From Asterochloris sp. CNOR1 (lineage: Eukaryota > Chlorophyta > Trebouxiophyceae > Trebouxiales > Trebouxiaceae), in NCBI GenBank assembly GCA_963969365.1, contig OZ017756.1, positions 1,426,001-1,490,000 of the forward strand: DNA of 64,000 bases. The letters are read 5' to 3'. Under the pieces are notes generated by a model. The model was not told the origin of the DNA and did no database searches. It was given only the letters and a program-made list of their open reading frames with translations. Shown here in pieces: positions 1-64,000 of this stretch. Position 1 is the stretch's first letter; each line of letters opens with the position of its first letter. The position numbers and the translations under genes were made by a program.

Positions 1-1865
1 CATGCTGATCACATGGCATGTCACCAGTGCACACAGCAGCAATATTGGGGTTTGCTTGCTTTTGCATACCGTCCTGTACCTGGCAGCAGAACTGCAGGGG
101 TGCACCATGTGGCTGTGCCATGTCACAACCTCTTCAGGCATCGACATGGGTGCCAGCAAGTGGAGTTCGCTGGACCTGCAGCTATTGGCCCCCAGCAATG
201 TACGAAGCCGTGCTGAAGCTGCATGAGTATGGTTGCCGCCCCTGATGTGCCAGCCTGCTGCCAGGCGCAGCTCCTTGATGTGTGCCATCCTGACAATGTG
301 TGTGCACCGTGCTCTCTGGTTCAGTGCCTGGACCTGGACGATGAGTTGAACACCCACAGCAATTGGCACGTGGAGGCTGGCCCCTCAGCCACAACCCAGA
401 AGGTTCTGCTGGGCATGCAGTGGGCAGTGCGCCGCTTTGACTTTGACTACTTCATGAAGCTGGGGGACGACTCATACTTCAGGCAAGCAAACACAGAGGA
501 AGAGAAGAGGGGTGTCTGCCATCGGATGCTCTGTTCTTGTATTATTCATGTTGCAGCTCCAGGCAAGGAAGAGAAGAGGGATGTCTGCTGTCGGGTGCTG
601 CGTGCTTGAGAACCTCATGTTGCCGCTCCAGACAGAACACCAGGCCTGACACACTGTATGGGGTTGCCTGCTGGGCGTCTTACACTGCCTCCAGCAGCGC
701 GCAGCTGTGAGAAACAAACCACACTCAGTACAGCCACATTGCGCAAACTGTGGCGTGAGCTAATGCTCTGCTGAGATGCCAAGCAAGCTGCGTCGCACAG
801 CTGTGCTCGCGCAGCCTGCTTGGCTTTCGAGAGCCTTCCGTGTCCTCCAAATTTTTCTTCTGCACCTGTGCATCGTGTTTGGGTTGTCTGGACCCCCAAC
901 ACCTCCAGGTCTCCACCCACAGTCCACTCACGAGGCTGCGGTGACAACCTCAGGCTCACCTATGCTGCATGCTTGGGAGTGCTGCCATCAGAATGCGCAA
1001 TGCATATACGAACACCTGGCCCTGCAGGGTGGACAAAATGGTTGGGATGATTGCCAATCAGATCTTCCCCAACAAGAAGGTGGTGGTCGGCCAGATCCTG
1101 GAAGCTGAGGTCCATGGAGTAAAACTGAAGTATGCACAGGTGCGGTGTTGACCAAACCAAGCATCAGAACTGAGTACTTGTTTTGCTTGCTGACTACCAG
1201 AAAGAAATACTCAGGTCTGATGCCTGGTTGAGCTGCCATGCAGCCTTTGGCAGCCAGCAATGTGCCGCTGGACCCCAGTGGCTCTCTGCTGCAGGGCATG
1301 GGTTATCTGGTGTCCCACGACATCTGCGAGTTTGCAGCCCATGCCACACAGCACCTGCTGGACACAGCCCCCGAGGTAAGCACCGTGAATCCAGCATAAG
1401 TTCAAGGAAACAGGTTGGCTCTGCACATGTCGTGGAGAACACAGTCTTCTGAAGGTGGCGCCTGCCAGCAGGTTTCCCCACTCCGCAAATACAGCAAACT
1501 CCTGTGTGGCAGCCTGTCATGGCAGATAGTTGACAGCATGCTGCCCTGTGCAGGACTGCGTTGTTGCGAAATGGATGATGGCAATGGGAGTCAAGTTTCA
1601 GCATCACAATGGCTTCAGGTATAGCAACTGTGAGCCCACTGTCAGCGCAGCAAGTTGCTACTGACATCCGGCTGTGCACATGTGCAGGGATACTGATTTT
1701 CAAGCAAGCTGCGACAGTGAATTGATTGTGATGGTAAGGCTGTTGCTGCTGACTGCTTTATATTGCAATGAAGCAGCATCATCACCAATACATCTGCGGC
1801 TGCAGCATAAGCTCAAGCCTGAGCTCTGGCCCCGCATAAAGGACAATGGCGAGTGCACAGCCTGA
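1..1865 (+). CDS. GT31-type galactosyltransferase, 3' part
   Basis: C-terminal part of a beta-1,3-galactosyltransferase-like (GT31) enzyme, expected to be a Golgi type II membrane protein adding galactose or a related sugar to glycans; the 5' end is outside the window. Exons 325-482, 1028-1139, 1244-1375, 1554-1618, 1688-1733 and 1806-1865 join in frame. The first holds the metal-binding DxD-type motif (KLGDDSYF) after an FDFDYF strand. Exon 1244-1375 reads GSLLQGMGYLVSHDICEF, the family's 'SGxGYxLS' acceptor-binding block, and exon 1554-1618 starts EDCVVAKWMMAMG, the conserved ED-V-G motif. The intron after 482 uses a GC donor (GCAAGC), proven by frame and family continuity. An exon near 183-230 (frame reading MYEAVLKLHEYG) may precede it, but I could not join it. 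The precise sugar acceptor cannot be told. Confidence 0.8.
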
Positions 1866-2179
1866 GGGCCCCTGGCAGCCTCCTGCACTGCTGCGTTTTT
1901 ATGCTGCTCTCCTCCCTTTGCTATCAAGCACTGCAGAACTGCCATCCCAGATAATTGCTGAGGTTTGCTTGCTCGTTTGAAAATGTTTTGACCTGAAATG
2001 CCGCAGGAGGGCTTGTGCCCGTCGGCATACTGAAATAGCACTCACTCGCCACGGCTGCTCGGATAGCATGCCGATGGAGGGTAGGAGTGCCCTTGAATGT
2101 TATCCTGAGGACTTGGTCATGAGCGAGGACTAATGGGAGTCCTGCCGTGCAGGCATCAAATCACAAAGCAGGAGCCACC
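1866..2179. other. intergenic, tandem genes
   Basis: 314 bp between the stop of the GT31 gene and the proposed start of the docking-complex gene on the same strand. It must hold the 3' flank of one and the promoter of the other. I see no coding, RNA or repeat signal. Confidence 0.5.
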
Positions 2180-5100
2180 ATGCAGTCTTTGCAGAAACAC
2201 AGCAGTTCTTCATCAAGCAAAGGTGCGTGGCCTGTGAGAGAAGTCCCATGAACCCAAGCAGCTACACAGTATTGTGCAGCAGAGACCGATACCTCCTGAT
2301 GGCATGGACCGTGCATAAGCTGGCAGATGTGCTGACAGTACCTGGAAATGCCTGCAGGGCGGCCATACAGAAACTCAAGGAGGACAATGCCAAGCTAAAG
2401 GAGGAGCTGCTGCTCGAGAACAAGTTCAGTGTGACTCCGACCACTGCCAATGCTGCAGCACTCATCAGCAATTTACAGGAGCAATCAGATGTGTACACGC
2501 GCAAGGTGATTGCTGCAGCAGCTGCCGAGCCTCTGTGAGGCCTTGGCGATGTGGCTGAGCCCAATGCCATGATTCAGCACACAGCGGGGCTGCTCCTGCC
2601 ATGCTGAGTTGAGCATGCTGCGCAAGCCTGGACGTAACGCACCCACAGCAGCAGGCAAAGCTCCGCTCTGCTTGGGGGCTGGGCTGTGCCCCCACCAGGC
2701 TGCATGGGTCCAGCAACCAAGCACAGCAGCAGGGTGTACAGGATGCTGAGCACCAATGTCAGCACTTGTGCATTGGCAGGTAAGTCACAATCGGCAGCCT
2801 GCAGCAGCATAGGGCTGACATGAGACCCGCTGGTGCGCCACCCTGTTGCAGTGCAGACGCCGTGCGCGGCTGCACCCTGCGCAGGCAGGAGCTGATAATC
2901 TGGTACTGCAATGTGTGCAGATTGGCATGGAGCGCTCCCGTGTGGCGGAGCTGGAGGAGAGATCAGCAGCCCTGCGCGAGCAGGTTGCGGGTCAGCGCAA
3001 GGCGATGGGGGGTGTCAATGCCGCCCAAGAGAGCACCATCGCAGTGAGCACAAGCAGTTTTTTGTATGGTGGGCAAGTCCTGGCCTGGCTGCGGGTAGAC
3101 CAGCAGCTGCGCAGGCATTGAGCCTTGCTGGCAGCTGTCCCTCTCGGCGGTCCCAGGGTGCAGTCTTGCAATTGCACTGGGTCAAGGCGCCTGTTTGGTG
3201 CTGCCTGCTGTACATGCATGGGTGTGATGGAGACTGCCAGCTCAACTGCGTCCCTGCCCTGACTGCAGATGCAGAAGCAGATGCGCATCCTTGAAAACCG
3301 CCTGGAAAAAGCATACCACAAGTACAATGAGAGCCAGTCCCACAACCAGGTACGTTCCTCCTCCTGCATCTGGCCTGGCTTGCCAACCAGATGGCAGCAA
3401 CATGTCTGCGGCATGGTTTTGCCGGCCTGGCATGAGTGCTGGCTGGAGCAGCAAGCTCTGCAGAGATGCACCTAAATCGAGCTAGCTGCATATGCCGAAC
3501 AGATCAAGTGACCTCCCGCAACACCCTTGAGCCTGCTTTGCCAGCAAGGGCAGGGGAGGAAGGTGGCCCCTCAGGTCAGCAGTTGTCTGTCAAGCTTGCC
3601 AGCGACCTATGGTTGCATCACAGGGAGACTGACTTGATGCGACACAAATGCCTGCCAGCGAGCTGTGGTTCTCAGTGAGCTGCAGGCGCTGTTGAGTAAG
3701 GGGACCTCGTCTGTTTCAGATGGGGACCCTTTGCATGAACAGAAGTAGCATGACAGCTTGGTACCCAACCCTGCAGATATGCACAGGAAGATTGACAACC
3801 CCCTTTGGGCCGGCCTGTTCTGTCAGACAAGCCCCTTCAGCTGGCGCCTGCTTGAGTGTCTGAGGCTGCTCATGACCTGCAGGTGGTGCAAGGCCTGCTG
3901 GAGGTACCTGCAGGTGGTGCATGGCCCGCTGGAGTTGCCCATTTGGCCCCAGAGTGAGCTGGTGTCTGAAAATTCAATCTGTGCAGGTGCTGCGTGGCAA
4001 GATTGACAACCTGCGGCGGGAGCGTCTGGTGTTTGATGACATTTTCAAGAAGCTGGAGAAAAGCCTGCAGCTGCAGAAGAAGGAGATGGCCGGCATCATC
4101 CACATCAGCAATGGTGCCTTTGACACCAGGGAGAAGGTGAGCACCTGAGCATCTGCTTTCCATGCCATTGAGCTCTGGGAGGAAGGCACTGGCATGGCAG
4201 TTGCTTTGTATGGCATTCTGCGCAGTGCCTGGGCCTTTTAGGCCCAGGACATGCCTGCAGCAAGTCAGACAGGCAGCAGAGCAGCTGTTTGTCAGCATTC
4301 TGCATGCCACAGCAGCATTGACAAACAGTACTTGCAAGGGCCAATGACACGCGCAGCACAAGTGTTGCGTCGGCTCATGCTGATTCGAAGATGTGCCAAG
4401 AATCATGGGCTTTCCTATCTGGCAGTCTGGAGGACATCTGGTAAGCAGTGTATACATGACAGCCTCTCGCCTCTGCAGGCCATTGCAGAGATGGCGGTGC
4501 TCAAGTTGCAGAGCGACAAGGAGCAGACCATGTGCGAGGCCGAGTGGAAGCACCTGACGCAGCTGCTGGACGCTGATCGTCAGCAGCGGGTGAGCGCCTG
4601 CTTCGTGACTGCTGCTAGATGCCATCATTGCAGACGCAACCCAAGAGCATATTATGTGACAAAGCTGCTGGGCACAGACTGCATGTCGCAGATGAGTGCC
4701 TGCCTCACCACTTGTGTCTAGCTGCAGGTGCGTAGCATTGTTAAGTCTGATCTGAGGAAGGTGCTGGACGCAAAATGCTTGCAGCGGGAGCATTGCATTC
4801 AGAGCAGCAACTGCTGCAGGGTGTGGTCTCTGCAGCACCAAATTTAGATCACCACTGAGGACCGGGCAGAGGCACAGGCTGCCAAAAAAAGTCTATGCAC
4901 TGAGCTCAGGGTCTCTGCTGCATGGGGCGCTACTAGGGTGGATCAGACGCTGAGCTGTGGGTCTGTCACTGCATGCCCACTATCAAGGGCCAAACCCCAA
5001 ATGGTCTAGTCTCCACCATCACTTTACCCATGCAAGATCTGCAATGTGAGTCATGTACTGCCTGCAGAGCGCTGCTCGGGAGGCAGAGATTGCTGAGCGT

Positions 5101-8100
5101 GAGCGAAGGCTAGGAGCGCTTATGAAGGAGGGGCCTGCCAGGCGCAGGGCTGCCAAGGTGGGCACCTGCATGCGTGCATAACAGCGTTTGGCCGCAGTCT
5201 GCACCGCCCTGTCTCGTGCAAGCTAAGCACTGTCAAATGAGGGCCTGCAAGGCACAGCTCCCAAGGTGGGCACCTGCGATCTTTTTGGAAAATGATTGCC
5301 TGCTGTGGACATGGACACATGCAAGCCAAACACAAATGCAGAGGGGCCTGACAGGTGGCTATGAAGCCAGGGCGCCCTGTGAAAGGCTGCAGTGCATACA
5401 TGTCTGCCCACAGCCATGGAGGCAGACAACCAGTACAAGCCTGAGGTGATCAGTGCACCCTGCCTGCACATCCCTGCTAGTTGCGGAAAGCAGTGTCTGT
5501 CGAGCGACTACACTGTTGTGATGAGCCACCTACTTGGGTACGGGCGCCTGTGTGCACGCCCCTGGCAACCTCTCTCACCTTCAGCGCACATGTGATGGGT
5601 TTGACTCTTGGCTGTCATGCAGGCTGGGGAGAGCACCATTGCTAAGGAGAAGGCTGCCACCAACTCCAGTATGAACCAGGTGCAGCATTACGGGGAGGCC
5701 TTTGCCAAGATACAGGATGCCACAGGTGGGGAAGGCGGCCATGTGCTGTTCTGCTGAAGGCTGCAGGGTGCGACTTGGAGTGTAGTGCCCTTCCCTGATG
5801 CAAGGTGAAACCGTGTGGGAGAGGCAGCTGCATGTGGCGTTGTGCTGAAGGCTTCAGGATACTGACGCAAAGCGAGGCACCCGTTTCTGGTGCAGCAGCC
5901 TGGCCTTCACAGCTGCGTCCTGTGCATGCTATCCTGGTGGGACTGACAGCATGCTGACGTGCCTAGGGACCATGCTGGGTCCGTGAGTGCCTCTGTGCAA
6001 GCACCACCAGCAGCACATCTGTGAAGCCCTGGTCAAACAGCAATGTCAGTGTTCATAAAGTCTGTGCTGTGCAGGCATCAAGGACATAGACAAATTAGTG
6101 GAACGCTTCATGGAGGCTGAGGATGCCAACTTCAGCCTGTTCAACTACGTCAACGAGGTCAACGCAGAGGTTGAGAAGCTGGAGGACCAGATCGGGGACA
6201 TCAAGGTAGGGCATGACCCTTGTCCTTCTTCTAGATGGAGATCAACTGCGGCAGCTAATGAGAGGATTGTGATGTCGGACCGGGCCGATCTGAGTGTTGT
6301 TGTGCGCTTTGCATGTCTTCACAGCGTTCTGAAGTGGGTCAGGCTTCAGAAAGCATGGCTGCCGTAAAGTATCTGCTTGGGTAAGCCTGCTGGTGCTGTG
6401 CCAAGACACCAGAGCAACCGCATACCAGAATGTGGAATCCAGACAACCGCCCCAAGGGAGGCTGCGCCCCTCAGGCAGGACTCAGTCTTGTGGCCGCTGT
6501 AGAAAAGGATGCCTGGGTTTCCCTGGCTGCAGCCTGTGCTAAGCCCAAGAAGTTGGCAGCTGCGTGGGTGTCAGGCCTGCTGGTGTACGTGCTGCCATCA
6601 AGCCTCAACCCATGTCTAGACTCTGAGGGCCAGGACTGACCCTTCTCGTATCAGCATGGCCAAAACCCACCGCCGCCTGAGGCAGGTGTATAGTGTTCAT
6701 GTGTAGACCCTCACCCTGCTGACCAATGTTGCAGGCAGAGATTGACAAGTACCGTGGAGAGGACATTCAGCAAGAGACCCAACGCAGGAAGAACCTGCAG
6801 GTGCGGCGGGGTGCCTTACGTGCATTGAAAAGTGTCTGTGATGCAGGTGACCCTGTGTCTACGCAAGCCGCCACTTATGTGTTGGGCTGGGGTCGTGCAG
6901 CTGGGGGGCCCAAGCAGGCTAGCATCACCATCACTGCCTCTTCCTGGGACCTGCATGGGGTGTGTCAAATGCCGGCCCTGAAGGTTGCTGCCTGTGCATG
7001 CCGACTTGATGAGATGGGAGGCTGGACGCCGCTTAAGCATCAAAAGCTTTGGTGAAGCAAGACTAGAACGGATGGCGCATAGTGGGCCGCCCTGCAATAC
7101 AAAGGACGCCCTTTACCAGCCTCTTGATTTGCTGTGCTACATGCTGCTGGCGCTGTCATGAGGGCTGGGAACTGCTGCAGCGAAAGGCGGCGCCTGGGAC
7201 AGGGGACGCTACATCAAGGTTTGGCCTTTGGCTGCTGCAGGAGCAGGAGCAGAAGCTGGCTGAGGCAAAGGAGAGGGCAGCGCTGTACGAGCAGAAGCAC
7301 GTCAATGCTGTCAAGCGGGTGGACCAGCTGAAGGTGAATTTCTTTGCTGGTGTTTTGCACAGAAGATTACCAGCATAGAACAGGCAGAAGCATCCTTCTC
7401 AATCGTCAGGCAGCTGGATCAACAGAATCTGGGCTTGTACCTGACAGTTTCTTTGCCACAGACAGCCTTCTTCACCCTGAAGAACACGTGCAGAGGTATG
7501 CATTGGCTGCCGCCAAGAATGTGGTGCTGTAGAAGGTGGGTGGGCTCTAGGACTGGCCCTGGTGAGGCCGGCTGCAGGACTGGCAGCTCTTACCTGCAAG
7601 ACCTGTTTGCAGAGCCAGCAGCAGAAAGCAAACAAATGCAGTACTTCGACTGCTGGCTGCTGCTGCGGGCTTGCAGCACATACCAGCCTCTGCCTAAGTG
7701 TGCCCAGCAGCCACAGCAGCTCATGCTTACAGGCATCCATCAACAAGCTGCGCACAGCTGCCTCATGATAACAGAGGACTGAGACTGGAATCCTCCAACC
7801 CCTGATGTGCATGCTTGATTTGCTGTTTACCACATGACAGCCCTGTGGGTGCAGTCATTGCCTGGCCCCCACAAAACTACTACCCAATCTGCAGGACTGC
7901 ATCATGCATTGGCTGCAGCATGCCGGCTGTGCAGGACCTCTCAGTCACTGCCCCCACAGAACGCCACCGTTCCCCTGCAGGACTCCATCATGCGCATGTT
8001 TGAGGAGGCTGGCTGCAGCACGCCGGCTGTGCAAGAGATGCTGGGCGATGTCGGCATCACAGAGGTCAACATGTTGCAGTACCTGGGCATCCTGGAGCAG

Positions 8101-9586
8101 CGCACCAACGAGATCCTGCAGGTGGGGACAGCTGAGGTGGCACCTGCTTCTGGGCGTCTGGAGCAGTGCACCAACCCTGATGATCCACATCTCTCGCCGA
8201 CCAGGGTGGCCAGCACTTGAGACATCCCGGGCATTCTGGAAGAGTGAGACCTGCAAGTCAATAGCCAGCTGTGGCAGCGTGCTTCTTGCAGCCAGCCACA
8301 CAGATGTGCAGCAGTGCAGCCCAGCAGCTTCTGGGGTCTCGTTTTCCTAATACATTCAAACAGCAGGTCTGCTGCATAGCAGCTGCTGACCAGCTTTGAG
8401 CAGCCCATTGAATCTGCCTGTGGCATGCTGAGCGCCAGGGTATCTCTTGCCACAAAGCGTGCGATGTGGCTGCCTTCCATGAGGAGACACCTTGTCAGCT
8501 TCGACCTGCAGGAGTATGTTGCAGCTGTGTCGACAGACTCAAGCCGTGCAGCAGAGAAGGCTGCGCAGCTGCTGGGAGCCACAGGCGGCGCCCCTGCAGG
8601 CAAGCTGGCAGTTGGGATGTTCACAGCTGGGCACCCTGCACTGCCTTGCATGGTTTGATGCTTGGCAGGCAGAGCATGTGCTAGGCCTGTCTGGCTCATC
8701 TGCCAGCCTGCTGGATGTGCAGGCATGTTTTGACTGCCTGTTGTGCGGGAGGTGCAGCACATGCATGCAGCTGGCACGCTGGGTATGCAGGCATGGCATA
8801 ATGCGAATTCTCTGCTCTCACACTGAGGCTTTTCATTTCTGATTGCCTGGTTCCTAGCTGCAACCATGGGCTTGTGCAGTGTGATCGAGCCGCCTAAACG
8901 ACCGGGTGTTCTTTTGTTTGACTGGCTGTATGCTAGCTGTGCAGGCATGAAAACACCTTATGTGATGGGGCCACCAACACGCTGGCTTGCCAAACACTGC
9001 AGACATCAGCGGCAGCCCACTGTTCCTCTGGCTTCTGTGCAGGCATGGGCTCAGACTATGTGATTGAGCCGCCCTCCACGCTGGCAGCGCTGGACAGTGA
9101 TGATGACAGAGCGGATGACGATGATGAGGCTCCGCTAAACCGAGAGGTGAACAGTCTGACATGTGGCATCTAACTTGCGGCTGCCTGTGACAAAAGGGCA
9201 GGGCGCTGGGAATGTTCAGTGTCCTTGTTGCAAAGCCACCCCACAGAAAGGGAGGCCTGCTTGCCGCTTGTCCTCTTTCCTTTCTTCCGGCATGTAAGCT
9301 GGCCCCAGGGTCGTGCCCTCAGGAATGAGCTCCAGTCCAGGCTTGTTCAGGTGCACTCGCCTGTGCTTCTTCAGCTCTCAGGCTTGACAGGCCACAGAGT
9401 GCTGTGTGGAACCAGCTAGCCCAGCCAGCCTGCTTAGTGTTGCTCTCAGTGGTGATGCAGGCACTGGAGCAGAAGGTTCAGAGATCACTGGCAAAGCGCG
9501 GTGATGTTGTCAAACTCAAACCTGCGGCCGTCGTCAAGTCTCCACCCAGCCCTACTAGAGCACAGAACAGAAGCGCGCATCGCTGA
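2180..9586 (+). CDS. ODA1: outer dynein arm docking complex subunit (ODA-DC2 / ODA1, CCDC114 family)
   Basis: Coiled-coil subunit of the docking complex that anchors outer dynein arms on axonemal doublets. Exons: 2358-2505, 2921-3043, 3269-3349, 3987-4136, 4479-4589, 5068-5157, 5623-5725, 6075-6205, 6735-6800, 7241-7333, 7981-8121, 8512-8599, 9043-9146, 9461-9586. Family hallmarks are RILENRLEKAYHKYNES, LRRERLVFDDIFKKLEK, the central FMEAEDANFSLFNYVNEVN block, EKLEDQIGDIK, the EIDKYRGED segment, the FEEAGCS segment and a C-terminal acidic IEPPSTLAALDSDDD stretch with a basic tail. Almost the whole protein is heptad coiled coil. The start is tentative: ATG 2180 has a gccaccATG context and begins MQSLQKHSSSSSS, but its exon does not join 2358 in frame directly, so a small exon may be missing; another may lie at 7333-7981. 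The intron after 8599 is GC-AG. Several introns contain decayed exon copies. Confidence 0.9.
5240..5280. repeat. relic of ODA1 exon 3' end plus donor
   Basis: Degenerate copy, 110 bp downstream, of 5131-5170: the end of exon 5068-5157 and its donor, including CCAAGGTGGGCACCTGC in both. Confidence 0.7.
7889..7936. repeat. relic of ODA1 exon 5' end plus acceptor
   Basis: CTGCAGGACTGCATCATGC followed by GGCTGCAGCATGCCGGCTGT copies the acceptor and start of exon 7981-8121 with a short internal deletion. Confidence 0.8.
8862..8992. repeat. two relics of ODA1 penultimate exon
   Basis: Copies at about 8862-8906 and 8939-8992 precede exon 9043-9146. Conceptual reads VIEPPKRP and YVMGPPTRW parallel the exon's YVIEPPSTL. 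ATG positions 8866, 8947 and 9045 give spacings of 81 and 98 bp. Confidence 0.8.
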
Positions 9587-9719
9587 GGTAGTGAGCTTGC
9601 ATGTGTACACGTCATTAGTTGCATCATGAAGTGGCTTCAGTCAAGGGGGCCAGCATAAGGAGGGGCCAAGGTGGCAGTAGTAGTTCTGGTGGCTGTTCTG
9701 ATGGCTGCAGACTAGTCTC
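9587..9719. other. short convergent intergenic gap
   Basis: Only 133 bp separate the stop codons of two convergent genes (docking complex on +, mannosidase on -), so their 3' UTRs must abut or overlap. Confidence 0.6.
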
Positions 9720-12700
9720 TCAGGGCTCCACAAGTAGTGCATGAGCCTGCACAGCAGACTACAGTCTGGCTGCTGTGCTCGCATAGGTGGAGGAGCAAAG
9801 CCTGCAGCAGCTTACCTCAGTGTTAAGGACATATTCGTCCAGGGGGTAGCTGTCACCGTCAAAGGTCAAAAACATGTATTTGAGGGTCTCAGCTAGCCAG
9901 AAGGACTCCTGCAGGTACAGGGTGGGTCTGGCAGACATGTCAGTGCTCAGCGAACAGCCCTGGTTCACTTGCCATGTAGTCAGCGTGCACCACCGGTACT
10001 ATGTTCACATCCTGCAACAATTAAGCCACCTGTCAGCAACAGTTGCTCGTCAGCTTCACAGCCGCTTGAAGGTACACCATTTGCCACACACCTGAATGGC
10101 ACTGTGTCCTGCTTCTGCTCTAGTGTGGCGCTCAAAGGCTTCAAAGATAGACCAGCTCCAGTCACGGTAGATTTGCTTGCCTGTAATGCGCCAAAGATAG
10201 AACCATGCCTGCAAGATTTCAGTCAAATTGTGCTGCATAATACCCTGCCTTGCTTCTCACAAAACCCAGGCATACAAGGCAGTGGCCACGGCCTCAAGCG
10301 CCCCATCTCTGTGGGTTAGGCTGCTGCTGGGCAAACCGCAGACTTGCCTCCACAGCCTCTGGACGAAGCCTGTTTGTGGGCTCCTCTGCTAGCCATGTGG
10401 CACCATCAAACTTCATGACATCAGGAGACAGACCTGCAAGTGGCCTGCATTCTTGTGGGCCTGCAACAAGGGGATTGAGATGCCTGTTCTGCAATGTGGA
10501 CAAGCAGCAAGGTTACCAGTGGCTGTTACATTGTACATGACCCAGCAGGTGTGGGCCAGACCCTCGGCCACCTGCACAGCATGACACTAATTGATGGAGA
10601 CTGCAGCATGATCTCATCCATGCACGCTATAGCTTGCAAGCTGCAGACAGACCTTCAGGTACTCTCTGGCTGTTTTTGTTGACAACAGCCCATAGGCAGC
10701 CCCTAGAGCCAAGTTGCCAGGGAGGTAGCAGGAGAGGTGCTCCATGTGTGGCTGCAGCCAAAGGCTCAACCTAAAGTCAGCTCAAGTCACACAGCATGGC
10801 AATTGAAACACTCTGCACGTGAAGTGATGCATCTGCCCAGCAATGGAAACGCTGCAATAAATAGGGCCGCGGGCCCCAACACTTTATGAGCTGTACATGC
10901 ACACTAGCCATTGAAGTGCTCAACCAGCTTCTTGCCAGCCCAGTCACGGGCTTCATTGCCAGCTGGGGCAGCAAGTTCAGCAGTGGGGTTTGCATCGGCC
11001 TCAAAGGTGCAACAGACACTGGCTTGCCTCCAAAACTCCAGCGGAGCGGTCGCTGACATAAAGATCTCCGCTCGCGGTGGTCCCAAGCAGAAGCCTCATC
11101 ACATCATTTATCGCCCTTTCCCAGGCCTGCCAGTAGGCATCATCCTGCACAGGGCAGGATGTGGATGCAAAGATGTGTGCAGCGTAACAGGTGTTGGGAG
11201 GGCGCGGTCCTTGCCTCTGCATGGCTGCCAGTATGTTCACCCGCAGTGTTGCCAGCTGCAAGTCACCTGTGCTCCCCTGAGATGAGCCTCATGTTAGACA
11301 ATATGCCCTGCGGCTGGAGTAGGGACGAACAGCAGACTGCAGGCTTCACCTGCACTGCTCACAACCATGGCATGACGCAGCTGCTTCAGCTGCCAGAACT
11401 TGAGAAGGTGCACATGAGCAGCTCCTCCTCCAGCAAGACACTTTGCGGAAACTTGCTCAGGCAACACGTCACCTGAAGCTGCTAGCGCAGCCGCAGCTTG
11501 TAGAGATGCAGGTAAGAACCACTCCAGCCACTTAGGCTAAGCTGCAATGCCCCTGTCTGCGAGCGTCTGTGAGCGAGTCTTACTTGGGGCTGCTCAAGGA
11601 GCCCCAGCTCGAACAGCTGAGCAGCACCCTCATGTAGCTATCCTGGCAGCAGGCACACCAGACGAAGCATCCTACCCTTGGCTGACATCAGAAGCAGGCG
11701 CTCCAAAGGATTATGTCACCTGCTGCTGCCTTACCAGTGCCACAGCTTGTGCGAGTCCCAGGCACGGGCAGCATGTCAGTGCCACTGCTTGCAGACCCAG
11801 CTTGCGCAGCCAAGCAGCATCCTGTTCCGGCTCCACGCGAGACCAGCACTCAGAAGGATGGTCCCACCTGGGGCTGCTTGAGGAGCCACAGCTTGAGGAG
11901 GTACTCGTAGTAGCTGTCCCCCATGGCACCAATGGTCAGCGTGCCGCTGCTCCACTCCCCTGAAGCCAGTTGGATGAAGGATGGCAGGACGCCCTGCCAC
12001 CACAGCAGAGCACAGCGTGAGGGCTTTGGACAGTGTTGCATGTTGTCACATGCACCAATCTCAGCTGCTTGCCGCCCCAGGCCTGGAAGTGTGCAAACCT
12101 CTGCACCCTTGCGCACTGCCTGCTGTACTGACGGGAATGCCAGCCATGGTTGCATGAGCAGCAAAGCAGAGCCCATCTTGCCGGGTTCTGGCAATCTCAG
12201 GTGTGGGCACGGTGTTCGGGTGCTGAGTCACCGGCATGCCCTACCACCACAGCAATGCGCTTGGGGCAGCCCTCCAGTCAAAGATGTCACAGTGCCTCGG
12301 AACCTGATCGGCAGGTTATCAGTGCTCTATACAACTTCAAATATAGGTGCAGTTGTGTAGTGCATACCAGGCAAGCAACTCACCTACATGCTGAGAGAGG
12401 GGGACCCAGGCAACCGCATTATACCTGGCGGGGATAGGGAGGTGCAAATCGTTGATGACAACCAGACAGGGCTGCTCACTTGGGTGGAGAACCTGTCGAA
12501 CACAAACTTGTAGATCTTCTCTGCTGCTGCAAAGTACTTGGGGTTCCTTGTCAGCTTGCTGAGGCGGTAAAACTCAAGTCCAAAGGAGCCCCACTCTGCA
12601 AGCGGAGGGGTGACCACACCATGTTGCCTCCAGATCTCATGCGGACTCTCATATGAAGTGCATGCAGGCAACATGGTTTGACCACATCATGTCACCCCTA

Positions 12701-15073
12701 GTGCTCATGTGTACTCCTTGCTGCAGTGCATGCAGGCACCCAACAAGTGCTTGATGCAGGCTGCTTCCCAGGCATGAACACTTTCCTTTTGGCTGCATCA
12801 CATGCTCTGTAGTGCACAGCAACACAGGCCGACAGGCTCAAGTCTGCGAGCTGCATAGGTGCCAGTCTGCACCATGCACAGCGTGAGGCTGGGCCTTACC
12901 TGCCACGCTGCCCCGAGCGCCGTTGGTCTCCCCTGGCTTACTTTGCGCCAGCTGGACCCAGTTCAGCGGCATGCCTGCATGGGGTCTGCAAGGCTCAGAG
13001 CAGCGCTGCTGGGTGCTCGTGCTGCGCTGGCAGCCAGCACACCTGGCAGGGACCCGCTGTGCTGCAGCAGAAACCTGCTTTGCCAAACAACAGCCCTCAA
13101 AACTGGCTGACCCACTCATCTGCAGCTTCAGAGCAGGCCAGGCGAATCCGTGTGCCCCGTTCATAAGACCCTATGTGCTCTGCTGGAGTTGCCTGACCAC
13201 GGCTCCCGAATGAGCTGGCAGGCACTGCCTGCTGCAGGCCTCTCGAGAAACAGGCTGATCTTCACCTGTCCGGCTGCCTGCTGGCAGTGTGTCAGCGTGA
13301 AATTGCCTGACCACATCACCTGCAAAAGCCAGCCGGCCTCCAAATCCTACAGCGCGCTGGCTGAGCCTCACCTGTTGGGGTGTCCGCTGGAAAATGTGTC
13401 AGCATGAGGTCGCCCAGCTGCGTGGCCCGCTCCAGGAATGGGGCCTGCCCCGAAAGATCAAACGCGCTGAGCAGGCCCCCTAAAATACGGATGTTGGTTT
13501 CAAACAGGCTCATCCGTGAGCCCACCTTGAACTGCAGGTCCTTCTCCACCCAGGCAGCTGCCCTGCAGACGGGACAGGACATATGATATGGAGGCAGCGC
13601 ATTGGGCAGGGAGCTTGATGACTGTGTCCCAGGCCACTTTATACTTGCAGTGAAGGCAGCGTGCATTAGTCAAGGCAAAGCCAGGCATAGGACACCGGCA
13701 GCGCTGTCAGAAGCAGAGCTGTCTTTGTCAGCACTGCCTGCCTCCCCAGTGCTCTGCACAGCATGTTCACTAGGCATAGGACACTGGCAGCACTGTGAAG
13801 CACAGGCAGCGCTGTCAAGAGTCAAGGAAATCTGTGCAGAGCGCTGGGGAGGCAGGTGGTGCTGGCAAAGAGAGCAAGTGATATGCAGGGCGATCGCAAA
13901 CAGCACAAGAGGCAGCAAGGGGGCGAGGCAGTGTGCGCCGCGCACAGCATGTTCGCACGAGAGCACCCTGCGCAGTGCTGAGGACAGGCCAGATTAGTTA
14001 AACTTCAAGGTTGTGCAGCATCCTAAGGCAGCCTTGTGAGGTGAGATTGCAGCCAGATGGCTGTGGCTCACACTTGGAACTCCTCTTTGAAGCCCAGCAT
14101 CCACAGGGAGCTGAGGCTGTCAACCAGAGTGGCCGCCATGTCCGCAAAGGGGGCATTCTCAGAGCTGCACAGGATGAGAGAACAGGAAGTGATGAGTTGG
14201 GTCAGCGCCATGTCGTAATCTGCCGGCAGAGCCTAGGGCTCAGCAGGTGTGTCGGGCAGGCAGCAGAACAGCATCTGTCACAGCTAATGTGTGGCAAGGT
14301 GTGAAGTTCGGGGCCAAAAGCATGCCATGCCCCACAACATGCCAACAGGGCAGGAGCACCTCATTGCAGGCTGGCCTGCAGGCAGGCAAGCGGACGAGTG
14401 ATCTGCCTGGCGCACAAGCTGGCACAACAAAGCAGGCGGCTCACCTGCGACCCTGCTTGCTGACAGGTTGCAGCTCATCTTTGCCCCATGCATGGGTTCT
14501 GTAGCCCTTCCAGGCATGGAGGAAGGCAGCCTTGATGGCTGCCTGCTTCTCCGTGTCAGCCACTCGAGCTAGGACTGCTGCTGCAGCGCCGTCAGCTCCA
14601 GCAGTTGCAGCAGCTGTGCTGTCAGCAGCAGGATCACCCTGTGGCACACTGCGGCTGCTGCTGGCAACAATGGTGTAGGTGGCCGTCTGCCCTGCTGCGT
14701 CAGCAGTCTGATTGGCATCCGCAACACTGTTTGCTTTGCCGGGAGTTCCAGTTAAGATGAAGGGGCGCTTGCCGAGGGAGGCACTTTCTGTGCAGCAAAC
14801 CTGCAAGCCAGCACCCCACGCAGGTTTAGTTCAATGCAAACAGGGTCCCCTCCAAATCAAATGCTATGGGCCTCCCACCTTGGATTGGCCCCAAATTGCC
14901 CCAGAGTAGAAGGCTGCCACCACAAAGACGGAGCTGATGAGCTGCACATTGAAGTGGACCTGTGAAGGTCAGGGGGCAGAGAATTCATGGCATGCGCAGT
15001 ACATCGTGAACTTACTAGCCACCAGAAGACCGCCCTCAATCCTGGCGATCTCCGCTGCATTGGCAGCAGTCAT
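9720..15073 (-). CDS. class I alpha-1,2-mannosidase (GH47)
   Basis: ER/Golgi enzyme trimming alpha-1,2-mannose from N-glycans. Sixteen exons join in frame to a 573-residue protein: 15073-15023, 14959-14879, 14800-14445, 14164-14072, 13562-13372, 12974-12900, 12595-12480, 11993-11868, 11144-11028, 10751-10653, 10571-10517, 10433-10348, 10208-10092, 10011-9973, 9908-9816, 9746-9720. Exon 2 is a type II membrane anchor ([16 protein letters not shown]). Exon 3 is an Ala/Thr/Ser-rich stem ending in the family sequence [15 protein letters not shown]. Later hallmarks are [39 protein letters not shown], the disulfide pair ([13 protein letters not shown] and AHTCWVMY), LRPEAVE, and catalytic [14 protein letters not shown], ending near NTEAHALL. 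Length and motif order are normal for the family. Introns after 11028, 10348 and 9973 have GC donors. Confidence 0.93.
11578..11625. repeat. relic of GH47 exon 3' end
   Basis: On the minus strand it repeats the end of exon 11993-11868 (CTCCTTGAGCAGCCCCA against CTCCTCAAGCAGCCCCA) followed by a GTAAGA donor. Confidence 0.75.
13183..13310. repeat. relics of GH47 exon 3' end plus donor
   Basis: 13261-13310 copies 13368-13415 (end of exon 13562-13372 with donor), offset about 108 bp. A shorter third piece at 13183-13205 repeats part of the second. Confidence 0.75.
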
Positions 15074-15306
15074 ACAGCCGTCGTTTGAAACGCGTCAAAG
15101 TTTGACCATTCAGGCAGCTGAGTGAGGCAGCCGATCGGCTCTGCAAGGAGCTCAAGCAGTGGCAAAGAACGAGGGTCATGCATTTCATACGGGATTGGAC
15201 AGTAAGGCACCTGGACTCAGTGGGGAGACTGCCACATTTTCACTGGAGTTCATTAGTGGGGTGCTACTGGAAGCTGCAGACTGTGCTCAATGTCAAGTTT
15301 TGCTGA
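15074..15306. other. intergenic, two minus-strand genes
   Basis: 233 bp between the stop of the helicase gene and the ATG of the mannosidase gene, both on the minus strand. No extra coding signal was found. Confidence 0.5.
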
Positions 15307-18300
15307 TCAGCGCTTGCGGAGTTTGCCTTTCCTGACGTTGCGCTTGGGCTGAAAGCCACCTGCCTGGTGCTTGTTGCCTTTCTTGGGCTTCTTAGCCAGC
15401 GCAGCCTTTTCCATGTCAGTCAGCTCGGTGTCCCCCTTTCTGGGCGCCCTCACAAACCCCTTGACCATCTTCAAGGGGTCTGCACCTGAGAGTCTCCGTC
15501 GTGCAGCGGGCCTGGGCCCTGCACAACACATCATGCCTCAGGACGATGTGTCCCGCACGCATGCAGCGTGAGCGCCTGATTGATGGCTTTCATTTGCTCG
15601 TGGGCATGCCGGTGACAGTTCAGCCTGATTTTGTGATCACACTCCTGATCAACCTCAGGCACCACATCGCAGATGGTGCAGAAGTGCAGCACCAGCTGGC
15701 CAGATCACACCATGAGACATTGAGCCCATCTGTCTGAAATGCAGATAGGCTCAACGTGAAAAGGCTGCTGCTGCTGCAGTGTCAGGGCTCACTTTTCATT
15801 GCCATGTCTCCTGCGTCATTTCCTGTTGTCTTCTCCCTCAGGTATGTTGGCAGGGTGCGCAGATGGAGCTGAGGCGTGGCAGCTGACAAGGCCTTGTCAT
15901 GCTTCAGTAGAGTAAGGTCGCCTGCAGGCATTTAAAGTGGCCATCAAGGCCCCAAGCATGCCCACGATACCTGCTTTGTGATGCTGATTGAGGACAGACA
16001 GCCCATTGTTCCAGAGCAAAGGTGGGGCTGACCCAGGCTGCCAACAAGCAGGTCAGCAGGGTGCAGCCAGCCATCTGTAAGTTGACCTGCCACCTATATT
16101 CAAACCTGACACAAAGCACCAGGCTTGCCTGGGTGATCCTCAAAGTGGGCTTTGAGCCGCTCAGAGTTTAGCAGCTCCAGCCGCAGCTCCTTGGCCCGCG
16201 CCTGCACAGCAGCTGGAATGAATGTGACTCTGGCAGCATGGAAGGCGTCCAAGGCAGTCAGCAAGCACCGAGCAGTAAAGGTCTTCCCCCACTACATAAC
16301 TGCCACTGAAGCTCAGATGCTGGGATTGGAAACCTCTCTGAGATCTTGAGGGGCAAGGCAGCTGATGCAGGAGGCATCACAACGAAGGCGGTGGAAGGGG
16401 CTGGGTGCCTGCCGTGCATCCCTAACATAAGCTGCCCTGCCACAGCTGCTCGCCACAACACTGCGGTGACTTGCGTTAAGGCCCCTTTTCCTCCCGCCAA
16501 CAACAGGTCTGGCTTGCGCTCACCTCGACGAGTGACAGCGTTAGTGCCCCTGACTCAATGACTTACCGTACTGCAGGGCCACTTGACTTACCGAACTGCA
16601 GGGCCACTTGAAAATTACTGGATCGACCCAGGAGGGAGCAGGAGCCCACCTCTTTGATGACTGTCTTGGTGAGGGACCGTGCTACATCCTCACCACGATA
16701 GCGCAGAGCATTGATGGCTTCCTTGGTGAGTCGTGGGTAGGACGGCAGGCCTGCACCCAGGTCAGCTGTGCCATGCTCCGCATTGCCGCCGCCTGCACAA
16801 ATGGACCAGCAGGGTGCCTCTGGCTGGCAAGCGCTCAACAACCTGGGGCTACCCTGTTGAGCCAAGCACATAAGGGCTGCCCCACGCCATCGCCATATCC
16901 CTGCCCCCATACGTTTGCACTCCCTGCACAAGCAGACCAGCAGAGTTCTGCTGGCAAGCGCACAGCACTTGTGGCTGGTGCCAAGGGTATGACTGCAGGC
17001 CACCCGCACATGCAGCTGGTGCCCTGCTACAATTGGACTGCAGGCCTCTGAACAAGCCCGCCCGCAGGTCTGGGGTCGGGGATAAGATTGACATGGCACT
17101 CTGGTGCAGACCCTATCATGGAAGGCTTTGAAGCTTGCGCAGACCAGAAGTGGTCTGATGCGGCTGTTCTGCAGAAAACAAGCCACAGATAGTGTGCCAG
17201 GCAGCGTTCCAGAACATTATGAGTGCTTTTAGCGCACCTGCACAGTAGACCTGCAGCCTTGAGGAGGCCAGCTGCCCATTGGCTGAGGGTGAGGCCCTAA
17301 CGGTTCCACCTGGTAGCTGCACGTAAGCTGGCTAAAATCACCTGGGCGCCACTTTGTGTGTGCAGTCTTCCGCAACTGCAGTGGGTCCAGAGCCAATGCA
17401 TACTTGGATTCAATGCGTTCCCTTATCTGCCTGATGGCTGCTCTGCAGCGCCACAAAAAGTTGTGCAGGTCCTGTGCATGCATCCGACAGCAGGGACGCC
17501 CACTTAGGAGAATGGCTCACCCAGGCTTGCTGACAGCTCCTCAGCAAAGGCACCCTCCTCAGGAGCCACCAGAGTGATGGCCTCCCCGGTCTGTCCTGCC
17601 CTGCCAGTGCGCCCCACACGGTGCACATATCTGCAGCCAGTGACAAGGTGTAGACAGCGCAACCTCACCAGGACTACAGGCTACAGCAGGCACATGCTAG
17701 CATCAGGCTGAGAGCTCAAGACACAGGCTGGGCCTGTCTGGAACTCCCTGGCTGCCAGCAGGCTTGTGCCATCTGGTGTCATGCCGTCCAGAGGGGACCA
17801 AAGCAAAATGGCGGGGCAAAAGTTGTCATGATGCAAAGCAGAGCACCCTTGACATTATGCCCCAGCTCCACCAGGCAGCGGCTGGGGTAGGCCCATCTTG
17901 GCCATAGTGCAGGGGTGGCCAGGTCCCCTGCTGCACGCAGAGGCTGAGGGCGTAGGGACAGCTCTCACCCTGACAATGTCTGTGGAAGATCCATGTTGAC
18001 CACAGTGCAGACTCCCTTGAAGTCAATCCCCCTCGTGACACCATATTCCTGGCCTGCATTGTCTGCAGGGCAACCCTTGCGCTTCTGTCCCTTCTGCTGC
18101 TGTTTAGCGCCCGCTGACTTCTTCTTCGGGACCTCCTGCAGAAATGCAGCAGTCGTCAGCACCACAACCTGCTCATCACCTGCCACAGGGTGGCAGAAGC
18201 AGCATGCATGCCACCAACGTGCGGCATGGTGCAGCTGTCAACCCCTGCAAAGACTGGAGCCAGCTCAGGAACTTGCTCAGGAGAGCAACATGCAAGGGAA

Positions 18301-20935
18301 GACCGTCTGGCGCCCATGGTAAGCAGAGCAGAGCTGACTCGGCGCCCTGCAGCTGTGGGGCCAGGGAAGCTGCAGACCCCGTTGGTGCAGAGATGCTGCA
18401 CAGGTTGCACACCTCAGCTTGGCAGGGAGGGTGCGCTGAGTTCAATGCAGCTGGATGCCCATGCAGAGGTGTTGCACGCTCCTCACCTCGGCTGAGAAGC
18501 TGTTGTCAGGCTCATCGTCCAGCCCTGCAGCATCGGCTGCTGCTAGCACATCTGCCTTCCGCTTGGCGCCAGCCTGATGCTGCTGGGCCGGCGCCTTGGC
18601 GGGGTCGTCGGTGGCAATGAGGTAGTCAAACAGTCCCCTGTTGAACTCCTGCAGGTACCGACCACAGCTTCTCGCCCACTGGCCTGGCTGAGCATGCAGA
18701 GCAGCGCCATGCGGTCTGGCCACTGCAGCTTCTGTGACGCATGATACGGCATTTCAGGATGGCAGCAGCTCCAGCAGTGCCCAGTCTGCTGGCCATATCG
18801 CGCCCTGCTGCAACCAGCAGCGGCTAGCAGTCGGCACTGACTCTTGAGCTGGGACCTCAAAGTCAGGCAGGCACCCCCAAGGGCGCTGGCACACCCCTGT
18901 TGTGGCTGGCAGGGCCCAGCATGCAGCACTGCCCCAGACTGGCCTCCTCACCAGAAGAGCAGGTTTGCAGCCATGCTGGCAGCAGGATGCCCAGCTTCAG
19001 CCAAGTGGTACAAGGCCCTAGGGTGGATACAATGTGGTGGTTGGGTAAAAGCAGCTGCGAGTTGAGCATCGTGCTTGCCCCCCACAGCAGGAGTCACAGG
19101 CAACAGGATGTCAAGGCTTTGCCGACAGGGTTTGGTGGCGGCTGTTGAGCAGCACCTTGAACTCCTGTAACCCCCCAAGACAGCAGTACCCCCAGGACCC
19201 CCAACCTTGCCTGCAAAATGTGGTGGCGGCTGTTGAGCGGCAGCTCTGAGTTCAGCACTGCGCTGCGGATGCCAAAGGCCTCCAGAAAGAGGCGGAGGCG
19301 GTATCCTGAGTCGATGCTGTTGACAAACACCAAGACCTTGCGGCGGACTGACCCCAGGCGCAGCAGTGCCATGACTGCCAGCAGCTTGTCAGACCTGCAG
19401 CAGGCAGCTGGCACTTGGCTCAGCGATTCCATGTCTCACCAAGCCACAGGTGGATGTGTGCAGCAGCCAGACTTTGCCAGATCTTCCCAGCTTGCAGCAT
19501 CTCAGATTGCTCCCGCCACCAGCATACATCACATGAATCACATTGAGCGCAGCAACTCAATACAAATCTTTGTGAAGGGACAGCATACTGGCAGCATGTG
19601 GTCTGGCCCATCTTTGCATTTTGTCCGCTGCTGCCAGTGCATGTGCGCCTGCCTCACCCATCACAGGCCAGCCAAGTGTGAGCAAGGCTGTCCTTGCTGC
19701 CAGGCTGCCCTGCCCAGGTCCTGAGATAGACGTGCACAGCAGGTGCCTGTGTGCTTACAGGCAGTACATTGGCTGTCTGCCCCACCTGTTGCAGTCCAAC
19801 CTGAAGTGAGCGATGCTGTCCGCGCTGCCGGCCCCATTGGCAGCCGCCAGAGTGTCCTGCCTGGGATGCAGGTCCAGGCATGATACTTCTAGGGGGTTGT
19901 GCAGCATCAGCTTTTCCAGGCGTCGCACATCCTCGCTGGTGGTGGCGCTCATCAGCATGCACTGGCAGGCCCGGGGGACCTGCAGGTGGGGAACAGTCTT
20001 GCTGTGTGCCCGCTGTCTGGTCAGAGAGGGGTGCCAATCATCCTTGCTGGTTTGTGGTTATAAACCCACCTGGGGTGCAATGGCCTGCAGGTCCTCCTCA
20101 TACTCATGCAGCAGCAGCATGTCTGCCTCATCCAGCACCAGCGCGCACAGGTGCTGCTGCAGTGTCTCCGTGGGCAGCAGGCCTGACTTGAGGGTTCTGG
20201 CCACCCGGCCGGGAGTAGACACCACAATGGGCCCTGCTGTGCGCACAGCAGTGGCCTGTACTGCCTGGGGGCCCTCTGCTGTGCAGACTGTGGCCTTCAG
20301 GCCGCAGTGGACGCCCACAGCTGCAGCTTCCTCAGCCACCTGCACAGTGCAGGGTGCTCTGTCCTTCATTGGCACAAGAGAAATGGGCTCCTGGGCTCCG
20401 ACGAGACTTTGTTTGACACACGTTGATTTTGCACAGCACCACTGTAGTATGTGTGTGTGCTGGGCATCCAGGAGCAAAGCCCAAGCAGCAGCGTCTAAGA
20501 TGAGAACGTGCAGGAGTGCAGCCCCCGACATTGACAAGAAGAGCTCCAGCTGAGCAGAGGATGAGAAAATCAACTGAGCTCACCTGCTCGCAGAGCTCCC
20601 GCGTTGGCACCATAATGAGCGCCTGCCAGCCTTGGGGCCCCTTGCCCTGCTGCAGGACCCTGTGCATGACGGGCAGCAGGTAGGCAAGGGTCTTACCAGA
20701 CCCAGTCCGTGCCTGTGCAATGACGTCCCGGCCGGACAGGGCCTCTGGAATGCATCTGGCCTGCACTTCAGCTGGGGCCATGAGTCATGCGTATCACAAG
20801 GAGACACACTGAGGCTTTGCAACATACCTGCACAGGAGTTGGAGTCACCAGCTCCTTCTTGTGCAGTGCCTGTAGCAGCTTGACATCTAGTTGGAGATCC
20901 TCAAATACTTGAGCTCCTGAGTCCTGAGGTCCCAT
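15307..20935 (-). CDS. DBP9: DEAD-box RNA helicase, DBP9/DDX56 family
   Basis: Probable nucleolar ATP-dependent RNA helicase for 60S ribosome assembly. Twelve exons join in frame to 623 residues: 20935-20828, 20760-20584, 20339-20070, 19979-19801, 19394-19211, 18648-18487, 18135-17969, 17630-17521, 16750-16650, 16201-16129, 15921-15793, 15518-15307. Motifs in order: Q motif (FEDL...TPTPVQ), I ARTGSGKT, Ia PTRELCEQ, Ib [47 protein letters not shown]. The DBP9 signature is the Lys/Ala-rich insertion between IATDD and the motif V region (exons 18648-17969), and the tail with [30 protein letters not shown] and a basic end GKLRKR. Introns after 19211 and 16129 have GC donors. The 17521 end is one of two possible donors; an alternative adds a 17345-17475 exon (see findings). 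Confidence 0.92.
19132..19165. repeat. relic of DBP9 exon 3' end
   Basis: TGGTGGCGGCTGTTGAGCAGC at 19133 repeats 19221 (end of exon 19394-19211) at 88-bp spacing. Confidence 0.75.
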
Positions 20936-21319
20936 ACCGCCTATGCTTTTTGAGTGTAAGCGTTGCTAGGGCAGGCCGCTTAATTTGGCCTATCTGACAA
21001 ACCCCTTCTTGAAAAATGCAAGTGGGGCTATTCAATTGGGCATCCCCTATGGAAATGGCCGTGAGGAACAGGGGCAATATCCATCTGCCTTCAAGCCCTG
21101 CATGTGCATGCACGGGTGCTTGAAGCCAAGGCTGTGCTCATGATGTGAGGTAGGCCTATCCAGCAGCCTCAGGTGCTCATGTACACCATGAAGCTTGGTG
21201 AGTAGGCCAAGGCAATGTCTGCTGCCACACAGATGAAAGGCTGAATCTGGGTCAGCCTTGACACCAGGCCAACATCAGCAGGCTCAGCACAGGGCAGCAA
21301 CTGAGGGGCAGCAACCAGG
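20936..21319. other. divergent intergenic region (shared promoter)
   Basis: 384 bp between the start codons of the helicase (-) and the channel gene (+); it must carry both promoters. No ORF with family support and no clear motif seen. Confidence 0.55.
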
Positions 21320-24300
21320 ATGGACACTCACACCCACAACGAGCTGAAGAGGCTGCACGCCGAGCTGCTTCTGCGGCAGAAGTCTGCAAATGCCAGGCTC
21401 AACAAGCGGCGAGGTCTCATCAGGCACGTTGTCGCCCATCAGCTGGGCATAAGAGCATGGCGTGCAGTTACAAGCGTGCATCTGCTGTGCCAAAGCAGCA
21501 AGTGGTTCTGGGGAGCAGTGGCAGGGCTGTGCCGCATGCTCCTAGACTCTTCATTGCCTGCTGCCCAAGACTTTGTGCCCGCTGCAGGCCACTGAGTGAA
21601 GGACTCATCCAATTCAACAACCCCCAAGGCCTGAGCGCAGCCTCAGGCGCTCTTCAGGAGAGAATGGGCATGCACAAGCCGTTCTACCTGCTAGATCCTG
21701 AGGTGTGCCCTGCCTCTTCCATCTATGCTGCAACATGGAAAGGCCAGATATCGAAGCACGGAGCTCTTTTGCCAACCAAGCAGTCCTGCCGTGACAAAGA
21801 AGCAGGTCATAGGCTGCCAAATAAACCACGAGTGGGTGAAACTGCTGCCTTGTGCCAGCATGCTGCAGTGCCAATGCATGCTGCTTCGCTGTGCTCAGTG
21901 GCAATTCAAAGGCTGATTCAGGCCAAGCTGGCCAAGGCATAGGCCTTTGGCCTCAAGCATTGTCTCCTGTTGACAGGCTACACAGACAGCCTTTTTTTGG
22001 TGACCAGCACATGGCAGACCAGATCAGCACACCACACAGCAAGGCTCAGCTAGAACCTTGGCATCAAGTCATCGCCCTGGCAGTTGGCTGTGCCGGCTTC
22101 GCAGTTCAACTTCCAGGGCTCTCAGCTGTATTTTGCCATGTGCAGGGCTGCAATCTTGCTGTTTCAACTAGGCTGCCAAATTGCAGAGCCCAGCAGCTGT
22201 GCTCCGCTATGTGCAGGGCGCCTTCTGCCGCATCTGGAACAGCTTTGCAGTGGTCATGATATTCCTACTTGTGTTCTATCTACCCGTTCTAGTAGCATAC
22301 TTTGATGAGCCAGAGCAGTGGTGGGTACTCTGGCTATCTCTGTCTCTTGACTGCCGTGCTACTCAGTCCATGTGCTGGTGTCTCCAGCCTGCAGCAGCTG
22401 TGTGGATAGGCCTGCCCTGCTTCTCGTCCCAGGTGCTGTTTCCAGCCCGTTCCTGGGCTGGGCCCAGAATGTTTACTGTGCGCTGCTGCTCACCCTTTAG
22501 GGGTTGTGCCATGGCATTCCCAGCCTGGGTCTTGCGTGTGCAGCACCTGCTCAGCACAGCTGTCCTGTCTCAACGGCTCCCACCAGCATGACCACAAGCT
22601 GTGTCTTGCAGCGATTACTGCACCATCAGTGGCGGCAACCGCATGGGGCCCTCATATCACCCTGGCAACAGTTATGATAAGGGGTGGCGCATCTTCCCCG
22701 TCATGACAAACTACTTTTTCTTGGTGAGCGCTGGTCAGTGGCATGATCACTGGCGCTTTCACCAGGCCTCAGTGATGAGGTGCTCGTTGGTGATTGTCGG
22801 CACCCCGGCGCGGCAGCAACCGTGCTGCATTGTGTGTTGCGATTGACCTGTATTGATATATTTGTTGACTACAAGCGCCTGACAGGGTGTCCAATTCCCC
22901 TGGAGTGAAAAAGGTGCCTCCACGCATGCTGTAGGTAGACATTATTGTCCAGATGATCACAGGCGTGACTGAGGCAGATGGGGCCCGCAACTACAGCCTG
23001 AAAGCCATCTGGTGTGCTCTTGACTAAAGTTGGTGCCTTATGCTCACAGTCGCTGTCTGCATCTTGCATTTTCGCTCTCTGCCGCCTCCAGTCTGTGAGC
23101 ATCACGGACTGGAAGAAGCTGCAGCTGATTCCAGCTGCCACAAGCCCAGCAGCCGCTGCCATGAGCCTGCTAAGCATCAGGGTTGCAGCTAGGGCAAGCC
23201 ACCTGCCTGCCAATCAAGCTTCCTGATCAGAAGAAGAAGCCAGCTGGCAGTGCGACTTGCCAAGCTGCTGTCTCAGCCTGTCGAACTTTACAAGAACATG
23301 GTGGCTGCAGCATGTTGGACTTTGGCTGGCCATCTGCAGGCGGCGCTACATCAGAGTCTGGTTCTGGGTGGATGCCATCAGCTGCATCCCTCTGGAGTGC
23401 ATCCTCTTCACAGCTGCCCCCGGTGTCTATTTCTACAACCTGCCAAATCTTATACGGTGGGTACAAACTGGGTCTGTTTGCCACTTGTTTCTCCCTCAGT
23501 GCTATTGGCCCCTGGGGCTTCATTTCTATATGCACTCGAAAGGCAGTCCAGCCCTGGCCTCCATACTTCAAATGCACTGCAAAGGCAGTCCAGCCGCGGC
23601 CTCCATACTGGCCTGGCCCTGGTGGCTGGAGCCTTAAGAGAGTTCAGTTTCGGTGCCCTCAGTAGACACAAGCTGAAAGAGACTTCTGTGTCACCTCTGT
23701 GCAGCTGCCAGCAACCGCCCCAGCAACCTATCCGCACAGCTTGCTCAGTGGGCGGCCTGCCAGCAGCTGCATCTATTCTGCATGTGTCATTATGCCCAGG
23801 CAGCCCTCCAGCAGCATGCCTCAGTGCTACATCCCAAATGCCAAGATGACATGAGTTCCACTTGAGTCCTGCATGCCGCTGCACCTAGTGACATGCTGTG
23901 TTGCTCCCAGCAGACCCTCCATGCCTCAGTGCACAGTGCAGACTGCTGGTGCAGCTTGTTTTAGCGCCTGTCTGCAGGCAGCTGCATTCATCCAGCGCCC
24001 ATGACAGCCCTTCCAGCAGCATGCACCAATGCCCATTGCTGAGACAATGTGTTCCCTGCCTGCCGTCAAACTGACGCGTTCGTTGGCAGGCTGCGCCACC
24101 CACAGCAGTGGTGTCAGGCTGCTGCATTAGCATGCACCAGCCCTCTATGTTGTAGGAAGGCGCATGACCTGTGCCGGCCTGCAGGCTGCTGCGCGTCGTT
24201 GGCATTCGGCGCCGCGCGCAGGGCAGTCCCTTCAGGTGGATCGACTACATTTCAGACGTGCGACAGGAGTTCAGCTTTGGTGCCCGGCGGCTAAGTGCGG

Positions 24301-27300
24301 CTGCCATCGCGATCGCGATTGCCGTGCATTGGTGAGTGGCTGCCCTGCCTGTGACTTGCTGTTTATGGTTCAACTCGTCTGGGGGCCCACTGTTGGATGT
24401 GGCAGGGACTGCATGAGGTGGAAGATGGATGCTTGCCGCATGGTTTGCTGTGCATCGGTGTTTTAGTACATCATCATCATAAGGAGCAAGGCTTCTGTCT
24501 TGGGATGTAAAGTTCAGCTTTGGGGCTGCAAACGTCACTTGCACAGTCCTTGGTGGGGGAACTGCCTGATCGCTCTGGCTAAGGTGCCCCAGCAACCCCA
24601 TCAATGAGGCCTGACGATGGTGACACTGTCCTTTGTGCAGGTATGCCTGCGCATTGTGGTGGACCATCCGGCTGGAGGGTTTCCCACCACGTAAGCGCCT
24701 GCTACCGCAGAGGCATGCTGAGATGTGCACAGCTTCCTGTGCCAAGCACTTTGCTGCTGCGGCCATTCAGCACTTGGAGGTCATGACAAATCCCCATGTT
24801 GAGCTCTTTGGCTAAAGCATGAACCTGAAATGAGCTCTGGTGGGAGAGGCCTTTCTTGACAGCTGACATAGTCTGTTGAGCATCTTGCCTGCTGCAAGCA
24901 GGTTGTTGCCAAATGCCCTGCACCGTGCCTTTGAGAAAATGCAGATCATTTGTTCTGCTACTGCAGTAACTTGGCCAGCACAACTGGGCATCATCGACGA
25001 CGTACTCCCTGTACAGTACCTCTTCAGCATTTACTCAGTCACATCGGCCATGATAGGCAAGCCTGGCTCCTCTGACAGTGCCTGCCTGATGGATCTGCAC
25101 AGATCAACAAAGCACGTGCAGTCAGCTGCACATGCTGCTGCTCAGCTGCGGAGCCACCCTTGGCCAGTTTGATGTGCAGGGCTCAGCTACGGTTCATATC
25201 CTCCTGTCACCTGGGGAGAGGCCCTTGTCTGGGTCTTCTGCATGATCACGGTAAGATGCAGACAGCACTGGCACCACCCATCAAGGCTGCCATGACGCCA
25301 GAGCAAAGGCCCTGGGCCGGACTTACTGCATGATCACGTTGTACACTCCTTCTAACACAGACAGAACTAGCCCTAACTGCTCTGACCAGTCTGCTGGAAG
25401 CAAGCATCACAAAGTCGCTTGGGCCTGCTCTGCGCACTCCGGCAGCAGCATCTGCAGGTGCCATTACTTGCCCGCTACCATGATCTGCGCCTGCCTGCAG
25501 GTTGCTGTCATGTTTGCAGTCATGAATGGGTTCATCATTGCCCAGATTCTCAGCGCTAGCAGCAGCCGCCACCAGTACAAGCTCAAGATGGATACCATCA
25601 TGGTGAGCTGACTGCAGCGCTTTGGGGCTGCAGAGTGCACTGCTGCAGCAGGGGGCTGGTAGCAGTGAATGCTCTGCATCCAGCTGCTGCTGATGAAGCC
25701 CCACAGCAGGCTGTGTGGTTCCAGGCAGCCCAAACAGAAGGTCCTCTGCAAGTCCTCATGTAACCAAGAGCGACCATGCATGTCTTCCTTCCCTGCAGGA
25801 GACCACAGATGACAAGGACCTACCTGAAGACCTGCGCCAGAAGATCATCCAGGCAAGCAAGTGCTCGCTGGAACAGATTTGTTTGCATGAGGTGCATGAG
25901 GCAGCTTGATTGAGGCAGCTGATCTGCCACAGCTGAGACACCTGTGGCACAGAGGGTGCCTTGGCTCTTGCCATGGCACCAATGATGGACAGTGGCTGGG
26001 CCCTTAGTTGGCTGAATGAGTCTGGGCTGAGCTCAGGCTTGCTGTGTGCAGTTTTTCAAGTATGCTGTGTGCAGTTTTTCAAGTACAAGTACAGAGAGGG
26101 AAGGATCCGCAACCAGAGCGAGATTCTCAAGGAGCTGCCATACGACATGCAGGTGGGCATGCAAACACGCGAATGGGCAACGCTCCACTGGCCTTGCCAT
26201 GCCTGCCAGCTGCCTATCTTTGCTGTGACTCTCAAAGTCCATCACTGGCCATGCTGAGTGTGGCTTTGCCCCTTGATACCTGGCAACGTGTGAACCACTC
26301 AGTTGGGCCCCTCTGGTCTGCCTGCCACATATGGCCATCGACTTCTCTGCTCTGCGGCACTCTGACCGGGGCAGAGAAGGCTTTACAAGCGGAGGCAGTC
26401 CAAAGGTTCAAAAGTGGAGATGGAAAGCATAATTCACCGCACTGCCTCTGCCGTCTGATGTACAGGCAGCGCAGGCTCAGCCAGCATGTGACTTATTGCT
26501 TGCCTCATTCCACAGTGAGCTCACGTGCTGTGACGCAGCACGCAACGCTGGCACTGCACCTATTTCAAACCAGACGTGCCTCTGGTCTGAGCAGTCAGCA
26601 GACTGCAGTAGCTCTGCGAGTCGGCCACCTGCCAGTGGCAACTCGAAAGGTCCTCGACAACAGCCTTCATCTGCGCTGCCTGCAGACTCAAGCGGTGCTG
26701 CACGCCGCACGTCAGTGGCGCTGCCTCCAGACTGAGGCAGCTCAGCAGGCAGAGGAAACATTTGTCATTGTGACACCTTTCCTGCGATACCTGCAGACTG
26801 ACGTGGCAATGCATGCTGCGCGGGCGCTGTTGGAGAAGGTGCCCATCATTGCAGAGGAGCCCACCCTGATGCGTCGCGTTGCCCTGGAGCTGCGCGCAGC
26901 CTATGCTCTTGAAGGTGGGTGCTGAGGCACTTCACTCCTGATGTAGTGGGGCCCCAGCTGCCTCTGCGCACCCTGAGGACCCCTGTAGCTGCCCCTGCAT
27001 TTACAGGCAGGTGTCAGCACGCAGGTGTCAGCAGGTGGTAGTCGCTTCTGCCCGGCCTGTGCCCATCTTGATGCGTGTGGCTCTGGAGCTGCCCCTGCCT
27101 GACGGCTCAGGGTCGGTCTGGGTTAGCACTGCTCGCCTGCATTTGCACTCATATGTAGTGGATGTGCCCAGCCTACGCACTTGAGGACATGGGCTGGTCA
27201 AACTGCGGCTTAGATTGGACCCGCAGCCCACCCTGATGCCTTGTGGCCCTGGAGCGGTGGCTCGTGTATGCACACGAAGATGGGTGGCTGGACGCCGCTT

Positions 27301-30300
27301 GCCTGAAGGTTGTCATGTACTGGCTACTTTAAAGGCAAAGCTGTGCCTTGCCTGGGCACTGCAAGCTCTGTAAAGCCCCAGTACCCCCATGCGCCGTCTG
27401 TCAGTAGAGCCATGCCCTGCCTACGCACTGCGGGGTGGGCGCGCGCAAGCAGTGCCTGGCTGAGGGCATTGCCCACTGACGTGTCTGTTAGCAAGTTAGA
27501 CGCTGTATGCCTGATGTTTGCTCACCCAAGCTCTGTCTGCACTACAGTGAAGCCTACCTGTACCACATGGTGTACAGCTTGATAATGGCATGTCCAAGCT
27601 GATGCCATCTCCCGCTTGCGGACTGGAGGCAATAAGTTTGTGCAGTGGGGCTGGCCCAGCACTCAGTGCCTGTGAGCGCTGCAGGCGAGTACGTCGTGGC
27701 AGAGCTGCCCCGACAATGACACGTCTTACACTTTTCCTGACATATCAGGTGCCCACACATGCAGGTTGTGCAGCAGGGCATCGTCCTGTCCTGCAGGCCT
27801 GCAGACTGTGCAGCAGAGCAGAGCCAGCAACCTATGCCCCCATGCCCTGCAGGCCAGCAGATTGTGCAGCAAGGGTGGCCCAGCAACCACATGTACTTCA
27901 TACGCTCAGGCCTGATCAATCTGGTCATGGCGACGCACGACGACAAGGGGCGCGCTGTGGACACCACGACTGTGAGTACAACAAACGATATTGTTTCAGG
28001 CTGCCGTAGATGATCGCACTCCTGCCACCTGCAGCTTGGCAGCAGAGCTGCATCACTCCTCCAGAGATCTGGACCGCTGCTCGGCCTGCTGCCCAAGATT
28101 ATGTGCTCGTCTAGGGCCGGCCAGGGCGTGCAATGCACACAATGATTGTGAGTGCAGTGACAGAGCTGTGCCTTTGAGGCCATGTGCACCATGTACTCTG
28201 TGCTTCTGCCTGCCAGGGCTGTGCTTGCTATCAGGCACCTCACACCCGAGGTTTTGCCTGTGTCAACAAGACTGAGTAGAGCTTCCCCCAGCAGGTTGTG
28301 TCCTGTGTGTCCTGTTGACCGCGGGTAGATGTGCTGTCTTCTTTGGCCTGCCCCTGGCTAGCACCACACATGCAGCAAGCTTTGGGGCAACCAGCTCCTG
28401 CGCTGCAGGTAGACACGCTGCGGGATGGGGACTTTTTTGGGGAGGACAGCCTGCTAAGTCTGCCGCCCAGTGACGAGCTGCTCAAGGTGGGCATTGACAG
28501 CCTGCTTTCCTGCCGGTAGAGGTGTGGACATTGCACTCTTTAAGCCATCAAGCTTTGCTCAACATGTGCAATTTGCTGTGCAGCGGCCTTCTTTGCTGGC
28601 AGGGTCTGGACTTGGAGACTGCCATCTAGCCTGGAGCTGTTCAAGGTGGACAGCTGCTGCATTGCAGGGGCCTACCAAGCCGGCAGGGGCATCCCTGCCA
28701 AAACACTGCGAAGGGCTGTGCCCTGTGCCATGCAACTTGTCGAACTTAATGCCCTGCTGACATGCACTTACTGCCTGCTAGAAGATGGACTTTTCTGTTA
28801 CTGTGATGCAAGTGCGGCCTCTTGCCCTCAGTGACAGCTCTTGCATGGTGCACCCGCCTCTCAGACAGCCCCTGCAGCACTGCAGGTAGGCGGGGCCGGC
28901 TGCAGACGCCGTCAAACATAGCGACTGCTGCATTGCAGGTGACCTGCCGAGATCATTGCACAGCCGACGAGACAGGGCCACCGCTGATGTGCAGGTGTCC
29001 TGCACAGGTGCTCCTCACACAGCCTCTCTGATGCTGCTGTGCAGATGTGCGGGGCTGCTGCAGAGCAGGTCTCCAATTACAAGGAGCTCTTCTCCTCTGT
29101 GATGACTGCTCAGGCCTTCACCAACTGCGACCTGTACGTGCTGGACGCCGACCGCTTCCATGCGCTGGCAGAGGAGTACCCCAAGGTCACAGCCAAGCTT
29201 CATGCCTGGGCCCTGAGGTGAGGTAGTTGTGGTATGCACTAGAGTCTAGGTTGTGTGCTTCTCTGCTGGGCCTGGTCTGCGGTATTGTAGCTCAGCTCCA
29301 TGCTCTGGCTTGAAGGTGAGCTGCCGGGATTGCTTTACACCGGCTCTTGAGGCATGCTTTACTGGGCCGGCTCAGAAACATCTCCAAGGCTGGCCCCAAG
29401 CCACCCTCGTGCCATGGGCGCTGACTCTGGGAGCCAGAGGCATGAACAAGCTCTGTGCCCCGGCAGCTGACTTCAGAACAATGCATGTGACAGAGATATA
29501 GGTGTGACAGGAGCTGGTAGAATAGCGTGCTAACTTCACAGCTGACCTCCACGCTTTGGCTACGGTGAGCTCGCTGCGGATTGCCCAAGGTTTACTGGTC
29601 ATGTAATCCCTGGACCAGGTCCCCATGTCGCAGTAAAGCTTACACGCCTGAGTAAAGGGGTGAGCTGGCTTTCAGGCTGCCTCCCCTCAGCAGGCGATTC
29701 ACAAGAAGGCTGTGCTCAGGTGCATGCACCTGCTGCGTACGCGGGTTTGATTGACAGGCTTATTCTGCAGGTGCACACCTGAGGCCTGGGGCTGCTGTGG
29801 GGAGAGCTGCGCCCAGGCTGGGAACGAGGGCCCTGCCTGCACGCAAAGGCTGCATGTGGCTGTCCCCTGCCCAGGCCTGCCTGAGCTTGCCGTGTGATCT
29901 TGGTGCTTGCTGCCGTGAGGTCAGAAGCAGGTTGTACTGAAAGCCTGCTTCCACCTGCGGGCATGCAACTGGCTCATTGCATCGCGAGCACTGGGATGCT
30001 TTGAGCGGTTTTGCACCTCACATAACGATATACCAGCTCAACACATGGCCACTGCAGTCCTGAAGTCTGCTCTTGCCTGCAGACATGCAAGGCGGCTGCT
30101 GAAGTACGGCATTGGGCTGGGCCCCAGGGCCCTAGACAAGCTCCCCTCCAGCAACGAGGACTCCTGGGAGGGACGCAAAATAGGCAGCCCTGCGGTCATT
30201 CGGGACATGCAGCAACTACGGCGCAGCATGCATGGGCCCCTGCACCAGTTGCCAGACTCCAGTGACGACGATGACCCAGACGGCACATCAAATGGTGGTG

Positions 30301-31624
30301 GGTCTAGTGTGTGCAGGTCGCAGTTCAGAGGGCTGCAGCGAACATGGCCAACATCTGCAGACTGTGAAGCCGTCCTTCCTTGTAAGACTACCCTGCACTT
30401 ATTTGTTTGGTGGGCCAGGCTGCATCAACAGCTGCTCATGTGACATTGCAGACCCTCCACTGATTGGCAGGCCTGCACTGTGCCAGCATCAAATAGTGGT
30501 GGGTCCCTTTGCGGCCTTGTCAAAGCACACTGCACATGTACGTGTGTGCTCCTTTGCCACTGAGAACGACCCTGAGATCACCTCAAATGACGGTGCCTCT
30601 CGCCATTTATGAGCTCTGTGCTTGTCTGGCCAAGCCACACAGAAAGCCTTGGCATGTTGTTGAAGCAAAATGCAGCATAGCTCTGCCCACAGACCCCTGG
30701 CAACAGATGCCCAGCATGCTGCTGCTGGGCACGTTGAGACACCACCCAGCTACTGTCCGCAAGTCACCTGCTGCAGGGCACAACACCAAAACTGACAGCA
30801 GCCCTTCAACTGCGACGGGAAGAGTGTGCTTGGCACATTGCCGCAGCACATGTTGCAAATTAGTTCAATGTCAGGCTGTCCACCTGCATGCAGGCCCCAG
30901 CACCAGGGGTGATGGCAGCAGCAAGGGATCCAGCCTGAAGGCTGCAGCTGCAGAGCTGGACGCCCACCAGTATGTCCATCGTTCAAAAGCTGTCAAGGGC
31001 ACTCTGGTGCGCAAGGACCAACGGCCCAGCCTGAATGATGTCTTTGCTGACCAACCAGATGTGCAGCTGGAGGTGCTGCCCGACTCTGCGCAGGCAGCAG
31101 GGAGGCTGCCCCAAAATGCTCAGAGCGCCTACAGCGGCAGGGAGCGGCTGGCTGCGGAGGAGGCTGCAGTGCAGGTATGGTGCAGCAGGGCTGGCACCCC
31201 GCTGCAATACAACAACTGGTCCCTCCCATCAACGAGATTGTCACCGGCGACAGAAAGTCAGGCCATATAATCTCGTGATCAAGCTGCCAGGGCTGGAGGT
31301 GGGGACCAGGTGGCCCTTGGCAATTTGTAGACTGGCACAGACGAGCATTTCTGTGCCTAGTCTGCATTCCCTTTGGGTGGGCTGGGCAGCAGCAGCAACA
31401 TTGGGAGGAAGTTGCCCCATTGTTGCTGCAGTGAGCATGCATGTGCGCAGGCTCCAGCCCTGTAAGCTGTGAAATGTAGCCAGCGCTTGTGTGGTTTATG
31501 CATGTTACTGCACAGCTTGCCATTGAGTTCTTGCTTGATGTCATCCCCCTGTGTGCAGGACGCTGAGCATCACGTCAGACGTATGAGAGACTTGGGGCAG
31601 CAAGCCGCGGCTAGTAAGCAATAA
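21320..31624 (+). CDS. cyclic-nucleotide-gated (CNG/HCN-like) ion channel
   Basis: Membrane cation channel with a C-terminal cyclic-nucleotide-binding domain. Exons: about 21649-21699 (KPFYLLDPE), 22217-22320 (S1), 22612-22723, 22935-23011 (S2), 23340-23456 (S3), 24236-24331 and 24641-24690 (S4/S5), 24967-25056 and 25180-25250 (pore), 25501-25602 (S6, FAVMNGFIIAQIL), 25799-25852, 26075-26152 and 26797-26914 (C-linker, LKELPYDMQ), 27853-27971 and 28409-28486 (binding domain, GQQIVQQG, DGDFFGEDSLL), about 29045-29217 (CDLYVLDADRF helix), 30083-30297, 30894-31174, 31559-31624. From 22217 to 28486 all joins keep frame. ATG 21320 opens a Lys/Arg-rich N-terminus (ELKRLHAELLLRQKS) whose splice to the second exon I could not settle. 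S4 has few positive residues and the pore is not GYGD. The Arg of the FGE(x)AL...R phosphate cassette is not evident. GC donors follow 25056 and 25852. Confidence 0.87.
23531..23611. repeat. 42-bp tandem repeat in channel intron
   Basis: Two near-identical copies sharing AAAGGCAGTCCAGCC and GGCCTCCATACT. I see no match to a neighbouring exon. Confidence 0.85.
26041..26086. repeat. 23-bp tandem duplication of acceptor and exon start
   Basis: GCTGTGTGCAGTTTTTCAAG occurs at 26041 and 26064; 22 of 23 positions match. The second copy is the acceptor of exon 26075-26152. Confidence 0.95.
26595..26796. repeat. ladder of relics before channel exon 26797
   Basis: Copies of the acceptor/start of exon 26797-26914 at about 26595, 26678 and 26721, each TGCAGACT-like followed by a GC-rich stretch similar to the exon. 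Confidence 0.75.
27047..27450. repeat. relics of the 3' end of channel exon 26797-26914
   Basis: 27060-27099, 27170-27198, 27226-27288 and about 27413-27440 repeat parts of the exon end (CCACCCTGATGC, GCCCTGGAGC, CCTACGCACT) and its donor region. Confidence 0.75.
27760..27845. repeat. two relics before channel exon 27853
   Basis: TGCAGGTTGTGCAGCAGGGC and TGCAGGCCTGCAGACTGTGC precede the exon's TGCAGGCCAGCAGATTGTGC at about 41- and 55-bp spacing. Confidence 0.85.
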
Positions 31625-32192
31625 ATTGTTGCTCAGATACAATAAAAGGACAGTCATTCTGGCTAAAACCCATTGACGCTCGCGGCAGTGACATCGCGGC
31701 AGAGCACCCCTGCGAGACTACCTTTGCAGAGCCTTGGCCAGTGTGTGTGTGATTTGGCACAGATGCTTTTTGTCAGCCTGGACTGCACCTAAACTGCAAA
31801 GAACTCCCTGCCTTCCTATATTGCTGTCCTCCCTGTATTCGGTGACTTTTGGCGTACTACCTGTTACCTGCCTGGTAAATTGCACGCAAAGATCACACTG
31901 CAGCATCACTCAACTCACCACTGGGCCGTTGCCCTCAGGTTCTGGTCCTGAAGACCTAAGACTTATTCTGCATGCTCTCAGTGTAGCTGAAATAAACAGC
32001 TTTCACATTCAGAATCTGAGTGTCATATGTAACAGGACACTGTGCACAAGTCATTGGACACTAGGGGCAGCTTTGTACACACTGGGGCATGGCCCCTGTT
32101 AAAGGCAGAAGCAGGATATAACCTGAGCAGAGCAGCTCCAGAAGAGCAGGTGGCGACCATATACATCTACTTCGAAGCATGTTCATTATGAC
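31625..32192. other. convergent intergenic region
   Basis: 568 bp between two convergent stop codons. An AATAAA lies at about 31641, just after the channel stop, and could serve as its polyadenylation signal. The rest has no recognisable gene or repeat. Confidence 0.45.
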
Positions 32193-35100
32193 TCATTCAG
32201 AACCCTCCTCGTCCTCAGGGTCCTCCGCCACTGCCTTCTTTTGGGCACGGCCTCTCTTCTTCTTGGCGGGCTCTGCGTCCAGCTCATCCATGAGTGAGGC
32301 CTCTGCGTCAGCCTCTTCTGCAGGGCGACATGGGAAGACGATGACTGTGGTAGCACTTGGCAGCCTGTCTGCTGTGCATTGGCACCCTCTATGAGACAAC
32401 GGCTTGTTGCCAAAGGGCAGGCACCAACATAAACATGGGCTCAAGAGCACATGCACATAGGCTGTCTAGCAGCAACCTTTGCAGTGCAGGTCATGTTGTG
32501 TCTGCCCGCCAGTCAGATAAGCTGGGCAGCAAGGGTACTGCTGTGGCTAGATATCAAGCATCAGCACAGAGTGCAGTCCTTGGTTCCTGGGCAAGTTGAG
32601 CCAGCAAACCATTGCTAGCGAGCAAGTGTCAGCATGGACTGCTTGGGGAGACCAGCTTTGCAAGGCCCAGCCACTGATCTGTAACACAAGCCAGCTTGGG
32701 CGCCCCAGGGACCGATGCCAGACTGCAGGGCGCACCTGCAGCAGCCTTGGCTCCCTTCTCCCCTCTGCCCTTGCGTGCAGGCAGCCGTGATGGGCTCTCA
32801 GCTGGGCTCTCAGCCGCCTCCTCTTCCTGCACCAGAGGCACTGCAGTCTTGCGCATCTTGTCTGTCACTCCTTGGGGCAGCAGAGTCTCGCAGGCAGCCA
32901 AGTCAGTCTTGAAGCCGCAGACAGGTTGTGCAGTGGTCTCTGGGACAAGTGCTGCCTGGAGGTGCCACTGCAGATCTTGACTGGCACCATGTGAGGTGGT
33001 TGACTCATTAAATCGAGCACGGTCCTTGACAGCAGAGTCACTTGGAGAGCTCACTCCTGCAGTGCAGTACTACACACAGAACAGGACCCTGTGCATCACC
33101 CCTGGTCTGCTGAGCCCACCTGCTCGGCCCCATCCTTCTGCTTGCGCTTGCCTCCCGCTCGCTTCTTTGGCTCATCCTGCAGCAGGGCAGGCGCGATGAG
33201 CCCTCATGAACGCTCACCAGCAGCTCAGCAGGTGAAAGCACCAGGACTGCTCGTAGGAGCATCAGACTGGCAGCGTATGGGAGCACGCGGGGTGGGGGGG
33301 AGGGGGGACAGCAGGCCATGCAAACAGCTTGGATGGTAGGACAGCTGCCACCAGCTCCTGTACCCCAGTGGTGCTGCAGGCTGGGTTGAAAGCAGCCCAG
33401 CTTCCGTTGCTGGCCAACCCACTGAGCAGGTGACAGGGCACCAGTGCTGATTGAGACCCACAGATAGTGCAAGCATTCACCTTTTTGGCCGCCTTCTCTT
33501 GGACCTTGGCATCCTTGGCAGCTTGCTTCTCAGCCTCCTGAAAGCAGTCAGCAGAGGGTGTATGTGGAGGCTGATCTGCAAAAGCAGCGATGGGCTTCCA
33601 GTGCAGTGCGCCTGAGATGACTGCTTCTTGGCTCCTGCAGCAGGGAGGGTTTGTGGAGGCAAAGCATGATGAAAGCAGCCATCGATTTGCAGTGCAGGTG
33701 CCCAAAGCAGCTTGGCTGCATATGGCCTGGGCCTGCTGCAGCAGAAGTGGTGATTGCCGCAAGCTGCGTGCACCTGCCAGGTTGCAGGCGCATCCATTTT
33801 GACTGCAAGCTTGACCGCACCTTGGCCTGCTTTGAGGCTAGGCGCTCAGCAGCCTTTGTTTCTTTAGCTAGGCGCTTGTCCTCTGCAGCTGCGGCCTTCT
33901 TGAGCTCGGAGTCCCTGGCAGCCTTCTTTGCCTGCATGGGCGGCACACAGCAGCCATGTCAGGCGCCCGGCCTCAGGCATGCAGCAGCTTGCAGCAAGGA
34001 AGGGGTCCAGCAGGCCAATGCCCCTGGAGATTCAGCACATCACAGCTGCGCAGGTTTGGAGCAGATTGCTAGGTGGGATCGCTTGCTGCAAGGGACTCTT
34101 CAGGTGCCATGGCTGTGTTTGACACATGGCAGACTGGCTTCAGTGCGGGCTGCCACACTGCCCCAGAGACCCATGCAACGCCGGGAGATACTCAGGGCGC
34201 CAGCAGCCCTGAGTGTTCTGGCATGCAGGCGTGAAGCCTCTTGCCCCCAAAGTGTGACTATACCATCCTGCTCCTGTGGCCTGTCAACCCTGGGGCAGTA
34301 CGAGAGAGACTCAGCCAACAGGTTTGTTCTGGCCCATGAGACAAAAGCAGTGACCAGGCGATGCATGGCCGCTCTATGCGCCAGAGATCCTTCACACACA
34401 TCATGAACGAGGTTCAGGCCCCCGTCCATGTAAAGTATCCTGCAGACATGCAGGCAGCACTCACCGACTCAGCTGCCCCGCCGGCACCAGCAGCTGTCTC
34501 TGTGACACTACCCTTCTCAAAGGCTGCAACCACAAGGTCCTTATCGTCTGCTGTGAGCTCCGAGAAGCCCGCCAGGCGCTCAGTGCTCCCGATGTTGCCC
34601 AGCACCTTGTCTGTAACACACCGCCTGCAGCACAAGTGCAGGTATCAGGTTCTGCAGGGACTGCCCCTCTCTCAGCACCTCTGCAGCCATGCAAGCACTG
34701 CCCGTTTGACCACTGCTGCGATGTGCTGGGGTGACCGATGCAGGCAGCCCAGTGCTGCTGGAAAATCCTCTCTGGGGCCACCGGCAAGCATGATGACGGC
34801 AGGAGCTGGGCGTTTGTGAGCAGGGCGCTCAGCAATCGACACACCTGCTGGCAGCATTGCTGCCCTGTGTTGCAGGCGCAGACTGACCGTCTCAGCATTC
34901 CTGCAATGTGCTCACCAGTGGCGCCACTTAGTGATCTGGGGCTCGCCAAACACGCTTCCCAGGCGCAGCTCATCCTTCTCGATCTTCTGCTTGCAGGACT
35001 TGCCCGCTGCACACGTGGCGCGGTTGGACTTGGAGTACTGCACGGCAGAGAGACACAATGTGCGCAGGAGCACTGTGGAGCTGACACACCCCTCTGGCCA

Positions 35101-35912
35101 CAGCTAAGCAACTTGTGGCGGCATCCTACATTGCAGAAGCTTCAGGTTTGGCAGGCTGTACGGAGACACACTGGAGCTTGTGGCAGGCAAAACACTCTTC
35201 TTCTCAAAAGACCTGCCGTGCACTTGGACCTCCTTGGGCAGGCAGATCTCTTGCTGTTGGGGTCACAGGCAGGGCCTGCCGTGCACACGGCGCGGTGAGG
35301 CAGACCACTCTGCAGGCCAGGGGTCTCCAGGTCTTACACATAGGTGAGAAGCTGGCAAGCGTGTGCAGCCACTATGTGGCAGCCAAGCAAGCAAGCTATG
35401 CCTGTGCTGGACGACTGCAGGGCAATTGCAAAAGAGCTCAGATGCTGCAGTGGCAGCATCATGGCGCAGCGTTACGTGGAGCACGGACCCCCTGCCAGAA
35501 GATTTGGTGGGAAAATGGGCATGCACAGCAATGGGCGACCTTCACCAGCAGGCTTCTGTGCGCTGCGGCTGCGCTTCTGTTGCTGGCGCTTGCTCAAGGC
35601 GAATCGTGCAAGGCAAGGCAGGGATGCAGGCAACCTCTTGCATGTGGTCCCCGGCAGCAACATGCTGCTGCAAAAAGTCCTGTGGCATGAGCCAACTTTT
35701 CCTGCCAGGCTTACTGGCTGCATTGCCTTGCTGCAGGACCAACCATGGCAGCTTCGAGGCAGGGCGCTGCGCACTCACAACATCTCGAGCAGGATTCTGT
35801 CAAGGCCTCCATTGCAGACTCAGGCCCCCAATTGCCTCGGGGAGCAGCTGAGCACCAGCAACGCAGCAAGGACAAAGGGGGTCACCTGAATGATGTACTC
35901 GGTCTCGGCCAT
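32193..35912 (-). CDS. PARP-type zinc-finger protein with Lys/Glu-rich tail
   Basis: Nuclear, probably DNA-break-binding protein. Eight exons join in frame to about 296 residues: 35912-35886 (MAETEYIIQ), 35037-34916, 34624-34465, 33931-33821, 33537-33481, 33176-33120, 32967-32736, 32317-32193. Exons 2-3 form one PARP-type finger: YSKSNRATC, a second Cys six residues on (GKSCKQKI), DELRLGSVF, then KWRHWRCV giving the H-x2-C pair, followed by the family's GFSELTADDKDLV. The wide spacing of the first Cys pair matches the fungal-type version. The tail has short Lys/Ala/Glu-rich exons (KKAARDSELKKAAAAEDKR, DEPKKRAGGKRKQKDG) and ends KKKRGRAQKK plus an acidic stretch, so it looks like a charged, disordered nuclear tail. 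No ADP-ribosyl transferase, ligase or BRCT domain is visible, so it is not PARP1 or ligase III. Partner unknown. Confidence 0.82.
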
Positions 35913-36268
35913 TGTTGAAGAAGGTTGCCCCGATCCCTGGTGCAACAACCTAGTCGTTTACTCAGGAGCGCTGGGCTGCAGCCAGAAGGAAAGATGCGTG
36001 ATTACTGATGGGCAGACTATGCATGCCAGGCTGCCCATCTGAGCTGCGCGAATGATCCTGTATGAGATCTGTGTGCACCTGCATCACATCTTTCCACCGA
36101 GACTGGTCATGGGCAGCAGGATCTGATTCAATGCCAAACTCTTGCACCTGCAACTGATCTGGGCTGGGCAATCTGGAGTGTGTGGACGAGGACAGCTGCC
36201 CAGACTGCTGCTGGCAGCATGAAGGGCGATTCCGCAGGGCCCCAGTGGTGCTTCTCACCTGCCTGCTC
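35913..36268. other. divergent intergenic region (shared promoter)
   Basis: About 356 bp between the starts of the zinc-finger gene (-) and the GT14 gene (+). If the true GT14 start is further upstream the gap shrinks. No other signal seen. Confidence 0.45.
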
Positions 36269-39155
36269 ATGCTGGCCACCGTGACAGGTGCTATCAGACT
36301 CTGACTGCTTGCCTGTCAGGTTGCCGCAGGACTTGTTCCCCAGTAGTCTCCGCAGCTCATCCTGGCATAGGGCCTCCCTTGTCACCCAGCCTCCCCTGCT
36401 GCAGGCCTGCTGGTTGCCCTCGTCTGCTGGGTGGCAGGGCAGAACTCATCAGGCCACCCCCGTACAGCCACTTTCACAGGCAGCAACAGGGTGCAGCGTG
36501 ATGTTCTGCTCACAGGCTCGCAGAGGGCCGCGCTAGATGCAGCTGAAGCAGCGCGGCTGCAACAGCAGGCTTCACCTACAGTTGAGGGTGCAGCCGCCAC
36601 CCAGCCTGTGCTGAGCCAAGCAGAGGAGCCACTGACTGTGGCGCAATGCCTCTCTGTTCAGCTGCCTGTGCCAAAGGTGACAGTATCCTGGGCCCTGCTT
36701 TGACACATCTAAGCTGCTGCAGCACCTTTTTGCATTGCTTGAGAGAGGGACTATGCCCAGTTGAAATTTGCTCTCACAGGATCACACGACTGCTGCCTTA
36801 AGTTGAGACTTCTGTTGAGCGCTGCAGGTGGCCCTCCTGTTTGTGGCAGGCAGCCACCTTCCGCATGCGGCTCTGTGGGAGCATTGGCTGGACGATGCAG
36901 CCAGCACCATCCCCATTGCGACAGCCCAGTATGTGCTGAACTGCTCAGAGGCAGCAGGAGGCACCCCCAGCAGCATGCAGCAGGCGGTCACCGCCGCTGA
37001 AGCAGGGTACAGCATATCAGCAGGTGCAGGCACGGCTCAGCAGCTTCCCCACCCACCATCGAATCAATTTATGTCATCCTCCCTGGGGCTGGCTGAGGCC
37101 AAGGCTGCTAGGGCCGCTGACCGGGGTCTGCAACAGGCCGAGGCTGGTTCTGGCAGCACCCCATGCAGCACCCACATCGAGTGGCATGTTGCAGCGCTCA
37201 TGCAGCACCTCTTCTCAGTGTACCTGCATGCGCCGCCTGTAGCCTCATTCCCTGAAGACAGCCTGTGGGGCCAGGTTCTTCTTCCAGACAGGGTGCAGGT
37301 GAGGGTGCAAGCAGCATGCCCTGCCTGCAGCAGATGTCTCCTGCCATGGCTTGTACTTACATTGTGGAGTCAGTTGGAGGCAGACAGCATTTGTGTTGGG
37401 CCAAAGCAGCTGCAGACAGCAGCCTTGTTGATGCCTGACTGCAGGATAGCCACCTTCTGCACCTGCACCAACACCTGAGGACGTGCATCCGTGTGTCGTG
37501 TCTCACAGGCCGCACTACTCACCTCCTGTGTTGCCACCACTCACTCGCAACTGCGCAGGCAGACTGGGGTCAGGTCTCAGTGCTCCAGGCTCAGCAGCTG
37601 CTGCTCCAGGAAGCCCTGGCCGACCCAGCCAACCAAGTTTTTCAGCTGCTGGACGCATTCACTGTGCCCCTCTACCCGCCGCTGGCAGTCTATGCCCAGC
37701 TCATGGGGAGCAAAAGCCGCATTGACGTCTGCTCAGACGAGGTGCGCTGGCTAGAGGCCTTTGACAACTGAGGTGCTCAGTCTGCTGAGGTTAGAGCCAC
37801 GCAGGCAGCTGTCACAGCCAATCGAGGTGCCAATTTGGACTCCCCTGCTGGACAGCACCTCCTGCTGTGTACATGCTCAAATGCTGTGCTCCATGCAGCC
37901 ACAGTCACCAATGGTGCCTGCTGCAGGAGACGCCTGCCGGGCTGCACCTGAGTAGGTACGACCCTGTGCTGGAGATTCCAGGCCTGCTGAGCATGGAGCA
38001 GTGGCGCAAGTCAGACCGGCTGTGGACCCTGCGCCGGGGGGACGCCCAGCTGCTAGCTGCAGAGCAGGCTCTGCTGCATAAGTTCCAGAACCACTTTACA
38101 GGGTGAGGCCGAAGTCCTTGCAGCAATCTTGGAATATTGTGGCCATTGCAGGCCGGGTTGGCCACCAGGGCACAGGCTGTGCTGCTTGAGCACCGGAAGC
38201 ATGATTGACGCTGAGGCAGAGGGCGCTGTTGCGCCCAGCAAGGGGCAGGGCAGTCAGCGCAGGCAGTGCAGCAAATATGTGGAGCTTGGCATAATGCATG
38301 CCATGTGCTGCACCTATCCCCAGACATGAGACTCCTGTGGTTTTGTCGCAGGTGCTGCAGTGACGAGCACTACCCAGCCACTGCACTGGCAGCTCTGCAA
38401 GTCTCTCCAGAGAATGCCTTCTGCCACAGCCATGCAGTCTACAAGCAGGCAGCAGGTGGTGCAGGTAAGCTTGTGCAAAGCATGCAGGTCCTTTACATAT
38501 GCGTTGGTGTGTCTCACAGCCATCCCCACATGTGCTGCAGGAGATCGCGAGGGAGCAGTCAGGATGTTTCAGCCAGAAGAAGTCAGCAGTGCCCTGTTAC
38601 AAGTCATGCGCAACGAGCAACAATGTCAGGGAGAGGTGTTCATCAGGTGTGCAGAGCCCCAAGTTAATGGTCTTTTCACTCACAGATTGGCCATGCTACA
38701 TGGGTTTGCGTTCCAGTCCGCTTCAGCCCAACATGGCACCAGCCAGCACAGGGTGCTGGGAGTCCCTCATCTTGCCACTTGCGCCAATGGCAGGCCCGTG
38801 CACATTCCTTCCTGGTGCATGACCTTTGGCAGGCCGCTTCACAGAGGAACAGGCACTGGCCAGCACAGTGCTCATAAATTGCCCTGCTGGCTGCAGGACT
38901 TCAGAGATTCACTTTGTCAGTATAGAATCGGTTGCTAAGATGCATCACCAGCAGACAGGGCCGGACTGCAAGCTCATTGCAGACGTGCTGGCCCTGTCTG
39001 AGACTCAGCGCTCCAACATCTCTCTGGGACTCCAAGACAGCTGCCCCCTTTTTGGCCGCAAAGTCAGCCCAGCTGCTGCTGAACCGCTTTACAACATGCT
39101 CTCAAACTGTAAAGGAGCCACTACACTCAACATTTTGAGTGGTACCTGTGATTGA
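36269..39155 (+). CDS. core-2/I-branching beta-1,6-GlcNAc-transferase-like (GT14)
   Basis: Golgi glycosyltransferase of the core-2/I-branching (plant DUF266) type. Eight exons join in frame to 527 residues: 36269-36287, 36405-36676, 36828-37298, 37574-37741, 37927-38102, 38352-38464, 38541-38646, 38897-39155. ATG 36269 gives MLATVTGLLVALVCWVAG, a type II anchor split by an intron; hydrophobic codons continue 5' of it, so a longer N-terminus is possible. Family hallmarks: VALLFVAGSHLPHAALWEHWL, then after an Ala/Ser-rich insertion the FTVPLYPPLAVYAQLM block with SKSRID, MEQWRKSDRLWTLRRGDA, CCSDEHYPATALAAL, and C-terminal CPLFGRKVSPAAAEPLYNML. The insertion between the first block and LFSVYLHAPPVAS is long for the family. 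The donor sugar and acceptor are inferred from family only. Confidence 0.85.
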
Positions 39156-39282
39156 CTTGGCCAGCTGATGAATTTTCATGCTGATGACACCGCTTGTGCT
39201 CTCTCTCTGTGAGTGTGTCACTCTCTCACTTTGAAGGGACCAGGATGGGATATACAGGGGACCATGTGGGTAGCTTGCATGA
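39156..39282. other. short convergent intergenic gap
   Basis: 127 bp between convergent stop codons, containing a CT/GT-rich stretch at 39198-39233; the two 3' UTRs must overlap or nearly so. Confidence 0.55.
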
Positions 39283-42200
39283 TCATGAACGCTTGCCGGC
39301 AGCAGCAGCAGCCAGCATCACTTCAGGGTCCACTTCAAGTCTCAAGTCCCTGCTCATCACCTCGCTCACCACCTAGAGACACACTCGCACGTGACATGTC
39401 AGCAGCGCAGTCAAGAACTTAAGCGGCAAGCCCATGCCAGGCGGCACGCTCATGCATGCTCACTTGGACAGGTACTGCATCTTCATGTAGAACCCGGTAG
39501 ATGCCCTCCATGATTGGGGCGTCCACCCCCAGCTTCTTGGCCAGGTTGAATGCCGCCCTGCACAACAGGCCGGGACTCTGCACCTACTTGTGCAGCATTG
39601 GGCAGCCTGTTTGCAGACTCAACTGCAGAAGTAGGGCTGGGTGTGCGCCCAGCAGGCAGGAGTCTGTCGGCAGCCACTGATACCTGAATGAGTGCACCAA
39701 ACAGCAGCACGGATCATGCGCAGCAGGCAAAGGTGTTGCAGGTGCTGCTCACAGGGCTGGGCAGTTGTCACATTGACAGATGTTCAACAAGCAAATGCAT
39801 GCACTACAGGAGGCTGTGCAGGTCCTGCTTTCAGCTCCAGGAAACCTATTGCTGACATTGCGCTCGAGAGCAGTATGGTGCAAGGAGGCTCACTTGGAGG
39901 TAAGGACGCCCTCTGCCACTGCATGCATGCTGTCAACAATGGCCGACAGCTTCTCGCCCTTGCCAATCCTCAGGCCTACTGTGCGGTTGCGGCTGAGGTC
40001 GCCTGCAGCACTCCGATATTTCTGGTTCGACTTGAGTGGTAAGACACCACTGCGTGACATAGGGCCACAGGCCCCCGTGCTCCAGCTTGTTTCAGTGTTG
40101 CCAGACATGTATCACATGCTGCTGACACAGGGTTTTCCACTCTCAGACACTGTCGGGGCCTACCCAGAAAGGCTCACTTGACAGCTACAAGTCTGGCTTC
40201 TGTTGCATCAGACCTGGCCCTCTGCCACGCTCATATGCGGAGTCATAGCTGGACAAGTAAAAGTTACAGGGTGGTCATGAGGCGCCAGTGCTGTGATGAC
40301 TTGATTTCAACGTCACACCTGGCTACACTGTCCACCGTCGCGCCACTCTGGCTAGCCAGCTGCCCCAAGCTTGAAGGGTGGCAGTCTGCAGCCTAGTGCC
40401 CCTGACTTGCTGAAGACTGCAGCCAGGCAGCACCCACCTGTGCAGGTGAGCACTAGGTCGCCCATGCCAGCCAGGCCCCCCATGGTCAGGGGGTGAGCCC
40501 CCAGAGCAACAGCTAGGCGTGTGATCTCCACCAGGCCTCTTGTGATGAGGGCAGCACGTCCATTGTTGCCGAAGCCCAGACCATCAGAGATGCCGCAGGC
40601 AATGGCAAGCACATTCTTGAGGGCTCCACCCAGCTCCACACCTGCAGAAAGAAGAACGGGGATAGCAGGGGCAGGATGCTTGCCAGGCACATGAGGCATG
40701 CTCATGCTTTGCCTCAGGCTGTGCCTGTCATCCCCTGCGTAATGCATAAGGCTGCGTTTGCATGGACACTTGAAAGGCCAGCGAAGTGGCTTGTGGGTGG
40801 CTCCAGCGAGCCCTGTGAAGCTGGCGAGGGCTGCCAAGTGCCTTGGGTGGCCTTCACAGCTGCGCTGAGGCACATCATTGTTCACAGCAGTATGCATGGC
40901 ACACTGGGCATGTGCAGCTGGCAGCTGCTCCTGGATGTGCTCAGCCCGTGCCGAACATGCGCAGACAGGTGCAGCAGGCAGCCCGCACCTTCAACGTCGT
41001 GCGTGCGGTAGCATCTAAAGCGGTGGGTCGAGAGCAGCGACTGGGCTCGAGCCGCCACAATGTCATTGTGGCTGGCAATGGTCACTGCTGTGGGCAGCTC
41101 TCCCGCCACCTGCAGCAGTAAGGTAGTCGCAAAGTGACGTGGTCGCGATGAAGTGTTGGCGAGTTTTGTTGCATCGCGATCATAGCATGCATTACATGAG
41201 CATTGGATTGGAAGACGCAGCCATTCCCAGACAAGCATCCTTGTGGCTAGCGCTGGTCACAGCAGCAGGTGGCTCGGCAGCCACCTGTGACAGTATATGA
41301 TGACAACAACACATGCAGCCCTTTCCCTGACATGGCACAGGGTCATGACATGGTGCCCCACACACCTGAATGCACAAGAAGTGAATGAGTCATGGTCACT
41401 ACTGTGAGCAGCCCTACCATAGTCAGGAGTAAGTTGGCCCTTTGTAAGCAATGCAGCTGGCTTAGGCAAGGGGAGTTGCATCACAATTCAAAGCCCTGCC
41501 ATTTGACTGGCATTGGTAACGCTAGGCACGAGTTACTGGCTCAGCCAGCAGCTGCCTGGGCATGCAGGACCCAGCAGGCTGGCAGGCACAAGAGGCCACA
41601 GCAGTGCAACAGCTCACATCAGCTGCAAGGCTGGGTGGGTCCGTTAGGGCTAGGCCAGTTGTTGGTGGACCTGCATACCCTGTTACTATGCAGCATTCAA
41701 GCAGGTAACAGGGCTGAGGGCAGTCCTCATTGCAGCTCACCTCAGCTGCAAAGCTGGGCCCACTGAGGTAGGCCAGCTGCTGGTGCAGCTGAGACGGCAG
41801 CACACGCTGCAGCACCTGGTTGACTGTCTCCAGCGTGTCTGTCAGGATGCCCTTGGTGCATGAAATCAGGATCTGCACAGGCGCAAGCGGTTGTCAGAAG
41901 AGCCCTTGTGAGTGTGCAAAATGCATTAACTTCATCATCTGACCAGCCATCAGAAGCTGACCACAGCCGCTTGCCAAGCAGGCCTCAGCAGCACAGACCT
42001 GAGACTGGGCAGCAATGCAGTGGGCAGCAATGCACCACAGGGCAGCTTGCTCGCTCAGGGCAGAAACGGTCTGTCCATGGCTTGAGGATGGCCGACACAA
42101 TCTTGGTGGCAGTGGGAGCAAGCAACAATGCGGCTCAACAACTTTGGATGCGGCACCAGTACGGAGCAGAGCTGGCGAATGCATGCCGCACATTGGTCAG

Positions 42201-43131
42201 AGGACCTCAGTTCATAGACCGAACTAGTGCTCAGAGCTGCCAGAAGCAAGGACCCCCACCTGGCCGGGGCGGAACTTGTCCTTCCAGGGCTCGAGCGTGG
42301 CCGCCACAAACTGGGTGGGGATGACCATGAGGAGCAGCTCTGCATGCTGCACCACCTCTGCTGCGTCACCTGTGGCCCGCATGCCTTCAGGGCACTTGTA
42401 GCCCTACAGAGCAGACCAGGCCCATGTCTTACTGGACTCTGTAAGGTGCCACAATCTTTGTCAACTCAAGCCAACTATGGCTGGGCTGAGCATGCAGGAG
42501 GTCACCATGACTGGCCTTGTGGGTGCCCGCCAGAATCTTGTCCTGCAGGCTCCTGAGCATGGATGAAGCAGCTGTCAGAGCCCCCTGTAGGGGAGCTCCG
42601 CCAATGCAGGCTGGCGTGCATCATAGCTGCTTGCTGCAGGTCCAGGGGCTGGCACGCAGACGCCTCTCCCAGGGCCAGCAAGCGCCCGTGTGGGGCGCAA
42701 CTGCTGCTTGTGCTGCAGGTGCAGTGGCTGACTTGCACGTAGCCAATGTCAGGGTGGACCAGGCTGGCATCCTGGCGTGCGTGCTGCCGCATGGAGCTGC
42801 CAGAGAAGCACAGGAATCATTGCCAACCTTGAGGAAGGTCTTGTTCTCCCTGTCTGGCCCGTTGACGTCTGCCACAACCTCCTGCTCTCGTGCCCACAGC
42901 AGTGTGTAGTGTCCCATCCTGGCAGCATGGATGGCCAGCGCTGTGCCCCATGCCCCTGCATGGTTAGCCTCAAAGCGTCCATCATGAGATCGAGCTGGTG
43001 TCAGGATGTTACTGTAGCTGGAGGCCTGCAGTGTCAAACTTTGAGTCCAAGCTGTCTGTCTGACCTCCTCCTATGACTCCCACGTTGGTTCGCTCTGTGG
43101 TGAGCTTGCTGGTGGATGGCACAGAGGCCAT
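39283..43131 (-). CDS. NAD(P)-dependent glycerol-3-phosphate dehydrogenase
   Basis: Interconverts dihydroxyacetone phosphate and glycerol-3-phosphate for glycerolipid and glycerol synthesis. Nine exons join in frame to 362 residues: 43131-43065, 42955-42828, 42403-42260, 41872-41741, 41109-40989, 40641-40438, 40002-39894, 39557-39464, 39372-39283. The dinucleotide fold is [14 protein letters not shown], split by an intron in the Gly loop. Then come [52 protein letters not shown] with the catalytic Lys, [16 protein letters not shown], and [14 protein letters not shown]. The order and spacing are those of the bacterial/plastid GpsA class rather than the cytosolic GPD1 class. ATG 43131 gives no transit peptide; an in-frame ATG at 43221 would add 30 residues rich in Ser/Arg/Lys that could act as one. 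No phosphatase domain fused, unlike some chlorophyte GPDH. Confidence 0.93.
41236..41430. repeat. two relics of GPDH exon 5' end
   Basis: On the minus strand 41293-41236 and 41430-41381 repeat the acceptor and start of exon 41109-40989; conceptual reads [12 protein letters not shown] and AHSSDHDSF parallel the exon's [12 protein letters not shown]. Confidence 0.8.
41610..41670. repeat. relic of GPDH exon 3' end plus donor
   Basis: Copies 41735-41795 at about 124-bp offset: end of exon 41872-41741 with GCTCACxTCAGCTGCAA. Confidence 0.85.
42050..42112. repeat. relic of GPDH exon 3' end
   Basis: Minus-strand read [16 protein letters not shown] parallels [16 protein letters not shown] at the end of exon 42403-42260. 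Confidence 0.8.
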
Positions 43132-43991
43132 GATCTTGGGTCCTCGATGAGCAACAAAGACACTCCAACTAAGAGGTCTTGAATTGGTTATTAGGGAATG
43201 CTTTGATCTGGAGCCGTACAAACCTGGACGGTTGCTGCAATTGCAATCAATGCGAGGGCTCTACAGCTTCCTTGTGCTATTGGAGTTTCTACACCATTAG
43301 CCAAGCGCTTGACATGGCGTTTATGGCCGGTATTGACCCACCAGCTTGGTCAATGTATGACAACTCGCTGACTGCATGCGCCAGATGATGCACCCTACCC
43401 AGCTTTCTGCAATTGAGAGGCTGAAGACACCTTAGCCCGCCTATTGCGCCTGAAGTCTCTGCGGATGGCAAACCTCTTCCCCCCAGGTCCCTGCCTGTTC
43501 CCAGCCTTCAGACAGACATTCTGGGCCTCTGCACAATGGCTGGATTCGTCCAAATCTGGTCAGCGCAGGTGTGCAGCTGCTCCTGGTGCTGCTGACCCGC
43601 CTTCTGCTGGCCTCTGGACCAGTTGATGTGTGCCTCATTGCCATGCTCTTGTGTGAAGAAGTGTCAGCTGACAGCAGCATGCTTACTATAATCACGCTGC
43701 AATCCTGCAGGCAGAGTGGCACTGGTGGAGGCGCCCTGCCCCCTGAAAGCCGTGGCCCGCTGCAAGGGTCCAGCGATTTCAAGGTGCAATGCAGGGCTGC
43801 AACTGGCTGGTGCAGATGCATCAGAGTCAGCCATGTGCAGTTGATGCCTTTGTGGGCATGGGCCTGCGTCTCGCAGCAGGCAGCAAGCCTGTCTGACCCT
43901 CATACAAACTATGCTTGCCGGCTGTAGTCGTCTGCAGGCATGCGCAAAGCCGAGCCCAGCCTGTACCAGGCAGGCCATTGCCAGCAGCTCC
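43132..43991. other. divergent intergenic region, possibly with 5' exon
   Basis: 860 bp between divergent starts. If the dehydrogenase starts at 43221 the region is shorter. A non-coding or short coding first exon of the phosphatase gene could lie here: an ATG at about 43467 is followed by a plausible donor, but it does not join the next exon in frame. Nothing else recognisable. Confidence 0.4.
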
Positions 43992-46900
43992 ATGTCAACA
44001 GTTCTGCCTGCACTGCAGGGCTTGATGCAGCTGGACCTGCGCTCGCTGCCACGGGAGGATGGGCCTCCCACAGAGCTGCAGGCGCGAAGGGAGAAATTTG
44101 CCTTTTTTGAAAAGCACTGCTCGGAGGTGTCGCAGGTGGGTGCACAAGGGGAAGCTTGTTTCGCGCACATTGACCACACAGTCTTCGCATAGACGCGGTC
44201 CAGCAGCATGTTACGTTGTGTGTAGCAGTGCTTCGGCTTGCGTATGCTTCATGCCTTGGGGCAGAAGCGGCACACATGTTGCAGCCACCTGGTGGTTACT
44301 CTGGAGAGAATTTTTCCCCAGCCCTTTGTCTTCTCCCGCCTCCCGGCTTTACTGAGAGGGGAGAATATGTAGCGTCCTGCAGCGCTCCATTCCGGGCAGA
44401 ATCGAGTCTCTGAGAGCATGCAAATGCATGCACAGCTTGTTTTGGACAGCAGGTGTCACGTTCTGCTGCACGGCTTTGCTGTGCCAGGCTATGCACTTGA
44501 CTCGACATGGCCCAGCAGCCAGCGTTAAGGCTCGCCCACCCTGGCAGACCTGCCACACAGCCCCGCCCTGCCGCACCAGACCTACTCAGGTGGTAGGAGG
44601 CGCTGCTTGACAAAAAGTGCCAACAGGTGTTCACTTGCTGCGTCAGGCAAGCAAGGCTGTCAGCAGCATCAGTACTGCCCTTGTGCAGGGTCTGTTTCTG
44701 GGGTCTGATGCTGTCGCACGCAACAGGGACACCCTGCGGCAGGCTGGAATTACGCACGTCGTCAACTGCGTTGGGTTTCTGTACCCCGCCTACTTCAAGG
44801 ATGAGCTGTCCTACAAGGTCCTCTTCCTGCAAGGTGCGCATGGCTAGCTTGCAGGACAGCACTGCACGCGTGTCATGGCAAATTGGGCTGGCGCCTGATG
44901 ATCAGGGACCCACCGTTTGCACCCTGCACCAGCTGACCTGCTCTCATGCATCCATCCACCTCCCTTGCTTCAAGGCATGCCAACCTTGACAGCCGGCTTA
45001 GCCAGCGATTGCAGGCTGTTTGTGCCTTTGTAACCTTGGCCACTTTGCCAGCGCATCTTGGATGTGCAGGCAGCCGCATGTGGGCAGCGCCATGTGGGCA
45101 GCGCTTGCGACAGGACCTGTTGCAATTGATGCTGGGGGCAGTCTGTGACGCAGTCTGGTGCAGAGGCTGTGCTCACTTTCCTGCTCTGCTGCCTGCTGGT
45201 CGTGCAGCATCCTTCCGACATGCCTCAGACTTACACAATGCTGCTGCTCCCTGCAGACACCCCCGCAGAGGACATCACAGCAGTCATGTATGATGTCTTC
45301 GACTTCATCCAGGTACCACTGCCACAACCTTGCACTAGCGAGACATTGGCTGCTTGCGCTGCTCCAAGAGGGAGCTTACAGGCAGTGATGCTTTCTATAC
45401 AATGGTTACATGGGCGTTTCACATGCTCTGAGCAGGGCGCCTGGTTGACACAGGCCGTGGGCAGGGTGCCTGATTCACCCTGCACATTATCCCCTGCTGA
45501 TGACCCATGTTGCTGAATGCCATCTGCAGGCCATATGCTTGACCTGGCCCCGCCTACTGCAGGCAGCTCGCAATGAGGGAGGGAAGGTGCTGGTGCACTG
45601 CAGCCAGGGCGTGTCCCGCAGCGCAGCCCTTCTGATAGGGTACCTCATGTGGCGGTTGGACAGGCCGTATGATGAGGTCTACACCCAGGTCAAGGCAATT
45701 AGAGGAGTGGCCAACCCGAATATTGGATTCACCTGCCAGGTGATCTGAGGACTTGTCCACAGCCACCTCATATGAGCATGCAGATACGGCATGTTGCGGC
45801 CCCAGAGCCAGCATGGGTGCCTCCCAGAGGTCCTCAGGGGTCTCTTTGCAGCCTCTGCAGCAGGGTTGAAAGAGGAAGCTTGTCCACAGCCGGAGTGCCA
45901 GAGCAGCAGACAGCTAATGGAGGCTGCGCCCTGCAGCTGCGCACATTGCCTGCCTGCCTCATGTGCTCACCCTACTGTTGCCACAAAGCCACATTAGCTC
46001 TTACTGGTGCCTCTTAGGCACAGCTGCAGCACTCAGGTTGCAACCTCCAGCAGCAGTCACACTTGCCCACCACAGCTCTGTCGAGGCTCAATGAGGCATG
46101 AGGCTCAAGCCTGTCCTTCGCCTTGTCACAACAACGCTGCTCTGGCCTTGCTGCGGCAGTTTCTCATCGGCAGTTGGCGCCCCTGCCTGCTCTTCAGCAG
46201 CCATGTACACACAGCTGAAAGCCCCCTGAAGAGAAGTGGTACAATCAGGCCAGTGATTACAAAAACCCATGTGCCCTGCCTGTAGCTGCTCAACTGGCAG
46301 AAGCGGCGCAAGCTGGCCATCGAGGGGGGCCGCCTCTACCGCATAGCCCCCCAGTCTCCAGCTGCCCCCAGCTACTTGGTCCCTAAGATGGTCCCCCCGC
46401 AGCAGAACGCCTACCTGGATCCTCGAGGAGCCTTCCTCATCCACACCCAGCAGCAGGTTTACATATGGCAGGTGAGCTATGCTGACCTTGCCTACTAGGC
46501 TACAGGCACGGCTGCGGGAGTGCAGGTGGGTTGTGCTGTAGGTGCTTGCGGTGCTGGGAATTCAGCAGCAGGCCAGCTGTCTAGTTGGGCTGGCTGCTGC
46601 CTGCAAGCGAGGCAGCCTGCATGCTGCTTTGATTCAGGCCATGCATAGGCCACCAGCAGGAGTGCAGGTATCCAGGAAACTGCTGTTGGGGACTTTGTGG
46701 CCTTGACAGCTCTTGTGTGGTGCTGCTCTTGTGCGTATCCCTGCAACTTGTCCAGCTGACAAGTGATGCCCTTGTGTGTGTGTGCAGGGGAAGAGGTGTT
46801 CGGAAAAGCTTTTGACAGCGGCTTATGCTGCAGCTGCATCGCTGACCAGGTATGCTGAGCTGCAGCCCCCATGCTGTGCCTGCCAAAAGTACTGCCTTCC

Positions 46901-49303
46901 TCCTGTGCAGCAGGCAGTAAATTCTGCATTGCACAAGCATAAAGTCAGGACTGGCACCTGCAATACTCGCAGCAGCATCCTGCTTCCCCAGCCTGGTCTC
47001 CTTTGCTTACTTATGCCCAAGCTGACCTGATCCATGCTAAACACCCTGCTGTAACTTGCACATGTGTCTCCTAGGTACGAGGGTGCCCCCTCGCCACCAG
47101 TGCACGTCAGGCAGGGGGAGGAGCCTCAGGAGCTGCTGACAGCGCTGGCCAGCACCCCGCTGACCAGCCGCCTGGGCAGCAGCGACGGGACGCTCAGCGC
47201 ACGGCAGGCTGCTGTGCGTGCCAGTCCCCGCCCCTGCAAGGCAGTGGAGTGCGATGCCTGGACCCAGGACTACCAGGTGGGCTGCGGCTGCCAGCCTGCT
47301 ATTGCATGGGGCTGCTTGCCTTCCATGGACATGTGGGCTGCTCAATATCTGTTTCTGCATGGCACCGCTTCCATGCACCCCTGTGCATGCAGCCAGTGGA
47401 GTCCAATGAGTGTTCATGACCAATGAGCTGTCAAGCCTATGGCTGGCAGAGATTGTGCAGCACTGCTTGCTCATGTCGCAGGCTGTGGTGGATCCAGGTG
47501 AGCAACCTGGAATTCTCTGTATGCCACTTGTCATTTGCTCACTCCCACATGCATTTGAGGTAGAACGCAATGCCTGGAACATCATAGCTATGTGTCCCCT
47601 CAACAGGGCCTTTGCACTTAGCCTAGTCGTACTGGCCTGTGACGGGCCGCGTGCAATGAATGACTGTGGGTGCCTACTTACAGCTCAATTTTGACCCTGG
47701 ACTGGCCATCACGGATATTTTCAAAAGCTGGGGCACCTCTGTGCGGGGGACAGCTGCGAAGGGCACTGAAGGCCGTCGTGGCGTGCACGTTCTACAGATC
47801 CTTGGACTGTTGCATGGCCCAGCACATGTGGGCCTCAAAGGCAGCCCATGACGTCGCTGTGCAGAGCAGCCAAAACCTCTCAAGCCCCTGGTCCAGTGGC
47901 TCGCGTGCTTTGTGCAGATTGTTGCGGATGCAGAGGCGCCCAGCCCGTGCGGCACCCCCGAGGCAGCCCACGACAGCTCTGTGGAGGGCAGCGGCGGCAG
48001 TGGCAGCGGGCGCAGGCCCAAGACGCCGCGCAGCGAAGTGGTCGAGCCGGAGGGCAGCCCCAATGAACGTTCCCGGAAGTACCGCCGCAGCGAGGCTGCA
48101 GAAAGGGGGTTCTCCTTTGGTGAGGAGCGGTGCTGTGCGGCAATGCCTTGGGCATTTGCCTAGCCTGGGGCCCTGTGCCTCCCCATGTCGAGTGCGGCTC
48201 GCACTGCCTGGGCCATGAGCGGCATTCGGAAGTTGGGCGCTGCAGCAACGCTACCGAAACGGCGTCCTTTTCTTGATGAGATGATGGTCTTGCATTTATA
48301 CAGCGCGGCCTTGGGCCTGGGCTCAGCTTGTGCATGCACATGTGGGAGGTTGCATGCAGGCACTTGGCCTGCTCCTTGTTTTGCCAAACTACCCTTTGTA
48401 CGATGTGTTAGTAGCTGCCACTCGTTTTGCCTGGGCAACAAGCAGTCACTTTAATGTGTTGTGCTCAGTTGGTTGATACCCTTTGAGGCTGCTGAGCAGA
48501 ATCCCTGCAGTGAGAGGGCAAGATGCAGGTTTTATGCAGCCATGGCTTTGGCACTAGGCCATCCTGAAGTGTTCTGCTCTCCTGTGTGCATCCCGTGAGC
48601 GTGGAGCAACAAATTTGCTGTGAAGTATTGCCGCAGCGAAGCCGCCGAGCGGGTGGTATCTCTTGATGCGGGGCTAGGTACTTACCTTTGGGTGCCTGGT
48701 GCAGCCTCAAGCCCTGGCACAGCGTGTGCACAGCTATTAGCATGCGGGCATCTTCTGCTTACGTCATCGCTGTCTGCACAAATATGCATTCTACCTGGGC
48801 CATCTGGTAATTTCAGATTGTAGGGAAGGGTTGTGTGTGGCTGTTTCGGGGTTGCGCTGGAGCCACAAGCCACGCAAATGCTTGAGACAGCTGCCTTGAA
48901 GAAGTTCTGCTCTCAGACTTGACTGCGGCCCTGAGCGGAGCATGCCAGGGAAAGCTGCACCTACGGAGACTTGGTGTGAAGCAGTGCCTGGGCTGCTTAG
49001 GTGGCTTGGCCTGTTTTGAACCAGCAAGGCGGCCGCAAAGCTGGGCAACGATATGGTGCAGGAGCCAGCAGCACTTCAGAGGCCACCGACAGCGCGGGAG
49101 AGTCGCCCACCGCCAGTGGCGTGCTGCAGCCGGAGGCCACCAGCAGCATAGGCACTGCTACACCTGAGGCAGAGTCATCTCTCAGCGGTTGGGGGTCCTT
49201 CAGCCGGCAGCTGTCCAGCCAGGAGCCTGCAGCCAGGAGGCAGCCCTTGTTCAACCTAGATCTCAGCGGGCCAGCTTTCCAAAGCGCTGCGCTGACATCT
49301 TGA
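43992..49303 (+). CDS. MKP1: MKP1-like dual-specificity phosphatase with gelsolin-like domain
   Basis: Dual-specificity protein phosphatase, family of plant MAP-kinase phosphatase 1. Exons 43992-44135, 44689-44833, 45257-45312, 45563-45739, 46285-46471 (one edge may be off by a base), 46788-46849, 47075-47276, 47918-48119, 49062-49303 join to about 471 residues. The phosphatase has GITHVVNCVGF, the general-acid loop FLQDTPAEDI, and catalytic VLVHCSQGVSRSAALLIGYL, followed by NPNIGFTCQ. The next exons match the plant MKP1 gelsolin-like part: LYRIAPQSP, YLVPKM, DPRGAFLIHTQQQVYIWQGKRC, and RYEGAP...VRQGEEPQELLTAL. The tail is Ser/Glu/Pro-rich with likely phosphorylation sites and ends GPAFQSAALTS. 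ATG 43992 is in frame but an acceptor-like TGCAG at 44018 means the true first exon could be upstream. Shorter than plant MKP1, mainly in the tail. Confidence 0.88.
48618..48670. repeat. relic of MKP1 exon 3' end
   Basis: GCCGCAGCGAAGCCGCCGAG copies GCCGCAGCGAGGCTGCAGAA near the end of exon 47918-48119. Confidence 0.8.
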
Positions 49304-50691
49304 TAACATGCTTTGCTTTGATGTGGCACAAGTTGCTGTTGCAACTGTTTGACATTGTACAAAAGACGCCACCTGAGCAGGACATCAACCCTTACAGGAG
49401 CTGCAAAGCAGACCTCCTGCCAGACCCAACTTGCTCAAAGCCCACTGCAACAGCATATTGATTCCCGGAAGCTGAGGATCAGAGCTCAAAATAGGCCCAA
49501 TGCCACTCTGAACACGGGCAGATCTCTCCTTTGCATGGTAATCAAGTCTCACTTTCATGCAGCCGAATTTGCAAAAGGGTGACAGCCCAACCAGCCATCT
49601 GGCTGAGGGCACAGCCACTGTTCATTGACTGCTCCTAGCTGCCAGCTGACGGCAGGCTTATTACCTCACCAACTCTGTCTGTGCAAGCTGTGGAGGGTCC
49701 GCAATTGCACCCAGCAGCTGTCTGAAATCTTGCTCGTCGAATCTGCTTTCCTTGAAGCCATCATTAGCAGCATGAGCAGAACCCACAGGCAACTATACGC
49801 AAAAGGGCATCCAAGACAGCTTGGCTGTGGAGGACACATTAGGCCAAGCCATCTCTGTGAAGCCTGTTGCCGTTTCAGATGGCACTAATGGCATTGACAT
49901 CACCATGCACCTTAACCGTGCTGGCCTAAATGAGCCCAACTCCAACAAAGGAGTGAACTGCTTCTCAAGTCAAAAGTATGAGCATGATCAGCCTATTTTG
50001 CTGCAAATGCTGTGATGGATGTCACATGACCTGCTCATGAATGATGATGAGAGATTCCACAGCTTGACTGGATTGCCTGTGTGACAGAAGCACCTGGCGC
50101 CTGTGCGCTGGTACAGCTCAGCTTGAGAGACGACGCCGGAGTTGGGGCTGCAGATTTACTCAACACAGACCAGGCTCAGTGCTTCCCATTAGGCTGCAGT
50201 TTGGGATGATAGCCGGGCAAAGCTGCCCACTGTGCTAGATGCACTGCTGGATGGCCAAGAGCAAAGGACAATACCCTGGATGTTGGTCAGGACCTGCAGG
50301 GAAGTTGGCATTCCCTGGTATGGCAATGACGTGCCTGGAGGCCTCACCTGCTGTTTTTTGCCCAACAGCTGCTGCTGCAAAGCCACCGCCCGGGTTGCTA
50401 AGTTCAAAACTGCTGATGCTCACGTCTCGAAGCCTGCTGCCAATGGCTGGATGATGCTAGCAGTCGACGTGCACTGCTGTCTTCGATCATCAATGGCACA
50501 TGGTCACCCACTCAACACTACTCTTATGCGTGCTGCCGGGAAGGGCAGCAGTGCATGCTCGTTGAATTCAATTGAACTGTTCGCAGTTAGGTCTGTCTGC
50601 TTTTCTTCTAGTCCCGTCTTCCAGCTGGCTTTTTTAGCTATGCTGGCACCCAACATTGTGGAGATACCGCCCTTTGCATGACGAGGGCGTC
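49304..50691. other. 1.4-kb region with no recognised gene
   Basis: Between two plus-strand genes. It holds several open frames (for example about 49821-50015 and 50232-50681) but none resembles a known family, and none shows the exon/TGCAG pattern of the neighbours with conserved protein. I found no tRNA-like cloverleaf or long repeat. It must contain the promoter of the next gene. Confidence 0.45.
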
Positions 50692-53600
50692 ATGGAAGCA
50701 GTCTGGAGGCTAGTTGTGCTCCTGCTAATGAGTCTGGTGGTGACATCGGGTAATTTTCCCCCAAAGGAGCACGGTGGTCACCATGGAGGGCTTCCGACAG
50801 TCACAGCGCTGGTGTTTGCGGGCAGGAGGCAGACTTTGAGGCAAGTAGGGTGATCTCGGCAGGGGCAGCCCTGCTGTCTCTGTGACAGCTGTATGGCTGC
50901 CTGGTACACAGGTGCATGCCTGCTTTGTGATTGCACATTGTGTTATCTGTGGGCTAAGGCTGACAAGACATATATTTGTATACAGGCTGTTGAACTGCTA
51001 CTTGGAGCGCGATCTTCTGCTGAATGGGGGACGGCTGGCAGAGGTGGTCTTCGTCGTGCATACAGAGATTAAAGAGGTGCGCATGGACTGCTGCTGTTTT
51101 GTGTCGCTCTGACATGGAGACCAACCAGCCTAGCAGTGCCCTCTTGGCAGGCACAGCTCAATCCTGCAGCCAGAGCAGTATTGCGCTGCATGGAACGTCT
51201 GCGGCATACCTGAGGGGGCAATGCCATAATATCCTGCCCCATAGAACTCTGCCCTTCAGCACCACGGCAGGGCCCCCCTGTCCTTGAGGGACAGCACCAG
51301 CCTGCCTGCGGATGGTCTGCCAGCTGCATGACATTCAAGGCAGGTCTGTGGCGTTGGAGGTGTTTCTTCTCTGGCAGGCTGCTAGTTTCCCCTTCCCAAG
51401 CAGCTGCCACAGCAGCTGCAGCAGCCTGGGGCAGCTGTTTGCACACTTCAGCTTGTTGCTCACAAAGTTGCTAACCCCATGCTTCAGGACCTTGCCTACA
51501 TTGACTGGCTGGTGAGCCTGCACCCCGGCGTGTATCGCAAGCGGACACCCCAAAGGAAGCAGAATGCAACTGAGTATGATGGGCTTTGGGAGGGGCTGCA
51601 GCCAGACAGATTCTACGTCAAGGTGGGTTTCTTGGAGCAGGCTCATGGGTTGCATGGGACCCCCATCATGACGGCTTGGTCAGCTGACGAGCAACTTGGA
51701 AGGGCTGTTGCCTGGTAGATGAATCTTCTCCAGGCAGGCCCTGCTGGGCCCTGCTAAGCCGCGCAGGCACCACCTGCGTGACAGCAAGCACCCGGGGCGG
51801 CCTCTGTTCGTTGTCAAAATGGGCCAGTCATCAGGGCTGGGTTGCGGAAGTCCTCACACAGCAAGCAGCAGTCAGTGATGGGTTGCAGCCTGAAAGTGTC
51901 TGCCTTGATGCGGGCCTCCCATCCTTCTGTCAGGCCTTGCTGGCATGCAAAAGCGTTCCAAAGTGAGCCGGCATCTCTGGGTTGCTTGCAGCCTGACAGA
52001 ACTAGGATTAGGCTTTGCGACCCATGCTCAGATGAGCAATCACAAGCCCCTAAAGCATGTTGGCACACGGAAGGAGGGCTGCTCTGTGTTGCTTGCTGGG
52101 CTGCACAGCGCCTTGGCTTGCTGCAGCACGAAATCCAGCATCAATGTAGAGCTTGGGCAGCTGAATGGCAGTGGGACCGCCATTCCTATGTGGCTTCCTG
52201 CTCTGATGCTGGCACTGGAGCCGGCCTGCAGGGAGACCCCGCAGGGGTGTGATGTGCAGCCGGCGTCGCCTGCAGCAGCAAATGTTGTGCACAGCTGATG
52301 CCTGTGTTACATGGTCAGTGGCCCTCGCCTGTCTTCTACAGCAATCTCGCAGCACGGGCGTAATGCGGACGGCGGCTGTCATGGAGCAGCAGCAGAGCCT
52401 GCACCTGCCAGAGGTTGCGCCGTGCAGCTGCAGCAGCAGCAGCCAGCGACAGCAATTAGGTCTGAAGGCTTTCACCCTCTTGGTTGCCATGCAGATTGAT
52501 GACGACATTGTGTTCATCCAGGAGGGCGCCATCCAGGCGCTGCTGAATGAAAAGCTCACAAATGACAGGTGCGGTGAAGCAGCAGGCTTGACGGCAGAAT
52601 ATGCCAGGGGCTTGACTGCCAGCTATATGATGTCACCATACAGGAGCCTTCCAGGAGCATGCACAGGTCCTGCAGCAGGTCATGCACCTTTCTCAACAGG
52701 TTCTTGCAGCATGCTGCCACAAGGGATGAGGTGTTGCATGCTGCAAATGCCAACACATGAGAGTCAGCCAGCCAGACTGCATGCTGCTGCCTCCAGCAAG
52801 ACTGTGCCAGCCAATCTGCAGGCTGATGGGTGAAAGTTCTGCAGGCATGGCAGCGGATGTGCCCAATCCCCCCTGCAGCTTCCTTTTCACCCTCAGCAAA
52901 GTCAACAACCCTGTCCTCATGCAGGCATGCTGCATGCCTCCAACAGTTTCAGCTGCAGAAGTGTGCCAGCCAATCTGCATGCTGCTGGGTGAGGTTCCAG
53001 CAGGCATGGCGGCAGATGTGACCATTCCCCCTGCAGGGTACTTTCCACCTCAGCCGGGTCATCAACCCTCTCCCCTCCCTCCTCCCAAAGTGTAACGAGA
53101 CAGTGAGGTTTTGCCATGCAGGTTCCTAGTCACATCAGCAATATCTGCAGCTGATGCCTTTGGCACCCACTGAGACTTTGCAACCTCACTTGTACATTGT
53201 ACACGTATGAGACTTTTCATCGTGTCAACCCTGCAGATTCCTTTTCACATCAGCCAATGTCATCAACCACCCCATCCTCTCCTCGGTGCACGCCCACCTG
53301 GGAGCCCTCACCAACTTCGAGCCCCACTCCCTGAGCAACAATAACTGGCGCCGCGTGCCGGGTGCCTTCAACCTGGACCGCGGGCCCTGCGTGAAGAAGG
53401 AGAATGCCAGCCACTGGTGGTCCACCTGGGAGTGCGCTGCGCTGGCACATTTCAGCTTCTTTCGCAACTTCCAGGCTGGGCGCATGCAGGACTTCACCTT
53501 TGGGGTCTGGGACTTTCATGCTGACAGGTGGGAAAGGGGTCCGCCTCAGAATGAGACAGAGAACATTGTGCATCAGCCTGTGCTGTTGTGTCTGCCACCT

Positions 53601-55121
53601 CATGCTGTCTCGCACTTCATGACAGGGCCACAAGCTTGCTGCTGGGTGCTGGGCTGGCTGTACTTCACTCAGAGCATTTGCAGGTCCAGACTTTGCTTCC
53701 CATCTCACAATGCCTGATGACTGTGGCAGTGTCAGGAGCTTGCTGCTGAATGCTCAGCTGGATGGCTGCTGCCATCCATCTGCTGGGTGCAAAGTTGCAC
53801 ACTGCCAGCTTGGCTGCTGAATGCCTGCTCAGATGTTCAATGCAGTCCTGACTGCTCACAACCCTGGTAGTGTGGCTGCGCTGCATTGGATGCCCTGCTG
53901 CTCATCATCTATGTGAACATCAACGTCTGCTGCTTCACTGCTGCCTGTCTTTCGTGAAAGGCTGCAGCGCATGATCCCTGTTGCAATTTTGACCACCTCT
54001 GACTGTGTGCTGCAGCTACGTCCGCTGGTCCATCAACTTCTTCCTGTTTCGCAGCAGCGAGATGCCTCCCATCACCTTGACAGACGACGAGCACGAGATT
54101 GCCGTCGTTGTCCCCAAAAAACGGCGGCAGCACTGTGGGGCACTGGGAGCTGCCGTGGTGTCGCATTTCAGCTACTGTGAGTTTCTGGACTCTGAAATTC
54201 TGGGCCCGCATGCTGCGGCACAGCCACTTGGTTTACGTCATGGCTGTAGCAGTGCTCGCACGAGCATGTTGGATTGCTGCCCTTTGAGACAGCAGCACTG
54301 CAGGGCTGTGGGCCCTGCCAGAATGTTGCTGTTCAGTCTGTATGAGGACTGGGCAGCATTGCAAGACTCCTGTCTGTGCCTTTGCATGCTGTGATTAGCT
54401 CTGTGGACTGTGAGCGTTGAGGCGTTGGCCCTTGTCTCTTGGGCTGACACGCATGTTGCAGTCTCACAGTGGCAGCGCTGCAGGCCTCAAGCTTGGAAGC
54501 AGGCAGGCACACACGCCCAGCACGTGCACATGTCATCCGGGTTTGGATCATGCAGCGCTTGGAAGTTGGCAGGCGGAGCTGGCATAGCATGGCAAATAGC
54601 AGCCAATGGGAGCTGTGACTGCCCATCTGCTATGCCTCTGCCCTATGGCTCCTTGTGGCTCATCCCCTGCTTCACTGCCTGCCTGCAGACTCTGGGCGGC
54701 CAGCGCAGGGCTATCCCCTGCCTGCACTCCAGCAATTTGTCATATGTATTTCCCTGTCCCTGCAGGCCTGCAGCAGCAAACTCTTACTTGACGCATGTAC
54801 CTTGCTTTCCAGGGAGTCATGCCCTTGTTTGGCTTGAACCATTGTTATGCACAGGAGTGCTGTGCCTCTTGGTGCACCTGCCTCCAGCTCATCTGTGCCT
54901 GTCAGCAGGCCCACAGCAGCAGACCTGTCCTTAGCCTGTAGACTAGCAGCGGCAAGCTCATCTTGCTGTCCCCTACCGTATTGCGGACCTGCAGCAGCAA
55001 GCTTGCTTCCTGTCACATGCCTGCAGACCCGCAGCGGCAGGGCCTGCTGGACAATACCAACATACTTGAACAGTACGAGGAGCTTGCCCGTCTTCATCTG
55101 CCAGAATGCTCCAGCCTCTAA
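50692..55121 (+). CDS. secretory protein, uncharacterised glycosyltransferase-like family
   Basis: Seven exons join in frame to 331 residues: 50692-50840, 50986-51076, 51488-51622, 52495-52568, 53237-53527, 54016-54176, 55027-55121. ATG 50692 begins a signal peptide or anchor (VWRLVVLLLMSLVVTSG). The body has VTALVFAGRRQTL, an ERDLLLNGGRLAEVVFVVHT strand-helix unit, then IDDDIVFIQEGAIQALL, a DDD motif in the position of a metal-binding DxD of GT-A enzymes. Exon 5 begins FLFTSANVINHPILSSVHAH and has SHWWSTWECAALAHFSFF. The end reads FFLFRSSEMPPITLTDDEHE and SYYPQRQGLL. This resembles proteins known mainly in fungi and algae with a 'SANVVNHPLLS' block and no defined activity. Enzymatic function is inferred from the fold-like motif only. 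The intron after 50840 has a GC donor, proved by frame. Confidence 0.75.
51872..52020. repeat. two relics of DDD-motif gene exon 3 end
   Basis: Reads DGLQPESVCLDAGL (about 51872-51915) and LQPDRTRIRL (about 51977-52010) parallel EGLQPDRFYVK at the end of exon 51488-51622 and its donor region. Confidence 0.75.
52800..53090. repeat. two ~160-bp relic units before exon 53237
   Basis: Units starting GTGCCAGCCAATCTGCA at about 52805 and 52965 both end in CCCCCTGCAG plus a copy of the exon start (SFLFTLSKVNNPVL and a more decayed version, against FLFTSANVINHPIL). Confidence 0.9.
54683..55020. repeat. ladder of relics before last exon of the DDD-motif gene
   Basis: TGCAG-led pieces at about 54683, 54764, 54903, 54941 and 54986 resemble the acceptor and start of exon 55027-55121 (TGCAGACCCGCAGCGGCAGG). 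Confidence 0.6.
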
Positions 55122-55558
55122 TAGCTGCCCAAGTGCTGGTCTGATGGCCGGCTCCGAGGTGGAGGCAGCCCCCTGCCATATGACATCTCTGACGGCCGAC
55201 CATTTTCAGCCGTCAAGACGTATAATAGCAGACTCACTCGGAGAGTGTCTAGGAGCAGCAGCCACATCCATCCATGATCTGCCTTTCCCACCCCAATACC
55301 TGGAAAGCAGCCTGAGAGCTGAAGCGGTGCGGGCAGATTGCTGCCTGCACGGCAACTGGGTGCATTTGTAGCGCTCTGACCCACTATTTCATGTTGAAAT
55401 TTTCTGCACCATCCTCTTTTAGACTTGAAGCATTGAGTGTGTGTTTTTCTGCTGAGGACGTACTGATTCCCATTTGGCAAGTCTTCCACACCAGCAGGCT
55501 ACACAATTCATGTCGGAGGCTACTTTTTGCTTTCTCCCTTAGGCCTGCCACATCTATC
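55122..55558. other. intergenic, tandem genes
   Basis: 437 bp between two plus-strand genes. A pyrimidine run and AG at about 55537-55542, 16 bp before the next ATG, could be the acceptor of a 5' UTR intron. Nothing else seen. Confidence 0.4.
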
Positions 55559-57164
55559 ATGCCAGGCTATCAGCGGGAGTACGACATCCCCCAGGAATTC
55601 CCTGCAGTGCTCAAAGGCTTCGCGAGGGAGGTGCTGCGGGCACAGGTCAGCAGGCCTGGCTGTCAACATGACTGCTGCAAGCTTGTGCATGACCCCCTTT
55701 GGACATCGTCATCTGGGGTGCTGTGCAGCCGGACAATATCTATGAGTTTGGAGCACGGTACTTTCAGGAGCTGAAGGAGCAGCATGCACATGCCCCAGGC
55801 CAAGCAGCACACTCAGCAGTCCAGCTGATGCAGGACATGAAGGCAGCAGAGCTGCAGGCTCAGCTGCTACGTGAGTCAATGCACAGCCGCACATTGCTTG
55901 GGCTTGGCAGCCGCTTCACTACAGCTCACCGACAATCCATCACCACAACGTGCTTTGCTTCTAGCATATGATGAGGGTAAGTGCAGCCCCTAGAGCAGTA
56001 AGAGCAGTGCAGGCAGCAATTGCAGCGCAAACAGCCGTGCAGCATGTCCCTCGATCTTGGCATTGCTCTGAGGCTTGCCTGCATGCAGTGGCAGCATGTA
56101 GCAGGCTGCGCTTCCAGGCAGTGGCATCATTTCTACATCTAGGTTACTTAAGCTAGGCCCCCCTTTGTTGGGGAGGACTTCTTATTCAAGGTGCAGTGCC
56201 CCTGCTGCAGAGCAGTGTACAGTGGCCGACCCCAACGGTGTTGGTACTGTGGACAGGAGTAAGCTGAAGCAGATTCTGATCGGCCCTCGAATGGGTCTGG
56301 ACCAGAGGCAAGTCAGCAGGCTTTTGCAGGCCAAGCTTAGGCATGCTCTTGGGTCTGGGCGTTGCTGATGCGCACTACATACACCTGCCATGCATTGTGA
56401 CACAGCCTGTGCGTGCCACTGCCATGGCCTCATTGCAGGCAGATGTTGCTGGTGCTGGCAGCCTGTCTGGAGGATGAAGCTGGGCAAATTGACTACAGGA
56501 GCTGCATACCAGACATGGCGCAGGTCAGCTTCGCTGCCCGAACATGGGCACAACCTCCGCAGAAGGCAGGCCTAGGCTAAGCCACTGCGTCTCTCTTAGC
56601 CACAGGCACAGGGTGCCTTCTGGAAGCGCGTACAGCAGGAGGCTCCTTTGTGCTCGGGTCTTAGCCACAGCCATAGCTGCTGCTCTCAGCAAACTGTGTC
56701 TTTTGTCTTGCAGCCATTCACCCCTCACACTGCAGTGCATGCTGCTTTGGCTGCAGGCATGGCTGCAGGCGTCATTGCCTGCCACTACAGCTGCCGCCAC
56801 GACGGCCCAGGGTCTGAGCGAGCAGCAGCTGCACACCATGCTGGTGCAATCATTTGCACAGGCAGACCCTGAGGCATCTGGATCAGTCAGCAGACAGGTG
56901 ACCATCTGCTGCATGCACAGGCTGGCTGCCAGCAAGTGATGGGCTGGCTGCCTGCCCTGCAGCCTGCCTTGATAGCCAGGTACGCCTCCTTCAGCGCTGG
57001 CTGGTTTGCTGCAGGCACTGAAGGATCTGTTGCAGAGCCCTGACTGCAAGCTGGCCCCACGTGAAGTCAACCTGCTGCTGAGCTCTGTGGAAGCACGTGT
57101 GGATGGCATGGCAGAGTACCAGGTTGTCATTGACAATGCTTTCAGGTGGCTCACCATGCAATGA
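55559..57164 (+). CDS. radial spoke RSP7-like protein (RIIa + EF-hand)
   Basis: Probable axonemal protein. Six exons join in frame to 225 residues: 55559-55645, 55729-55870, 56223-56307, 56439-56523, 56769-56897, 57015-57164. Residues about 9-48 form an RIIa dimerisation/docking domain (YDIPQEFPAVLKGFAREVLR, then PDNIYEFGARYFQEL) of the kind that binds AKAP helices. Degenerate EF-hands follow: DPNGVGTVDRSKLKQIL, EDEAGQIDYRSCIPDM, and ADPEASGSVSRQALKDLL. RIIa plus EF-hands is the arrangement of Chlamydomonas RSP7; RSP11 has RIIa alone. The middle hand lacks a full set of calcium ligands. The 56223 and 56769 starts were chosen among neighbouring acceptors. The intron after 56307 has a GC donor. 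The end could also splice at 57145 instead of stopping after WLTMQ. Confidence 0.75.
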
Positions 57165-57525
57165 TGTGCAGCTCGGGTAAACCCACCCCTCAGCTGACAT
57201 CAAAGCCCCAGGGGCAGCCATTGGAATTCCCCTCCACAGCGCTGCATGCCATATCTGGATCATGACGTCAAGGAAGCACCAGAAAGGCCCATCAAGACAA
57301 GGACATGTTTGAGGGCCATACTATAACATCACATCTGAATCCGCAGCTTGAAATCATGCTTTGCACTGGCCAAGAACATCATGCAGACTCATATACCTCA
57401 GCACAGAGTGTGCAGCCTCCCGGGATGGACGCATGGCATGCAGGTCAAGAACACTTTAAGAAAAATCTTGTAACCCCTGCATGCCACCAGCTCCTCAGCA
57501 ACGGCCGGCCTGGAGCGGCTCCGAG
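57165..57525. other. intergenic, tandem genes
   Basis: 361 bp before the MSL gene. An in-frame ATG at 57481 would extend that protein by 15 residues (MPPAPQQRPAWSGSE). No further signal seen. Confidence 0.4.
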
Positions 57526-60500
57526 ATGAAACGGGAGGGCACGGAGCGCCAGGATTCAGGGGCTGTGCTTTTGGAGGAGGTTCTCATTGCTGAAGGCTCG
57601 GATGATGTTTCAGACCTGGAGGCCGGTCTCAGCAGGCGTGCTCCAGACAGCAGCAGTGCCGAACCCTCAGCAGCTCCGCTGCTCAGGCCAAGTGGAAGTC
57701 ATGGCGCTCCTAGGCGTCTGAGCTCTGCTCAAAAGCTCGTTCAAGCAGTGAGCAAGAGGAGCTTTGGCAGGTCTCCTGGCCAGCAGGCCACAGGAGGCTT
57801 ATCATCTGTGGGCATGCTCGCTGAGCCAGAGGAGCTGGTGACAGTCAGCCCTGCCCCCTCAGGGACAGCTCCAGGCATCCCTCACAAAGCCGCGCCAAAA
57901 AGTGCAATGAAGAAGCACCCAGGTGGGCATGCATTTTGGCCAAGGGTTAGGTCACTATCCGCATGCTGTCCTGGATGTACTTACGTGCAGCGCCTGTCAT
58001 GTGTGCTTTGATCAGACCGGGCTTTGAACAGTAGATGGGAGGCATGGTTGGCTGGGCTGAGGATGAGCATGCTGCCAGGCTGGCACTGTTGCCACATTAC
58101 TGATGTTGTGTGCTGCAGCTGAGGGCAATGGGACTCCAGGACCCCCGGGCTCTGCTCAGCGGCCTGGTGAGCTGGCTTCCTGGCATTGCAATGCAGCGCG
58201 ACCAGCAATGGGAACAGCACACAGGATAGCACACATTCTGAGCCTGCCACGCTGAACCGCAATACAACCACCTACCAGCTCGGCTGCTGAGCAAGCATGA
58301 CTACGCGATCATGGCAGACCACCCCTCATCATCTGATTGGGCGGTTGCAGCTCTACGTGCTGCATTCAGTCTCGTCTCTGTGGCTTCAGCAAGACATTTT
58401 GAGCTTGCTTGCCTGGCTGCCTGCTTGATCGTTGCCTGCAGGCATGGCATGCTACCCTTTACCGTGCTGTGCTGTGGCTGGTGTTTGACAGCCTGTCTTC
58501 GGCTGTCTGCAGCGCCCTCGCCACTGGACGCACTGCCCCCTCTGCCGCCCAAGGAGGGGCGAACTGACCATGCACGGTCTATGCTGTCTGATGCCCAGGC
58601 TCAATGGGATGAGCAGCAGAACCAGCTCAAGCCGGTGAGCAGTGCCTGAAAGAGGCCCATGCGTGAGCCGCTGGGAGCAGTTGCGAGAGTAGCTTTTGGC
58701 CTCGTCATGCCAAGCTGCTCCCGGACTGGCAGGTGGCGCTCAACAGCGTGCGGCGCTTGCAGAACGCTGCGCGTGGGCTGCTGTGTGGTTGTCTGGCAGT
58801 CCTTGGGCATTGCTTGAGATGCGCTTTCGGGCCTTCATGTGCCTCTCCTTGCAGACCTAGGCATGTACACAGCAAGCCTGGCTGGCCAGGCACAGCTGAC
58901 GAGCCACACGTGTGTCTGCAGGAGAGAGACCCCCCGCACGCTCGACGCAGCCCAGGCGCTGCCAGGTTTTTGGACCCATCGACCTCCTCTAGCTTCAAGT
59001 GAGCCTTCATGAGACTGCCATGCATGCAGCAGGGCTGGTGCTGTCACACGCTCTGGCAGCGCAAGGTCGCACTGCAAGAGTGTGCAGTAGGTAGTGCGCC
59101 TGCTTCCAGCAATACTTGTGATCTCCTGACACATCTGGCTGCCAAGCTGCACCACATGTGAAGGGGCTGGCTGACAGATCAGCAGGGGTTGCTCAGGGGC
59201 TAAGTCTGCAGAGAGGTGTGCCAATCTCCAATGGCACGTCTTAAAGAGCCCACCAGGGACAGTGTGGTGCCATCTGGCAGGGTCAGATGAGGTCTTGAGG
59301 CTGCTGCAGCCTATGTGCTGAGGGCGGGCATCCAAATTCTGACTTGACCAGGGCCTGGAAGGCTGGGGAGTCTGAGCAAGTAGGGTGCCGTGTGGACAGC
59401 CAGCAGAAGGGGTGTCCACACCTGAGAGGGGTTGCATCCTTGGGCTGCAGGGTCCCTGCCAGCGGGCTGCGGCAGACCTTTGCAGACAGCTTGTGGAGGC
59501 CCTGCCTGTGCAGAGTTGCCTTTCTCTGCCTGCAGAATCCCTGCAAGTGGGCTGCGGCAGACCTCCCACAGCCAGTATGCGGGGGACCTGCACGTGGAGA
59601 TGAAGGAGGTCATGCCCCACATCCCGGAGTTTGATCAGCCCACTACCAAAGGGGTGGACCCTGACCCTGGCGACCGTGCCTCAGTGAGCATGCCAGCCTG
59701 ACTGCAGCACGTAGCAACCCCTGACAGAACATGGTTGATTCTGACTCAGGCAATTATGCCTCACTGCCCACAGTGCACATTCCTGGTGGCTTCGAGAAGC
59801 TGTGGGCTGCAGCCTTGACAGCCCGCCACCACGAGTGAGGATCCTGACCCCGGCTTGTGGCCATGGCACAACCTCAGCTTTTGACAGGAAGTTTCAGCGC
59901 CCTGCATGGAGCCCTCATCTCTTGATCACAACACAAACTATCAGCACGGGGGTCGCTCTGCATAGGCTGTACGTCCTGGGACTCTGTTTGTTGTGCTTGT
60001 GCATCATGGGGCACTTAAGCTACAGTCAGGCCGGGTGGGGCAGGGCAGCCCAGTGTGCCTGTCACTTCCCAGATGCCCGGGCAGAGCCTCCAAGTGAAGT
60101 CTTCTGTGAACTCCATCACATCTTCTGCTGCCTGCACAGGAGCAGGACGATGAGAGCGCCAGAATGGAGCGCGGCGACGACATCGAGTTGGAGAAGAAGA
60201 AGCACCACAAGCTGCTGGGCATTCGGCGCAAGCTTATCAGGGCATTGCTGATGCCCATGCTGTGCCTGCTGTTTACGGCGGCCGCGGTGACTGTGTACAA
60301 CCTGAAGTACGACCTGGTGAGGCCAGCAGACCTGCCAGCGTGCAGCGCATGATGGTGCGCCCCCAGTGCAGCATTGGAGGGGCACTTACTAGTCTGCAAC
60401 ATGCAGCCCCTGTGATGCTTGGCTAGCCTGTTTGAATGCCGCAGCTGTATGCTGTCAGCCTGCAGATGCTGCCTTAGTACAGCCTTAGCTGCGTACGAGA

Positions 60501-63500
60501 GGCTGCTTTCGGTGTGTGCAGCCGCCTAAGTGTCACGTCAGCATGGCACAGTGCAAGCAGCATCATGTACATTGCTACTGCTGTCAGGCACTGTTCATTG
60601 CCAGTCTTGCCTACTACAGTTCCTAATGCATGGGCCCTGGCCATGCAGTCAAGCTCACACAGCCAGAAAGGTTGGGTGATATGCAGCATGCCAGCCCTCA
60701 GCCTTGGAGTACCGTAGGCTGCAATCTGCTGCCAATGTGCCCTTCAGCCTGCCATCGCTCTTGCGTGCAGGTGCTGGTATTCTTTGAGCTGTGGCGGTGG
60801 CTTTTCTTCTTTGCTGGGCTTATTGCAGCCTACTACGTCGCCTACTACTGCATGCAAGTCGTGGTCGTGATGATTGAGTCGCAATTCTTCACCTTCCGCC
60901 AAGTTCTTTACTATGTCATTGGCATACGGGTAAGTTCAGCAGTCACTATGACACCGTGTGGCATGCAGCAATAGTGCCAGGCGGCTGCTCGTCTGCAGCT
61001 GCATGCCTGGGGTCATGGCAGACTGCTGGTTGCTTGACTGGACTGAAGCGCACAGAGGCAGCCCCATGCTGAAACATGACTCGAGCTGCTTATGTGGGCG
61101 CAATACTGGCAGACCTATGCGTAAGCCGCCGCCAGCTGTCAACTTTTGGTGAGTCAGTCCGGCGTTTTTGAGGGCGCTGCTCCTGTAGCCTGCCCGACCC
61201 GTGTGTGCCTGTGCGATGTGCAGGTCGGCCTTGAGCGAGTGGTGAGGCAGGGATTCATCATCGCCCTGTTTGTCGGGATCTTTGAGCCCTCTGCGCAGCT
61301 CAACAAAACCACAAACAACCGCTATGTCAACCTGCTGCGGTGAGGGGCCCTCTATGGCAAAGCACAGGCCAGGCTGCAAGTCAACATGCGCTACAAAGTA
61401 CGACTGTCGCAGTGTTACACACGCATGATTGCTTCAGGAGGCGCTGCGAAGCCAGCCTATGCAGACATTGTGCCCTCACCTGGACCCCTAGTAGCCTGAA
61501 CTGCATGCCGTCAACAAGCTGCTGGGGCATGCATCATGTCTCGACATGCTGCTAGCAGGCCACTCATGTTCATTGGCAGTTCTAGCCCACACCCTTTGAG
61601 TGCAGGCTGCATGAGGCTTGCTGGGGTGCATTTTTGTAAGCATGCCACAAAACCTGACTTGGTGCTGTCTGCAGGCTGCTAGGGTGCATCATGCTCTTCC
61701 TGGCAGCCAATGTCACCAAGAAGATTGCTGCCAAGATCATGTCAGGCCACTTCAACCAGGCCTCACACTATGACAAGATGCAGGACTCCCTCCGCAAGGT
61801 GAGCCTGATTGACTGATGCGTCTCACATCAGACCCATGGCAGCGGTGTCTGCAGGATAGAGTAGAGCTTTTGCGAATCACTGGCTCCAGACCAGGCCCAC
61901 CACTAGCCCATGCACCAGCAGGGAAGGCCTGCATGGTGTGCGCTGCTGTGTTGCGGAAGCACTTTCTGTGCATTGGGAGATGTGTAGCTGTGGGGGGCCA
62001 ACTGAATACAGGAGACACAGAGGGAACTTTGCAGCACAACATCCCAGGTTGTGCTACCGGACAGCGCAGCTGGCAGCCAAAAGGGTGTCCATGCCTGTTT
62101 GTGATATCGGCACACACAAGAAACAATGACCAGAAGACAGCAGCAGCTCGCACACGGCTTCGTGGGACTTGCTCCATGCATTGCTGGCAGCTGGTTCTGA
62201 TGGCCCAGTCAGGCGCTATTGCTCAGCACTCCACCTACAGGATTGCCCTGCTTGATGCGGGTTGCTGCGCAGCCTGCGCTGGCTATGCCTGCAGAGGATC
62301 AGCCAGCTCAGCTGAGCGCCAGTGCCCAGCCTCCACCCTGCTGAAAGGGGCTGCCCGACTGTCTTTACGCCTGAGCTGGCTGACAACCGCAGAACAGCGC
62401 CTGCAGGCACCGACAGCCCAGTGCTAGGGTCACCTCCTGACCAGCTGCAAGCAGCAATCCACTTGACTGACTGCGTGCTGCTGTCTGGCGCTGCAGGAGT
62501 ACTTCCTGCTCGCACTGTCTCAGCCGAGGACGGATCGGGAGATTGATGACCCTCTCAAAGAGAAGCCATCTGGACTGGCAGGCCTACGCACCAAGTCCTT
62601 TGCAGCCACCGGCAAGCTGGTGGGTGGCGTGGGCGGACAGGGCGCAGCATGTCAGCGCTGTGCTGTGGTGCCGCTGGCAGGCTGCTGGTTGCCTTCACAG
62701 AGTCCAGCAGGCCGCTGCTTTGCTTGTCTGTTCACCAGCATGCTGGTGCGCATGGCAGGCTAGGATGTGCTCTTCTGTCAATGTCTTTGAGCCTGTCATG
62801 CCCCTGCCTGTGCTGCCACCGCAAGGGGAAGCACGCCTCACCGAGAGCTGGGCATATTTGCCAGCACTCCGGCCGGTGTGAGTAGAAGATCTTGGCTAGC
62901 TGCGGCTTGTGCTGCCTTGTAACGTACAGGACATTGGGCTGTGGGCCTGATGCTGGAGGCAGGCTGAGATGTTGCTGCCTGAGCTGGTAAGCGCCCAGCA
63001 CTGTGTGCGCGCCCAGGGGGCCTTGGCGCGGGCAGGCGCTGTCAGGACCAGACCTCTCCAGTGCCTTGGCCCAGCGCCGCAGATGAAAGGGCGTGCAGGC
63101 CTCCTGGCAGAGATTGCTCACCATGCAGCTGCACTGGTTGGAAGGGCTTACGTACATCCCTTCAATGGCCCCACCATCCAGGCGCTCTAGTCCTTCGGGC
63201 CCTTCCAAGAAGCGTCAGCTTTGTAGGCCACAGCCCAAAACCTGCTTCTTAGGCACACTGCCCTTCATCTGCGGATCCAACGGCCGAACCCCTCCTAGTC
63301 CATGAAGCTTCATTACGCACCCTGGAGGTCCGGTGGCATGTCGTGATGTCACAGTGTGCCGTCACCTTGCACCACATCTGCCCGCAGATCCAGGGCCTGA
63401 AATCCTTCAAGTCCATGAAGCGCGGACCTGCCTCAGCAGCAGGAGCCCCCGTGCCTCTGGCGTCCCAGGACAGCCTGGCTTCCCACGACTCCCTGACGGA

Positions 63501-64000
63501 CACAGATGACGAAGAGGAAGAGGAGATGCGGCAGAGGGAGGCAGCAGAGCGGCGGGAGAAGCGGAAGCAAAACACGGCTGGCAGCCAGCCCACCGCCAGT
63601 CATACTGGGGAGGAAGAGGGGCTGATTGTGGTGCCCTCGGCAGCCAGCATCTCAAATGCCGAGGTGGGCTGGGGCCCCTGCTGGTTGCCTTCTGTGCGGA
63701 ATGTGTAAGGGAGGGGGGAGGGATTGGCAACAGGCCCCTTGCCTGCTCCTAGTTGCAGTGTGAGGGGTGGCTGTATACTTGCCATGCTGGAGAGGAGGGA
63801 GGGCCTTGTGGTGCCCTCAGGCGTCAGCATCCCAGATGCTGAGGTGGGGCTGGAGCCACCTGCTGGTGGCTTCTGGGGCACTGGGGAGGCAAGCAAGACT
63901 AAACTGAGTCCTTGCCTGTGGAGCCTGGCATTTAGGCTGCTGGGCCACCGCCCTCCTCTCCATCATGACACATTAGTCGTGGCTCGTTCAGCTAGCGACT
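57526..64000 (+). CDS. MscS-like mechanosensitive channel (MSL), 3' truncated by window
   Basis: Plant/algal group II MSL-type channel, likely in the plasma membrane. Exons 57526-57922, 58119-58166, 58513-58634, 58922-58998, 59536-59683, 60140-60316, 60771-60929, 61224-61339, 61675-61798, 62497-62619 and 63388-63663 are read; the pore-lining and beta domains lie beyond the edge. About 260 N-terminal residues are Ser/Pro/Glu-rich and disordered, as in plant MSL8-10. Membrane segments: LLMPMLCLLFTAAAVTVYNL, LWRWLFFFAGLIAAYYVAYY, the FRQVLYYVIGIR loop, GFIIALFVGIF, and GCIMLFLAANVTKKIAAKIM. The diagnostic MSL motif is HFNQASHYDKMQDSLRKEYFLL. A linker with GLRTKSFAATGK follows, then a charged exon with DTDDEEEEEMRQREAAER and a basic run (KRKQN), which sits before the MscS domain as in plants. 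All listed joins from 57526 to 62619 keep frame. Confidence 0.85.
59443..59510. repeat. relic of MSL exon 5 start
   Basis: GGGCTGCGGCAGACCT occurs in both this copy and exon 59536-59683; conceptual VPASGLRQTFAD parallels IPASGLRQTSHS. Confidence 0.9.
61505..61650. repeat. two relics of MSL exon 9 start
   Basis: AAGCTGCTGGGGCATGCATC (about 61517) and GCTTGCTGGGGTGCATTTTT (about 61616) resemble CAGGCTGCTAGGGTGCATC at the acceptor of exon 61675-61798. Confidence 0.65.
63778..63895. repeat. ~180-bp downstream copy of MSL exon 11 end
   Basis: GTGGTGCCCTCAGGCGTCAG and the GATGCTGAGGTGGGG donor copy 63629-63670; similarity continues into intron sequence. Confidence 0.92.

Follow-up and report, generated by a model that had tools for sequence, protein, structure and literature searches.

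The lengthening of introns is usually attributed to mobile elements. Tandem duplication, as set out in the available portions of three papers, is a well described source of new introns (PMC3443670, PMC4974935, PMC2891723). In fission yeast, according to one of them, some introns extend over a 24-bp AGGT segment of exonic origin that stands in two or four tandem copies (Zhu and Niu 2013b, via PMC4974935). Moreover, small tandem duplications are described, in the accessible part of a further paper, as products of fill-in at staggered breaks by CST-Pol alpha-primase, in both plants and animals (PMC8355091). An earlier note on a stretch of 64 kb (the window, meaning the whole stretch analysed) had claimed that introns which already exist grow by repeated duplication across exon-intron borders, and that no description of this as a genome-wide mode was known. 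None was found in the open-licence literature either, among the matches listed and at the level of titles and abstract openings: the consulted portion of the Coccomyxa C-169 genome paper (PMC3446292) contains nothing on exon-edge copies in introns, and a term search of PMC3629103, in its available portion, gave the same result.

The window lies within a 56.4-Mb genome of 21 contigs, which contains chlorophyll a/b-binding genes, and the organism is a photosynthetic eukaryote, probably a green alga. About 300 kb of sequence beyond the window were also used, namely 100 kb each of contigs C1 and C2 and ten CCT/Cpn60 stretches; exon models cover 264 kb plus these ten stretches. The gene finder was an HMM trained on 51 of 67 CCT/Cpn60 Pfam matches (9.2 kb), leaving out those with internal stops or reaching beyond the available DNA, and its first version placed 7953 of 8607 positions in the correct frame, as measured on its own training exons. 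A second version, self-trained on the predictions of the first (863 introns), chopped introns at decoy exons; it was rejected as the main model and kept for agreement and as a second labelling. The gene models are thus HMM predictions from sequence alone, with frame accuracy checked on training exons and Pfam run on five first-version window proteins. Above the Pfam cut-off, these five gave an ODAD1 coiled coil, galactosyltransferase, DEAD/Helicase_C, GH47, the N and C domains of GPDH, and zf-PARP; a cNMP domain fell below the cut-off, and the fifth protein had no Pfam match.

The window holds five or eight gene models, depending on the HMM version, some of them merging genes. The model of the predicted ODAD1-like (outer dynein arm docking) gene at 146-9173 is fused at its start with a galactosyltransferase fragment, and GPDH and zf-PARP are apparently fused at 32193-43131 in the first version, where the second version gives three models. 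Over all sequences analysed, 328 of 452 predicted introns have TGCAG acceptors and 17 of the 452 have GC donors. The exons tested had borders agreed by both HMM versions and a length of at least 60 nt, which kept 288 of 302 exons and gave 269 acceptors and 268 donors, each with a flank of at least 120 nt. Exons with disagreeing borders, exons below 60 nt, flanks below 120 nt and low-complexity pairs were excluded beforehand. The flank extended up to the next agreed exon, with a maximum of 700 nt, and may contain an uncalled exon.

The observation itself is confirmed: many introns contain aged and degraded copies of an adjoining exon's edge, splice site included. When the first 30 nt of each exon were compared with its own upstream flank, 30 of 269 beat 100 draws of unrelated introns, and the last 30 nt did so against the downstream flank in 26 of 268 cases, about 1% being expected. 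The same probes directed to the wrong side gave 3/268 and 0/269, probes from the exon middle gave 6/230 and 2/227, and the reverse-complement controls gave 8/269, 2/268, 5/269, 5/268, 1/230 and 0/227, so that all controls lay at 0-3%. The self-similarity at the borders is direct in orientation and specific to the edge and to the expected side. Over 264 kb there are 80 direct pairs with a score of at least 18, where three shuffles give 0 on average. At distances up to 300 bp, direct repeats far exceed those in local Markov shuffles (21 direct 14-mer repeats at 0-50 bp against 0.1), inverted repeats are flat with distance (the shuffle comparison covering direct repeats only), and the self-similarity profile peaks at exon borders.

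With the null set at 1%, copies stand at 40 of the 269 acceptors and at 47 of the 268 donors, that is, at 15-17% of borders, and more than one copy was present at 13 of the 40 copy-bearing acceptors and 6 of the 47 donors, forming ladders. The pattern recurs in all four sequence sets: the window (8/53 acceptors, 9/52 donors), C1 (6/56 and 7/55), C2 (14/91 and 19/89) and the CCT/Cpn60 stretches (12/69 and 12/72), where the Pfam-matched CCT exons alone gave 7/41 and 11/42. Four copies precede one CCT exon on C2. Among gene models with at least four tested exons, 27 of 29 have at least one edge copy, including all five such models in the window; the nine of twelve genes reported earlier have no one-to-one counterpart here, as the models merge some genes.

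A good example in the window is the near-identical copy that had been placed at 26041, which is an exact 23-bp tandem duplication on the plus strand (26040..26085) across the acceptor of exon 26075-26152 of a channel-like gene; the unit, consisting of TGCTGTGTGCAG followed by the exon start TTTTTCAAGTA, stands there twice in tandem. Another is the plus-strand ladder at 52871..53268, where three decayed copies of the acceptor and start of exon 53237-53527 lie between 52871 and 53146, with shifts of 358, 200 and 115 and local identities of 0.90, 0.82 and 0.84, two of them sitting on a 159-bp repeat. Also on the plus strand, the acceptor and start of exon 59536-59683 have a copy at 59445-59479 (59445..59564 with the original; shift 85, identity 0.89 over 35 nt), and those of exon 63388-63663 have one with a shift of 113 (63271..63421). 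In the ODAD1-like gene, exon 7981-8121 has copies on both sides on the plus strand, those of its acceptor and start at 7889..8025 (shifts 86 and 100) and that of its end in the downstream intron at 8083..8176 (shift 67). The end and donor of exon 5068-5157 are copied at 5131..5275 on the same strand, with a shift of about 110 and a second, weaker copy at 213.

On the minus strand, the start of GPDH exon 40989-41109 has two copies in the upstream intron (41066..41418; shifts 175 and 314), and the end and donor of GPDH exon 41741-41872 have one (41615..41785; shift about 118-123, identity 0.83 over 53 nt), the ends being approximate in both cases. A copy at 19133-19157 repeats the end of helicase exon 19211-19394 on this strand (19133..19245; shift 88, identity 0.92), and two further helicase exons have weak donor-edge copies, 17969..18135 (shift 98, identity 0.77) and 19786..19979 (shift 128, identity 0.71 over 52 nt). 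The remaining cases are short plus-strand matches: upstream acceptor copies, both weak, for exons 30894..31174 (shift 116; 24 nt, 0.88) and 61675..61798 (shift 157; 31 nt, 0.84), downstream donor-edge copies for exons 28409..28486 (shift 159; 19 nt, 0.89) and 30083..30297 (shift 201; 19 nt, 0.95), and a weak downstream copy of the end of exon 4479..4589 (shift 198; 20 nt, 0.85).

As regards what was duplicated, single copies mostly end within about 20 nt of the border on the intron side, and the reach of the unit was read from aggregate scores. On the intron side, the aggregate score above the null was 1.26, 0.89 and 0.69 at 7-47, 47-87 and 87-127 nt from the border, with z values of 4.8, 3.1 and 2.0 and rank p values of 0.002, 0.02 and 0.09, and an independent scoring of the first step gave p 9e-5. 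Intron sequence is thus weakly co-duplicated with the exon edge, significantly to -87 nt and suggestively to -127. On the exon side the match holds clearly as far as +60 and has almost vanished at +60..+90, where 4 of 41 copies exceed the 95% null; placing units uniformly across the border in simulation, at the observed shifts, would give 51, 41 and 29% at ages 0.3, 0.45 and 0.55, so that less exon is included than uniform placement predicts. Since intron homology is significant to -87 and exon homology reaches +60, a unit of about 90 intron nt or more, together with at most about 60 exon nt, was probably duplicated in tandem. The median shift of the copies is 147 nt (46 copies).

Younger duplications have the marks of local tandem duplication, namely direct orientation, short distance and adjacent copies. 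There are 69 near-identical pairs in about 320 kb (0.2-0.3 per kb), 22 of which have a gap below 10. The 37 noncoding pairs fall into 16 in tandem arrangement, 11 others whose flanks are similar and 10 with neither feature; the 32 that touch exons comprise 6, 12 and 14, respectively. An array on C2 (571168-571361) consists of about 3.6 repeats of a 54-bp unit in which TGCAG|G and CAG|GT motifs enclose 25 nt, so that it resembles a micro-exon that has been amplified.

The earlier interpretation is partly supported, and the part that the data support is that existing introns grew by duplication across exon-intron borders. Introns are longer at borders with a copy within 150 bp, at a fixed search length: their median is 590 nt at 30 such borders and 413 nt at the 456 others (p 3e-5). 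For copies within 250 bp the medians are 599 (n=40) and 453 (n=357; p 3e-4), both comparisons counting borders, so that one intron may enter at both of its ends. Direct orientation, the expected side, the weak co-duplication of intron sequence and the lack of an excess at the far end of the intron point in the same direction. In introns TGCAG occurs 1517 times and its complement 1520 times; there is thus no sense-strand surplus from which to judge how much of intron length border duplication contributed.

Our reading, which we hold to be rather probable, is that introns of this genome grew, mostly in the past, through local tandem duplication of segments straddling their borders. The duplicated segment would comprise about 90 or more nt of intron and up to about 60 nt of exon edge, including the splice site. 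After a duplication spanning the acceptor, the acceptor copy touching the exon body would be the one used, and after one spanning the donor, the donor copy touching the exon body. The other copy, with its piece of exon, would be retired into the intron, which becomes one unit longer while the protein is unchanged. The retired copy would then decay neutrally, and it should stay readable for longer than ordinary intron duplications, its exon partner being held constant by selection. The exon part may be limited by selection, since an exon-sized decoy could enter the mRNA, or by the placement of the breaks. As for the repair route, fill-in of staggered breaks and slippage would each give direct local copies, and the data do not choose between them. 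The repair of nicks in plants reportedly leaves small tandem duplications as well (work attributed to Schiml, 2016).

The earlier idea of a continuous process did not hold. Young copies are few, only 8 of 50 (16%) being high-scoring, and identity shows no trend with the distance of the copy; a conveyor order, in which the nearest copy is the youngest, was rejected, the nearer copy being better in 13 and worse in 10 comparisons at acceptors, and in 2 against 3 at donors. An ageing simulation in which the intron part is co-duplicated comes near the real score classes and the real intron-side excess at about 0.5 (or 0.55) substitutions per site. The copies therefore look old, at an age of roughly 0.5 substitutions per site, and the growth process does not look continuous, because old events fit better than steady duplication. 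In simulations with independent bases and simple rates, only 6-36% of events are detectable at ages 0.4-0.5. A bolder version, possible but doubtful, is that duplications anchored at borders came in a burst across the whole lineage and lengthened much of the intron complement, starting from the exon edges, the exonic overhang being held to about 60 nt because a longer decoy would be taken for an exon in its own right; if so, the visible copies at 15-17% of borders could stand for a much larger share.

An unlikely alternative takes the border peak as a difference in visibility: ordinary short tandem duplications would arise steadily everywhere, the exonic ones being purged and the intronic ones decaying twice as fast. 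A pair that crosses the border indeed outlasts an intron-internal pair, because its exon copy is conserved while its intron copy decays, and much of the border peak reflects this conservation. The pairs are mostly intron-intron (57 of 110), exon-exon pairs are depleted (1 against 4.8 expected; 2 against 9.9 with the other HMM version), and simulated uniform duplication with the decay rule alone yields a border peak. Its size does not follow, however. At up to 0.59 pairs per kb the simulated border rate is 0.04-0.08 against a real 0.117, and rates of 0.09-0.15 need a much denser simulation, with at least 0.78 pairs per kb; moreover, the simulated high-scoring copies amount to 51-72% instead of 16%, with an intron-side reach in this class of 34-70% against a real 2/8, and the exon part is too short for uniform placement. 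Stationary uniform duplication was accordingly rejected as a misfit, in simulation, at the observed pair density.

Quite improbable, in our judgement, is a border-targeted mechanism, in which breaks or fork stalling at splice motifs, or damage coupled to transcription or splicing, put duplications at exon edges, although a true border bias may exist. In the set of 110 pairs, 18 fall into border classes on the correct side where 4.9 are expected (15 and 6.7 with the other HMM version), and 6 into those on the wrong side where 3.9 are expected (7 and 6.2); for the 45 recent pairs the correct-side figures are 5 and 1.8 (8 and 2.6), and the restriction of the exon part to about 60 nt would also fit. 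Yet intron interiors carry many pairs too, the border counts are inflated by age and visibility, selection against exon-sized decoys could equally shorten the exon part, and no motif was established at the unit ends.

It is very improbable that the copies persist because they work as decoys or as alternative splice sites. The earlier claim that decoy sites are left behind stands in so far as 7 of 19 copies still have TGCAG precisely at its original place; neutral simulation gives 12% for ages 0.4 and 0.5 and 22% for 0.3. The real figure is raised by the background, TGCAG being eight times as frequent in real introns as in simulated ones (0.065 and 0.008 per place). AG is retained in 9 of 21 copies, close to the neutral 34-37%, the copies carry indels, and the strand surplus of TGCAG that accumulated decoys would leave is lacking. 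Taken together, these figures establish neither a purging of decoys nor their upkeep. CTGCAG, at which the earlier note had supposed staggered breaks to be repaired, is in any case frequent in these introns, with 677 occurrences against 469 expected. As side observations, AGGTGGG occurs 44 times in all introns against 24 for its complement, and in predicted introns at least 150 nt long TGCAG is rarer 8-20 nt upstream of acceptors, at 2.5 per kb where its complement has 5.4, as would follow from an AG exclusion zone.

Insertion of introners or mobile elements with long target-site duplications is hardly credible: in some near-identical pairs a spacer separates the copies and the flanks are dissimilar, but a comparison of 434 introns, each 80 nt or longer, gave 3 cross-intron pairs at E<=1e-4, so that hardly any sequence is common to different introns and introners are an unlikely source, and the intron-side homology runs past the border. 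Intron birth by tandem duplication of an exonic AGGT (the Rogers model), which involves the same kind of mutation and recalls the near-identical 31-bp tandem on the plus strand at 3875..3934 (3875-3934), with both splice motifs over a predicted 21-nt exon (3883-3903), is just as scarcely tenable and was rejected, since it puts the edges at the far end of the new intron, where the exon edge matched the far 60 nt of the same intron better than 60 others in 8 of 429 cases against 7.0 expected, and the shift fell within 15 nt of the intron length in 3 of 108 against 2.5 expected.

The adjoining exon serves as a frozen reference against which old duplications in the intron remain legible. From a single genome one can thus estimate how fast introns grow, the size of the unit and the age of the growth, and trace what becomes of duplicated splice sites. 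Gene finders, in turn, may call decoy exons from such copies, as happened here in the CCT genes. Two HSP70 matches of equal score and length lie 25 kb apart on contig C13 (1549656-1549835 and 1574821-1575000); they may have arisen by a recent duplication, and their introns could then be compared within the genome.

Finally, the known systems can be set beside this one, each as described in the portions of the cited papers that were available. Intron birth by tandem duplication (Hellsten et al. 2011, via PMC3443670 and PMC4974935) likewise duplicates splice signals and leaves the mRNA unchanged, but the new intron appears inside an exon, whereas here an existing intron is extended and the copy does not lie at its far end. 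The fission-yeast introns (PMC4974935) share the serial tandem copies of an exon edge inside introns; they concern two genes and were described as intron gain, whereas hundreds of borders were covered here, 15-17% of them with old copies, in introns that pre-existed. Intron sliding and tandem duplication in Drosophila (PMC2891723) are alike in that duplications near introns alter gene structure while the coding sequence is conserved, and differ in giving novel intron positions, with no serial edge copies described in the part consulted. The duplications at staggered breaks (PMC8355091) are direct tandem copies too, and a plausible source of the events, although they are short (<100 bp) and without a tie to exon borders, against a median shift of 147 nt here. 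Introners (PMC9860276) also represent large-scale intron change in fast-evolving lineages, green algae included; their introns are related in sequence, whereas those studied here are unrelated. A single known case in which an existing intron was lengthened by tandem duplication is alike in its outcome, but it is one event, and it is not described as border-spanning or genome-wide. What was known is thus tandem duplication that gives birth to introns; what would be new, to judge by the open-licence papers listed, is the repeated duplication of borders as a probable way in which introns already present grew longer throughout a genome.
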